A DNA stretch of 64,000 nt, taken from Mesostigma viride (Eukaryota > Streptophyta > Mesostigmatophyceae > Mesostigmatales > Mesostigmataceae). Below, piece after piece: positions 1-64,000 of the stretch. The stretch lies in the NCBI GenBank assembly GCA_009746045.1, contig RPFO01000176.1:234151-298150 (forward strand). The letters run 5' to 3'. Position 1 is the first letter of the stretch; every line of letters starts with the position of its first letter. Below the pieces are notes generated by a model. That model had not been told where the DNA came from. It searched no databases and saw only the letters and a list, made by a program, of their open reading frames with translations. Position numbers and translations under genes: made by a program.

Positions 1-382
1 ACGATAGTGTTGCCCGCACGTGCAGTTGTCCGTTACCCTGAAGAAGGGCCAGTTCAGCACAGTCTAAGTGTCTCGCAGTAGTTGCAGTTATGTCTTGCTG
101 TGACACGAGAGTAGGCTGAAGTGAGTGTACGTGATGAGACGATTGTGTATCCTGTGTTGAGTTGGCAGGAATCCAGCGAGGTGTGCCGACCTGCGTCTAA
201 TTTTATATTATACCACTAATCAATGAAAGTGGGAGCTAGCGGGGAGCGTGCCAATGCGCAAAGCATCCATTCTGTCGCAACGACTACTCCACCAGCAGTA
301 GCACTAATTCTCTAACTCTCGTCCATGGGGTTACTTCACAGCTTAAAATAGCAGCGCATAGCCACAAACGGTTGGCCCACAA
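1..382 (-). repeat. Arm of a 20-kb-spaced inverted repeat
   Basis: This segment is the reverse complement of 20945-21326 with only scattered mismatches. Matching runs include 'gtgccgacctgcgtctaatt' and the terminal 'acgatagtgtt'. It contains a TATA-like stretch in the reverse orientation. The arm starts at the first base of the window and may continue outside it. The nature of the unit is unknown; a solo terminal repeat of a retroelement is possible but not shown. Confidence 0.85.
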
Positions 383-836
383 ATTTCTCATACTAAATCT
401 ATGAGTGGCCCATCCGTGGGCCGGTGGGACTTAGAGCCGGCAAATAATCCAGCCAGTGCGGCGGTCTCTCTCATACCACTGTGCTGGGGAAAAAAAAATT
501 CAAATCATCAATGCACTCGGGCCATGAAGCTAGTTTTGAATAAGTGAATCGGTTTTCTCTGAATATAGTTTAATTAACATGCGGGAAAGATAGGGCCGCT
601 ATGCCTTGGCCTGCATGTGGAAGGCTGTCTGCGACAAGGGCTGACTAATTCGATCTGTACAACGGGTTTCATGCTCGCCTGAATTTTCCTTGGATGACCC
701 GGTTGTTTATAAGGGTCGGTGGCTATTATTAACTATGTAGTGGTCCGAGAAAATTAATTGTAGGTTTTATACGACTTGCTTGCAAAGATTCGTATTTGGT
801 TGCACCGGCTGAGCTTAGCTGGGGACCTGTAGGGTC

Positions 837-1307
837 TAGGGTTGGGTCGGTTACCGGGGAGTAACCGAGGGGTCGGTTACCGGAACCGGTTACCGGTAGT
901 ACCGATACTGGTAATGGACGGCCTCCCCGGTAAATGTACCGGTACCGAAGGCCATCCTCGGTAAGCGAGGTACTCGGTTACCGCTCGGTTACAGTTACTT
1001 CGGCGCTGCGCCAAGTGCCAACAGCCAGCCCGGCAAGGGTTTCGTCAGTCTTTCAGACAGCACTACGGTAACGGTAACCGGTAACCGATGGTAACGAGTA
1101 CTACTAGCACAGTAGCACTGGACTTTTAGCCGGCCTTCCCTGGGCCTTCACTGGTTCGGCATGCCTTTGGGTACCGGTACCGGTAACCGACGGTAACCGG
1201 TACCGGTACCGATCGCCTCGCCCGGTAACCGATACCGGTACCGGTAGCCGAGGGCAAGTACCGGTTCCGGTACCGATGGGCTAACACCGGTAACTGACGC
1301 AACCCTA
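837..1307. mobile_element. hAT-type MITE inserted in element A copy 1
   Basis: The insertion has terminal inverted repeats of 21 bp with 2 mismatches (left 'TAGGGTTGGGTCGGTTACC', right end reading 'TAGGGTTGCGTCAGTTACC' on the other strand). It is flanked by a perfect 8-bp direct duplication, 'gtagggtc', at 829-836 and 1308-1315. The four other A copies keep the uninterrupted site 'gtagggtcgg' or a close variant, giving independent empty-site proof. An 8-bp duplication with TAGGG-type termini fits the hAT superfamily. The interior is almost entirely degenerate GGTAACCGGTACC-like palindromic words and codes for nothing. Confidence 0.9.
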
Positions 1308-1556
1308 GTAGGGTCGGCTGGTTGCTTAACGAATCTTTGACTGATTTGGTTTCTTTAGTGAGTCATGATTAATTATTGTATAGTGGACTCGGACCGGCCC
1401 AAGGGGTCGATGGGCGAGATTTATGTTTGTCAGTCTTGAGAACCTGGTACGACTACCTGTACGGTTAACGCACTAGCCTGGGGGTGCGTGGCCACGTTAT
1501 TTGTAGTGGCGTTTTCAGCACTGTTCAGGCCGGCGTGTGACGCATGCCGATGTTAC

Positions 1557-1889
1557 TTAATTTAGGATGATGTCAGCTTGTGTGTCGGCGGGCCATGCCT
1601 TAAGCAAGCTAGGCAGGCAATGATCCGCAATTGTTTCTTTCACAATGGAGGCAACGGCCGCCTGTGCAAAATTGCACATTCTAGCGCGGGTTGCATCTGT
1701 CTTGTAGCCGAGGCAGATGGTGGCACAACCGCTAAGTTGTTCGACCAAGCATAGTATAGTAGGTCGTGCAATGGAAAGAAAACTTGAATTTACCCCCATG
1801 TCTTTTTCCCCGGCTGCGGGTCTTTTTGACATGGGCGAAGGATGGGGCACTACTTCGGCGGTTTGACCAGCTTCGGCGGAGCTGTTCAT
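1557..1889 (-). other. Conserved 110-codon antisense frame in element A
   Basis: A 110-aa frame lies on the strand opposite the A element's arbitrary + orientation. It recurs full length in A copy 4 (40871-41203) with about 13 substitutions and no indel, and as an open 80-codon C-terminal part in copy 2 (11142-11384). It contains 'CATICLGYKTDATRARMC' and ends 'ADTQADIILN'. It matches no family I recognise. It may be a real small protein of the element or an accidental open frame kept by recent copying. Confidence 0.25.
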
Positions 1890-2704
1890 GAGTTTCTAAA
1901 ACAGCTACAGTGTCACATCGCAGGCTTGCCACCTTGCGATGGTGCGTGTGACGTGACCGGGACTCTCAAGGTCACGACCCAGGTTCCTGTCAGCGACGAC
2001 CTGGTTTCATAAATTATTTTTTGTGGTGGCAGGTGGGTTGTCCAGTTGCCCCTGCCGAGGAGGGGTAGTTGGGGACTATAGGAGCTGCGCGAGGGTTGCG
2101 CTCCGAAGCAAAAAGTTATTCGCTATTGCGAGACTCGAGTCAGGGAGGGCGTCTTAGGGAGGCGAGGCTACGCCAGACCTTTGTCGTTCCTTTTTTCATC
2201 TCAGCACCTGCTGCGCGGCTCAGTCTATTATGGTGTCGTAAAACCTCTCTCCTTTTTGGACAATTCCGGAATTGCGAAATGCCGGCTCTTTTGGGGGGCT
2301 TGCTTTTGGGGTGGTCACCGACTTGTGTCGCATTGAACCAGCAGGCCCCTGCGGGGGTTAATTTAGCCTAGCGCGGGCTGAGTCGCCATTTAAGATGTTG
2401 CGACGCGCTCTTTTGCGCGCGGTGGTCATGAGATTAATCGGCGCAATGGGGTTGGCGCCAGGGGGGATAATTGGGTGGAGGCTTCTTGCTTCCGTGTGCG
2501 GACTGAGAAACCTTAAGGCCACTGTTCACTGCTGCATTTGTGGCAGGGCTCCACTTATTGTATCTAATCAAATGCTGGTCTTCTTGGGAGCTTTCGTGAT
2601 CTTAAGGAAGTATACTATACTGCTTTTTTGTAAAATTGTAGGGGATGCGCAATTCATATTGTAGGGCCTTACTGAGGTGGATATCACAAGGGCCAGCTGT
2701 TAGG

Positions 2705-3400
2705 ATGCAAATGGCTGAGCTAGGAAATGGAATGCAAGGAGGTCCCAAAGGTTGTGCCGTACCTAGAAGTCACGTATGTAGTGACCCCTGTGCATGATTC
2801 CACTACAGTGTATCGGCCAGCAGATGCAATTGCTGTGGTCTCCAAGGGGTTCAATGAACAAGCAAATGTTTTCTCCAAAGGGTGAACGGAACGGCAGTCT
2901 CTTTTCCAGCCTGCCAGGTGAGGCCCAATATTCATACATGGTGGACACTGCATGCGATACACAACCCACTCAATCAATGCTAGCGCCTCCAACTGCATGC
3001 CGACAGGAGCATGCCACAGGATTACAATTTTTAAAATGTGACGACTATGGTACACTTGCATTGTGTAATCGCTGCACAGAAGAATCGCACAAATTATGCA
3101 GGAAAAAAAACACCGCAACGTAAAATCGGCTCCTCCATCGTCAGGTAACGTCGTCTCATGGGACAGATTGCATATTGGTGACCAAGACAATCTAGCCTCA
3201 TGCAACAATGTGGCTGGACAATGCCGCTTGAGACAAAGTTCAAGTACATATAACCCAGCCAACACCATCCACATCTTTTATTCCTCAATGGCTAGCTTGC
3301 ACCTTTGACATCTATTTTCAGAATCACCACCTACTGAGAACACATGCGCTGAGACTGAAGAAGGGAGGTTGCCAAATATTTCAGGCTGATGATCCTAGAT
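2705..3400 (-). repeat. Dispersed repeat, partial copies at 19.8, 20.8 and 46.0 kb
   Basis: On the reverse strand, parts of this segment recur at 19770-19930, 20815-20930 and 45965-46155 on the + strand. The block at 2720-2830 aligns with 46025-46150 for about 100 bp without indels, in frames that read alike ('ASAGRYTVVESC' versus 'ASAGRYVLVESC'). A 184-codon reverse frame (2720-3274) covers most of it but has no recognisable domain. It may be a decayed element with coding history. Confidence 0.5.
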
Positions 3401-3710
3401 TGATGTCATAGTTAAGAGAGGAGAACCGCTCCAGCCTCTGGTAAATATAGCTGGCAATGACAGTGCACATAAAATTTCCGTAGCCCCGCACACGTACCGC
3501 TTGAAGGTGCCATGCTGTCAACGGCTTGGCTCTAATCTCAAACGTTTGGTTTTGAATCTAGAGGGGTGTGCATCGCTGCACTTGCATTCCTGGTAAACCT
3601 ACCAGTGCTGTGGTCGGCATCACATACTCCTGTTGCTTTAGTGCACGTAATTCAGTTATCCCTGGGTCACGTTTTGCTTATGATAGGCTAGTCGTGCATG
3701 CAAGAAAATC

Positions 3711-5088
3711 GGTGTTCTCTGAACGTAGTTTCTTTATAACAGATGAGAATGAACGCCGCTATGTGAGTGGTACTACGGGACGGTGGGCCTTGGGCTGGAC
3801 CGGTTCCATGAGTTAGAATTAGTTGGCCAGTTTTGTATGGCCATTTCTAGTTCGTTAAGTTAAGTAGCAATTAAGTTACTGTTGCTGACGGCTCATGAGG
3901 CGAGCCCGGGCTACGCCGCCCTAAAGTGTCATTTGCACGATGTTCTAGGTCTCTTTTTCTTGTAATCGGATGTATGGGGTATGGGTATGGCGGATTACAA
4001 GAAATTTAATGCTGCCCTAATCGCGTCAGCCTTTTTGGCTGGCGGTGGCCGATTAGAGATGGCGCGTGACTGACATAGCTTGAACAGTCACGTGACTGTG
4101 AAAAAGAAATTAAAATTACCCTCGTCGGTTTTCTCCCCGCAGCTGGGTTCTTGGCCGACGAGAGACTATAAAATACTTCGCGTTTGCCTGCGCGTGGCAC
4201 CTGTACGGAACTCTGAAACCATGAGTAAGATTTCTGTGCCACGCTGCAGTGCCTACCGCTTTGCTGCGGAATGTCGCAGCAGGGTTGCAGTTCCTGACTG
4301 CTGACTGCCGAAGGAAGGGTGGTCGGGTTACTTTTAGTGGGCATTGTGATGGACGACAAGTCTGTCGGCCCTCGCGTAAGTAGAAAAATATTTACCAGCA
4401 TCCGCTCTTATGGGTGCGTGAGGTCTCGGGAATGTGGTGGGGACGAATTCCGGAATTATGCAATATTTCGATTCAGACCGAGACTTAAGGGGCCAGTTTA
4501 ACAGACGGACCTGGGCCGGGCAGGACCAAATATTTTGGCCGGCCCAGTTGCGCTTGCGCTTTATCAGCCGCTGGGGTGTGTGATGAGAGCCTGCTCATCA
4601 ACTAAAACCTGAAATATGGAAAGTTACTCCCCCAGGTGACAACGTTGACAGTAATCGAGATATGGTGGCATCGGGTGACGTCCTACAAGTTGTCGTCACG
4701 TTAGGGCGGCACTGGCCTTTGAGGGAGGTCCGTGATCGTTAAACGAGGCGTCTTCTTCCTTGTCTTTGCGTGCACATTCAACACCCTCTTTTACTGGCCG
4801 AGGGTGGAAGGCTGGGGGGGCCCTGCGAAGGGTTATCGTGCATGAGGCTCGCTACAGCCGCCGGCGATTGTAATGGTCGTGACCGTTGCGGCAGGGCAGC
4901 CTCGAGAGCCACTGAGCGAAAGTTGTTGGCGGAGCTTTGGAGATAAAGCACCAGGAAAGGGGGTTTGGGTAACGAGAACTACAATCAATCATGAAATGGG
5001 TGCAGCGTGGCAGGCTCACTCATGGGTTCTGTAATTGCCCACTTATTGTTTTAATCAAATGTTGGTGGATTGGTAATAGTGGGAATAG
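3711..5088 (+). mobile_element. Non-autonomous element family B, copy 1
   Basis: It begins 'GGTGTTCTCTGAACGTAG' after AATC and ends '...GTGGGAATAG'. It is followed directly by AATC and a second B copy at 5093. Its first 250 bp and last 120 bp are repeated nearly identically in copy 2. The start resembles the start of family A, suggesting mobilisation by the same machinery. No coding frame is recognised. Confidence 0.7.
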
Positions 5089-5092
5089 AATC

Positions 5093-5500
5093 GGTGTTCT
5101 CTGAACGTAGTTTCTTTATAACAGATGAGAATGAACGCCGCTATGTGAGTGGTACTACGGGGCGGTGGGCCTTGGGCTGGACCGGTTCCATGAGTTAGAA
5201 TTAGTTGGCCAGTTTTGTATGGCCATTTCTAGTTCGTTAAGTTAAGTAGCAATTAAGTTACTGTTGCTGACGGCTCATGAGGCGAGCCCGGGCTACGCCG
5301 CCCTAAAGTGTCATTTGCACGATGTTCTAGGTCTCTTTTTCTTGTCCCGCCCTCCCTCCCTCTTCTTGTGTTTGTTTCTAGGGTAACGAGAACTACAATC
5401 AATCATGAAATGGGTGCAGCGTGGCAGGCTCACTCATGGGTTCTGTAATTGCCCACTTATTGTTTTAATCAAATGTTGGTGGATTGGTAATAGTGGGAAT
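5093..5500 (+). mobile_element. Family B, copy 2 (internally deleted)
   Basis: This tandem neighbour of copy 1 shares the AATC junction (5089-5092). It keeps the 5' 250 bp and the 3' 120 bp. The roughly 1-kb middle is replaced by a short C-rich link (5346-5380), so it is a typical internal-deletion derivative. Confidence 0.7.
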
Positions 5501-5654
5501 AGAAGTTCTAATTACCTTACCTTGTCCCCCCAAAGTAGTGGGCTTGTGGGAGTCCGTAAGAAAAATATGTCACTCAGTCGCCTCACTTTATTTTTATTGC
5601 CAGGTTTTACTCCATCGCTGAAAATCTGGCCCTGTGTTCTAAACCCTAAAATAT

Positions 5655-6290
5655 AGTAGCATGACAGTTTCCACTTCTCTGTGGCCATATTCTTCGACGA
5701 AAGCAATTTGTGTGGCTAAACCTAGAAGGCTTTGGTACTAGGAGTAGCAGTAGGTCGAACTTAAATGTGTTTTGTAGGGATTGACAACCGCAAGCATGGT
5801 GGTTATCAATGCAGGACTGTCCTGCTTGGCCAAGGGGGAACAAACATAGCCAAGGCATAGTTTCTCATCTATGTAGTTTCTTTCCTTCCTTCGACTTGCC
5901 CCCCCCCCCCCCCTCATTTTATATTGTTGATTGGAGGCATGCACTGTAAGCTAGAATATCTTCTTATTCGGTTCAACCTTGCCACTTATTTTACAGGCCC
6001 AGTACACTAATTGTTTGGATAAAGGCAAATAATTCTTGGGGGTAAACATGTAAAGGTGATGATAATGTTGACTGGTCCTACGCGACAACTCGTACTTGTG
6101 CTGAGCAACCCTGTCTACTGGGAGATGTTATTCCAATAAGAGTGCCTGATTATTTCATAATGGAAAGTGGAAATACATCGCAAGCATGACGATGTTTGAT
6201 ACAGAGAAAGGCTGGCCGCTAATACCAGCCGATAGCTGGCCTGCTAGCTTGACAAGGAGCCTGACAAACGTCGGGCAGTCCACCAGCCGG
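5655..6290 (+). repeat. Segmental duplication upstream of LRR exon 1
   Basis: The segment is closely similar to 22482-23132, including a C-family-like part and the block 'gctggccgctaataccagcc'. Here it continues into LRR exon 1. In the other copy homology stops abruptly near 23132, before any exon. This supports spread of LRR cassettes by segmental duplication with loss. Confidence 0.75.
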
Positions 6291-6361
6291 ATGGTGTTGA
6301 CCCATTCCTTTGTTGCCACTCGCGCTGTCACGTTGAATGCCTTGCTGTTTCCTGCCCACAG

Positions 6362-6433
6362 TGTCCTGGACAGGAACCAGCTGAGCGGCACCATGCCACC
6401 TGAGCTGGGGTCTTTGGTCTCCGTCCAATACTT
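6362..6433 (+). CDS. LRR exon 1: single 24-residue leucine-rich repeat
   Basis: The exon is 72 nt between acceptor 'cctgcccacag' and donor 'gtaagc'. It enters after codon base 2 and leaves after base 2 (phase 2-2), so it can be added or skipped without changing frame. It reads 'VLDRNQLSGTMPPELGS' then 'LVSVQY', a plant-type LRR (LxxLxLxxNxLSGxIPxxLGxL). It has no stop. The 90 bp upstream and 300 bp downstream are shared with other exons in the window; together with exons 4 and 5 it forms the subtype whose downstream block ends in 'gtgggtag'. LRRs of this class form ligand-binding solenoids in receptors. The partner or ligand is unknown, and expression is not shown. Confidence 0.8.
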
Positions 6434-7009
6434 GTAAGCCTCCTTGAGCATAATTTCCTCTTGTCAGCCCCATGCATCCACGCCAAGCATGCACGAGCAC
6501 AGACATCGCGACGAGCCGTGTGATACACTCTCGCGCTGCATGGGTGACCCAGTCAGTGGCTGAGGCAAAGGACATGGCGTACTGCGTGGCCCTCTGGCAT
6601 GTCACTTCAGTAACTTGTTGAGCGACCCAACGCATGTCTCGTTACACCCGTGAGCCATTGGCAAGCTTTGCTACTAATATCTGTCGCAATGTGACCTAGT
6701 CTAGAATTGCTTTGTGGCGTACTGTGGGTAGCCCTACTCACATTTTCCCCCGCGGGGTACCTTTGGTTGGGGTCCCAGTCAGGTAACTTTGTGCAATCTC
6801 AGATGTTGTATGGCAACGCAAGCTTTCTCGCAGCTGGGCTGCAGCTTGGGCAGCGTTCGGACCAGTCACGTAAATTTGCCAGAGGTCCCGCATTCAAATC
6901 CTTTTGTATTAGCACATCCCCTTGCAACTGTATAATATGTAGTAGACACAGTAGATGGTTTTTGCTATTGCCTAACAGTAAATTTTGCCAGGCTGTTGCC
7001 AAGGGTTCA

Positions 7010-7290
7010 GCATGGCATGCGCCGAGAGATGTGGCGTGGCATGGGCGTGCGTGCTGCATCGATGGTCTCGCATTTTTCCGTCCGCTGAGACCCTCTGGGC
7101 GACGCGAGGGTCTGGCGGCGCGTGTTGCTAGGCTTTGCAAGGACAGCCCCTTCTCCTTTGCCACGAGGCTGCCGCTCTGGGTAGCACTTAGGGTTGCTTA
7201 CATCTCTAGAGGTAGGATTCCCTATAAGTGGCTGAAGCTTAGGTCCATCAAAGTGCCTTCATGCCACACGAAACACAGGTATATTACAAT
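7010..7290 (+). repeat. Dispersed repeat shared with 55690-55960
   Basis: About 270 bp match 55690-55960 closely; a shorter core ('ggcgacgcgagggtctggcg' type) also recurs at 42420-42510 and 45250-45340. It contains 'ggcatgcgccgagagatgtg' and the inverted 'gagaccctctgggcgacgcgagggtct' hairpin-like core in part. No coding assignment. Confidence 0.6.
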
Positions 7291-7334
7291 GACTGTGTGC
7301 AAGCTTTCTGGTGGAGCCTAGCCACACCATAGCG

Positions 7335-7960
7335 CTACACGCATTAGGGCAGATTCGCCTCCGCCTGTAATTCTTTCCACCATAGCCGCTGGTCCTGGCC
7401 TGTATGGCTTCTTCCCCGACGTTGTCCGACTCCCAGTGTCAAGGAGCTGCTTGCCGCAGAGGGGAATCGTTGGTGGGCCCAGCGCCGGAAATCACACCCT
7501 TTTACTCAAATCCTAGAGCCCCCCAGCCACCAACCATTACCATGGCCAGTATTGGTTGGTGGCGAACATAAAGAATATTATACTAGGCCTCTCAACGCCC
7601 GGAAAGGCCAATAGCATCGTGTTACATTCAGCACAGCCGCCATAGCGGCCAGCCGACCTTGCCAGCAAATGCTGGGATCAAGTTAAGAAGCTGAACAGAG
7701 GCCTCCCTACGTCCCCTACACCACTCTAAGTACTGACTGCCCATCGCAGTTGCGCCTGCACGCCTGGCGGCTGGCGCAGGTACATGGTCTAGTGACGTTT
7801 GTTAGAAGCTACATAGACCTGCACTTTGGGATCACACTCAACGCCGGCACAAATGGCCAGCCGGTCCAGTACCCTCGTGACAAGCGCTAGTACTACGCTA
7901 ACTATGGCCTGTCGGTCCCGCCTAGCTATTTGAGCCCGTCTGCGTGTCACATGTAAAATG
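7335..7960 (+). mobile_element. Family E element, 3' part
   Basis: It aligns with the 3' half of the complete E copy at 49921-51489. Shared marks are the 'gaatcgttggtgggccc' region, the 'gctggcgcaggtac' block and the terminal 'aaaatgagcaaagctcaaca'. The 5' half is absent. Confidence 0.7.
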
Positions 7961-8010
7961 AGCAAAGCTCAACAATTACTTGTTGATAGGAGGCATGCAA
8001 TACTTTTGTT

Positions 8011-8400
8011 GTGCCCGCGCTAGTACCTACTGTCACACGTGCCCGCACTTTTGTGGTACTAGTAAGAGTGCCAAAGAGGGGGGTGCAGCACCTTGATGCC
8101 ATGTGATCTGTTATGCATGTCCACACGTACTTAGAGTGGTGTGGTGAATGTAGGGAGGCTTTTTTGCAGCTTCCAATCACCCACTCACTCTGCTGTTGAG
8201 GGACAAGGGCCCATGTGATGGGCCCCAGCGTGTTGAAATGGCCGTACTTGACAACGACCTGTACAATGATTTTGATGGTGTGCCTAGGCTCCCCATGTGC
8301 TGAATTTGGTTTCTTTATTTGCTTCCACTTTGCCATGCATTCATGATGGCCCAATCCAATACGTGAAGACTGCTGAATCTTGGCAATGAACAGGTGTAAC
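8011..8400 (-). mobile_element. E-related fragment, similar to 56296-56530
   Basis: The block 'gagtgccaaagag' followed by 'ttgatgccatgtgatctgtt' is shared with 56296-56530. The right side (8210-8400) resembles the reversed 5' end of family E ('gggccccagcg'). It has decayed too far to define ends. Confidence 0.45.
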
Positions 8401-8564
8401 ACTTCATATGTGTTATCCTAGTCGTGTCCCTTGTGGGATGTTGAGGTTGATTGCACTAAATGGGTTGTAATTGTTGGAGGTTTTGTAGATGAATTGTTGG
8501 AGTTCATGCTAGCCCAGTCCTTTGTTCCTGCTCACCCTGTCTTGCTGTCGATTCCTGCCCACAG

Positions 8565-8636
8565 TGACCTGGTTTCTAACCAGCTGAGCGGCACCCTCCC
8601 ACACGAGCTGGGTTCTTTGGTCTCCGTCCAATCCTT
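8565..8636 (+). CDS. LRR exon 2: single 24-residue leucine-rich repeat
   Basis: This is a 72-nt, phase 2-2 exon between 'tgcccacag' and 'gtaagc'. It reads 'DLVSNQLSGTLPHELGS' then 'LVSVQS'. It differs from exon 1 mainly at the residues around the conserved L-x-x-N (VS versus DR) and before the terminal L (S versus Y). These are the concave-face positions of an LRR. The downstream intron is the subtype that runs into an E-family element with a TGGG array; the same arrangement follows exons 6 and 7. Confidence 0.8.
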
Positions 8637-9130
8637 GTAAGCCTCCTTGAGCATTCCTCTTGTCAGCCCCGTGCATCCACGCCAAGCACACGCGAGCACA
8701 GATATCGTCAGAAGCCTTGTGATACACTCTCGTGCTGGATGAATGACCCACCGTGGCTGAGGCAAAGGATATGGCGTGCTGCGTAGCACTCTTGCATGTC
8801 AGTTCAGTAACTTGTTGAGCGACCCAACGCACGTCTCGCACCACCAGGCAGCCATTGTTGAGCTGTGCTACTGTTTTCTGTCGCAATGTGAGCTATCTAG
8901 GCTTGCATTGCTTTGTGGCGTACCATGGGAAATTCTGTGGATTATTAACTAGAGGCCATTAGAGTACCAAACCCTACCATGAGAAAGAAGTTTATTACAG
9001 TATTATTGTGCTAGGCTTTATAGTGGAGCCTTAGCCACACCATCAAACGCATTGTACAAATCATCATCAAGTTGCATTTGTTGCCATGCTGGGGCCCATA
9101 TACAACCTTGAGCTTTTCCTGCAGCAGCGA

Positions 9131-9769
9131 GGGTGGGTGGGTGGGTGGGTGGGTGGGTGGGTGGGTGGGTGGGTGGGTGGGTGGGTGGGTGGGTGGGTGG
9201 ATGGGTGGGTGGGTGGGTGGGTGGGTGGGTGGGTGGGTGGGTGGGTGGGTGGGTGGGTGGGTGGGTGGGTGGGTGGGTGGGTGGGTGGGTGGGTGGGTGG
9301 GTGGGTGGGTGGGTGGGTGGGTGGGTGGGTGGGTGGGTGGGTGGGTGGGTGGGTGGGTGGGTGGCTGGGTGGCTGGGTGGGCGGGTGGCTGGGTGGGTGG
9401 CTGGGTGGCTGGCTGGGTAGGTGGGTGGGTGGGTGGGTGGGTGGGTGGGTGGGTGGGTGGGTGGGTGGGTGGGTGGGTGGGTGGGTGGGTGGGTGGGTGG
9501 GTGGGTGGGTGGGTGGGTGGGTGGGTGGGTGGGTGGGTGGGTGGGTGGGTGGGTGGGCGGGTGGCTGGCTGGGTGGGTGGATGGATGGATGGATGGGTTG
9601 GTGGGTGGGTGGGTGGGTGGGTGGGTGGGTGGGTGGGTGGGTGGGTGGGTGGGTGGGTGGGTGGGTGGGTGGGTGGGTGGGTGGGTGGGTGGGTGGGTGG
9701 GTGGGTGGGTGGGTGGGTGGGTGGGTGGGTGGGTGGGTGGGTGGGTGGGTGGGTGGGTGGGTGGGTGGG
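9131..9769 (+). repeat. (TGGG)n tetranucleotide array, 639 bp
   Basis: The array is nearly pure TGGG with variant islands (GGCT, GGAT, GGGC) near 9361-9420 and 9555-9600. It is bounded by 'cctgcagcagcgagg' and 'gagctgcaaagaaaag', which also bound the arrays at 34982 and 43911 (43911 has 'ctgccgcagcga'). It begins 566 nt after the start of LRR exon 2. The + strand carries runs of three G and should form G-quadruplexes. The long frames through it (WVGG or THPP repeats) are artefacts of the 4-nt period. Confidence 0.98.
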
Positions 9770-10322
9770 AGCTGCAAAGAAAAGAGACCTCCCTTGTCAC
9801 CGGCACCACTCTAAGTACACTTGTCATAGCGCCGACAGGCGCACCGCACCTGTAGTTGCATTACGGGTCGCTAGGAATTGTCGACACTACAGCACCACCG
9901 CGAGTTACTAACTCAGGTGACAGAGGCAAGAGCCACTAGTCGGCACAACATTCCGGCACCACATGAGGTCGGTGCAGTACCCAGGTGACGGTTTCTAGAG
10001 CTAGCTATGCTACCTACGGCAGGTTGGTCCCCTTTGAGCCCGTATCGCTTATAACTATAAAATGAGGAAATGCTCATCAAATTCACATTCGCCCCTGCGG
10101 GGTACGTTCGGTTGGGGAGGTATTTTTCAACAATTTTAGACTTTTTTTTATGGCGCTACAAAAAGCTTTCTCACGGTTGGGCTGCAGCAGTGCAGCTTCA
10201 TGGGCAGCGTTCGAAACAGATTCACCTTCAGTCGTGTAATTATGCCAGAGATCCCGCGTTCGATTATACTCTAGTAGCACCCCATGCAGCCATGTAGTGG
10301 TGCACAACGGTGTCGGTGGTAG

Positions 10323-10530
10323 CAGTTAGGTGAAATAGTGCCGGAACCTTTTTGCCGCTGAGGCAAATCGGGCCGGAATACTATTTTGCCCGGATTCACC
10401 ACTTCCGAGCACCCAAGTTAATTCGGCCGAATTAACTTGGGTGCTCGGAAGTGGTGAATCCGGGCAAAATAGTGTTCCGGCCCGATTTGCCTCAGCGGCA
10501 AAAAGGTTCCGGCACTATTTCACCTAACTG
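10323..10530. repeat. 208-bp near-perfect palindrome (foldback element)
   Basis: Two 104-bp arms meet without a spacer at 10426/10427 (centre 'attcggccgaat') and differ at one position (actatt versus agtgtt side). TAG is present on both sides (10320-10322 and 10531-10533), suggesting a 3-bp target duplication. Beyond it 'ggtgg' and 'ccacc' also pair. It is probably a foldback MITE. A transcript would fold into a 104-bp hairpin. Confidence 0.95.
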
Positions 10531-10615
10531 TAGCCACCTGTGTGGTAGCATGGCCAAGTCTGTACAGGAAGCTTGTTCAACATTAAGAATTGTAAGAGCC
10601 CATCTATCTCTAATC

Positions 10616-12195
10616 GGTTTTCTCTGAATATAGTTTAATTAACGCATGCGGGAAAGATAGGGCCGCTATGCCTTGGCCTGGATGTGGAAGGCTGTCTGCG
10701 ACATGGGCTGACTAATTCGATCTGTACAAAGGGTTTCCTGTTCGCCCGAATTTTCCTTGGATGACCCGGTTGTTTATAAGGGTTGGTGGCTGTTAATTAG
10801 TGGTCCGAGAAAATTAATTGTAGGGTTTATACGACTTGCTTGCAAAGATTCGTGTTTGGTTGCACCAGCTGATCGAGGTTAGGTGGGGACCTGTAGGGTC
10901 GGCTGGTTGCTTAACGAATCTTTGGCTGATTTGGGTTCTTTGGTGAGTCGTGATTAATTATTGTATAGTGGATTCGGACCGGCCCAAGGGGTCGATGGGC
11001 GAGTTTTATGTTTGTCAGTCTTGGGAACCTTGTACAACTACCTGTACGGTTAACGCACTAGCCTGGGGGTGCGTGGCCACGTTGTTTGTAGTGGCGGTTT
11101 CAGCACTGTTCAGGCCGGCGTGTGACGCATGCCGGTGTTACTTAATTTAGGATGATGTCAGCTTGTGTGTCGGCGGGCCATGCCTTAAGCAAGCTAGGCA
11201 GGCAATGATCCGCAATTGTTTCTTTCACAATGGCGGCAATGGCCGCCTGTGCGAAATTGCACATTCTAGCGCGGGTTGCATCTGTCTTGTAGCCGAGGCA
11301 GATGGTGGCACAACCGCTAAGTTGTCCGACCAAGCATAGTATAGTTGGCCGTGCAACGGAAAGAAAATTTAAATTTACCCCCATGTCGTTTTTCCCCGGC
11401 TGCGGGTCTTTTTGACATGGGCGAAGGATGGGGCGCTACTTTGGCGGTTTGACCAGCTTCGTCGGAGCTGTTCATAAGTTTCTAAAACAGCTCTAGTGTC
11501 ACATCGCAGGCTTGCCACCTTGCGATGGTGCGTGGGACGTGACCTGGACTCATAAGGTCCTGAACCAGGTTCCTGTCAGCAACGGCCTGTTTTTTTCATA
11601 AATTATTTTTTTGTGGCGGCAGGTGGGTTGTCCAGCTGCCCTTGCCGAGGAGGGGTAGTTGGGGACAATAGGAGCCGCGCGAGAGTTGCGATCCGAAGCT
11701 AGAAGTTTCCCTATTGCGAGACTCGAGTTGGGGAGGGCGTCTTAGGGAGGGAGGCCAGGCTACGCCAGACCTTTGTCGTTCCTTTTTTCATCTCAGCACC
11801 TGCTGCGCGGCTCAATCAATTATGGTGTCGTAAAACCTCTTTCATTTTTTGATAATTCCGGAATTGCGAAATGCCGGCTCTTTTGGGGGGCTTGCTTTTG
11901 GGGTGGTCACCGGCTTGTGTCGCATTGTAACCAGCGGGCCCCTGCGGGGGTTAATTTAGCCTAGCGCGGGCTGGGTCGCCATTTAAGATGTTGCGACACG
12001 CTCTTTCGCGCACGGTGGTCATGAGTTTAATCGGCGCAATGGGGTTGGCGCCAGGGGGGGGTAATTGGGTGGAGGCTTCTTGCTTCCGCGTGCGGATTGA
12101 GAAACCTTAGGCCACTGTTAACTGCTGCATTTGTGGCAGGGCTCCACTTATTGTATCTAATCAAATGCTGGTCTTCTTGGGAGCTCAGTGATCTT
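10616..12195 (+). mobile_element. Family A, copy 2 (full length, 1580 bp)
   Basis: It starts 'GGTTTTCTCTGAATATAG' at 10616 after AATC (10612-10615). It ends at 12195 and is followed by AATC (12196-12199), then at once by copy 3. It is the best intact copy with copy 4. It holds a 66-codon + frame (10950-11150) with one hydrophobic stretch ('CVATLFVVAVSALF'), also open in copies 3 and 4. No transposase is present. Confidence 0.88.
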
Positions 12196-12199
12196 AATC

Positions 12200-12942
12200 G
12201 GTTTTCTCTGAATAGAGTTTAATTAACGCATGCGGGAAAGATACGCCTTGGCCTGCATGTGGAAGGCTGTCTGCGACATGGGCTGACTAATTTGATCTGT
12301 ACAAAGGGTTTCCTGTTCGCCCGAATTTTCCTTGGATGACCCGGTTGTTTATAAGGGTTGGTGGCTATTAATTAGTGGTCCGAGAAAATTAATTGTAGGG
12401 TTTATACGACTTGCTTGCAAAGATTCGTGTTTGGTTGCACCAGTGATCGAGGTTAGGTGGGGACCTGTAGGGTCGGCTGGTTGCTTAACGAATCTTTGGC
12501 TGATTTGGGTTCTTTGGTGAGTCGTGATTAATTATTGTATAGTGGATTCGGACCGGCCCAAGGGGTCGATGGGCGAGTTTTATGTTTGTCAGTCTTGGGA
12601 ACCTTGTACAACTACCTGTACGGTTAACGCACTAGCCTGGGGGTGCGTGGCCACGTTGTTTGTCGTGGCGGTTTCAGCACTGTTCAGGCCGGCGTGTGAC
12701 GCATGCCGGTGTTACTTAATTTAGGATGATGTCAGCTTGTGTGTCGGCGGGCCATGCCTTAAGCAAGCTAGGCAGGCAATGATCCACAATTGTTTCTTTC
12801 CCCTCCCTCCCACCCTGGAGGCTTCTTGCTTCCGCGTGCGGATTGAGAAACCTTAAGGCCACTGTTAACTGCTGCATTTGTGGCAGGGCTCCACTTATTG
12901 TATTCAATCAAATGCTGGTCTTCTTGGGAGCTCAGTGATCTT
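12200..12942 (+). mobile_element. Family A, copy 3 (internally deleted)
   Basis: It sits in tandem with copy 2, sharing AATC. It keeps the first 600 bp and the last 130 bp. The middle is replaced at about 12800 by a short C-rich link ('cccctccctcccacc'), much as in B copy 2. The right flank is AATG. Confidence 0.85.
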
Positions 12943-13469
12943 AATGTGATGTTGACCGCTACGGTACACGCATCTTGGTTTTAGAAAGAACCTGCGAAAG
13001 TTATGCTTCTTGCTAGTAACCTCCGTGGGTTTAGGGTGTGGAAACCTGCCCAAGCGGCCCGGTGCGTGGCGGGGCTACTCGCATTGGTGTGGCTGTGCAA
13101 GACTACACCGCACAACCCCATGGGTTGGGCCAGCTGGCGCCCGGTTCAGGTTGCAAGTGCTGGCTCCGGGTTTCGACCGCCGACAGGGAAGTCGAGGCCA
13201 ACCTGAGGCGGCGCCAGTTGTTGGTGGGGACCAATATTCCGCGCTCCACCCTGCCCCGACGTGGTGCGCGGTGGTGGTGTTCCTGGACTGCCCCCCCCCC
13301 ACCGGGGCCTCACGGCCCAGCAGCGGCAAAACACTTGTTTTGCAAGTGGGTCTCGGCCGTGGACGAGAGCGGGAGGGGGCGGAGCCAAACTCGTCCTCAG
13401 CAGAGAAAGCAGGGTCTTAGTAGACTTCACCAATCTTTCATGGTCTGCATGTGCCAGTGAAGGCCAACC

Positions 13470-14135
13470 AGATGCTGTGTTGATGGGGCTGGTTAGTCCC
13501 CTGCCAAAAGAACCGGTCCACTTGCCTTACCTGGCGGCGCTGGTGTTGGTGGCGTTCCAACAGCACTGTTCCTGTGCGTCAGTGAGGCTCTGAAGCTGCT
13601 GGTGCGGGGCGTGGCTCTCCTGGGCCAACCCTGGCTGGTGCCGGCAAGTGAGCCTGGGGCGCTGCTTGCTGCACGTCCTCGTGGGACTCGGAATGTTTGG
13701 CCATGCCTCCCTAACCCTGGGCCGGTAAACCACGTTATGCCACAGCTAGGCAGTGACGCCGCACTTCGGCCATTCACAGGATGGTGGGACACACTCAGGA
13801 AGTCGGGACCGTGCTGAGTTTAGCGTCCCACCTAGATGAGTTTGAAAAATGGGATGTCCCACCGAGGAGTTTGTCCCACCATGTCCTCCGAAGCGCTCGA
13901 GGCATGACAGGAAGTCACCGGCAGTGAGGGGGCTGTCTTTGGTGGCCTTACCTACAGCCAGGCCTGCCGCTAGGGCTCCTTTGCCTCGACCCCCAGCCAG
14001 GGCACCCAGTCAACCCAGCAATTGCTTGCCCGGCCTTGCGGACGCCACATACGATGCCCTTCAGGGCGTCGCAGTGGTGCGCATACAGTTGCGTGAGCGG
14101 TGACACGGGGCCCACTCAGTGCATCCTATGTGTGC
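13470..14135 (+). pseudogene. Tyrosine recombinase (DIRS-like) catalytic-domain remnant
   Basis: Frames joined across shifts resemble the tyrosine recombinase of the elements at 38 and 55 kb. 'LPYLAALVLVAFQQ' is followed in another frame by 'FLCVSEALKLLVRGVALLG', the box around catalytic Arg I. 'FGGLTYSQA' follows (13930-13965; compare 'FRGLTYSQA' at 38 kb), then 'GLADATYDALQGV' (about 14030-14070), matching 'GLRHGGATHDAIAG'. Arg I is Cys, and the HxxR signature has lost residues. The protein is dead. In DIRS elements this enzyme integrates the circular cDNA. Confidence 0.6.
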
Positions 14136-14799
14136 TTGCACTGCTATCTGGTCGTCCGCACTCTCAACCCGTTGCCTGCATGGGAAACTGCACAATGGCA
14201 CTGTCCCCTACACAGGCACCTTTCATAACCAAGTTTTCTGCATGACTGCTGAGTACTGTTTCGTGCTATTTCGCCATTACCAGGGATGAGTTGCAGGAGG
14301 GCAGGATTTTCTAAGTGGCCCATCCTGGGTTGAGGAGCATGACTGGAAATGGATTGCGAGTTATTTGTGATTGATATGAGGTGTCTGACGTGTAACCTTA
14401 TGCCGACCTAAATGAAGCGTAGGATTTGGTGAGCTAACCCTCGTGTCACTTTTTCCTACATACTGGCGTCATGGAGCCAGGCTAAGTATAGACAGGTTTT
14501 TTAAGGTCTTGGTGTAGTAAACCTTTGTCTGAGGCAGGTCACCCCCGAACCCCCTCGCTAAGGAGACTTTTTATTTGGGGTAAATGAATCGAATTCCGGT
14601 TCAGCGACTGGTCAATAATCATGTCTCGCCTATGACGCAACACTCAGGGACCAGCCAGTTACTGGTCGCAAGGAAGAGAATCAAAGAATTTGCCGCTCAA
14701 GAAGCATTGATGCAGTAGCGGCAAAGGCTGGCGGCGTTAGCAGGCGGCCATTGATTTGCAACCACCCATGTCCGAGCCTGATGGTGGTCGCATAGGTAG

Positions 14800-15560
14800 G
14801 TCGCATAAACAAATACACGGAGCCGTTTTGTTGAATGGAAGTTGAAGAAGACCTCCTTGGATTGATGACGACACTGGAGTTCGCCAGCTGGACAACAGAT
14901 GTGCCACGAATTGGTCAGTGGCGGTTCGACCAGTCGACCCCTTAGGTAGCAGCAATGGCCTCCTTGACATCAATGGATTGGTGGAACATGCCGCTTTTGC
15001 AAAGCCGCCGTAATAAGCTTGCTTTTGAAGCCCCCATCTCCTAGTAGTCCTCCTCCAACGTGCCCTTCAGATACCAGTCCCACCTCCCCGTTATGGCGGG
15101 TATGTTGTAAGCATGGAGGCCCATCAGAAAGTTCACTTGTAACCTGCGAGCCATGCGAAAGATCCCTGTAAGTGACCACCAGCGGTGCAGCTGCTGCAGT
15201 GTCCATTGCCACGGTCCTCGCAGCTGTCCCCAAAAATCTCATGGCTTCGGCTGGCCATGTGTATCTAAGCAATTGCCCGAGCATAGCTACCCAGGATTGC
15301 AGCGCTTGTGCACTATGTTTACAGGAAACGATCGAAAGTAACCTTCATAATATCTATTGCATGTGCTGTGGGCATGCTGCATCTCTTGGTTGAAGCCTAC
15401 ATAGCATATAGATTGCTTGTAGCTTGGCCGTGCATGATGCAGAGCGCCGGGTCTCAATCGTCCTGATACAGCATCGTGGGCGGTGGCGCTGTCTGTCTTT
15501 GGTCCAACACTACGTGGGGGTCCATCGTGCGCTTCTTGTGGACGCCCCCCTCCGCCGTGT
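14800..15560 (-). pseudogene. DIRS-like reverse transcriptase/RNase H remnant
   Basis: On the reverse strand a 'TMLYQDD' box (about 15450-15475) resembles the Y-x-D-D catalytic motif of reverse transcriptase. Further downstream, near 14925-14975, 'DVKEAIAAT' and 'GVDWS' match the RNase H segment 'NVKEAIAAMQGVDWS' of the 39- and 54-kb copies. Stops and frameshifts separate the parts. It lies convergent to the recombinase remnant at 13.5-14.1 kb, so the two come from different insertions or from a rearranged element. Confidence 0.5.
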
Positions 15561-15779
15561 GGGTGTTGGCCAGGGAGTGGGACCCAGAACACCACCTGCT
15601 TTGAGAAGCCACCACCTGGGACTGTTTTTTCTTGTGTAGCGTAATCCCGGCTGACCCTCTGACAGCCATGTGCATGGCCAGATTGCAGTAGGGGGACAGG
15701 GCCAGGTAGTCGTAACTGGCCCTTGTGCCCAAACTGTACTCATTACCCGCGCTGGAGCGCCCTAGCCCCATTGCCCCTA

Positions 15780-17280
15780 GGTGGTTGCTCTGACTGGATG
15801 AATGTGTAATAAGGAGCCCTGAGGTTTCTTGTGTGCATAGATAACATCAGCACAATTTGACACAGGTATTTGAGTGGCAGCAGCCTGGATGAATGCACAG
15901 GGATGCCACCTGTGCATATTATCCAAGGGTTTCATGCTATACCAACCTTTTGGGGTACTGAATGCAATGCAACATAATGGAGATTTGATTGGGCCAAAGT
16001 TTTTGCTGGCTTTGTCGGCGGTGGTGTGCAGCGCCTCTCATGCTACCAGATCAGAATAGATCTAGGAAATGGCACGGACGACACCAACAAAGAAAGGAAA
16101 AGCTGAGCCAACGCTGCACCCTCTTCAGCGCAGTACGTAAAGCAGCGAGGTCATACTGTAGGTGGCTTGTCCATATTCACAGAAAGCAGTGCAGCGGGGA
16201 ATGCCTCAGTTGCTGGAGCTTCCAGCTGGAGTGCTGAGGACCAACAGAAGGCAAAAGTCAAGAGGGTTGAGCATGTGTGGATGACAATTAGTAGTCCCCG
16301 ACCAAGTCCCCTTCTGGCAAAAACAATAAAAGTTCATTTGCTAGAAACAGGGAGGTGCCCTGTGCAATGACCAAGTCTGACATGGGCAATGTCTAACACC
16401 TATTAATTAATGAATAGACACGTGACTGCGTCTAACACCTATGCCTAGGCTTAAACTTCTCCTTGGGAACAAACTATCGGTGCTAAAGCTCGTTACCTTC
16501 CTCTGCGCCCAAGCGCGGCATGGTGGCTTATTATTGCAATGGTTGAGACACGGCGTTTCAACCAACACTCATATACTGTATCATATAGTAGTATACGATA
16601 GTAGTACTACACTCCGTCAGTTTGTATACATTTGTTTAGGATCCCAAAAAGACGGAGTTCGTTCATGAGTGCTGCCATCGGCATGAAGATCGGCTTGTCC
16701 AGGTCAGACTGCCAGGTGGTCTGCCCGGACATGGCGCTCATATGTAATTGCGGCAGATCATGTATCCTTGCGCTCACCCATGCCGTGACGGATGTGTTGT
16801 TCGCCGCATCCGAGCCAACTTTCTTGCAGCCCAGGCGGTCTGTATGTACCCAGGGCTGTCAACCGGAGACCCAGCAGCGCTGCTGCCTGCCTGTAGTTGT
16901 TCGTGGTATTGGCTAGTTCTGCTTACCATTACTACTTTGACCAGTGGTTATTTGAGGCAAGCACAATGGCCATACTAATTGACCAAACCTGTTGCACGCA
17001 TGCAATACCATGGCACACGGTCGGCTGCAGGGCGACAAACTTGCTCCAATTTCATAGCTTCATGCCATTGCGTCACGAGAGCCTAGCGGCCTAGCGGTTG
17101 CTGGAGTAGCCAACAATGCCATCCACCAATAGAACTGTTGATGAGTCACCAGCAGGCCGAGCGTATCAAAGGCCGCACTCTGTAAATGTAGATTTCTAGA
17201 TGGCATTTGGTCTCTCTAAGAAAGCCCGCACAAAGCTTTGACACATGGGTGTACGATGCCATGCTTGTTCCTGTCCACAG
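15780..17280. other. No gene recognised (probable intron)
   Basis: Only short open frames without domain signatures are seen. The word 'agacacgtgactgcgtc' near 16418-16434 recurs in reverse at 18988-19006 beside TTAA-rich sequence, so a small repeat family is present. The region precedes LRR exon 3 and is best read as intron sequence. Confidence 0.4.
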
Positions 17281-17352
17281 GAATCTCGATGAGAATCCGT
17301 TGAGCGGCACCCTCCCAACCGAGCTGAGCTCTTTGTCACACCTGCAAAGGCT
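17281..17352 (+). CDS. LRR exon 3: single 24-residue repeat, divergent type
   Basis: This 72-nt phase 2-2 exon lies between 'cctgtccacag' and donor 'gtacgt'. It reads 'NLDENPLSGTLPTELSS' then 'LSHLQR'. It has the same length and phase as the others, but its scaffold (S-H-L instead of V-S-V) and both flanking introns differ. It is thus an older exon outside the recently copied set. It shows that one-repeat-per-exon organisation predates the cassette expansion. No stop is present, and the conserved Asn and Leu positions are kept. Confidence 0.75.
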
Positions 17353-17921
17353 GTACGTCCTGTTATTCTGCTCGTGGCCCTGATTTGTTTCCCTGTATGA
17401 TGTCATCTTGGGATTGCAGGGTTCATGAGTTGCTCCGTGCGGCAGTGCATGGTCGGTTAATCGTTTCCCAGTTTGACGTCCTTGCCAGCTTGCCCATTAC
17501 AAGAACCATACACTAGCACCATATTTCCATGGTTTGCATGCTTGCCAACTGTTGAAAGGACGGTCATGCCCTCAAGATTTTTGGAAAATTTTAATCATAA
17601 ATGAATCACCTGTAATGTCATCAAAATGGCTGTATTTTAGAGGGGAGACTTGCGCGCATTTAGTGGGCTTAGGGCAAGGACTTGCATCGAGTTTCCCAGA
17701 GCCATCATCCGATCCGTGGCAGGCTACCCCTTCGAGCATTAATAGCCCTTTTGATCCATGCTTCAAGTCGCCTGGGGGGGGGGGATGATTGGGCATGCAC
17801 GACCTGCTGAATTGTTTCTTATTCGGTTCCACCTTGCTATTCATTCATGGTGGCCCAGTCCACTAACTTTTTTGTTTCAGTAAAGACTGGTAAATCTCGG
17901 GAGTCACACAGGTGTAATCGG

Positions 17922-18345
17922 AATTCCTTGAAAATTTTTTGTATAGTGGTACGAGAGAAACCACCGCAGGCGGCTGGAACAACTGCCGGCTTCAAGTCCC
18001 GCTGGCGGCGCGGATGGAAGCCGTTGGACAAGTCATCGAATTATATACCAGTATCGGTACTACGGGAACCTGTGGGCCGGCCGCTGTTGGTCAGGGGCTG
18101 CGCTGCCACCAGTTGTTAGGCTCTAGTGCGGAATGTACGACATTGCTCAAAGTCCGGCAAAGTTACATGCTAGAAGTCTGATGGTCGCCACTTGTCAGTG
18201 ACCATATTTTGTGACAAAAGCGATTCTTGTGGCAAGCCCGGGTGGGCTCTGGAACCAGTAGGAGTAGGATAAAACATTTGTATCTTACAGGGGGGTTGTG
18301 ACGCAAGCGTGAGGGTTCCACCGAGATTGAATAATGGTTGCAACA
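17922..18345 (+). mobile_element. Family C element
   Basis: It begins 'AATCGGAATTCCTTGAAAA' and runs through 'gtggtacgagagaaacc', 'gccgccggc'-type GC-rich sequence and 'gccacttgtcagtgacc'. Related copies are at 27262-27745, 33940-34335, 37200-37535 (-), 48775-49060 and 60470-60740 (-). Its start resembles those of families A and B. It is non-coding. Confidence 0.7.
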
Positions 18346-18442
18346 GATAACCCATGCCTTGTTGCCACTTGCGCCGTCACATTGAATGCCTTGTTGCCAC
18401 TTGCGCTGTGAATTCGAATGCCTTGCTGCTTCCTGCCCACAG

Positions 18443-18514
18443 TAGCCTGGACCAGAGCCAGCTGAGCGGCACCATCCCACACGAGCTGGGGTCTTTGGTC
18501 TCCATGCAATACTT
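18443..18514 (+). CDS. LRR exon 4: single 24-residue leucine-rich repeat
   Basis: This 72-nt phase 2-2 exon lies between 'tgcccacag' and 'gtaagc'. It reads 'SLDQSQLSGTIPHELGS' then 'LVSMQY'. The conserved Asn of LxxN is Ser, which may weaken the Asn ladder of the solenoid, but the frame is open. Upstream (18340-18442) and downstream (18515-18800) introns match those of exons 1 and 5. Confidence 0.78.
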
Positions 18515-19079
18515 GTAAGCCTCCTTGAGCATTGCTCTTGTCAGCCCCGTGCATCCACGCCAAGCACACGCAAGCACAGATATCGTGAGAAGCCTTGTGA
18601 TACACTCTCGTGCTGCATGGGTGACCCACAGCGGCTGAGGCGAAGGACATGGCGTACTGCGTGGCACTCTTGCATGTCAGTTGAGAAACTTAGTTCGCGA
18701 CCCAGCATGTCTCGTTACACCCGTGAGCCATTGGCAAGCTGTGCTACTGTTTTCCGTCGAAATGTGACCTAGGCTAGAATTGCGTTGTGGCGTACCGTGG
18801 GTAGTCCTCATGTCTGCCCCCTATGGTACGTTCGGTTGGGGCTCCAAATTGTTTTTTCGACCAGTTTTATGGCATTGCAGAAAGCTTTCTCCCAGTTTCG
18901 CTGCAGCTTGGGCAACCTTTGGATCAGAATAACCTTACTAGACTAGACTCATCTTCTACTGTTCCCCTCCCACTTATGCTCACGTGACGCAGTCACGTGT
19001 CTATTAATTAATTAATTAATTCATACTAGACTCATCTTCAGTAGAGCTACTGTACTAGATGGGTCCCCAGCTCATTTCC

Positions 19080-19250
19080 TATTAGCACGCCCTTCAACGA
19101 TGTAGTAGTGTACAACAGTACATGGTTTGAGGGCGTGCCTAACATTAGCACGTTGCCAAACGGGAACGCGGCAACAGGGAGTACAAAAGAAGGGAAGAGG
19201 CTGGCAGGGAATAATGCCCTCCCCCCTTCTAATTACCCGGAACTGACGGT
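19080..19250 (+). repeat. Dispersed repeat with copies at 40025 and 44420
   Basis: About 170 bp share 'gtagtgtacaac', 'acatggttt', 'gggcgtgcctaacat' and 'agcacgttgccaaacgggga' with 40025-40200 and 44420-44585. A shortened form is at 41975-42080 and 44800-44905. It joins directly to YR-element sequence here and at 40.0 kb, so it may be a terminal part of those elements. Confidence 0.6.
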
Positions 19251-19299
19251 GCCATTCATGATGCCTGAAAGCCTGGTGGCGGCGAGGTGGCCTTGCCAG

Positions 19300-19770
19300 G
19301 CAGCATAGGGTGCACATCAACGTCAAGGAGACAGGGGTGGCCTGGACATGGCCTGCAGTTCACTCACAGCCTGTCCGCGGCTGGCATGGTCGTCTCCAGC
19401 GCGATACTTGGCCGCATGGTCAGCAGGCGGTCGTCCTGTTACCGGCTCAATCAGGTCGGCCGCGGGTTGCGTGCTTCACCATTGCCGCGGACACCCTGCC
19501 GGTCCCACTGTGAGTGCGTACTTCCAGCAACCGCGCGGATGGGGCCGGTCGACACAAGGTGCCCTTCGCCGGTGGCTGGCTGCGCAGCCTCACCACTTGA
19601 CGGTGACGTGGAGTCCAAACCTTTCCCCCACGGCTTGGCATTTCACCGGCTACATAATGGAGGCCATCGTGAACCCACGGTTTACATTGCCCCGGTATCA
19701 TCGCGCAGTCGCTGCGTTTCTGGCCTGGCTTCCCCCGGGCTGGAGCAGTTCTTCTCTCTTAACCTTGACA
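19300..19770 (+). pseudogene. DIRS-like RNase H to recombinase junction, decayed
   Basis: 'HINVKE' (19314-19331) matches the RNase H motif 'HVNVKE' of the 54-kb copy. 'SSCYRLNQ' (about 19426-19452) matches 'SSSYRLN' there. 'LPRYHRAVAAFLAWLPPG' (19687-19740) matches 'LPAYWRAAAAYVAWVPPG', the start of the recombinase core-binding domain. Frames change several times and no catalytic part follows, so it is a truncated relic. Confidence 0.6.
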
Positions 19771-20944
19771 GCAATCTAGGACCATCAGCCTGAAATATTT
19801 GGCAACATCCCTTCTTCAGTCTCAGCTCATGTGTTCTTTTACTTGGTAGTATCTGAAAAATACATGTTGAAGATGCAAGCTAGACATTGACGAATAAAAG
19901 ATGCGGATGGTGTTGGGTGGGTTATCAACATATATACTAAAATTTGTAAAACGCAGCCTTGGCACAATTTTAGCTAACACTCTTTTGAACGGCTTTCGGC
20001 TCCAGCCACTCAGCGGCGCGACTTAGAGTCCGCTTGACGAATCAGCTGCGCGAAATTTCGTTGCCACCAATCACGAAAAGGTCAAACCACGGCGTCCATA
20101 TTATGAGGGTTTTTGTGCGTTACATCCAGATGAGCCATTTGGCAGAGGTCCGTATGCCCAGATGGCTCCTACTAGAAAACTCTGCGATTTCCTGTGTTCG
20201 CGAGCTCCAGATATAACCGTCGCAAACTTTTGGGCTGTTGGACCAAACTTTATCCTGAGGAACCAGTTACAAACGCGCAGGAAGCTCACACGTGGATTTT
20301 CCTCTGCTCCACCGCCTGTAAGCGATTTTTCCCTGCTGTCTGCGGGGTTGGCGAGGTCACTCATCCCCGCGCGCATCGCGCTCCCGTGCAGGGGTAGCAG
20401 TCAATCTGGAGCTTGAACTCCGCAAGTAGTTCGCGAGCTCCGTCCACTGCGCGGTTGCGCAGTTTGTCCCTTTGTAGGAATGTACATATTGTAGAACTTC
20501 GCTTTAAGTTGCTTACGTAGACTTCAGGCGCCAAGGCACAGCTCATCACATGACTGCTCGAGGCGTGCCGGGTTCGAGCCTTCATAGAGCCCCCCCATTG
20601 CGTTACGGATTTTTTTCCTTCACCCTTTTGCCAAACTCCATGAATCTTGTGGTCGAAACTCTAAAGCTAGCGCGCGCTCCTTGGCGGGACTAGCGCCACT
20701 TGGCACTCGACGGAGGTACGTGGTGACTCACATCTCCCTAGCCGGGGCTCCCTGGCCGGGGACCGGCCACAAAAAGTACAAGCTCTAATGTCGCGGGCGA
20801 AGCCCGCAAAACTTGTATGTACTTGAAACTTTGCATTGTCCAGCCACATTGTTGCGTAAGGCTACAATGTCTTGGTCACCAATGTGCAATCTGTCCCATG
20901 AGACGGCGTACCCGACGATGGAGGAGCCTGCCTGCCTGCATGGA

Positions 20945-21326
20945 TTGTGGGCCAACCGTTTGTGGCTATGCGCTGCTATTTTAAGCTGTGAAGTAACCCC
21001 ATGGCCGAGAGTTAGAGAATCAGTGCTACTGCTGGTGGAGTAGTCGTTGCGACAGGATGGATGCTTTGCACATTGGCACGCTCCCCGCTAGCTCCCACTT
21101 TCATTGATTAGTGGTATAATATAAAATTAGACGCAGGTCGGCACACCTCGCTGGATTCCTGCCAACTCAACACAGGATACACAATCGTCTCATCACGTGC
21201 ACTCACTTCAGCCTACTCTTGTGTCACAGCAAGACATAACTGCAACTACTGCGAGACACTTTGACTGTGCTGAACTGGCCCTTCTTTAGGGTAACAGACA
21301 ACTGCACGTGCGGACAACACTATCGT
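20945..21326 (+). repeat. Second arm of the inverted repeat with 1-382
   Basis: It is the reverse complement of the first 382 bases of the window. A TATA-like stretch ('gtggtataatataaaat') lies at about 21110-21126. The two arms enclose 20.5 kb that includes LRR exons 1-4. It is directly preceded by the repeat part at 20815-20930. Confidence 0.85.
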
Positions 21327-21329
21327 ACC

Positions 21330-22480
21330 AAATGTTTTACATTACAAAGGTCCTGGAGCCATTCACGCAATGGCTTGTACCTTCTGGAACTTGGAGCGCA
21401 CTGGTTGGGCCCTGAACACGGTACAAGGAGCCTTAGCAACACAAGCCCATGACTCCATGAGCAAGGCTCGTCACAATTCCGCAAGATACACTAGATCTGC
21501 GAAGAGCCAATTATAGCACAGCTGCTCAGGTATAGGGCGCAACATGGCTTCCCTTACACACACAGGACATTTCCTACCCCTGTAGTGAACAGAAAAATTG
21601 TATCCCTGTCCATTTTCCTTTCAGCAATAGTCTTCTTAGATCCCCGCAAGTGTAACGTCCCAGGATTTTACCCTCTAACCTGAGCTACGTCGCGAAAGAT
21701 CAACTGTGCCGGTATTAGGAAGAATCAAGGCGGCCTAATGCAGATTGCGCTTCACGACTGGGGTCGTGAGATATCTGGCACTGTGACTTGATGCCAAGCT
21801 ATTTAATACACACTTATAATGGCTAGCAAGACCAATTACAAATGGATAGCTGCCCCAGGTTCAATGTGTAGGCTTCATCGCACTTTACATTCATCGAACC
21901 AGAGGGACGAGACTCTCGTCCTCGGACCAATTTCACCTAGGTCTGCCACCAAGCTGGCAGGTTGGCGCCGACATGGCGCCGACCTTCCAGAGGCCTGAAA
22001 CAGTCCACACAAGATTCTGCCTGACGACTCGGGCCTACATCGACCCTATACAGAATCCACGCATGACCACCAAATCTCAACCAGCCATAAAGTGCACAGC
22101 GCGGCGCGACTGTACCGGCCCCTAGAAGATCTCGTACTTCGACCTAGGCCCAAAATAATTAGTCCGAATCACACAAACTATTATAATTCCATACAAAATT
22201 AAAGTCCTGACCAAAGGACAAAATCCCAAAAAGTCCCGAAATGAGTCCCAAAGTCCTGCCGACTACTACTATGAACACAAGCCAAATACACAATTTATTT
22301 CATTGTTACGCCCTCTTCCAAGGTCCGGGATGCAACAGCAAGCCACCTGTGCACCAAAACCTTAGTGACAGTGCTAGTACATGACTCTCGGCTGCCTAAC
22401 TCTGAGGACACCGGGCTTAGAACACCATGTACTACATGGCTGAAAATCTGGCGCCACGTTCCATTACGCCGCAGTAGTAG
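21330..22480. other. No feature recognised
   Basis: AT-balanced sequence without long frames, domain signatures or obvious repeats apart from a possible family C edge at its end. Probably intron or decayed repeat. Confidence 0.3.
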
Positions 22481-22481
22481 C

Positions 22482-23132
22482 ATGACAATCGCCACTTCTC
22501 TGTGGCCATAATTTTTTACGAAAGCAATTTGCATGGCTTGTCCTAGAGGGCTTTGGAACTAGGAGTAGCAGCAGGCTGAACTGAATGTATTTTGCAGGCA
22601 TTTACAACCGCAAGCGTGGCGGTTATCAAGGCATGGCTGTCCTGTTGGCCGAGGGGGAGCAAACATAGCCAAGGCATAGTTTCTCATCGAAGTAGTTTCT
22701 TTCACTTGACCACCCACCCACCTGTTTCATCTTGTTAAGTGGGGGGTTGCACTGCATGCTAAATATTATCTATTCGGTTCCACCTTGCCACTTATGTTTA
22801 CTGGCTGGCCCAGTACACCAATCGTTTCGAGAAAAGGCTGGCCCAGTGCACTAATTGTTTGGATAAAGGCAAATAAATCTTGGGGGTAAACATGTAAAGG
22901 TGATGATAATGTTGACTGGTCCTACGCGACAACTCGCACTTGTGCTGAGCAACCCTGTCTACTGGGAGATGTTATTCTAATAAGAGTGCCTGATTATTTC
23001 ATAATTGAAAGTGGAAAAACATAGCAAGCATGACAACGTTTAATACAGAGAAAGGCTGGCCGCTAATACCAGCCGATAGCTGGCCTGCTAGCTCGACAAG
23101 GAGCCGGACAAACGTCGGGCAGTCCACCAGCT
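22482..23132 (+). repeat. Segmental duplication lacking the LRR exon
   Basis: It matches 5655-6290 upstream of LRR exon 1, including 'agctggcctgctagct' and 'cggacaaacgtcgggcagtc' (close variant there). Homology ends near 23132, and no LRR exon follows. Confidence 0.75.
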
Positions 23133-23929
23133 GGACGACGCAACGTGGCTTCAAATGGCTGCGTCCATGCATTCACTACCTCACTTGGGAGTTGTGCACA
23201 CATGCCCACAATGTTTATTCCAGCCTGACTTATTTCTAGCTTGATTTATTTACTCCGTGCTGGGAACTGAGTAGCTTTGATATAGTTGACATGGGCTTGA
23301 AGAGTAGAACCGCATTCATGTGCCATGCTTGGGCATGGTCGAGTCATACCATCGACTATGGGTATAGTAGCACCACGTGTTTGTGTATATGTGACAAGTG
23401 GTGCATGTCCTAGAGTGACATGCGGTTCATGTCCTAGAGTGGCAAGTGTACATGTCTTAGAGTGACCTGTGGTGTACTGCACCTAGGTACAAGTGTTCGC
23501 TCAGCATTTTGACATGTCATGGTACCACGTGCGGACATGTCTCGCCTTCCCAGGCGAACATGTGCATGTCTCATACGAAGACAAGTGTTGATGGCTCATT
23601 GTGACGCATATGAATGTGCTCATTGCATGCCAGATGTCTCTATTACAAGATAGCTATGTGTCACTTTAGTATTTTACAGGATAGGTGTCTTTACTGGATT
23701 AGAGTTTAGACACATCCAAGCCCTACACTTGACAAGCCCGCATGTCATGCCCTGAGGTCCTTTCTTCTAGAAGGGTTCCATTCTAGCCTATCAGAGTGTT
23801 GTGGCCTTATCGCCATCCTAGCCATGGTTTTTATGTTGTAAATAAAAACCATGAGGCCTTTGTAAAAAAAAAACTCTTTAACTTAATGACCTCTCATCAT
23901 GCACATATCCATACAAGCCTAGCCTAGCC

Positions 23930-24502
23930 TGGAGATGGAAGGGTAGCCGCTATAGCTAGGTTATTGGGTTCGCATGGACAAACCTTTTGAGGCCGACGCG
24001 GCGTGATCCGGATCGGCAGTGGCAAGAAGAGTTGGCCAGTTTCCTGGCCATGTGGCAGGAGCTACGTTGAGATATAAAACTGCCACGGTCTAGGTTTCGT
24101 TGTTAATGTTGAGTTGATTAATAATCTAGATCGAAGACTTTATTCTCAAGCAATATGTGACCTAAGAGCCCTGGCGATCTTACGTAAGCCGCTGGCAATT
24201 AGAACGCCACATTGCGTCATTTGTTCAGACGCAAAAATTGTGTCAGAAGAAAAAAGTGCCATTCGGGCCAAGGTCGCGTGACACGCAAAAAAGACAAAAG
24301 CAAACCCACCTAGCTAAGGTCGGCCTCTTTTCTTTTCCCGCCCACACTCCCTGCGTTTTTGTAAGGGGGAAGGCTACCCTGTTGACAAGCAATAAGTGTT
24401 CTCATGAGCATCAGCTGCCGGGATGTGGCCTCCCTTTTGTATGTGCTCAACTCATTGTTATAATAAAGACTTAAAGAGACTGGTTACCCTGGAGTTCCAC
24501 GG
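23930..24502 (+). mobile_element. Family D short element, copy 1
   Basis: It starts near 'gagatggaagggtagccgct' and ends 'ggttaccctggagttccacgg'. It shares its whole length with 42672-43249 and, reversed, with 28443-29006. The 5' terminus proper is missing here. It is non-coding; its larger relative at 29017-31991 contains YR-element coding remains. Confidence 0.75.
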
Positions 24503-24936
24503 TTTAGAATTTATTTTTATCTTTTTTTATAGTAGTAGCAGTATAAAGGCGTGGATGGACCGTAACCCTTGCCCTTTCCTCTTGCGATCGGGTCAGGCAC
24601 CAATTTCTTGACGTATTGCATGAGGTCAAAAGTTCTACACACCATGGTCCGATAGTAGCCATGGCCATGCATGTTCCCTCGCCATCGGGTCTGGCCACAT
24701 GCTCACCATCATGACGACAACGCACACTGTGGCTTGCAACTGTGCCACTCGTGTTGGCTACCCACAAAACAGTAACTTAACAACTACCTTCAGAATCCTA
24801 CAGTCAAGCCATCTTGCTATCGACTTAGCTAACAGTACTGCTAGCAAACTATATTCCAATGCATCATGTTTGGTGCATCTGGTATGTCGTGGCAGACGCA
24901 ATATCAAACACAAAATATTCTGCCGAGGATGGTACT

Positions 24937-24962
24937 GTTAATTAATTAATTAATTAATTAAA
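24937..24962. repeat. (TTAA)n microsatellite
   Basis: A short run of TTAA repeats. A similar run is at about 19004-19022. Confidence 0.9.
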
Positions 24963-25374
24963 CTCGTGCTCCCGTTGGGGAGTCACGGAGCACCGAAGTG
25001 CTTTTAATGCCTGTGTGTGCACAACAGGAGAAAGGGCAGAGACCCCCAGTCTCCTTCATGCCAAAGGCATGCCACAGCTGCATTCGGGCACGTTAGCTAA
25101 ACGGTCACGCTAACAATCCGGCAATCTGTGGGTGCAACAAGACCCATGTGAGCATGGCATAACAAGGAGCGTGGGCGAGTAAACTGATCATAGCCAAGAC
25201 GTAGCATGGCTGTACAACAAGGACTAAGCTAAGGCTACATGGCTGGTTGTGTACTGTGCGTTAGCGGTGCACGTGACTAGGTATGTTGGCGCGGCTAGGC
25301 AAACGTTCTAAGCATGGCTGCCATGGCGGCAGTGACTACCAATGGATACAAGCTAGGGCTATTAGCTAGTCTAG

Positions 25375-25637
25375 CCCGCGGGGGGCGTCCACATCTTGTG
25401 GTTGATCATCAGGTCCCCGCCCCTCTAGTACACCTTGGGCTTCTGGGGGTCCTGTTTGTGGCGGAGGTACTCCGGCCACAGGTCGCGTCGCTGCTGCTGC
25501 TGAGCGGGGGTCAGGTCGTCGTCCAGCGTCCAGGTGAGGTCGTGCAACCGCTTGCGACGAGAGAGGAACCGCTGCTTGTCCTCACGGGAGGGGAAGGTGA
25601 GCAGAACTGGTGCACAAAATGGTACTGTTAGCACCAC
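25375..25637 (-). pseudogene. LINE (L1-like) ORF1 C-terminal-domain remnant
   Basis: The reverse frame reads 'PVLLTFPSREDKQRFLSRR', then 'LDDDLTPAQQQQRRDLWPEY', then 'KVY', a stop, and 'RGGDLMINHKMW'. This is the pattern of the nucleic-acid-binding C-terminal domain of L1-type ORF1 proteins: F/R-rich strand, D-D-L-T-P turn, basic helix, final strand with a G-x-L-x-x-N turn. One in-frame TAG lies where an aromatic residue is expected. No ORF2 follows. The assignment rests on motif memory only. Confidence 0.5.
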
Positions 25638-26806
25638 CTAGGCACCTAAAGTACGCAAAGTAATTTGCGAAACGCGGTAACTTCGGCACCGTGTAACTGC
25701 TATACTGCACTATCTTCAGTGCTATAAATAATTCCGGAAAGCTGACCGCAAGCCGTAGCTCGGCTGTTTTTTCATTTGCCATAAATATAGCAGGCGGGTG
25801 CGATTATCGATGTCGCAACCCTGACATCTCCTTTTGCGACGTGATGGCCAAGTAAGAAAGACGTAAAAGGTCAGTTGGGCACACAGGGTAAAATTTACCC
25901 TTGACACGGGTAACCACCCTAGGTGGACCACGGTCTCACAATGAAACCCAATCGCCTTGATTCCAGGCGCCAATCCCAGCTTCACAACTGCAACCATCAT
26001 GGTGGTGCACCCGGGCTGTTCGGCTGGTTCATCAAACGAAGACAACCATGAGCGTGGCAAGTGAAGAACTTAACGAACAAGGACCTGCATGGCCAAGGCA
26101 CGGTCCTTTTTAGCTATGTCCTAATGTGCTGATGACGCAAGCAAAGTCCCTAGGCCTGTCAAACCTGGTTACATGCGCCGAACTATGTGCGCATTTCCCA
26201 GCAATACAGCAAAGCATATCCGCTGCTAATCCTACCTGCTTGTAACAACACATGTCATGCCTTGGCTCGCTCATGCTATAAGCGCATCAATCAAATATGT
26301 GCTGCTGCAGCAGCAGCAGCAGTACGATAACTACGACACACCATCAGGAACATGATTGACTGCGCCAAATGCCTACCCTAGAGTGGACGACCAATAAGAG
26401 TGTACGACCAACAAATTATTCCAGCCGCCAGCGCGGTACTTGGGCCCTTGCATACATACGGCACAGCGCGACCACGCTGGCGGACTCCAGCATGTGCCTG
26501 GTGCCGCAAGACCAAAAGTTGTCATTGCAAATATTTTCTTCACTCTCACAGTACACGCAAAAGTGGGAGCACACTGCGTGGGTGGGGACATAAATATTCG
26601 GGCGGGTTACGAATGGGTTTCACAGTTCATATGCACGATGATCGTTTGCCTTGCAGGATGTAAATCTTAACCCCTTAAGGTTAATAGCCATAATTGGGTA
26701 CTAACTGTTGGAGGTATTGCCTGTTTCTGGATCAAGTTGATGTTAACCCATACCTTTGTTGCCACTCACGCTGTCACATGGAATGCCTTGAGTTTCCTGC
26801 CCACAG

Positions 26807-26878
26807 TCTCCTGGCTCATAACCAGCTGAGCGGCACCATCCCACATGAGCTGGGGTCTTTGGTCTCCGTCCGAATGTT
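26807..26878 (+). CDS. LRR exon 5: single 24-residue leucine-rich repeat
   Basis: This 72-nt phase 2-2 exon lies between 'tgcccacag' and 'gtaagc'. It reads 'LLAHNQLSGTIPHELGS' then 'LVSVRM'. Variable positions relative to exon 1 are L for V, AH for DR, and RM for QY; the scaffold is unchanged. Downstream (26879-27175) is the same intron block as after exons 1 and 4, with 'gtgggtagccctactcac'. Confidence 0.8.
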
Positions 26879-27261
26879 GTAAGCCTCCTTGAGCATTCCT
26901 CTTGTCTCCCCCGTGCATCTGCGCCAAGCACACGCGAGCACAGATATCGCGAGAAGCCTTGTGATACACTCTCCTGCTGCATGGGTGACCCACAGCGGCT
27001 GAGGCAAAGGACATGGCGTACTGCGTGGCCCTCTGGCATGTCAGTTCAGTAACTTGTTTAGCGACCCAGCGCTTGTTCTGTTATACAAGTCAGCCATTGT
27101 TTAGCTGTGCTACTAATATCTGTCGCAATGTGACCTAGGCTAGAATTGCTTTGTGGCGTACCGTGGGTAGCCCTACTCACGTTCGCCCCCGTGGGGTAGA
27201 TTTGATTGGGGTTCCAGATTGTTTTTTCGGCTATTTCAGATGTCTTGTCGCAAAGTAATCG

Positions 27262-27745
27262 GAGTTCTTTGAAAATAGATTAGCATTGTGGTACAAGAGA
27301 GACCGCTGCAGACGGCTGGGACAGCCGCCGGTTTTATGTCCCACCGGCCCCGTGGATGGCAGGCATTAGACAAGCCATAAATTCAATATGGGAACCTGTG
27401 GGGCTGGCTGCCCTCGGTCTGGCCGCGCGCGTCAAGCTTTTAGGTTCTAGTACAGAAAGTACGACATTGCTGAGAATCCAGCGTCACGTGACAGTCGCCA
27501 AGTGTCCGCGGTCATGTTTGGTGATGAAAACATTTTTTGTGGCAAGCCCTAGTGGGCTCTGGAACTGGGAGTGGGAGTAGTTAAAGTCACAGCTATTTGT
27601 ATTTCATGGGGAATAGTGACGCAAGTGCGACGTTACACAGAAATTGAATGACAGTTGTCAACGGCTGTCCTGCTTGGCAAATGGGAGTATAGCCGACCGT
27701 AGTTTGTCATCTAGGTCGTTTCTTTCACCAAAACCGGCAGAGTAC
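27262..27745 (+). mobile_element. Family C element
   Basis: It starts 'AATCGGAGTTCTTTGAAAA' and continues 'gtggtacaagagagacc'. It contains 'gtgggctctggaact' and ends near the 'catctaggtcgtttctttca' block. It follows the intron block of LRR exon 5 directly. Confidence 0.7.
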
Positions 27746-28442
27746 TCGGCAGGGTAGTTCCTTGCTGAGCTGTAACGAGTCAGCGATTGCTATCACTGTC
27801 ATAGAGTCTCAGCGAGCCGGCTGGGGGTGGCAGAGCCATGTACCTGGAGAAGCTGGCCCCCCGGGGTCTAGTAGAAAGCTGCTGAGGCTTCCATCTTAGA
27901 ATTGACTTCTATAATGAATTCCCAATGGTTATCACCGTGCGTAGTTGGGTGTCTCGCCAAGCACTGTGGCAGGCACCCATCTTGTCTTCTCAGTGCGCCC
28001 AGTCCCGCCAGATCTGCACTAAGCTGTGCTCACGACGGTAATCGCCCTGCGAGAAGGGGCGATTCAACGGCGTCGCCCAGCCGTGCATGAAAGGTGGCCC
28101 TTGCGAGGGTTACTATACTGGAGGCACACTCGCCGCATTTTGGCGTTGCGACAGGTCGCACTCACCACCTTGCCACTAAGTTAATTCAATAGGGGAACCT
28201 GTGGGCCACCCAGTTATGACGGCCCAGTCCGCTTCTTGTTTCTTTCATGACTGGTAAATCTCGGGAGTCGTTAAGTAATGCAAAACGCGTTGCTTTTGCC
28301 ACTTGCGCAGGTGGAAAAAATACTGCGTTTTGCGTTACTTTACTAAAACGAGGCCGCGTGGGGAATGTTTTCATTCCATACTGGGCAATTTCCGTACTTG
28401 GCCTCCGCCGTAAATTCCTTATATGACCAGTCCCGTGGAACT

Positions 28443-29006
28443 CCAGGGTAACAAGACTCTATATAAACAATTAGTGGAGCACATACAAAAAGCAGGCCAC
28501 ATCCCGGCAGCCGATGGGAACACTTATTGCATGTCAAAAGGCTAGCCTTACCCCCCAAAATGCAGGGAGGGTGGGCGGGAAAAGAAAAGAGGCCGACCTT
28601 AGCTAGGTGGGTTTGTTTTTGTCTTTTTTGCGTGTCGCGTGGCCTTGCCTGGGACGGCATTTTTTTCGTCTGATGCAATATTTGCGTCTGAACAAATGAC
28701 GCAAATTGGCGTTCTAAGTGCCGGCGACGTACGCAAGTTTGCCGGGGCTCTTAGGTCACATATTGCGTGAAAGAAAAGTCCTGGTCTAGGCTATCACTTC
28801 AATAACAAAGAAACCCGAGACAGTGGCAGGTTTATATCTCAACTTAGCTCCTGCCACCTGGCCAGGAAACTGGCCAAATCTTTTGCCACTGCCCATCTGG
28901 ATCAGGCCGCACCGGCCTCAGAAGGTATGTCTCGTGATCCTTATAACCTAACTGTAGCGGCTACCCTTCCATCTCACTCTAAAGAAACTAGGTTCAGAGA
29001 ACCACG
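28443..29006 (-). mobile_element. Family D short element, copy 2
   Basis: Read on the reverse strand it runs from 'CGTGGTTCTCTGAACC' to 'GGAGTTCCACGG'. Read on the + strand the ends are 'CCGTGGAACTCC' and 'GAGAACCACG', giving a very short terminal symmetry (CCGTGG/CCACG). It is separated by 10 bp from the next D element. It is non-coding. Confidence 0.8.
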
Positions 29007-29149
29007 ATTCTATTAACCGTGGAACTCCAGGGTAACCAGACTCTTTCTTAAATCAATGAGTGGAGCACATACAAAAGGCAGGCCACATCCCGGCCGCCGA
29101 TGCTCATGGGAACACTTATTGCTTGTCTAAACGCTAGCCTTACTCTTAC

Positions 29150-29750
29150 ATCCCTCTCTGGTGATCCATGTCAGGGGCAAAGAACCGATCGTAAGTAGAA
29201 CGAACAACCAAACTAGTCGTGGCGCAGTTTCAAAATAGCCCGCCATGCCCGGGGGGGGCAGGCGGCCATGGCCCCAAGAAGAACCTCGGGAAGCTCTACC
29301 TCCAAGCTGCGGTGCAAACCCACATAATGGGCAACCATCGAGCTGCTGAGCCAGCGCCTGAATTGCGGGTAGGTGAAAGGGAACACATGCTCCCAAGCGT
29401 GCTTGCCCGCGATGCAGTGCCGGAGGATGGTTTCTGACATCACGTCTTCGACCACCACCGCCTGAGTGTTGCCCTTAGAGGTCTTGGAAGACTTCAAGCA
29501 GGGCGCCCTGCTGAGCCGGCCCAAGCCGCACGTCAGACTGGAGGCGCACATGGCAGATGCGGAGATTCAACGCCTCCGAAATGCACAGGTAGTGGCGGAA
29601 CACAATGACCACCAGCAGGCTCGCAAGGCGCTGACCTTGCATTACCATCCTGCTGGCAACGGCAAACGTCGCCTCCAATGGAATGGGAGGGGGAGCGGGA
29701 GGTGGCACAAGTGTTTTCCAAACAGCGAGGATGCCACGTGCCAAGTCCAC
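29150..29750 (-). pseudogene. Tyrosine recombinase catalytic-domain remnant
   Basis: It continues the frame at 29642-30613 after a shift. 'IPLEATFAVASRMV' is followed by 'VFRHYLCISEALNLRICHV' (about 29570-29640), the Arg I box with Cys in place of Arg. 'VFPFTYPQFRRWL' follows in another frame at about 29340-29380, typical of the segment before HxxR. A convincing HxxR and Tyr box is not seen. Inactive. Confidence 0.6.
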
Positions 29751-30613
29751 CGCTTCACCTTACCCGGGTAGTGAAGTTGCAACCCCATCAAGGCATTCAC
29801 ACACATCTGGCGGCTGTATTCCCGAAACTGAGCCCAGGCAAAATATGCACAAAATGTCTCCTCAAGGGCGTCAGCACGCGATGACAACCTGTCCGCCCGG
29901 CCGCCAGCCTCCCACCATGTCAGTAGAGAATCAAGGCCACGACGGTAGGCCAGCAAGGTAGCCGGCTTTACTTTCCCCTCTAGCAATGGAAGGTAGCTAA
30001 CAGTTGCAGGGGTCCCCGGGTTAGGATGGATGCCTTCCGCGGTCAGGTCGCGCACCCAGCCTGCCAAGAAAGCCACCATGGATTGGTGGCGGGCTGGTTG
30101 AAGAGCGTTCGGCGTCCACACCCACTGGGAACGGCTCCCAGAGGCCAGGGTAAGCGCGCACAAGCGGTGGCACTGCTTGTTTAGCTTGTAGGATGATGAC
30201 CGCCCCTTAGCCAAGCATCCCAATGCCGCGGTGGAATGCACCAACCTCCCCACCCGCTTGCCTCCGTTTGCCAGGCTGCGTGCACTCCTCTCCACGCTCG
30301 TCACTGCGGCCCACACCTCCTTCTCGTTGATGTGCATCCCCGGATCCCGCCAACGACTCTTGACCCCAACCTTCAATTGCTGGCTAGTGATTGCTTGCTG
30401 CGCCCTTGCGCTGAGCGGCCTAGGGCCTGCATAGGCCACCTCGGTCGCTATGAGCAAAGTCAGGTACCCACGCACCTCACGTGCACACGCCAGCTCCATC
30501 ACATCGCCTGGCTCCATCGTAGCGTAGACGACACCTTGCCCGTCGGTCGACGCGTCAGATGCGACAACCTCGCGTGCCAAGGGTGCCCTTGGGTCAACCC
30601 TTAGCATAGCCAA
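29642..30613 (-). pseudogene. DIRS-like RNase H fused to recombinase core-binding domain
   Basis: A 323-codon open frame. Residues 16-27 (VVASDASTDGQG) are the first RNase H strand with catalytic Asp20. 'HINEKEVWAAV' places the catalytic Glu at 99. The third acidic site is His126 ('VHSTAALG', Asp in the 39- and 54-kb copies). 'SSSYKLNKQ' and 'WVWTPNA' continue the fold, but the usual final 'HNPAD' is replaced. Residues about 225-290 ('TLLAYRRGLDSLLTWW') look like the helical DNA-binding domain of a tyrosine recombinase. RNase H followed by recombinase on one strand is the DIRS order. Reverse transcriptase is missing; the frame is open but probably inactive. Confidence 0.7.
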
Positions 30614-32003
30614 GGCCAGGGCACACTCTTAACTCCTCCCTCACCCTGGTCCACAGCACCCGCGACCGCTGCCCCCACCCTTGCAGGCTGATGAACATGA
30701 AACATTCCTGCCAGATGGATAGGCAGCAGGATCTTGGGGGGTCCACCCACAGCAGGTTGCCCAGTTTCTTGTTGATGATGAACCATAGCTCACCCACCCC
30801 CTTGGCTACTCCAAAGCAGCCATCCACCCACTTAAGCCGCCTCTCCCCAAACTTTGCCATGCCGACGCCTGCTGCCCAGCTCATGAGCTTGCCCTATTCA
30901 GCCATGGAGCAGCCCCGCCTGGGCTTGGGCACATTCCAATACCTTGCGCTTGCCGCAACCGCGGGCTTGATGCTGTTTTCTTCGCTGGCATAAATCTCCC
31001 GTCAGCTCGGCCGCATATCCAACAGGTGGAGCAGCTGCGCCTTCCCCGCCACCTCCGCCTTTGGCAGACCCACCGCGTCTGCGCGCAGTTGTTCGTATTT
31101 ATTCTGCTTCCCATGTATTGCATCAGCACCTTCCTGCACCTGGCCTGTCGCAACGCCACCTACGCAGCGACTGGGCCAGGTGTAGTGCCTCTTGACCCTC
31201 GCAAGGGCCTCCTCCCTCCCCTTAGAGCACGCCCCTGAAGGGTTAGGAGGAGGGTCTGCGCCCCCCCCCCCCCCAGTCAAATTGTCAACATATCACCTTG
31301 AATTGCAAAATGGTCATTAACATTGCATTGGCCATGGACACCCTTTTCAAGGAGTTGGGTTCAGCAGCCGGGGAACTTGTGGGCATGGAGTACCTAATGA
31401 GGGTGGTGGAGGCGCAAGGGTAAGGGGGTTGGGTGGAAGGTGGGAAGCCACCTCCTGCCCCTAGGGGAGGAGGCTGCACTGTCAACCACCCCCGCTGTCA
31501 AGGCAGCCCTGCAAACTGCGATCCGCTTGGACAAGCTCAACAAGACCCAACAAATAGGGAAATAGAATCCCAGCGGGACCGCTCCCTTTTCCCACTGCCA
31601 TGTATACCCACTTAGGCCAGCGTACACCGCGTGGGGCAGGGTGAGATCGGCACGCCGGCGACTGCGTGCCACGAGCCGCCACTGCCAGTACGTTCTAATT
31701 CCCGGCAGCTCGTGTAACTTTACCGGGGCTCTTAGGTCACGTATTGCTTGAGTGAAAGAATCTAGATCTAGTTAATCACTACGTCATGAGCAAAGAAACC
31801 TAGACAATGGCAGGCTTATATCTCAATGTAGCTCCTGCCACCTGACCAGAAAACTGGCCAAATCTTGTGCCTCTGCCGATCCGGATCAGGCCGCGTCGGC
31901 CTTAAAAGGTATGTCACGTGAACCCTATAACCTAGCTATAGCGGCTACCCTTCCATCTCACTATAAAGAAACTATGTTCAGAGGACCACGGTTGTCTACG
32001 CAG

Positions 32004-32301
32004 GAAGTGTAACACGGCACCCCAGCGTGCACATAGTCTTAGTTAAGTGGAGTTTAACGCATTACTTATTTGATTAATAGGAAGTGTAATACGGCACCCC
32101 AGCGTGCACATAGTCTTAGTTAAGTGGTGTGAAACGCATTACTTATTTAATTAATAGGAAGTGTAACACGGCACCCCAGCGTGCACATAGTCTTAGTTAA
32201 GTGGTGTGAAACGCATTTCTTATTTAATTAATAGGAAGTGTAACACGGCACCCCAGCGTGCACATAGTCTTAGTTAAGTGGTGTGAAACGCATTACTTAT
32301 T
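32004..32301 (+). repeat. 77-bp tandem repeat, 3.9 copies
   Basis: Units start at 32004, 32081, 32158 and 32235, exactly 77 bp apart, each 'gaagtgtaacacggcacccc' and so on with few changes. Each unit carries 'agcgtgcacatagtc' and 'ttaagtgg'. The last unit stops at about 32301. It starts 12 bp after the end of the long D element. No function assigned. Confidence 0.95.
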
Positions 32302-32392
32302 GCCGCCTGCGCAAGTGAAAAAAGTAATGCGGATTGCATTAATTAACTGGGGTACCGGGGTGTAATCGGAATTCCTTGAAAATCTTTTAGTA

Positions 32393-33935
32393 TTTGTTGA
32401 CCTTTGCTCATTTTATATATGACGCGTGGACGGGCTCAAAGGGGACCGACCTGCCGTAGGTAGCGTAAGACTAGCGCTTGTCACGAGGGTACTGCACCGG
32501 CCGGCCCTTTTTGTGCCGAGGCTGAGTGTGGTTCCGAAGTGCTGGCCTAGGTAGCTTCTAACGTACGTCACTAGACCTTGTACCTGCGCCAGCCGCCAGG
32601 CGTGGCAACTGTGATGGGCTGTCAGTACACCGTGTACCTGCGCCAGCCGGCAGGCCTGCGTGGCGCAATGTGAATGCTAGTCAGTACTTAGAGTGGTGTA
32701 GGGGACGTAGGGAGGCCTCTTTTCAGCTTCGCAACTTTATCCCAGCATTGCTGGCAAGGTCAGCTGGCCGGTATGGCGGCTGCGCTGAATGTAAGACGAT
32801 GCTATCGGCCTCTCCGGGCGTCGAGAGGCCTAGAATAAGTTTCTTTGTGTTCGCCACCAACCATTACAGGCCACGTTAATGGTTGGTGGGTGGGGGGCTC
32901 TACGATTTGAGTAAAAGGGTGTGATTTCCGGCGCTGGGCCCACTGACGATTCCCCTCTAACCCTGGGTGCGGCAAGCAGCTTCCTGACACTGGGGAAGCT
33001 GCGGTTTAAGTCGGACAACGTCAGGGAAGGAGCCATGAAGGCCAGGGCCAGCGGCTACGGTGGAAAGAATCGCAGGTGGAGGCGAATCTGCCTTAAACGT
33101 GGAGGTGGCTAGCGCGGGGTGCCAGGGTAGCCCATAACTGCCAGGAGCCTGACAGCGGACCCGATCTTTCGGCCTGTGGCCAGACGGGAGTTTCGGGGAG
33201 GATGCGGGGCTGGAGCACATCTTGGTGGGAGGAGCGCGCTCTTCATAATTGCCCAGTTTTTCAGCAAAGAATGTCGCCGGGCGAGGCTGAGATTCTGGCT
33301 GTTTTATCGCCTTTGTTTTTATCCTGTATGATGCATTATAGGAAAGGCAATAAAGAGTTTGGTTCTGCTGTCGGGCGGGCATATCTATGCCATAAAAATT
33401 TCCTACAAAAGCACAAGCCCGGTCGGGGCTTTGGCTAAGCAGCTTCCAAGCCAACGCCTTGGTAGTGTAGAGGGCCTATCGCCACAATGGCTTCAATGCC
33501 GGGAAATCCCAGCCTCAGGGGTGGGGCTGGTGATGGGTCCTGGGCTTGTGAGAGACGGTGCGGGGGCGTAAGGCCGCCCCCTAACGGGTGGAACGACATG
33601 GGTGCCGCCCCGCGTCCGCCGGGAAACCGTAGCGGCCACACGGTGGCGGCAGTACAGCCGCGGCAGCGTGCAGGAGGGGGGCCATGGGCGAAAAGAAACT
33701 CGGCACCACGGTTGGCGACAGCCTTGGTGGCCAGGTGGGAGGTGTTGGGGCAACACCTTGTGTTCGAGTATGCTGGGCCCCCAGCATGGTGCTACAATTA
33801 CCAACTTGATAATGTCATATGTGCACTGAGTTTGAAGGTGTGGTATAAGCTGTCTGTATAAAGCCTAGCACACAAAAATGTAAAACAAATATTTCTCTTG
33901 GTGGGAAGGAACTCTAATGGACCAAAAACAAGAAA
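32393..33935 (-). mobile_element. Family E, full-length copy (reverse)
   Basis: It is an inverted copy of 49921-51489 with high similarity throughout. In element orientation it starts 'tttcttgtttttggtcc' and ends 'aaaatgagcaaaggtcaac'. Its GC-rich middle gives several 60-165 codon frames in all phases without domain signatures. It is probably non-autonomous. Confidence 0.8.
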
Positions 33936-33939
33936 TGTA

Positions 33940-34335
33940 TAGTTGGGTATAGTGGTATGAGAGAAACCACCAAAGGCAGCTGGGACAACTGCCGGCTGCA
34001 AGTCCAGCTGGCCTAGCGGGTGGCAGACGTTCGACCAGTCATGAATTGAATACTACTATCGGTACTAGGGGAAATTGTGGGCCGCCCGGCCTTGGTCAGG
34101 CTGCGCGACATCAGTTGTAGGCTCTAGTATGGAATGTACAACATTGACGCAAAATCTGGCGTCATATGCTAGTGACGTGACGTTCGCCACTTGTCAGTGA
34201 CCATATTTGGTGACGAAAGCAATTTTTGTGCCAAGCCCTGGTGGGCTCTGGAACCAGGAGTAGGAATAGGTTGAAACTATGGTATTTCGTAGGGGGATTG
34301 TGAAGCAAGAGTGACGGTTACACCGTATTGAATGA
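33940..34335 (+). mobile_element. Family C element
   Basis: It runs from 'agtggtatgagagaaacc' through 'gccacttgtcagtgacc' and 'gtgggctctggaacc'. It lies directly upstream of LRR exon 6, as the 17922 copy lies upstream of exon 4. The AATCGG terminus is missing, cut at the junction with element E. Confidence 0.65.
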
Positions 34336-34412
34336 TGCCACAGATGTCAAATTAGCCCTCTCCTTGTTGCCACTCGTGCTGTCGATTTGAATGCCTTGCT
34401 ATCTGTCCGCAG

Positions 34413-34487
34413 TGCCCTGATGACCATTGCCCAGCTGAGCGGCACCATCCCACATGAGCTGGGGTCTTTGGTCTCCGTCCGAGCGCT
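34413..34487 (+). CDS. LRR exon 6: single repeat with one extra codon (75 nt)
   Basis: This phase 2-2 exon lies between 'atctgtccgcag' and 'gtaagc'. It is 75 nt long because one codon is added in the variable stretch. It reads 'ALMTIAQLSGTIPHELGS' then 'LVSVRA'. The conserved Asn of LxxN is lost (T-I-A), so this repeat may be distorted. The frame stays open and exon removal would still be frame-neutral. The downstream block and E/TGGG element (array starts 569 nt after the exon start) match exon 2. Confidence 0.72.
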
Positions 34488-34981
34488 GTAAGCCTCCTTG
34501 ACTGTTGCTCTTGTCAGCCCCTTCCATCCACACAAGCATGTGCGAGCACAGATATCGCGACAAGCCTTGTGATACACTCTCGTGCTGCACGGGTGACCCA
34601 CAGTGGCTGAGGCAAAGGACATGGCGTACTGCGTGGCCCTCTGGCATGTCACTTCAGTAACTTGTTGAGCGAGCCAACGCATGTCTCGTTACACCAGTCA
34701 GCCATTGTTGAGCTGTGCCACTATTTTCTGTCGCAATGTGAGCTATCTAGGCTTGCATTGCTTGGTAGCGTACCATGGGAAATTCTGTGGGTTATTTAGA
34801 TATAGGCCATGGGAGTACCAAACTCTACCATGAGATAGAATTTTATTACAGTACATGTGTGCTCGGCTTTATAGTGGAGCCTTGGCCACACCATCAAGCT
34901 CTTTGTACAAATAATCATCAAGTTGCCTTTGTTGCCATGCTGGGGCCCATATACAATCTTGAGCTTTTCCTGCAGCAGCGA

Positions 34982-35287
34982 GGGTGGGTGGGTGGGTGGG
35001 TGGGTGGGTGGGTGGGTGGGTGGGTGGGTGGGTGGGTGGGTGGGTGGGTGGGTGGGTGGGTGGGTGGGTGGGTGGGTGGGTGGGTGGGTGGGTGGGTGGG
35101 TGGGTGCGTGGGTGGGTGGGTGGGTGGGTGGGTGGGTGGGTGGGTGGGTGGGTGGGTGGGTGGGTGGGTGGGTGGGTGGGTGGGTGGGTGGGTGGGTGGG
35201 TGGGTGGGTGGGTGGGTGGGTGGGTGGGTGGGTGGGTGGGTGGGTGGGTGGGTGGGTGGGTGGGTGGGTGGGTGGGTAGTAGGTGGG
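34982..35287 (+). repeat. (TGGG)n array, 306 bp
   Basis: Nearly pure TGGG with single changes (GCG near 35107, TAGTAGG at the end). Flanks 'ctgcagcagcgagg' and 'gagctgcaaagagacctc' are the same as at 9131-9769. G-rich strand is +. Confidence 0.98.
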
Positions 35288-35606
35288 AGCTGCAAAGAGA
35301 CCTCCCTAGTCACCGGCACCACTCTAAGGACACTTGTCACAGCGCCGACAGGCGCGCCGCACCTGTGGGTGCATGCACCGACAGGTACAAGCCGCTACAA
35401 CTTTTCAACACTACATCACCACCGTGAGTTCCAAACTCAGGTGACGGATGCAAGAGCTACTAGTCAGAACAACATTCCAGCACCACATGAGGTGGGTGGA
35501 GTATCCAGGGTCATGTGCTTCGGCTAGCTACGCTACCTACGGCAGGTTGGTCCCCTTTGGGCCTTTATCATATGGAACCATAAAGTGAGCCACTCCTGTT
35601 TTTTTA

Positions 35607-36140
35607 ACGTAGTTTCTGTATATTGAGATGGAAGGGTAGCCGCTGTAGGTAGGTTATAGGGTTCACGTGACATACCTTTTGAGGCCGATGCGGCCTGATC
35701 CGGATCGGCAGTGGCAAAAAGACTTTGCCAGTTTCCTGGCCATGTGGCGAGAGCTACCTTGTGATACAAACCTGCCACTGCATAGGTTTCTTTGTTAATG
35801 ACGTAGTGGTTGTCTAGATGTAAGACTTTCTGACGCAATATGTGACCTAAGAGCCCGGGCAATCTTGCGTAAACCGCCTGCAAAAGAAACGCCAGTTTGC
35901 GTCTTTTGTTCAGACGGAAAAATTGCGTCAGACGAAAAAGTGCCGTCCGAGACAAGGCCGCATAACATGCAAAATCGACAAAGCAAACCCGGCACCTAGC
36001 GAACTTTGGCCTCTTTTCTTTTCCCGCCCACCCTCCCTGCGTTTTGGGGGGTAAGGCTAGCTTTTTTACCAGCAATAGTCTTTCCATCAGCATCGGCGGC
36101 CAGGATGTGGCCTGCCTTTTGTATGTGCTCCACTCATTAC
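35607..36140 (+). mobile_element. Family D short element, copy 4
   Basis: It starts within the terminus ('aacgtagtttctgtat'), continues 'gagatggaagggtagccgct', and ends 'gtatgtgctccactcatta'. The last 40 bp of the family ('ggttaccctggagttcc') are missing. Confidence 0.7.
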
Positions 36141-36810
36141 ACCCGTTCACTCCCAAGAATCACCAGTCTTTATTGAAGCAATGAGTGGACTGGGCCATCA
36201 TGAATGAATGGCAAGGTGGAACCGGATAAGAATACAATTCAGCAGTCAGTGCATGCCCCCAATCAACAGAGAAGAAAGGGTTGGTGGGCGGTGGAAAGAA
36301 ACTACCTAGACGACAAACTATGCTTGCCTATATTCCCCTTTCAAGCAGGACCGCCGTTGACATCTGTCATTCAACTTCCGTGTAACGTTAGACTTGCGTC
36401 ATAAAATCTCTACAAAATCCGTTCTGACCAGCGCTTCGTTTAGGCTTTTTTCCACAGGCAGCACCGCGCCGGAAACTATTTCACATGGACGGTGGCCGGC
36501 GAAGGCCGGCCAGTTGCTACTAGTAAAAAATTTTGACATGAGTTGTTACTTATTCTAATCGGCCCTCGGCGAATTAAGCTTGGCCCTCGGCCATCGTAGA
36601 ATTCTCTGCTGCTGATGGGCGTGGGAACCAACAGCAACAACAACTAAGCGCGCGGTGTTCGTGCACCTCCGCGGACACCTTATGACCGGCGTGGGACTAA
36701 TCTGTTGTGCGATGCAACCGTACATGTCCCCGCTCAGTATCTTTGTTTCTTGTATGTTTGTGATGGCATGCTGTTCAGTGTCCTGGCCCTCGGCCGTTTC
36801 CAAATCTCTG

Positions 36811-36893
36811 CTGCCCATGTGCGGCGTGGGCAACAACAACAACAAACTGCTGTGATTGTTGTGGTTGTTGTGTCCAACGCCGCACATGGGCAG
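36811..36893. other. 83-nt near-perfect hairpin
   Basis: The 17 bases from 36811 ('ctgcccatgtgcggcgt') are perfectly complementary to 36877-36893. The stem continues imperfectly through CAACAACAA against TTGTTG-rich sequence to a small loop around 36847-36853. A shorter relative of the left arm lies at about 36609-36647. Size and shape fit a microRNA precursor or a foldback repeat; nothing shows it is transcribed. Confidence 0.6.
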
Positions 36894-37199
36894 TCGGACC
36901 CTGAACTGCGGGTTCAGGCTTCGGTTGATGCTCGCCACATGGCGCAAAACGAACCAACAATTGTTCATCTAGCAGTGCGAATCCTCGGCACCGCTCGGGG
37001 AACATTCTCACGTATGTCGCGTATGTCGCGTCTCCTAGCAGCAAGTACGTGTTACAACAATTCGCCGCGCCGGCCCTCATAAGGGCCACCCGTCTGGCCG
37101 GAGCCGCGCCGGGCACTTTTTCCCACAGCCGGAGCCGTCCTGATCCGGCAGCCAGATCCGACGGATCCGGCTATAAACGAAGCGCTGGTTCTGACACTT

Positions 37200-37535
37200 T
37201 GAAATATTCCTACTCCTAGTTCCAAAGCCCACTCGGGCTTGCCACGCAAAGTGCTTTCGTCACAAAATATGGCCACTGACAAGTGGCGACCGTCACGTCA
37301 CTAGCATGTGACGCCGGATTTTCAGCAATGCCGTACATTTCGTTGTAGAGCCTGAGGATTAGTGGCGCGCGGCCTGACCAAGGGCAGCCGGCCCACAATT
37401 TCCCATATTTAATTGATGACTTGTCTAATGCCTGCCATCCGCGCGGCCAGCGGGATTTAAAGCCGGCGGCTGTCCCTCCCGCCTGCGGCGGTCTCTCTCA
37501 TACCACTAAACTAAACTATTTTCAATGAAACTCCA
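37200..37535 (-). mobile_element. Family C element (reverse)
   Basis: It shows 'gccactgacaagtggcgacc', 'ggtctctctcataccact' and 'attttcaatgaaactcc' in reverse to the + copies. It is followed by the last 30 bp of a D element ('gtctggttaccctggag', 37545-37566). Confidence 0.65.
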
Positions 37536-37895
37536 TTGTTCAATAAAGAGTCTGGTTACCCTGGAGTTTTACTATTAGTAGAAAGCTCATCAAACTCACA
37601 TTCGGCCCCGTGGGGTACGTTCGGTTGGTTAGGTGTTAAAGTATATATACTAGTACTATATATACTAATAGTATATAAGTAAATATACAATATGTGAGCT
37701 GGCTCTCTGCGGTGGAATGACACAGACTTGTCTACCAGATAGCCACATCGCCATCTGTGTGCTAGGGTGAGCACACTTGGTGAATTTGTGGGGCCAGCCC
37801 ACAGCAGCTGTGCCCCTGCTCTACCCACATCTTTTTCCATGGCTAACAGCCAAAAATATGCATGACATGCAAACAAGAAAACTTACCTACACTCG

Positions 37896-38579
37896 CTATG
37901 GGGTTACTGTGTCCCAACCCAGATTCGCCCATAGGGTTAGTAAAACCATTTCCCCCCTGAACTCCCCAACAGGGGTGAGGTCAGTTGATAGATAAGAGAC
38001 GAGAGAAAAAGAAGACGTCAAAACACGACGCCAACGAAGTGGCGCCGGAACTCGGCAGTGGCAATACTCCGGACCTAGGCCCAGAGTGCCGGCGGGATGT
38101 CCCGCCCCCAGGAGGCTGTGGTCGAGGCCAATGTAGCGCGTGACCGAGAGGGCCGAAGCCCACTGTCCGTGCAGCTGAATGGCCTCCGGCGACTCGCCAG
38201 CGATGGCGTCGTGCGTCGCCCCCCCATGCCGGAGGCCGTGGAAAGATAATGACATCCCCGGGATGCCCATGTGGGCCTGCACTGCCTCCCACTGCTGCCT
38301 AGCCTGGCTGTACGTCAAGCCACGAAAAAGAAGTGCATCCGGGGGCTGCCCAGCCGTCAGGCGTCGCAGGAGCCACAAAGAAAGTGGATCCCGGACGAGC
38401 ACGTGCTGGGCCACCCCCCAGCGCAGTCTTGGGGTTGCGCAGCACAAGGACACCGAAAGTGGGCCCTGGCTCGGGAAAGGGGTGGCCAGGATGAGCCACA
38501 TCCCTAACCCGCAGCCCGAGCAACTCGCCATGCGTAAATACTGCTGGAAAGCAATAATAATCAACGCACTAAAATGCAC
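37896..38579 (-). pseudogene. DIRS-like tyrosine recombinase, catalytic domain
   Basis: A 227-codon frame holds all the key residues: 'FQQYLR' with Arg16 (Arg I), 'FHGLRHGGATHD' with His114 and Arg117 (HxxR), Trp140 and 'VTRYIG' with the nucleophile Tyr149. Between residues 17 and about 55 the reading is out of frame. The true strand 'ELLGLRVRDV...VLRNPKT' is open one frame over (38523-38400), so two small indels have occurred. The enzyme would join and exchange DNA strands through the tyrosine. This copy is better preserved at HxxR than the 55-kb copy. Confidence 0.75.
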
Positions 38580-38582
38580 CTG

Positions 38583-38950
38583 CTAACATGAAATTAGCAA
38601 CAGGGCAGTGAAATAGCAAAGGCGCAAGGGCATAGGGGGAGGGCTGACAGCCGGAACGCGCCGGTGCCACCCCGCGAGCCTGCGGTGTAAGGCCTCGGTG
38701 TGCTGGCATAAGGTATGCCCCCGCCCACCTCTGGCATGGTAGGCAGCAGAAATCCACTCACAGAAAATGGCTTCCGCATGAGCTGGGTCGACAGGGCCAG
38801 GTGGCACCCATGCCATGTAGGCAGCCGCCGCACGCCAGTAGGCTGGCAAGGTAGAAACATGGTTGACAGTGCCCTCCAAAAGTGCAAAACCCCGCGGGCG
38901 CCCCCCCCCCCCCCCCCAAGCTTGGGGTGCACGTCACTGCACCTGGTCAA
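38583..38950 (-). pseudogene. Recombinase core-binding domain remnant
   Basis: The reverse frame 'EGTVNHVSTLPAYWRAAAAY' (about 38880-38820) then 'MAWVPPG' matches the same segment of the 54.7-kb copy and the 19.7-kb relic. It lies between RNase H and the catalytic domain, as expected for the helical N-terminal domain of the recombinase. A stop separates it from the catalytic part. Confidence 0.6.
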
Positions 38951-39656
38951 ACCGGGGACCCAGGCGCCGCGCGGCTGGCCTGGTCAGCAGGGTTGTGGGC
39001 AGTAGCGACCCACACCCAGTGGCTGTGCATGTCAGCAGTCAGTGACAGGGCGCAGTAGCGTTGAACCATCTGCAGAACCATGGTTGAGGCGGTATGACGA
39101 GGCTGCCCTCTGACAAACGCCCCCACCACCGCGCTGGAGTCCAGCCCGACGACGCACTTTCCCCAACGCACCTTGGTGCGGCACGACCAGTCGACCCCTT
39201 GCATCGCAGCAATCGCCTCCTTGACGTTGACGTGGTTTGGCTGCCCCCGCCACCTCTAGGACAGTGCCGTACGCCAGTGGCCACTTCCCAGCAGGCTGTG
39301 GTCCCCCTCCTCCATGCGCTCTAGATCCAGTCCTCCCCAGAGGCTTTAAAACTCTGTCGTGCACCACCCCCGTGCCTCATGCTGGGCTGCCAGACGGGCG
39401 CAGTCGGCCCCAGGCAGGTCTCTGTAGACCACCCCACCATCGGAGCTGCATCACTAGCCACGACCCGGTCAGAAAGGGGCCGGGTCCGGACAGCTATAAA
39501 AAAGGGTCCAGGGTCGATCGCCGCCTGCAGCTCCTGGCGGGCCCCCGCAGGGAGCCGCCAGCGGCACCCAGGCAGGGAGGCGTTCATGACTGCTAGAAGC
39601 CGATATGTCTCAGACCACACCGAGAGCATGGGGCGGCAAAGCAGATGCATCCACAC
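38947..39656 (-). pseudogene. DIRS-like RNase H domain
   Basis: Read on the reverse strand: 'RVVASDAAPMVGWSTE' (first Asp), then in other frames 'NVKEAIAA' (Glu), 'VVGLDSSAVVGAFVRG' (Asp) and 'WVATAHNPADQASR' (last Asp). All four RNase H positions can be seen, but at least two frameshifts break the protein. The connection region upstream (39560-39656) resembles the RT-RNase H linker of the 53.9-kb copy. Confidence 0.7.
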
Positions 39657-39739
39657 TCACTTCTAAAGCATAGAACGGTAGTAGGTGAATCAGAAATCTA
39701 AGATTCGATGAATAGCGGCTACAACCGCCACCACCCGCT

Positions 39740-39975
39740 CAGGAACAGGCATGCACCACATCACCATCCCGTTGGTGAATGACACCTACCTCCTGCACAC
39801 CAGTCTGTTCAGCTGTCGCCCGTACCACCTTGTCAGACTTTTGCACCAGCCCCATGGCGGCATAGGCAGCCTGAACACGATCTAGCTGCTGATTCACCCC
39901 ATCCACCGAAGCACAATGGGTGAGCTGGAGGTTACCGGTAATAACGGCATGCATAACTTCCAGATCCTGCCGAGA
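39740..39975 (-). pseudogene. Reverse transcriptase C-terminal remnant
   Basis: 'LTHCASVDGVNQQLDRVQ', 'AAYAAMGLVQKSDKVV' and 'TGVQEVGVIHQRDGDVV' fit the part of a reverse transcriptase after the catalytic aspartates: helix, G-L-x-x-x-x-x-K, Q-x-x-x-G. It is nearly identical to 53620-53800. The catalytic box itself is lost at the left junction with a dispersed repeat at about 40020. Confidence 0.6.
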
Positions 39976-40021
39976 TTCGAAGCAGGAGGAACGCGCCTGT
40001 GGCCCAGGAGGGTCCCCCAGC

Positions 40022-42665
40022 TCAAGTCCTAGTAGCACGCCATTCGACAATTTAGTAGTGTACAACGGCACATGGTTTGGGGGCGTGCCTAACATCAGCA
40101 CGTTGCCAAACGGGGACGCGGGCAACAGGGAGTACAACTCGAGGGAAGAGGCTGGCAGGGAATAATGCCCTCCCCCCCCATCATTACCCTGAGTCTAAAC
40201 TTAGTACAGTGAAACTTGGCCTCCACACCTGTCAGTATGACCTTACCTTTGTCGTCTCATACGCCATCCTTGGCACCAGGGCTTATTCCAGGTCAACCGT
40301 ATTATTTCTTAGATGGAATTGTCTCGAGCACTATAAGAAGAATCGGTTTTCTCTGAATATAGTTTAATTAATTAACGCATGCGGGAAAGATAGGGCCGCT
40401 ATGCCTTGGCCTGCATGTGGAAGGCTGTCTGCGACATGGGCTGACTGATTCGATCTGTACAAAGGGTTTCATGTTCGCCTGAATTTTCCTTCGATGACCC
40501 GGTTGTTTTTAAGGGTCGGTGGCTATTAATTAATGGTCCGAGAAAATTAATTGTAGGTTTTATACGGCTTGATTGCAAAGATTCGTATTTGGTTGCACCA
40601 GCTGAGATTATCTGGGGACCTGTAGGGTCGGTTGGTTGCTTAACGAAACTTTGGCTGATTTGGTTTCGTTAGTGAGTCGTCATTAATTATTGTATAGTGG
40701 ATTCGGACCGGCCCAAGGGGTTGATGGGCGAGTTTTATGTTTGTCAGTCTTGGGAACCTTGTACAACTACCTGTACGGTTAACGCACTAGCCTGGGGGTG
40801 CGTGGCCACGTTGTTTGTAGTGGCGTTTTCAGCACTGTTGAGGCCGGCGTGTGAGGCATGCCGGTGTTACTTAATTTAGGATGATGTCAGCTTGTGTGTC
40901 GGCGGACCATGCCATAAGCAAGCTAGGCTGGCAATGATCCGCAATTGTTTCTTTCACAATGGTGGCAATGGCCGCCTGTGCAAAATTGCACATTCTAGCG
41001 CGGGTTGCATCTGTCTTGTAGCCGAGGCAGATGGTGGCACAACCGCTAAGCTGTTCGACCAAGCATAGTAAAGTAGGTCGTGCAACGGAAAGAAAATTTA
41101 AATTTACCCCCATGTCGTTTTCCCCGGCTGCGGGTCTTTTTGACAGAGGCGAAGGATGGGGCGCTACTTCGGCGGTTTGACCAGCTTCGTCGGAGCTGTT
41201 CATAAGTTTCTAAACCAGCTGTAGTGTCACATCGCAGGCTTGCCACCTTGCGATGGTGCGTGGGGGGTGACCTGGACTCTAAAGGTCACGAACCAGGTTC
41301 CTGTCAGCGACGGCCTTTTTTATATAAATTTTTTTTGTGGCGGCAGGTCCGCTGTCCAGTTGCCCCTGCCGAGGAGGGTTAGTTGGGGACAATAGGAGCC
41401 GTGCGAGGGTTGCGCTCCGAAGCAAAAATTTATTCCCTATTGCGAGACTCGAGTCAGGGAGGGCGTCTTAGGGAGGCGAGGCAACGCCAGACCTTTGTCG
41501 TTCTTTTTCGTCTCAGCACCTGCTGCACGGCTCAGTCTATTATGGTGTCATAAAACCTCTCTCCTTTTTGGACGATTCCGGAATTGCGAAATGCTGGCAC
41601 TTTTGGGGGGCTTGTTTTTGGGGTGGTCACCGACTTGTGTCGCATTGAACCAGCAGGCCCCTGCGGGGGTTAATGTAGCCTAGCGCGGGCTGAGTCGCCA
41701 TTTAAGATGTTGCGACACGCTCTTTCGCGCACGGTGGTCATGAGATTAATCGGCGCAATGGGGTTGGCGCCAGGGGGGGGTAATTGGGTGGAGGCTTCTT
41801 GCTTCCGCGTGAGGATTGAGAAACCTTAAGGCCACTGTTAACTGCTGCATTTGTGGCAGGGCTCCACTTATTGTATTCAATCAAATGCTGGTCTTCTTGG
41901 GAGCTTAGTGATCTTAATCATCTTTATCTTTCTGCATTGTCACCATCTCTGCAGTCCAAGAAAACGGTATATGGCTTTTGGTCGTGCCTAACAGTAGCAC
42001 TTTGCCAAACGGGGACATGGACAAACTCGAGGGAAGAGGCCGGCAGGGAACAATGCCCTCACACCCTCGTAATTACCCTGAGTCTGAACTGAGGGCGGTG
42101 TCCACGATGCCTACGCCTGGTGGCCGCGAGGTGGCATGGCCCAGCAGCACAAGTATAAAGGTCAGGGCATCGGTGGGCTGCGCTCTAGTGGGCATGCTAG
42201 GGCTAGAGTTCCAGCGGCATCCAGGTCCTTTGGCAAATCTGGGGCATCCATCATGGCTATCAGGCACCATGATGGCGCGCCACACCTCCGCCACAAACCG
42301 CTCTTCCGCTTGGCGTGAACAGAATGGACCGATGTGGTGCAGTTCAGTTCTCAACAGCAACGTGGCACTCCGCTATTAGATCCGAAGTGTGCCCGAGGGT
42401 TCAGTGGCACTGCCGCTTAAGATGTGGCATGACATGGGGCATGTGGGCTGTGTCGATGGTCTCGCATTGGTGCGGCCACTGAGGCCCTTCGGGCGATGCG
42501 AGGGTCTGGCGTCCCAGCACATGGAGTTGTATAATCAAGACAGGGGATTATCGACCGTGAAAGTGTTTAAAATTTTATCTGCATATTCTAGTCGTCCCTG
42601 TGAGATTTTTCCCTGAGAGATTAACGCTTCAGGGTAGTTACAATAGGTGGGTAGTAACTGTTGGA
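40022..42665 (+). repeat. Segmental duplication of 44417-45490, filled by element A
   Basis: 40022-40344 and 41916-42665 together match 44417-45490 continuously, except that element A (40345-41915) sits between them. Both copies lead into an LRR exon (exon 7 here, exon 8 there), so the exon was copied with about 1.1 kb of upstream sequence. Confidence 0.85.
40345..41915 (+). mobile_element. Family A, copy 4 (full length, 1571 bp)
   Basis: The paralogous empty site at about 44729 defines this insertion: 'aagaagAATC' then 'acctttctctttctgc' without the element, versus AATC on both sides here (40341-40344 and 41916-41919). This gives a 4-bp duplication, or an element ending in AATC without duplication. 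Both A frames (66-codon + and 110-codon -) are open. Confidence 0.92.
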
Positions 42666-42671
42666 GGCATT

Positions 42672-43249
42672 CGTGGTTCTCTGAACATAGTTTCTTTGTA
42701 GTGAGATGGAAGGGTAGCCGCTATAGCTAGGTTATTGGGTTCACGTGACATACCTTTTGAGGCCGGTGCGGCCTGATCCGGATCAGTCGTGGCAAAAAAT
42801 TTGGCCAGTTTCCTGGCCAGGTGGCAGGAGCTACGTTGAGATATAAACCTGCCACGGTCTAGGTTTCTTTGTTAATGACGTGGCGATTAACTAGATTCTT
42901 TCTCTCACGCAAATATGTTACCAAAAGTCCCGGCAGCATTGCGTAAGTTGCCGGCAATCAGAACGCCAATTTGCGTCATTTGTTCAGACGCAAAGTTTGG
43001 GTGGCGAAAAAATGCCGTCCGGGCCAAGGCCGCGTGACACGCAGAAAGACAAAAGCAAACCCACCTAGCTAAGGTCGGCCTCTTTTCTTTTCCCGCACAC
43101 CCTCCCTGCGTTTTTGTAAGGGGGTAAGGCTACCCTGTTGACAAGCAATAAGTGTTCCCATGAGCATCGGCTGCCAGGATGTGGCCTGCCTTTTGTATGT
43201 GCTCCACTCATTGTTTTAATAAAGAGTCTGGTTACCCTGGAGTTCCACG
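42672..43249 (+). mobile_element. Family D short element, copy 5 (complete)
   Basis: It runs from 'CGTGGTTCTCTGAACATAG' to 'GGTTACCCTGGAGTTCCACG'. The paralogous position at about 45499 ('ggaggcattgtgaattg') lacks it, which gives approximate insertion borders. No clear target duplication is seen, which would suit tyrosine-recombinase integration. It lies 84 bp before LRR exon 7. Confidence 0.85.
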
Positions 43250-43332
43250 AGAATGTAAATGGTTAGAACTGATGTCACCCATTGCTTCTTACCGCTCGCG
43301 TCGTCAATCTATGCCTTGGTATCTGCCCACAG

Positions 43333-43404
43333 TGATCTGCGCAGTAACCAGCTGAGCGGCACCATCCCTCCAGAGCTGGGGTCTTTAAATTCCGCGGAAG
43401 ACTT
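43333..43404 (+). CDS. LRR exon 7: single 24-residue leucine-rich repeat
   Basis: This 72-nt phase 2-2 exon lies between 'atctgcccacag' and 'gtaagc'. It reads 'DLRSNQLSGTIPPELGS' then 'LNSAED'. The last third (N-S-A-E-D) is unlike all other copies and lacks the usual hydrophobic residue, so the repeat may be altered, though it is still open. Intron blocks on both sides match exons 2 and 6, followed by an E/TGGG element starting 578 nt after the exon start. Confidence 0.75.
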
Positions 43405-43910
43405 GTAAGCCTCCATGAGCATTCCTCTTGTCTCCCCCGTGCATCTGCCCCATGCACACGCGAGCACAGATATCGTGAGAAGCCTTGTGATACACTCTCG
43501 TGCTGCATGGGTGACCCACAGTGGATGAGGCAAAGGACATGGCGTACTGCGTGGCACTCTTGCATGTTAGTTGAGTAACTTGTTGAGCGACCCAACGCAT
43601 GTCTCGCACCACCAGGCAGCCATTGTTGAGCTGTGCTGACATCATATGTTGCAATGTAACCTAAAAGGCTTGAACTGCTTTGTGGCGTACCATGGGAAAT
43701 GCTGTGGGTTATTAGCCGTGGGCCGTTGGAGTACCAAACCCTACCATGAGAAACAGTTTTATTACAATATTTGCTGGTTAGGCTTTATAGTGGAGCCTTA
43801 GCCACACCATCAAACTCATCATACAAGTCATCATCAACTTGGCTTTGTCACCATGCTGGGGCCCAGCATTTGTCCCATAATACAACCTTGAACTTTCCCT
43901 GCCGCAGCGA

Positions 43911-44312
<402 letters not shown>

Positions 44313-44416
44313 AGCTGCAAAGAAAAGAGACCTCCTAGTCTCCGGCACCACTCAGTACACTTGTCACAGCGCCGACAGACGCGCCGCGCCTGTGGCGCAG
44401 GAGGGTCCCCCAGCTC

Positions 44417-45490
44417 AAATCCTAGTAGCACGCCATTCGACAATTTAGTAGTGTACAACAGTACATGGTTTGGGGGCGTGCCTAACATCAGCACATTGCC
44501 AAACGGGGACGCGGGCAACAGGGAGTACAACTTGAGGGAAGAAGCCGGCAGGGAATAATGCCCTCCCCCCCATCATTACCCTGAGTCTAAACTTAGTACA
44601 GTGAAACTTGGCCTCCACACCTGTCAGTATGACCTTACCTTTGTCGTCTCATACGCCATCCTTGGCACCAGGGCTTATTCCAGGTCAACCGTATTATTTC
44701 TTAGATGGAATTGTCTCAAGCACTTTAAGAAGAATCACCTTTCTCTTTCTGCATTATCACCATCTCTGCAATCCTAGAAAACGGTAGATGGCTTTTGGTC
44801 GTGCCTAACAGTAGCACTTTGCCAAACGGGGACATGGAGAAAGGCGAGTGCAACTCGAGGGAAGAGGCCGGCAGGGAACAATGCCCTCACACCCTCGTAA
44901 TTACCCTGAGTCTGAACTGAGGGCGGTGTCCACGATGCCTACGCCTGGTGGCCGCGAGGTGGCATGGCCCAGCAGCACAAGTATAAAGGTCAGGGCATCG
45001 GTGGGCTGCGCTCTAGTGGGCATGCTAGGGCTAGAGTTCCAGCGGCATCCAGGTCCTTTGCCAAATCTGGGGCATCCATCATGGCTATCAGGCACCATGA
45101 TGGCGCGCCACACCTCCGTTATCAAACATTCTTCCCCTTGGCGTAAGCAGAATGTACAGAAGTGGTGCTATTCAGTTCTCAACAGCAACGTGGCGTTCCG
45201 CTATTAGATCCGGAGTGTGCCCGAGGGTTCAGTGGCACTGCCGCTAAAGATGTGGCATAACATGGGGCATGTGGGCTGTGTCGATGGTCTCGCATTGGTG
45301 CGGCCACTGAGGCCCTTCGGGCGATGCGAGGGTCTGGCGTCCCAGCACATGGAGTTGTATAATCAAGACAGGGGATTATCGACCGTGAAAGTGTTTAAAA
45401 TTTTATCTGCATATTATAGTCGTCCCTGTGAGATTTTTCCCTGAGAGATTAACGCTTCAGGTTAATTGCAATGAATGGGTAGTAACTGTT
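44417..45490 (+). repeat. Segmental duplication of 40022-42665, without element A
   Basis: Continuous match to the two halves of the 40-42.7 kb unit. It keeps the empty target site of element A and the empty target site of element D (near 45499), and leads into LRR exon 8. Confidence 0.88.
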
Positions 45491-45583
45491 GGAGGCATTG
45501 TGAATTGTTAGACCTGATATCAACCCAGTCCTTGTCACCGCTCGCGTTGTCATTCTAAATGCCTTACTGCTTCCTGCGCACAG

Positions 45584-45654
45584 TGGCCTGGCCTATAACA
45601 AGTTGAGGGCACCATCCCACCCGAGCTGGGGTCTTTGGTTTCCGTCCGTTACCT
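45584..45654 (+). pseudogene. LRR exon 8: frameshifted (71 nt)
   Basis: It has acceptor 'cctgcgcacag' and donor 'gtaagc' like the others. One base is missing in the S-G codons ('ttgagggcacc' instead of ttgagcggcacc), giving 71 nt. Up to that point it reads 'GLAYNK', as in exon 9. Inclusion would shift the frame of any LRR transcript, so it must be skipped or is a dead cassette. The downstream intron block is truncated at about 45720. Confidence 0.8.
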
Positions 45655-45964
45655 GTAAGCCTCCTTGAGTGTTGCTCTTGTCAGCCCCTTGCATGTATGC
45701 CAAGCACACACGAGCAGAGATATCACGAAAAACCTCCTTTGGTATGCTGTACTCTGCGGATGCTCTTGTCGGCAGCTGGAGGCCTGCATGAGCTGGTGGC
45801 ATTAAGTGGCTTGTGTACCATAGTCATCACTTGGCAAGATGTAATCTGCGGATGCTCCTGTCGGCATGCAGCTGGAGGCCTGCATGAGCTGGCATTAAGT
45901 GGGGTGTATACCGTACGTCTGTAGTGTCGACCATGTATGAATATCAGGCCTCAGCTGGCAGGCT

Positions 45965-46155
45965 GGAAAGGTGCCTGCCATTCAATTCACCCTTTGGAGA
46001 AAACATTGGTTTGTTCCCTTGCCGACCACAGCAACTGCATCTGCTGGCCGATACGTTCTAGTGGAATCATGCAGAGGTATCGCTACACACGTGGCTTCTA
46101 GGTACGGTACGTCCTTTGGCACCCACTTGCATTCGATTCTTAGCTCAGCCGTTAC
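45965..46155 (+). repeat. Dispersed repeat, inverted relative to 2720-2900
   Basis: About 82 percent similar by eye, without indels across 46025-46150, to the reverse of 2720-2830. The frame continues into an open 101-codon stretch (45971-46276) with no recognised domain. Confidence 0.5.
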
Positions 46156-46299
46156 CATGCTAACAACCATAACCAAGCTGACTCTTTTCGTGATAAGGCC
46201 CTACAATTTTGCACTGTGCATCCCCTACTATTTTTGCAAAAAATTAATCTGGTCCCTTCACTTATTCACAACCTAGCTACATGGCTCGAGTGCTTTTCT

Positions 46300-47820
46300 G
46301 ATTTGAAATCTTGTTATTTTTTTCTCAGCACACTGGTATGAGTTAGATTGCCACTGGTGGCTAAGATGGCTGCTAGTTGAAAGTCCCGCCGGCTGGAAGT
46401 CCCGCCGATTGCACAGATGGCAGGCTTTGATCATCACTTTCAGATCATGTATCAGAGATTTGTGGGCTGGCCATTTGTGGCCGCACGCTACGATTGGGGG
46501 CTGTGAAGTAAGCCTGTGGCCAAGGAGACCGGGCCTGTAACGAAATGTACTTACATGGCTGACAAACTGGTGCCACGTCCTATTCAATTGAATTCACACC
46601 TCCTAACCTTCATTCACACCTCCAAACATGGCCTCCAGGCCGCTACCCGTTGCGCAGCGACTCACAAAGTCCACTGGGCCTGCCAGCATGGGCTCTGGCT
46701 GCCACCCCCTGTTTTGGGAACCCATGCAGCCACTAGGGTCTCCATTTGGAGCTGGCGGACTATAGGGGTGGGCAATGGTCCCCATCTTGAGGATTTCCTC
46801 GGGCCTCCTCTGGGGCAACTCAACCCAGCCAGGGTGGTCTCATGCGGCTTTCAAGAAGGTCTTACCCCTTGCGCTGGTTTCCCACCGCTGTATGCGCACA
46901 ATATATAAGCCCCCCAAATCAACCGATTTCGCCCATGCGGACAACGTGTCGGGAAAGCACCGCATGCCTGCCACCATATGAAGACAACACCATTCGGTAT
47001 TTAGTTCAAGGACCGAATAAGTATTTCAAGGACGCAAGGAAACATTGTCTGGGTCTGGCCCCACAGCCTATTGAGTGGGGGAAACCCCTCTACAGCCATT
47101 TCAGCCATCGCAGCAGACCAACTCCAATTCTCCAACAGGTACAGAGTGCCAGCCGTTGGCCCTTGTCACGCGGCCCATTTTTGCATACTCAGTTTATACA
47201 GGGAAAACTGGGCTTCACTGCCGGGGTCGGCCTCACAGGTTTTATGCTCAACCACAGCATCCCCGCATCTCTTCTCATCCCCAAAGGGCATCATGAGGCT
47301 ACCTCCAGCTTGCACTTGAGAGTCTGCATGGGCACCCACGGTGTGCCATCCCTCCTCCATTCCGCCAGCATGCCCCGACCCACAGCAATCGCTGCCCGTT
47401 GGTGCGCCCAACTCCGCCTATGATTCGTTACCACCTCAGTGTTGTCCTAAGCGCCACACTGGCATTTTTTTCAGGGCACTCAAATACTGGAGACGGCCTG
47501 TCTCATCGTGGGACTTCTGAAATAGAGCCCGATTTTCAAAATGAAGCCTGGTTCGCCTCGTGGCAGTGGGGGGTGCACCTTTAAAGACCAGCATTGAAGA
47601 TATGCACCAATTCTTTGAAAACAGCTCACCAGCCGCAGATCCCCATCACATGGCTTACAACCAGATTTACTCCAGGACCCCCCATTGGCCGGGTAGGCCT
47701 GTAGCACCGAGTTCTTTCAGGCGCAGCCGCCATAGCGGCCAGCCCACCTTTCCTCAAGGTTGGAAAGTGACGAAGGTGCAAAGAGGGCTGCCAACTTGCT
47801 GACATGAAAGCAAGTACACG
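46300..47820. other. No gene recognised; several open frames
   Basis: The longest frame is 193 codons on + (46842-47423), and similar lengths occur on the other strand. None shows a domain, hydrophobic pattern or motif I recognise. The GC-rich ends resemble decayed retroelement sequence. The stretch 47690-47745 carries 'gcagccgccatagcggccag', also found in family E at 7630 and 51105. Confidence 0.3.
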
Positions 47821-48119
47821 GGGCAATGAATTGGTATAATCACGTGCTGGTATCCTTTTGTGGCTCGGCTGAAAAGTTCCGGACCAATATTTACCCAGCG
47901 ATGACAACTTGCTGGTGACCGAAGTGTATGTGTCTGGAACCTCTGAGCCGAGCGGAAAAAGGATTCTGATACCTGGCCAATATGTACGGTAACTAAAACC
48001 TAGTCTCATGGGGCGAGGACGAATGTCTAGGCTCGGAACACCCACAAATGTAATCTGAATATGTGATACAAATCTGAGCGCAAATCTGGGCGCAGCAGGT
48101 GCCAAATTTGAACGAAATC

Positions 48120-48360
48120 ATATGCCTCCGAGTGGATTTGACCTGCCCCCAGAGAGTCGTAGGTCTTATGTAGTTAGTATAAATATTGGCTGGAATCCTT
48201 TGGCCGCTTGGCTCAAAGTTTACGGACCAATATTTGCGCGATAACCACTCGCTGGTAAACTGAGAAGTTTATGCGCAGGCAAAAGGATTCCTGCCACTAC
48301 TATTCTCACTATGACCTACGACTCTGTGGGGCGCAGGTTCGAATCCACTCTGAGGCAAAT
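48120..48360. repeat. Long imperfect foldback (about 80-bp arms)
   Basis: The left arm 48120-48201 and right arm 48282-48360 are complementary over about 78 bp with scattered mismatches. The tip 'ggctggaatccttt' pairs with 'aaaggattcctgcc' with one mismatch. The right arm contains 'gcaggttcgaatccactc', a good match to a tRNA-type B box, so a tRNA-related SINE pair in inverted order is possible. A related shorter hairpin is at 47849-47970. Confidence 0.55.
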
Positions 48361-48482
48361 TTTCATCCCCAAATTTAGCATTCGCTGCATCGAGATTCTT
48401 CTTCATATTCAGATAGACTCATAGTAGTATCAGATTATATACCTGGGTGTTCGAAGTCTAGAAACTCGTCCTCGACCCATGA

Positions 48483-48660
48483 GTTGGTGATCTATGCTCA
48501 TTTTATCTATGCCTAACTTGCTGAGCTGAGAGTTCGATGCCGTATAGCACAAAAAGGAAGGGGAAACAAGCTTTATTTTTGTGCTGGCACACGTACCCAT
48601 GCCAACCAACCTTAAACTACCTCAATACGGGCGCCACAATCTTGTCTGTCAGGATTACTG
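48483..48660 (+). repeat. Family F repeat, copy 1
   Basis: It starts 'gctcattttatctatgcc' and continues 'tttttgtgctggcac' and 'cgtacccatgcca'. Other copies are at 52163-52360 and 56741-56940. The start resembles the reversed 3' end of family E. Confidence 0.6.
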
Positions 48661-48774
48661 CATGATTGCAGCCGGCTGGACCGCCCCCTTTGAGATCTTT
48701 GCTGCAAGTATTAACTCAGCAATTGGTCGCCAATGTCTGTGGCCGTACTGACAGTTTGCTGCATGTATAGACCG

Positions 48775-49060
48775 AGGAATAGGTCACTAGTATCTGTGGC
48801 CATACTTGTAACAAAAGCAATTTTTCCTAGTGCCAGGGCTTTGAACTAGGAGTAGGGAATAGGAGATTTGAACTATCGTATTTTTTAGGGTTTTGTTACG
48901 CACGCGTTGCGGTAAACAGAAATCGTGGTTGTTGATGGCTGTCCTGCTTGGCCAAAGGAGTTAAATTTTAGCAATATGTTGTTTGTCGTCTAGGTAATTT
49001 ATTTCACCCACCCACCCACCTCTTGTTTATTTGGGGCATGCACTACGCGAAGAAATGTTT
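48775..49060 (+). mobile_element. Family C-related fragment
   Basis: It shares 'gctgtcctgcttggccaa' and the 'tcgtctaggtaatttatttc' block with 5815-5890 and 22625-22705. Ends are not defined. Confidence 0.5.
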
Positions 49061-49158
49061 TCTTATTGCCGGGTTCGACTTGCCACTCATTAATGATGGC
49101 CAGATACATCAATTGCTTCAATAGAGACTCTTATTATTATTAATGATGGCCCAATACA

Positions 49159-49916
49159 TTTCTTGTCTTTGGTCCGTTGGAGTTCCTTCCCACCAAGAGA
49201 AACATTTATACGGACAGCCTATACGGACAGCTTTATACGGACAGCCTATACCACACCTTCAAACTCAGTGCACATCATTATCAAGTTGGTTATTGTAGCA
49301 CCATGCTGGGGGCCCAGCACACTCGAACACAAGGTGTTGCACCTCTTAGCAGCGTGGGTGGGTGGGTGGGTGGGTGGGTGGGTGGGCGGGTGGGTGGGCG
49401 GGTGGGTGGGTGGGTGGGCGGGTGGGTGGGTGGGTGGGTGGGTGGGTGGGTGGGTGGGTGGGTGGGTGGGTGGGTGGGTGGGTGGGTGGGTGGGTGGGTG
49501 AGTGGGTGGGTGGGTGGGTGGGTGGGTGGGTGGGTGGGTGGGTGGGTGGGTGGGTGGGTGGGTGGGTGGGTGGGTGGGAGCTGAAAAGAGGCCTCCCTAC
49601 GTCCCTTACACCACTCTAAGTACTGACTATCATTCACATTGCGCCACGCAGGCCTGCCGGCTGGCGCAGGTACAAGGTGTACTGACTGCCCATCACAGTT
49701 GCGCCACGCCTGGCGGCTGGCGCAGGTACAAGGTCTAGTGAGGTACGTTAGAAGCTACCTAGGCCTGCACTCCGGAATCACACTCAGCCTCGGCACAAAA
49801 AGGGCCGGCCGGTGCAGTACCCTCGTGACAAGCGCTAGTCTTACGCTACCTACGGCAGGTCGGTCCCCTTTGAGCCCATCCACGCGTCATATATAAAATG
49901 AGCAAAGGTCAACAAA
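49159..49916 (+). mobile_element. Family E with a TGGG array in place of the interior
   Basis: The first 190 bp and last 340 bp match the full E copy that follows at 49921. The roughly 1.1-kb interior is replaced by the (TGGG)n array at 49355-49578. This shows how the array-bearing elements at 9, 35 and 44 kb derive from family E. Confidence 0.85.
49355..49578 (+). repeat. (TGGG)n array, 224 bp
   Basis: TGGG repeats with several GGGC variants in the first 70 bp and one GAG change near 49500. The left border differs from the other three arrays ('acctcttagcagcg'). The right border is 'gagctgaaaagaggcc'. Confidence 0.98.
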
Positions 49917-49920
49917 CAGA

Positions 49921-51489
49921 TTTCTTGTTTTTGGTCCATTGGAGTTCCTTCCCACCAAGAGAAATATTTGTTTTACATTTTTGTGTGCTAGGCTTTGTAC
50001 GGACAGCCTATACCACACCTTCAAACTCAGTGCACATCTGAAATTATCAAGTTGGTTATTGTAGCACCATGCTGGGGGCCCAGCATACTCGAACACAAGG
50101 TGTTGCCCCCACACCTTCTACCTGGCCACCAAGGCTGTCGCCAGCCTTGGTACGAGTTTCTTTCCGCCCATGGCCCCCCTACTGCACGCTGCCGCGGCTG
50201 TACTGCCGCCACCGTGTGGCCGCTACGGTTTCCCGGCGGACGCGGGGCGGCACCCATGTCGTTCCCCCCGTTAGGGGGCGGTTTCCAGCGGCTGCTCTAG
50301 GCCTTACACCCCCGGACCGTCTCTCACAAGCCCAGGACCCATCGCCAGCCCCACCCCTGAGGCTGGCATTTCCCGGCATTGAAGCCACTGTGGCGATAGG
50401 CCCTCTACCCTACCGAGGCGTTGGCTTGGAAACTGCTTAGCCAAAGCCCCGACCAGGGCTTGTGTTTTTGTAGGAAATTTTCATGGCATGGATATGCCCG
50501 CCCGACAGCAGAACCAAACTCTTTATTGCCTTTCCTATAATGCATCATACAGGATAAAAACAAAGGCGATAAAACAGCCAGAATTTCAGCCCCGCCAGGC
50601 GACCATTCTTTGCTGAAAAACTGGGCAATGATGAAGAGCGCGCTCCTCCCACCAAGATGTGCTCCAGCCCCGCATCCTCCCCGAAACTCCCGTCTGGCCA
50701 CAGGCCGAAAGATCGGGCCCGCTGTCAGGCTCCTGGCAGTTATGGGCTACCCTGGCACCCCGCGCTAGCCATCTCCACGTTTAAGGCAGATTCGCCTCCA
50801 CCTGTGATTCTTTCCACAGTAGCCGCTGGCCCTGGCCTGTATGGCTCCTCATCCCTGACGTTGTCCGACTTAAACCGCAGCTCCCCCAGTGTCAGGAAGC
50901 TGCTTGCCGCACCCAGGGTTAGAGGGGAATCGTCAGTGGGCCCAGCGCCGGAAATCACACCCTTTTACTCAAATCGTAGAGCCCCCCACCCACCAACTAT
51001 TACCGTGGCCTGTAACGGTTGGTGGCGAACACAAAGAAATTTATTCTAGGCCTCTCCACGCTCGGAAAGGCCGGTAGCATCGTCTTACATTCAGCGCAGC
51101 CGCCATACCGGCCAGCCGATCTTGCCAGCAAATGCTGGGATAAAGTTGCGAAGCTGAAAAGAGGCCTCCCTACGTCCCCTACACCACTCTAAGTACTGAC
51201 TATCATTCACATTGCGCCACGCAGGCCTGCCGGCTGGCGCAGGTACAAGGTGTACTGACTGCCCATCACAGTTGCGCCACGCCTGGCGGCTGGCGCAGGT
51301 ACAAGGTCTAGTGACGTACGTTAGAAGCTACCTAGGCCTGCACTTCGGAATCACACTCAGCCTCGGCACAAAAAGGGCCGGCCGGTGCAGTACCCTCGTG
51401 ACAAGCGCTAGTCTTACGCTACCTACGGCAGGTCGGTCCCCTTTGAGCCCATCCACGCGTCATATATAAAATGAGCAAAGGTCAACAAA
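49921..51489 (+). mobile_element. Family E, full-length copy (forward)
   Basis: It starts 'tttcttgtttttggtcc' and ends 'aaaatgagcaaaggtcaac', about 1.57 kb. It is in tandem with the array-bearing copy before it and with a 45-bp start fragment after it (51494-51538). It is an inverted match to 32393-33935. No transposase is recognised. Confidence 0.82.
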
Positions 51490-51802
51490 TAGATTTCTTG
51501 TTTTTGGTCCATTGGAGTTCCTTCCCACCAAGAGAAATCGGTTTTCTCTGAATATAGTTAACTGTTCCAATATAGACTGGTGACCTGCCTGTGAATGGAC
51601 AGGTGTAACAGTTTCTCTGCATTCTCCTAGCCATTTTCCTTTTGGGATATAACGCTTGACCCTTGAGCTTGATTGTGACAAATGGGTATTAACCGTACAT
51701 GGGTACAACGGTGGCGGTATTGTCAATTGTTGGAGTTGATGTTAGTCCACTCCTTATTGCCACTCGCGCTGTCACATTGAATGCATTGCTATCTGCCCAC
51801 AG

Positions 51803-51874
51803 TTTCCTGGCCTATAACAAGCTGAGCGGCACCATACCACCCAAGCTGGGATCTTTGGTCTCCTTGCAACAATT
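51803..51874 (+). CDS. LRR exon 9: single 24-residue leucine-rich repeat
   Basis: This 72-nt phase 2-2 exon lies between 'atctgcccacag' and 'gtaagc'. It reads 'FLAYNKLSGTIPPKLGS' then 'LVSLQQ'. It shares 'LAYNK' with exon 8, so these two are closest relatives. Differences from the other copies again sit in the concave-face positions, plus E to K in the P-P-K-L turn. The downstream block (51875-52155) ends at a family F repeat. Confidence 0.8.
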
Positions 51875-52162
51875 GTAAGCTTCCTTGAGCATTCATCTTG
51901 TCAGCCCCTTGCATTTATGCCAAGCATGTGCGAGCACAGATATCGCGATGAGCCTTGTGATACACTCTCGTGCTGCATGGGTGACCCACAGTGGCTGAGG
52001 CAAAGGACATGGCGTACTGCGTAGCACTCTTGCATGTCAGTTGAGAAACTTAGTTCGCGACCCAGCATGTCTCGTTACACAGGTCAGCTGTTGGCAAGCT
52101 GCGCTACTAGTATCTGTCGCAATGTGACCTGGGCTTGAATTGCTTTGTGGCATAATTGGTGA

Positions 52163-52360
52163 GCTATGCTCATTTTATCTTTGCCTAACCTGCTGAGCAG
52201 AGGTGCAAGGCCGTCCAGCGCAAATAGAAAAAAGTAAGAAAAAGCAATTTATTTTGTGCTGGCACCCGTACCCATGCCACCCAGGTAGTGGCTGGCTGGG
52301 TAACGTGGTTGCCTTGAAAGGTGGGCTTCCATTCTAGGGAAGCAGCTTGTTTCTTTGGCC
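52163..52360 (+). repeat. Family F repeat, copy 2
   Basis: 'gctcattttatctttgcc', 'tttattttgtgctggcac' and 'cttccattctagggaagcag' are shared with 56741-56940. It directly follows the intron block of LRR exon 9. Confidence 0.65.
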
Positions 52361-52429
52361 TGACCCGCACGTTAACACATTGCAAATAACAAAACCATAA
52401 AGCACATCATTAACGCAGTATAACTCACC

Positions 52430-53590
52430 ATGACCACGGTGACTGCCCCAGCGAGGAATTTTATTCAGAAGCTAAGAACAGGCTGCCAAACCAGGATGCG
52501 CGCCGAAGGTGACTGCCATGGCAGTTCGGGCAATCATGGGGGCAGACCATTGGCTAGACAGGGTCAAGCTACTCAACCTGGTTTGGGCCAAGAATGTTTG
52601 GACGTCGTTGGAGGCACATGGCCTTAACATCGACTGGGATGGAGATGAGGATCTGGCCGGCGTGATTGCAGAACAGCTGGGGGAGGCCTTTGCCAAGGCG
52701 GATCCTCCACCTGCGCCAGATGGGGTGCTGACGGGGGGTGTTCCCCTTCCGGCGGGCGGGAGCGGAGGGGGCCAGGCGAGGTGGGAATGACGATGGGGAG
52801 GAGGATGGCGTCCGGGGCCGTGTGAACCCAGCTGTAGCAGGCCTCAAGCAGGACATGGCCTGGTTGATGAGAACCACAACGGGCTATGCGACCCCGGTGG
52901 GCGGACTGTCATCCAGGCACGGGCCCCCTTGGCGGAGATAGAGGGAAGTTGCTGGCTGCCATGGCCAAATTGCTGGAACAGGCAAAGGCTGCGCCGGCAG
53001 CGAGCCCAGCGCCGTCGGCGAGTGCCGGGAGGCTAGGGTGCACGAGGGGGGTGGCGCTGAGCGGGAACGCGGTGTCATACCTGCTGAGCAACGTTCTGGA
53101 CGTAGTACTGCCGGGGATGTTGGACTACACAGAGAGCGTGGGAGAGAAGTCCATCCACGCGCCGACCATTGCGATCTGCCCACGCGGGCGGGGGAGGAGG
53201 TCTTTGAGGGTGTATCTAACTTGAATTCCTACCACAACAGGCTCCGCCTGCCTACTTCAATGCGGCGGTACTGTGCATGGATGTCGGTGTGGCTGGACCT
53301 TGTGGGTCTGAGTCAGCCGCGTCGGAAGGTGTGGCCGTGGATATTGTGCTGACCGATGGGGAACCGCCGTCGCGGTGGCCCAGTGTGTGCACCAGTTTGT
53401 GCTGTACCGCTGTGGCCCCAAGCCCCCCGCTGAAGGCTAGTCGGGGCCTGAGCATCGACATGTCAGCATTGATTTTGGTGGCGGATGCTGGCGAGGCGGG
53501 GCAGACTGTCAGGCTTCGGCTGGAGGAGGATCCTGCTGCACCACTGGCGCCTTCGCCTGCTTCAAATCTCGGCAGGATCTGGAGGGTATG
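52430..53590 (+). pseudogene. Probable structural (gag-like) region of a DIRS-like element
   Basis: The region lies upstream of RT, RNase H and recombinase remains on the same strand and is coding-like: GC-rich, with overlapping frames of 60-112 codons (52509-52787; 52886-53224; 53277-53600). 'LLNLVWAKNVWTSLEAHG' and 'NAVSYLLSNVLDVVLPGM' look like globular segments, but I recognise no family. Assignment to gag is from position only. Frame changes show it is broken. Confidence 0.4.
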
Positions 53591-53848
53591 CATGTCGTGA
53601 CGATCGATTACCTCCATTTCACCCACTGTGCGTCGGTGGATGGGGTGAATCAGCAGCTAGATCGTGTTCAGGCTGCCTACGCCGCCATGGGGCTGGTGCA
53701 AAAGTCTGACAAGGTGGTACGGGCGACAGCTGAACAGACTGGTGTGCAGGCGGTAGGTGTCATTCACCAACGGGATGGTGATGTGGTGCCTGTTCCTGAG
53801 CGGGTGGTGGCGGTTGTCGCCGGTATTCATCGAATCTTAGATCGCTGA
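53588..53848 (+). pseudogene. DIRS-like reverse transcriptase, C-terminal part
   Basis: An 86-codon frame. 'VTIDYLHFTHCASVDG' stands where Y-x-D-D-x-L is expected, but only one Asp remains. The helix 'VNQQLDRVQAAYAAM', the 'GLVQKSDKVV' motif with the conserved Lys, and 'TGVQAVGVIHQRDGD' then 'VVPVPERVVAVVAGI' follow the order of the RT palm end and thumb. The palm's first half is missing. Nearly identical to 39740-39975 reversed. Confidence 0.65.
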
Positions 53849-53878
53849 TTCACCTACCGTTCTGTGCTTTAGAAGTGA

Positions 53879-54590
53879 GTGTGGATGCATCTGCTTTGCC
53901 GCCCCATGCTCTCGGTGTGGTCTGAGACATATCGGCTGCTAGCAGTCATGAACGCCTCCCTGCCAGGGCGCCGCTGGCGGCTCCTTGCGGGGGCCCGCCA
54001 GGAGCTGCAGGCGGGGATCGACCCTGGACCCTTTTTTATAGCTGTCCGGACCCGGCCCCTTTCTGACCGGGTCGTGGCTAGTGATGCAGCTCCGATGGTG
54101 GGGTGGTCTACAGAGACCTGCCTGGGGCCGACTGCGCCCGTCTGGCAGCCCTGCATGAGGCGCGGGGGTGGTGCACGACAGAGTTTTAAAGCCTCTGGGG
54201 AGGACTGGATCTAGAGCGCATGGAGGAGGGGGACCACAGCCTGCTGGGAAGTGGCCACTGGCGTACGGCACTGTCCTAGAGGTGGCGGGGGCAGCCAAAC
54301 CACGTCAACGTCAAGGAGGCGATTGCTGCGATGCAAGGGGTCGACTGGTCGTGCCGCACCAAGGTGCGTTGGGAAAAGTGCGTCGTCGGGCTGGACTCCA
54401 GCACGGTAGTGGGGGCGTTTGTCAGAGGGCAGTCCTCGTCATACCGCCTCAACCATGGTTCTGCAGATGGTTCAACGCTACTGCGCCCTGTCACTGACTG
54501 CTGACATGCACAGCCACTGGGTGTGGGTCGCTACTGCCCACAACCCTGCTGACCAGGCCAGCCGCGCGGCGCCTGGGTCCCCGGTTTGAC
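53879..54590 (+). pseudogene. DIRS-like RNase H domain
   Basis: A linker 'LLCRPMLSVWSETYRLLAV' is followed by 'RVVASDAAPMVGWSTE' (first Asp), 'HVNVKEAIAAMQGVDWS' (Glu), 'VVGLDSSTVVGAFVRG' (Asp), 'SSSYRLNH' and, after another shift, 'WVWVATAHNPADQASR'. The signature residues are present, but the frame is broken at least twice. One extra T at about 54434 relative to the 39-kb copy changes the frame after 'FVRGQ'. Confidence 0.7.
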
Positions 54591-54654
54591 CAGGTGCGGT
54601 GACGTGCACCCCAAGCTTGGGGGGGGGGGGGGGCGCCCGCGGGGTTTTGCACTT

Positions 54655-55515
54655 TTGGAGGGCACTGTCAACCATGTTTCTACCTTGCCAGCCTACTGGC
54701 GTGCGGCAGCTGCCTACGTGGCATGGGTGCCACCTGGCCCTGTCGACCCAGCTCACGCGGAAGCCATTTTCTGTGAGTGGATTTCTGCTGTCTACCATGC
54801 CAGAGGTGGGCAGGGGCGTACCTTATGCCAGCACACCAAGGCCTTACACCGCAGGCTCGCGGGGTGGCACCGGCTCGTTCCGGCTGTCAGCCCTCCCCCT
54901 ATGCCCTTGCGCCTTTGCTATTTCACTGCCCTGTTGCTAATTTCATGTTAGCAGGTGCATTTTAGTGCGTTGATTATTATTGCTTTCCAGCAGTATTTAC
55001 GCATGGCGAGTTGCTCGGGCTGCGGGTTAGGGATGTGGCTCATCCTGGCCACCCCTTTCCCGAGCCAGGGCCCACTTTCGGTGTCCTTGTGCTGCGCAAC
55101 CCCAAGACTGCGCTGGGGGGTGGCCCAGCACGTCCTCGTCCGGGATCCACTTTCTTTGTGGCTCCTGCGACGCCTGACGGCTGGCCAGCCCCCGGATGCA
55201 CTTCTTTTTCGTGGCTTGACGTACAGCCAGGCTAGGCAGCAGTGGGAGGCAGTGCAGGCCCACATGGGCATCCTGGGGATGTCATTATCTTTCCACGGCC
55301 TCCGGCATGGGGGGCGACGCACGACGCCATCGCTGGCGAGTCGCCGGAGGCCATTCAGCTGCACGGACAGTGGGCTTCGGCCCTCTCGGTCACGCGCTAC
55401 ATTGGCCTCGACCACAGCCTCCTGGGGGCGGGACATCCCGCCGGCACTCTGGGCCTAGTCCGGAGTATTGCCACTGCCGAGTTCCGGCGCCACTTCGTTG
55501 GCGTCGTGTTTTGAC
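54655..55515 (+). pseudogene. DIRS-like tyrosine recombinase
   Basis: A core-binding segment 'LPAYWRAAAAYVAWVPPG' (from about 54690) is followed after a stop by 'FQQYLR' with Arg I (near 55000), 'ELLGLRVRDV' one frame over, 'VAQHVLVRDPLSLWLLRR', 'LTYSQARQQWEAVQ', 'FHGLRHGG' and 'ATHDAIAGESPEAIQ' with 'VTRYIG'. The frame breaks after 'RHGG' because the G run at about 55309-55314 has six bases against seven at 38 kb. The break after Arg I is shared with the 38-kb copy. All four catalytic residue types are visible but not in one frame. Confidence 0.72.
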
Positions 55516-55689
55516 GTCTTCTTTTTCTCTCGTCTCTTATCTATCAACTGACCTCACCCCTGTTGGGGAGTTCAGGGGGGAAATGGTTTTACTAACCCTA
55601 TGGGCGAATCTGGGTTGGGGCAGAGTACCCCCATAGCAGATGGTTTCTGATATTGCCTAGCCAATTAAAATATTGCCAGGCTATTGGCA

Positions 55690-55960
55690 TGGCATGCGCT
55701 GAGAGATGTGGCATGACATGGGGCGTGTGGGCTGCATCGATGGTCTCGCATTTTTCCGGCCGCTGAGACCCTCTGGGCGACGCGAGGGTCTGGCGGTGCG
55801 TGTTCCTTGGCTTTGCAAGGACAACTTCTTCTCCTTTGCCATGAGGTTGCCGCTCTGGGTAGCACTTAGGGTTGGTTACATCTCTAGAGGCAGGACTCGC
55901 TATGGGTGGCTGAAGCTAAGGTCCATCCGAGTGCCTTCATACCCTGCGAAAAAAGCATAC
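55690..55960 (+). repeat. Dispersed repeat shared with 7010-7290
   Basis: It starts 'catgcgctgagagatgtggc' and ends 'ccttcataccctgcgaaa', matching the 7-kb copy with few differences. Confidence 0.6.
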
Positions 55961-56740
55961 TAGCTGTATTGCAAGGAGTGTGTTCAAGCTTTCTAGTGGA
56001 GCCTAGCCACACCAAAGCAATTGATCAAATGGCAGCTCTCGATGGCTTGGCCAAAGAGGAATAAAGCCAAACATAGTTTACCGACATTTTAGTTTCTGCC
56101 TACCCATTCAATTTTCCTTGTTGATTAGGGGCATGCACTGCTTTCATGAGCTATTTGCCATAGGGTTCATGAGCTATAGTTACCTTGCGGCGGGCTGAAA
56201 CGGGGCCGATCTGCCGCCTGTAGCGTAGCTCTACCTTGAGTCAATCGAGTCAACTACACCATGTCGGGTGCTTGTGCTACATAGGACTAGAGCAGGGAAC
56301 TGGCGCTGCGCCGGTAGTGCCTGCTGTCAGATGTGCCCGCTCTTTTTTGGTACTCGTATGAGTGCCAAAGAGGAGGACGCGGCCCCTTGATGCCATGTGA
56401 TCTGTTATGCATGCGCAGACTTACTTCGAATGGTGCAGTGAACATAGGGAATCCTTTTTGCTCGCGACTTTGCTCGCGACTTTGCTCGCGACTTTCCAAC
56501 GTGCGGAATAGTGGGCTGGACGCTATGGCAGCTGCGCCCAGAGTAAGTCAACGCTGCCGGCCTCCCCAGTCATGGGATACTGATCGCATTTGGTTCGATC
56601 CACAGACTGATATCTCGCGGTGATCCCTTTTCAAAACATTGGTGCTGTTTTTCTGTGCGGGTCCATGGGTATTCTCCCCTTGCGACGGGGCACGCCCGAG
56701 ACTGACTTTGATTTTCGGAAGTGGAGGATGAGGAACTGGT

Positions 56741-56940
56741 GAGCTCTACTCATTTAATCTATGACGAACCTGCTGAGCTGAGAATGGAACGCCGTAAAGC
56801 ACAAAAGGAAAAAATAAAGAAACATTTTATGTTTGTGCTGGCACCCGTACCCAAGCCGCCCATGTAGGGGTTGGCTGGGCAGGTGGCTGCTATTAAAGGA
56901 CTTCCATTCTAGGGAAGCAGGCTGTTTCTTTCGCCTATAT
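56741..56940 (+). repeat. Family F repeat, copy 3
   Basis: 'tttgtgctggcacccgtacc' and 'cttccattctagggaagcag' are shared with 52163-52360. Confidence 0.6.
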
Positions 56941-57160
56941 ATTATGAGGAGAGGTGTCTTAGTATGGCGTAGAAGGGGCGCGCTGGCGGCGAGGCAAAGG
57001 CGCAATGGCACAGCGCCGGTGCCCCCGTACCCTCAAGGAACTCCGACAAGCTGAGAGCAGCCTCCAACAAGCTGAGATGAAGGGAGGAGTGGCGATTCTG
57101 TCATTTGGCGTGGATTTGAGGGGACAAGGCCCCAGCATAGGGTCCGGGTTTTTCTGTATA

Positions 57161-57594
57161 CCGTAGTGGTCAAGATCACTTTGCGACGAACTACTTTGCG
57201 ACGAACTACTTTGCGACCCAAAAACAAGGTGAAATTTATAGTTTGCGACCCAAAATGAAGGCAAAGTTTTAGGTTTGCGAGCCCGTCGCCTTGTTTATGG
57301 TCAGTGGCTGGTACCCAGCTTAATGAATAGGTACCCGCCTACCAAAGTGTTTTGATTCATCAAGCACTGATTAGTTATAATATAGGGCCGGGCATGGCCC
57401 TGAGTGGCCCGGTGCGGCCATGGAAGGTGAGCCCATGTACTTCATCATGACCTGTCTACTTGGGGACGTGCGGCACGGCGCAGGCGCGACGCGGTAACAT
57501 TTGAACTTTGTGACCCAAAATGAAGCCCATGAAAAGCAGTTTGCGAGGCTGATTCGCAAAGTAGTTCGTCGCAAAGTGATCTTGACCACTACGG
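57161..57594. mobile_element. Tc1/mariner-type MITE, 434 bp
   Basis: The terminal inverted repeats start CCGTAGTGG and run about 39 bp almost without mismatch ('ccgtagtggtcaagatcac' at the left, its complement at the right). They are flanked by TA on both sides (57159-57160 and 57595-57596). 'tttgcgacgaactac' is doubled inside the left repeat. The same first nine bases end the MITE at 62676-63199. No coding. Confidence 0.88.
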
Positions 57595-57689
57595 TAGATT
57601 CTACTCTAGACTCTATTCCATATAAAATCGTCTTTTTATACTGCAAAGCTCGACTTGGCTGCGGCGATTAAAGGTGCTCATGTTACCAT

Positions 57690-58270
57690 TGCGATGGCGA
57701 GCATTCGGACACTGGGAGGTCAGAGCCATCGTCATCATCACAATGGGGGTTGGAGCTACATAGGGGCAGTGGCTCTGCTCCCGGGGAATCCCAGCCAGGG
57801 GCGTTTGCTGGTGGGGCTGGTGATGGCGGTTGGGTGAGCTGTAGATGTACCCAGATGACAAAAAGTCCTAAATTGGCAGCCCTGGGATGCCCCCCTTTAA
57901 TCAGGGGAAAGAATGTGGCTCCGCCCTGCGTCCGCCAGGGAACCGTAGCGGCCACATGGGGTCGGAAGTGGCGGCATCATCACGCCAAAGCAGGCCCGAC
58001 ATTCCAAGTGGTTGTGTTCCTACCGCCAGGCCTAGCGGGGCTGGTAACGGCCTGGGTGGCCAGGGATGGAGATGTGGGACAAGCTTGGACCAAGGGGGCA
58101 TCTGCTGGGCCCCAGCGTGGCGAAATGGCTAAAGTTGACAATTACTTGTACAGCGATTATGATGGTGTTGGTAGGCTCTACTATGAAGCCTGCATACACT
58201 CATTATAGTAAAATTGTTTCTCAGGAAGGCATTCCAAGGGACCTTAGCTTCAGCCACCTATTTTCATGAG
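57690..58270 (-). mobile_element. Family E-related divergent copy
   Basis: It follows the layout of 33487-33935: 'ggggctggtgatggc', 'ctgcgtccgccagggaacc', 'gtagcggccaca', then the 'gggccccagcgtgg' end. It is divergent, and its outer borders are not defined. Confidence 0.55.
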
Positions 58271-58279
58271 CTGTATGGT

Positions 58280-59570
58280 ATTATCATTCTGCGGCGGGCT
58301 CAAAGGGGAGGGCAGCCGGCCTACAATATTTAAGTTATGACTTAGAGCTGGCGGCTGTCCCAGCCGCCTGCGGCGGTCTGTCTCGTACCATTATACTAAG
58401 AAATATGAAACATTTTTAAACACAAATCTAAGTGGCAATGCACTTTCAGGCAGCTCCCATTGGCACAGATAATGTGAGCATAGCTCAACATCTGCATTCT
58501 TGCTTTTATTTCTCCTGTTGGGAATTGCTGGTGAATTAAATCTTAAACCAAATAGATTGAACCATTGGCATATCTCTGACTGCATTCTTTTCTGTCTGCC
58601 TGACTTTAAAGAATTTCATCGTGATGTTTGTCAAAGCATCTGGAGAAGCTGGGTCCATCGTTGTCGAGAACTTTGTATTATTGCTACTAAGACTGTACCC
58701 CACTCTGTGCTCCCCAAAGATTTGATACTCTGAGGGCAATATGGTAGCAACTATGAAAGTGTTAGACCATATGCACCATATACATGAAAGCGTGAGACCA
58801 GTAAACATACTCTCTCGTATAGCAGTTTGCCTGCGATTGTGGCAGTTATGTATCTACATAGTGCGCAGCCATCACTGGAATATCCAGAAGAAATGATCAA
58901 GGTTGCACAAACTAGATTTGGTAGCACCATCATCAGTAGCTCTTGGCTGCAGGGGGTACTGAGCATGCTTAAGCAAAGTGACACACCAAAACTGGGTATG
59001 CACCCACCATTGACATGTGAGTTCAGGCCATTGAAACATGTTACTCTTTGGCAACGCCCAGAAGGGCGTGCAAGCAACTCGCTGCGATGTTTTGTGTGTA
59101 GCTTAAAGGATACCCGGTTCCGGTTGCTTAGAAGTAATGTCTCTGGCTGTCCAGTCATGTATGGGAGCAATCAGAGAATATGTGCCCTCGTCAACTGGTG
59201 CAACGAATGCGTTCTTGTATGTAGCCACCATGTCATGTAGCAACACGTCACGTAGCACTGCTGGTACGTGCGTGGATCCAAACGCTCAACCAGCAAGCAT
59301 GGTAGGGAGGACAGTCTGCTGCCCCGACAAGCCAGTGGCAGCGTGCCACAAGGCATTACTGCTCCATGGGATGCAGTTGCTGATGACGACTTTGCTACCT
59401 TGTCATGATGATTGTCCGCCAATTTGGAAATAGCTGGCTGTATGCTTCAACTTTAACTAGAAAGTAAGGAAATACGTTCGAGCATCACCGGTGTGCTGAC
59501 ATGCTGGTAGTTGCACGCAGCCAGAAGAAATGATGCACAGGGCATTTGTTGCACTATCTGGTTTGACGTA
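58280..59570. other. Unassigned region with open frames on both strands
   Basis: Largely unique-looking, AT-richer sequence. The + frame at 58827-59240 (137 codons) and the reverse frame at 58751-59170 (139 codons) overlap, and neither has a recognised domain. A reversed family C fragment lies at 58310-58400 ('ggcggtctgtctcgtacc'). Possible host intron or an unrecognised gene. Confidence 0.3.
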
Positions 59571-59590
59571 GAATCTTTCGGTGCTTGTAT

Positions 59591-59734
59591 GTTTACAACT
59601 AGGAGGTCGCTACAAACCCTGCATGTGTTTACAAATAGGAGGTCGCTACAAACCCTGCGTGTGTTTACAACTAGGAGGTCGCTACAAACCCTGCATGTGT
59701 TTACAACTAGGAGGTCGCTACAAAACCTGCATGT
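59591..59734 (+). repeat. 36-bp tandem repeat, four copies
   Basis: Units start at 59591, 59627, 59663 and 59699, exactly 36 bp apart: 'gtttacaactaggaggtcgc' then 'tacaaaccctgcatgt'. The period is a multiple of three, so the + frame (59581-59787) reads 'CLQLGGRYKPCM' four times. It ends 38 bp before LRR exon 10, in the position of its upstream intron. Confidence 0.95.
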
Positions 59735-59772
59735 GTATACTTGCGATTTGCATACTGGCCCTCGTCGCACAG

Positions 59773-59844
59773 GTTACTAAACGATAACAACCTGCGTGGC
59801 ACTATTCCATCAGAGCTGGGATCGCTGCAAACACTTAAAGCTAT
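59773..59844 (+). CDS. LRR exon 10: single 24-residue repeat, divergent type
   Basis: This 72-nt phase 2-2 exon lies between 'cctcgtcgcacag' and consensus donor 'gtaagt'. It reads 'LLNDNNLRGTIPSELGS' then 'LQTLKA'. It matches plant-type LRR consensus better than the cassette copies do (L-Q-T-L-K). Its flanking introns are unrelated to theirs, so like exon 3 it is probably part of the ancestral gene. The final split codon joins the next exon in the phase used by the 62.1-kb exon. Confidence 0.78.
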
Positions 59845-60469
59845 GTAAGTTGTCTTCGTCAGCATGGCATCTGCTGCAGTGCTAACTCTTTGTTGTACCT
59901 GCCGCTACCATCGTTTGCTGCATGCACTTGCCTGCAATGTCTCCATTGCACAGGCAGATTGGCTGTTATTCTAGGCGACATGAGCCATCATGTGGCAGCA
60001 GGCAACATACAACATGGCAATGAAATAGCCCCATACTGAAACTGCGGCTGCCAGCCTAACGCCGCACATACCATAGGCATTATGCCCACTCTTAATACTC
60101 TGCATGGTGGGAGACACAAGCCACGAGGCACGAGCGGACAGCACAGACGGCGGAGCTCAGAATTTTTATGTCTGGGCCCCAAATTCTGTCAAACGACTAC
60201 TTAACATCCGCTGCGTCTTTTTCCAAGACATCCGCTTGTGCGATTGTGTAATCAACCAGGGCTATAACGCAGCATTGAGAAAGTTACAACGCTCGGACCA
60301 TGCCACCGAACCAGACCTGAAAAGAAGTTTGGGAAAGGAGCTTTCCGGATCCGAACCCAATCAGCTCGCTCTAGCCCCGGCTATTCTTCCTGGATTGCCT
60401 GACCCCATCGCTCATCGCCTGACCCCAAGAAATACAGGGGACTGATGACTGCCCTTTGACACAACTAGT

Positions 60470-60740
60470 TCCGAGCCCGCTAGGTCTTGCCATGCAAAGT
60501 GCTTTTGTCACAGAATACGGCCACTAACAAGTGGCGGCCTTCATTTCACTAATGCGTGACGCAGGATTTTCAGTGATGTCGTACATTCCATACTGGAGCC
60601 TAAAACTGGTGGCGCACGGCCTGACCAAGGGCAGCCGGCCCACAGTTTCCCATATTGAATTTATGACTTGTCCAACGACTGTCATCCACGCGGCCGGCGG
60701 GTCTTATAGCAGGCGGCTAGCTGTCGGAATTTCTGCCTGA
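60470..60740 (-). mobile_element. Family C element (reverse)
   Basis: 'ggccactaacaagtggcggcc', 'cctgaccaagggcagccggc' and 'acagtttcccatattgaat' match 37260-37420. The right border is not defined. Confidence 0.6.
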
Positions 60741-62102
60741 TCGCTAGCTTACGGCCTAATATTTTGTATACGCTGACGGTAATTTCATTAGAGCTGCGTC
60801 GCTATTAGCAGCGCCCGCCAGAAGCGCCTAGGAATATGGCCGGGGTGAATTCTGGTATGGGCACGGACCACTTGTGTGACGGAGTCTATCCAGTATCGTT
60901 TGCTGCTGACAGCCGGCGCACTGTTTTGGGACGGACTGTGTGTTTACAAAAGTTCGGACACGAGTGCCTTTGTTATTTTTATCTACGCTTCCCAAAGGAT
61001 AGCTGTGATGCGCCGCATGGGTACTTTGACATTTTACCATGCGTGCCACTGTGGCATTGAGTCCTGGCGTCGCGCTGCGCCGGATCCTTTTGTTATTTCT
61101 TACACTTAAGTTGAGCCGAGCAGCGTGGGTCGGGCCACTAGAAGAAGTCAGACTTACATGGTAGAGTATAGTGGCGCCAGCGCTGCAACCTTGGTCCTTA
61201 AGCTTGTGCATGCATGCTGTGCATGTGCCCTATGCATCGGATGCTCAGCAGTGCGCCGCCACGCATCTAATGGCGGATATTTCACGTGTCGTGACTTGTG
61301 CTTTGTGTGCAACGTAGCATATAGCTGTGGCCTTTTGCTCCTTGCGTTCTAAGCCTTGATATTGCTATGGCAGCTGGCCTCCTTTATAGCCGCAGCCAAG
61401 ATATTATTCCTTAATATACAAGCAGATTGCCTCAACGTATTCGCCTGAATTTGCTTATTATCGTCATGGTCTTTAAGATCGTAGCGTTGCTCCAATAGCC
61501 TGAATTTTCTATTCCTGGCTAGGATGGATAGCTGAGTATCAAACTATTCGACACTAGCCCAGCAACCTGCAGAGGTCTCTTGCTTACCACTGAACTAACT
61601 ATTTTCAAAGAGACCTGTTTCTATCGTAGGCACAGGCTGTTGCATTTTCAGTATGGCAAGCATTATCACAGCTACTAAGGTTGAGCAGAACTTACATGAA
61701 GAAAATTTCGAAGTATCAGATTTTGCAGCTGTAAATGGGGACACTTCTGTCTTAATCAGCAACTAGGAAGCAGCCCTTTTCCTGACACAGAATAAAGGGT
61801 ATCCCTTAGACAGCACTGTTTACACATCGAGAACTGATACTTACGTAAATCACTAAGCGTTGCAGGGAAGACAGGTGAACAAGCGAAAGATGGAGTTCCA
61901 ACTACCCAAGGGTGCTGAACGTAGATGAGCCTTGCATGGAAAGATTCTTGCACACATCTGCTAGTGAAAACCCAGTACCACTTTTTTCATTTTGCTAAAT
62001 GTGCATGAGTTGTTTGCATACTGACGATGATGCATTCATCTCTCGGCACCACCTCCTTCTCTGTTTGTCAAAACGCCTGCGTTGCCTGCCTTGCTGCTGC
62101 AG

Positions 62103-62209
62103 CGATGTGTCCTTTAACCCTCAGATTTGTGGACCAAACCCACCTGTCCCGGAGTCTGATCCACAGCCGCCAACCGTGACCAGACTCGCCACACTTGAGG
62201 TTTGCCCTG
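62103..62209 (+). CDS. Probable LRR C-terminal cap exon
   Basis: After a pyrimidine-rich tract and acceptor 'cttgctgctgcag' the sequence reads, in the same entry phase as the LRR exons, 'DVSFNPQICGPNPPVPES'. The pattern D-x-S-F-N-P-x-x-C-G-P is the familiar end of plant-type LRR domains (N-P-x-L-C-G-P), and its Asn aligns with the LRR Asn at residue 5. A proline-rich tail follows ('DPQPPTVTRLATLEVCP'). Donor 'gtatgt' at 62210 is chosen over 'gtttgc' at 62200 for its better fit; the exact end is uncertain. A membrane span or intracellular domain would lie further downstream, beyond the A element. Confidence 0.55.
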
Positions 62210-62337
62210 GTATGTTCATGAGCTGCATCGCGCGATGTTGCATGACCCTAAAAGGCCACTCACTTTGTGGCAGGTCACTGCGAGCTGGTCTCCGACATGC
62301 GCAAGTTTTCTGACGCCAATGCCACGAAAAGAAGATC

Positions 62338-63537
62338 GGTGTTCTCTGAATGTTTTTTAATTTACCTATCCGGGAAAGAAATGGCCGGTATGCCTTGGCC
62401 TGCAATGTTGACGTGAAATGTTTGACTAATCCGATACGTACCAAGGGTATCAAGCTCGCCTAATTCTCTTTATAGGACCCCGGGTTGTTTATAGGGCTCA
62501 GCGGCTGAGTCGTCCGAAAAATTAAAGATACACTTCGTTCTACTTGCTTACAAGGATTCGTAATTGTCTTGTTACCATTGCACCAGCTGTGATGCTCGGG
62601 ACCCGTAGGGTTGGCTGATTGCCTGATGAATCTTAGACTGAGTGTTTGTAATAAGCTGTATATAATTATTATGTACCGTAGTGGCTTTAATCAAAATGCG
62701 AATAATTATTTTTTCGAGGTTTTTTTGCATGGATTTGACACTTTACGGGGACAGTTCAGCCCGGGTTAGGTAAATTTCGAGCCCGGGAGCTTGTTTATAA
62801 CCAGTGGCATACTGGCAGTTGTCAGGGCGCCTAGTTCAGTGTCTGACTTGCCGGATTCTGACCTATCAAGTACATTAATTAATAATTACCCACCAAGCGC
62901 AGTTCCTATCTGACAATTAAGTGAGTACCAGTATGACATAAGGCCCTAACTAATCAGTACTAATAGGGCCCCTAATCAGTGCTAACAGGGCCCTAATCAG
63001 TGCTATCTCAATCTGGCACGACGCGGCGCGGCGAGCGCGGCGCTCCACTTTTACCTAGCTGCGCCGCGGCCTGCAGCCAGAAACAGGTGTAGTGCATACC
63101 GGTTTTCATACTCTACGGGGTAAATTGAAGTATTATTTTAGCACTTTTCCGGGGGGCATTCGAAAAGAATTATTCGCAACTTGATTAAAGCCACTACGGT
63201 AGTGGACTTGGACCGCGACCCAAGGGGTCGATGGGCCAGATTTGTGGTTGTTTGTTAAGGACCTTGTGTACGATTACCGGTACGGCTAGCATGCTATCCT
63301 GGGGGTGTCTGGCCAAGCTAATTTTAGTGGCGTTTTCAGACTGTTCAGGCCAGCTTGTGACGCATGCCGGTGTTCATTAAATTAGGATTATGTCAGCTTG
63401 TGTGTTGGCGGACCGTGCGTTAAGCAAGCTAGGCAGGCCATAATTTACATGTTTCTCCCCCTCCCTCCTGCTATTGTGGCAGGGCTTCACGTATTGTTTC
63501 AATCGAATGCTGGTCTTCTTGGGAGCTTAGTGATCTT
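62338..63537 (+). mobile_element. Family A, copy 5 (divergent, with a mariner MITE inside)
   Basis: It starts 'GGTGTTCTCTGAATG' after GATC and ends '...AGTGATCTT' followed by AACC. Without the 524-bp MITE it is about 675 bp. The 3' middle is deleted at about 63457 by a C-rich link ('tctccccctccctcc'), as in copy 3. It is the most divergent copy. Confidence 0.8.
62676..63199. mobile_element. Tc1/mariner-type MITE, 524 bp
   Basis: Terminal inverted repeats of about 34 bp start CCGTAGTGGCTTTAATCAA on both ends. TA flanks both sides (62674-62675 and 63200-63201). Other A copies show the uninterrupted equivalent ('attattgtatagtggattc'), proving a TA-duplicating insertion. It is non-coding. Confidence 0.9.
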
Positions 63538-64000
63538 AACCTGTGTTTTATCTCAGTACATACTTGCGGGGAAGGTGCATCGTCCGTATGCGTACTAGCA
63601 GTTTATCATATTTCAAGCTCTGCTGCATCAATGCATGGCTCTGTTGTTGCTTTGGTGATTATCTGCTCGTAAGGCCCATAGCATCGTCCTATGGGAGAGC
63701 AGCGGACAGGACGGTTGGCATGGGGGTGGGAGCATGAGGCAAGCGCGCGCGGTGGGAAGCAGCGGCCATGGTGGGTGGGAGCGTGGTGGGGATTTGCGTT
63801 CGAGAGTCATGACTGCCCTTCCAGGATCAAGCTTTCCAAAATATTGCTGCATTAGAGAAGTCAAAGATCTCGAAACCTTGTCTGGAATTGTTCGACAAAC
63901 GCGCTCAGTTTTAGCAGGCCATGCTTCGAAACGTTATTGTATCCATCTTTCCACGTGTGCGGTGTACGTGTCTGTTATTGCATGCAGTTTGTTACAGACA

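Follow-up and report, generated by a model that had tools for sequence, protein, structure and literature searches.

What kind of gene carries a single leucine-rich repeat (LRR) in each of ten short exons, and by what process do these exons come to differ mainly on the predicted binding face of the protein? The window, i.e., the whole 64,000-nt stretch of DNA that was analysed, forms the end of contig C269 of a 440-Mb assembly. All ten exons listed in the earlier note are present on the + strand where it places them, each preceded by AG and followed by GT (Table 1). When both strands of the window were scanned with a profile built from them, those ten and no others were returned. Exactly eight are 72 nt long, as had been claimed, the remaining two being 75 nt (34413) and 71 nt (45584). 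The phase 2-2 ascribed to all of them applies to nine; the 71-nt exon is frameshifted, and the ten exons therefore cannot all be joined in one frame. Self-BLAST showed that the introns of exons 17281 and 59773 differ from those of the cassettes, and exon 17281 was left out of the cassette counts. No Rfam match at the gathering score and no tRNA was found in the window.

Table 1. Features of the window, in window positions.
Position	Strand	Feature	Sequence	Remarks
6362..6433	+	LRR cassette exon, 72 nt	VLDRNQLSGTMPPELGSLVSVQY	phase 2-2
8565..8636	+	LRR cassette exon, 72 nt	DLVSNQLSGTLPHELGSLVSVQS	
17281..17352	+	LRR exon, 72 nt, outside the cassette family	NLDENPLSGTLPTELSSLSHLQR	donor GTACGT
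18443..18514	+	LRR cassette exon, 72 nt	SLDQSQLSGTIPHELGSLVSMQY	
26807..26878	+	LRR cassette exon, 72 nt	LLAHNQLSGTIPHELGSLVSVRM	
34413..34487	+	LRR cassette exon, 75 nt		in frame; one additional codon; N of xLxxN missing
43333..43404	+	LRR cassette exon, 72 nt	DLRSNQLSGTIPPELGSLNSAED	two identical copies on contig C435
45584..45654	+	LRR cassette exon, 71 nt		1-nt deletion, frameshift; same broken form on C435
51803..51874	+	LRR cassette exon, 72 nt	FLAYNKLSGTIPPKLGSLVSLQQ	5' variable part of C435 copy resembles C269:226831
59773..59844	+	conserved last LRR exon of gene 3, 72 nt		resembles C269:155755 and 203759 of two upstream genes
62103..62209	+	proposed C-terminal cap exon, 107 nt	DVSFNPQICGPNPPVPESDPQPPTVTRLATLEVCP	phase 2 in, phase 1 out; contains cysteine; conserved among three genes; borders by eye
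6300..6728	+	cassette core, about -60 to +290 around exon		common to copies (self-BLAST, alignment)
about 8538-8929, 18389-18801, 26738-27167, 34352-34779, 43277-43696, 51742-52154	+	further cassette cores		
45523-45735	+	cassette core, shorter		
9131..9769	no strand	(GGGT)n array		about 0.5 kb downstream of exon 8565
34982-35277		tetranucleotide array, GGGT		after exon 34413
43914-44311		tetranucleotide array, mostly TGGC		after exon 43333

The array is larger than the ten exons described earlier. The last 228 kb of the contig (C269:70001-298150, window included) holds 42 LRR-exon matches, all on the + strand. The order of first exon, cassettes and conserved last LRR exon occurs there three times, which corresponds to three tandem genes with 13, 12 and 10 cassettes, 35 in total. 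The window covers most of gene 3, whose first exon lies upstream of it at C269:224393 and codes for a signal-peptide-like start and a partial LRR. Judged by eye, the first exon with this hydrophobic start is in frame in genes 2 and 3. Every intron divides the xxLxLxx strand at its first Leu; one predicted ligand-facing strand therefore takes x22 and x23 from one exon and x1, x3 and x4 from the next.

Variation among the cassettes is concentrated on the predicted concave face, in agreement with the earlier note. The highest diversity among the 32 distinct cassettes belongs to codons 4, 3, 23 and 1, which are predicted ligand-face positions. In six clean window cassettes, mean pairwise diversity is 0.56 at codons 1, 3, 4, 22 and 23 vs 0.13 at the other codons. 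This set ranks 12th among 33,649 five-codon sets in the window cassettes, and third when the 32 distinct cassettes of the contig are used. Substitutions are not spread evenly at the intron rate, the pattern that the earlier note named as its refutation: in the same six copies, 0.639 of sites differ at codons 1, 3, 4 and 23, compared with 0.139 in the downstream intron, 0.243 in the upstream 55 nt and 0.129 in the rest of the exon. When intron sites were drawn at random 100,000 times, the observed value was never reached. The codon-based comparison over 32 cassettes gave a dN of 1.22 at the concave codons and 0.106 at the others, where dS is 0.195. The dS of the concave codons is elevated as well (0.54), an outcome that selection alone does not predict and that counts against the explanation preferred below. 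The same holds for the two cassette pairs with an intron distance below 0.05, whose concave distance (0.29) is below that of the rest. Codons 13 and 21, outside the five concave ones, are also fairly variable (0.44 and 0.39). Mantel tests gave no more than a weak association between the 5' and the 3' variable block (r 0.10, p 0.08), whereas codon 1 is associated with codons 3-4 (r 0.17, p 0.009).

Exon shuffling, also proposed earlier, is supported by the differing exon order and content of two contigs of the one assembly. The second contig, C435, is 99.4% identical to C269 in the two longest blocks; relative to C269, it has a rearranged exon order, duplicated cassettes and, near 179.6 kb, a junction between genes 2 and 3. 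Junctions between the two contigs lie at or near cassette sequence. Of the 11 exons in 38 kb of C435, ten have an identical counterpart on C269. In a shared block of 12.2 kb, 22 of the 42 mismatches fall within 295 bp at a single exon, at 168.2 kb of C435, where a 72-nt piece (5 nt of intron and 67 nt of exon) shares 98.6% identity with a cassette that lies far away. Within 100 nt past this piece the sequence resumes its match to its own place on C269. Two points count against the explanation preferred below: the converted stretch includes a second patch for which no donor was found, and over 330 nt the best match is still the exon's own place on C269 (91.2%). To judge from the two sequences, these differences look like the shuffling steps themselves, i.e., fusion, duplication and exon-sized conversion, and the receptor family seems to have been caught in the middle of shuffling its predicted binding surfaces. 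Ongoing point hypermutation is not favoured, since all but one of these 11 exons occur unchanged on C269 and the exception resembles a block exchange. Instead of representing the other haplotype, C435 may be a paralogue of recent origin or, in part, a product of misassembly.

The locus probably codes for secreted LRR receptors whose diversity is generated in the germline, through selection together with unequal crossing-over and short gene conversion. The gene that lies mostly in the window would be the third of three tandem genes for such a receptor, built of a first exon, cassettes that each code a 24-aa LRR in one 72-nt phase-2 exon, a last LRR exon and a cysteine-containing cap exon. As the two contigs suggest, unequal crossing-over in the conserved core would add or remove cassettes, and short gene conversion would copy exon-sized pieces between them. 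A stretch at 187.6-192.3 kb, made up of units of about 640 bp in tandem, counts in favour of this explanation. Selection would favour novel residues at the concave positions. The protein may bind variable ligands of microbes or other non-self, the ligand and the role in immunity being assigned by analogy. The repertoire would be mainly germline and arise between haplotypes and generations.

It is possible, though not probable, that the main source of diversity is instead combinatorial alternative splicing of the Dscam type, in which cells pick subsets of the symmetric 72-nt exons. The 33 intact cassettes have one length and one phase throughout, and donor GTAAGC and acceptor AG are kept in 35 of 35; however, phase and donor would be equally kept under constitutive splicing. 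The broken exon within the array has to be skipped for an open frame, and alternative splicing is reported for brown-algal 72-bp LRR exons. It is doubtful that the symmetric one-repeat exons are both haplotype-shuffled and combinatorially spliced. In such a case, each exon-exon junction would create a new binding strand because the intron bisects the ligand-facing strand, and the repertoire that 35 cassettes could yield, with no somatic rearrangement of DNA, would be very large.

Recognition of self type, as in mating or cell adhesion, could replace that of pathogens, the concave face being diversified through a need for distinct alleles. This is unlikely, although the evidence for the receptor reading applies to it equally and does not discriminate between ligands; two closely similar contigs with differing exon content fit a recognition locus of high polymorphism.

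Against the preferred explanation, some copies could be in decay, since the first exon of gene 1 is frameshifted and exon 45584 is broken on both contigs; many interspersed repeats surround the cassettes. Nevertheless, it is quite improbable that the whole array is non-functional, its exon copies being carried in repeat-rich DNA and varying for lack of constraint. Scaffold dN is below dS, splice sites are intact in all 35 cassettes, indels affect two of 35 exons vs nine of 35 intron segments 72 nt long, and the concave codons are several-fold above intron divergence. That the cassette is a mobile element spread by transposition is scarcely credible, as all 42 contig matches share one strand and one order and the inter-contig junctions lie at or near cassette sequence, even though a core of about 0.4 kb is common to copies with differing surroundings.

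Among the known systems, the exon register is that of rice LRR-kinases, whose 72-nt phase-2 exons are split at the first Leu of xxLxLxx (PMC3050792), and the earlier comparison with ERECTA-type genes is thus apt. Plant LRR receptor kinases of the ERECTA and FLS2 type also share the 24-aa LxGxIPxELGxL repeat. Unlike in these genes, the cassettes here are almost identical to one another, vary in number from contig to contig and are spaced by up to kilobases. Furthermore, no kinase was matched by Pfam in the 243 window ORFs scanned, the gene end lying beyond the contig.

In brown-algal LRR-ROCO genes, 72-bp one-LRR exons and exon shuffling are likewise found; PMC11378527 places a 23-aa repeat at nucleotides 3-71, with the variable strand inside one exon, and gives four positively selected concave sites (14, 16, 18 and 19). 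Their spacing equals that of codons 23, 1, 3 and 4 here, whereas the variable strand is cut by the intron in the present genes. ROC-COR follows the repeats in the algal genes, while Pfam matched no ROC or COR in the 243 window ORFs, where short exons may escape and the gene end is beyond the contig. The rbcL of the assembly is green-type (best solved match 1gk8), with contamination possible, and the source genome is probably green-algal. Membership in the brown-algal ROCO family was dropped on exon register and rbcL; the link drawn earlier is only an analogy in 72-bp exons and shuffling. The earlier interpretation is thus partly supported: each exon codes one LRR, the variation is focused on the predicted binding face, and exons are shuffled. 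Exon-shuffled LRR genes with selected concave faces are described for brown algae; in the present assembly the pattern occurs with the land-plant LRR-kinase register and a green-type rbcL. If confirmed by cDNA and other strains, this would open to direct testing the question of whether organisms other than land plants and animals have diversified receptor repertoires, and would bear on the origin of the plant-type LRR exon structure.

The LRR genes of Tetrahymena also have uniform exons, phase-2 introns and shuffling by ectopic recombination, but their exons measure 90 bp vs 72 here, and the word "concave" is absent from the text (PMC6564038).

Constant ends and interchangeable variable modules characterize the VLR of jawless vertebrates and the Dscam of arthropods. 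The VLR are assembled somatically, and Dscam is alternatively spliced. The present genes resemble both in this plan, and their diversity would not need somatic assembly as in VLR.

The LRR region gives a near-gapless match to plant LRR ectodomains, e.g., FLS2. The top solved-structure matches are FLS2 and GSO1, with a Leptospira LRR protein fourth and ERL2 fifth. Searches of viral_contigs by protein and by pattern found no relatives. The candidate cysteine-rich tail, all three frames of which are open, matched nothing in Pfam or among solved structures. Beyond the contig end, the repeat reads open in each of the three frames and may be non-coding, a point against the preferred explanation. Contig C1524 carries a further array whose exons share the register of the cassettes; 10 of its 13 matches were usable, and it counts in favour of that explanation. 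Diversity at its codons 3 and 4 is low (0.13 and 0.19 vs 0.61 and 0.68 in the cassettes), and that at codons 22 and 23 is not.

All ten LRR exons proposed earlier for the + strand of the window have an AG directly 5' and a GT directly 3'; eight are exactly 72 nt long, as claimed, and the other two measure 75 and 71 nt. A search with a profile of the ten found no eleventh LRR exon on either strand of the window. Eight of the ten (named by their window start) are copies of one cassette, a repeated unit carrying a single exon, phase 2-2 in all but the frameshifted 45584, with the almost invariant scaffold LSGTIPxELGSLVS; 17281 and 59773 are not copies of it. The core common to the copies extends from ~60 nt 5' to ~290 nt 3' of the exon, with a shorter match around exon 45584. 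Downstream of exons 8565, 34413 and 43333 the similarity extends further and takes in a tetranucleotide array (GGGT or TGGC). Upstream, 34413 has ~500 bp in common with 18443 (78%); 34413 may therefore be a mosaic, a reading weakened by the recurrence of this upstream sequence elsewhere as a repeat. Long tetranucleotide arrays (GGGT, TGGC, GTGG) occupy window 9131-9769, 34982-35277, 43914-44311 and 49354-49578, three of them ~0.5 kb downstream of LRR cassettes; they are possibly recombination-prone.

The window, C269:234151-298150, is the terminal part of contig C269 (298,150 bp) in the 439.9-Mb assembly. An LRR pattern search of the assembly matched 235 places on the forward and 81 on the reverse strand, compared with 19 and 13 when the pattern was reversed as a control, with further clusters, among the matches listed, on contigs C1, C435, C1106 and C1524. 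Profile scanning of C269:70001-298150 (threshold E 0.001) gave 42 LRR-exon matches, all on the + strand, in three tandem genes, the window holding most of gene 3.

LRR exons and associated features on C269 (window coordinates where so marked)
Feature	Position	Strand	Remark
First-exon matches	C269:79042, 162292, 224479	+	profile scan
Cassettes	35 on C269; 13, 12, 10 in the three genes respectively	+	profile scan
Last-LRR exons	C269:155755, 203759, 293918 (= window 59773)	+	profile scan
One other LRR exon	window 17281	+	profile scan
LRR exon	window 34413-34487	+	75 nt, frame kept
LRR exon	window 45584-45654	+	71 nt, frameshift
Conserved exon after last LRR	window 62103-62209		with DVSFNPQICGPNPP...VCP

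In genes 2 and 3, the first exon runs from ATG through a hydrophobic start to a partial LRR (MPLCLLA...CSKQFSGTLPPQLGDL); the gene 1 copy is frameshifted. The splice sites are intact in all 35 cassettes, and indels are found in 9/35 intron stretches versus 2/35 exons. Eight cassettes are packed into C269 187.6-192.3 kb, and six of the seven intervals between them measure 631-648 bp. The gene C-terminus falls outside C269, and the corresponding end of C435 has a repeat reading ICVGGKACAGTCCIVAEAP in one frame, with all three frames open; no family match was found for this frame. On the reverse strand of C435:152501-156200, just beyond the C269 end, the repeat has a unit of ~63 nt (by eye) and is cysteine-rich in one frame. 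Judged by gene anatomy, the product would be a secreted LRR receptor, which may recognise variable ligands. Pfam found no receptor or kinase domain in the window ORFs scanned (243 of the 321 listed, both strands, and nine further ORFs). Single LRR exons also stayed below threshold, so other short exons may likewise escape an ORF-based scan.

The variable residues occupy the x positions of xxLxLxx, and matching to plant LRR ectodomains places them on the concave strand, the ligand-binding side of plant LRR receptors. Mean diversity in the six clean window cassettes was 0.56 at the concave codons (1,3,4,22,23), the predicted ligand face, and 0.13 at the others. At codons 1,3,4,23, 0.639 of sites differ, compared with 0.139 in the downstream intron, 0.243 in the upstream 55 nt and 0.129 in the rest of the exon. 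Outside these four codons, then, the exon has diverged to much the same degree as the downstream intron, and it is the four codons that are accelerated; the focus on binding-face residues claimed in the earlier note is borne out, and even substitution at the intron rate is not seen. For the 32 distinct cassettes drawn from 33 C269 exons (excluding the 71-nt and 75-nt exons, 17281 and six terminal exons), diversity falls in the codon order 4, 3, 23, 1, 13, 21, 22. Concave codons showed dN 1.22 and dS 0.54, other codons dN 0.106 and dS 0.195. These rates support diversifying selection as the force that would act on the ligand face. Selection alone is insufficient for the raised concave dS, which exchange of older blocks could fit. 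Over the 32, downstream intron divergence averages 0.30 across 290 nt and 0.175 within the first third of that length, above that of the window's six.

Across the 496 pairs of these cassettes, exon distance is nearly independent of intron distance. Concave distance was 0.29 at intron distance <0.05 (n=2 pairs), 0.53 at 0.05-0.10 (n=17) and 0.59-0.60 at 0.10-0.5 (n=435), and rest-of-exon distance stayed at 0.11-0.15 in every bin; the 42 pairs >0.5 are left out. The 32 combinations bring together 28 different 5' blocks with 20 different 3' blocks, and some 3' blocks occur with up to four of the 5' blocks. As the intron lies inside the predicted ligand-facing strand, recombination, and any alternative splicing, would make a new strand at each junction.

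C435 was examined over 38 kb and 3.7 kb, the listed blocks being limited to those of at least 97.5% identity and 500 nt. Its blocks match C269 over 0.7-12 kb at 97.7-99.5% identity (99.4% in the two longest) in a different order: gene 2 cassettes (one duplicated), a junction, then gene 3 cassettes (one duplicated). The 2-kb stretch between the two parts is 96.3% identical to its best C269 match. Ten of the eleven C435 cassettes are identical to a C269 cassette, and the eleventh occupies the place of window exon 51803. In the 12.2-kb block containing this place, 22 of 42 mismatches fall inside 295 bp there. Fourteen belong to the exon: 72 nt, made up of 5 nt of intron followed into 67 nt of exon, agree with C269:226831 at 98.6% identity, and the next 100-nt pieces match exon 51803's own place at 98-100%. 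The other eight cluster in a second patch that has no clear donor. Such a pattern is the trace to be expected of a short gene conversion. If C435 is sound, the contig comparison would point to germline diversification via unequal crossing-over and exon-sized conversion.

A second array, at C1524:402001-422000, has 13 profile matches, ten readable as 72-nt LRR exons in the cassette register, with the repeat DLSSNxLSGTIPPELGS. In this array codons 3 and 4 show little variation (diversity 0.13 and 0.19), and codons 22 and 23 (0.60 and 0.68) equal or exceed those of the C269 cassettes in variability. The concave excess is weaker, 0.39 vs 0.18 for the scaffold, compared with 0.55 vs 0.12 in C269.

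The comparison with plant LRR-kinases made earlier fits: in rice genes the exons are 72 nt and phase 2, and the intron most often sits at the first Leu of xxLxLxx, the same length, phase and cut point as in C269 (PMC3050792). The brown-algal likeness is an analogy. In ROCO genes the LRR exons are 72 bp long, undergo shuffling and alternative splicing, and have four concave sites under positive selection with identical spacing, but the exon is cut at a different point (PMC11378527). Tetrahymena has 90-bp phase-2 LRR exons shuffled through ectopic recombination (PMC6564038), and another paper reports no LRR-RLK genes in four sequenced green algae (PMC5296948). No earlier report of this locus was found in the limited collection of literature surveyed.

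The top Pfam match in the window ORFs was a tyrosine recombinase, below cut-off, in the repeat at 37896-38582; nine other families, each matched by a single ORF (E 0.0027-0.046), were treated as chance, as was PRR22 (0.053). Window 37895-40018 and 53525-55637 are inverted copies, 97% identical, with a weak PF00589 match below cut-off, and are presumably DIRS-like. A dispersed family of ~1.5-2 kb recurs in direct orientation at 546-2605, 10612-12945 and 40340-41918 (87-97% identity in aligned pieces).

Full-length rbcL is found at five places in the assembly; for the one place examined, the best solved match is 1gk8, from Chlamydomonas. This makes a green alga the probable host, barring contamination as the source of the plastid contigs or a secondary origin of the plastid. 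Two of the copies lie in opposite orientation on C602 (205,291 bp), as if within a plastid inverted repeat, and additional full-length copies are present on C996 and C900.
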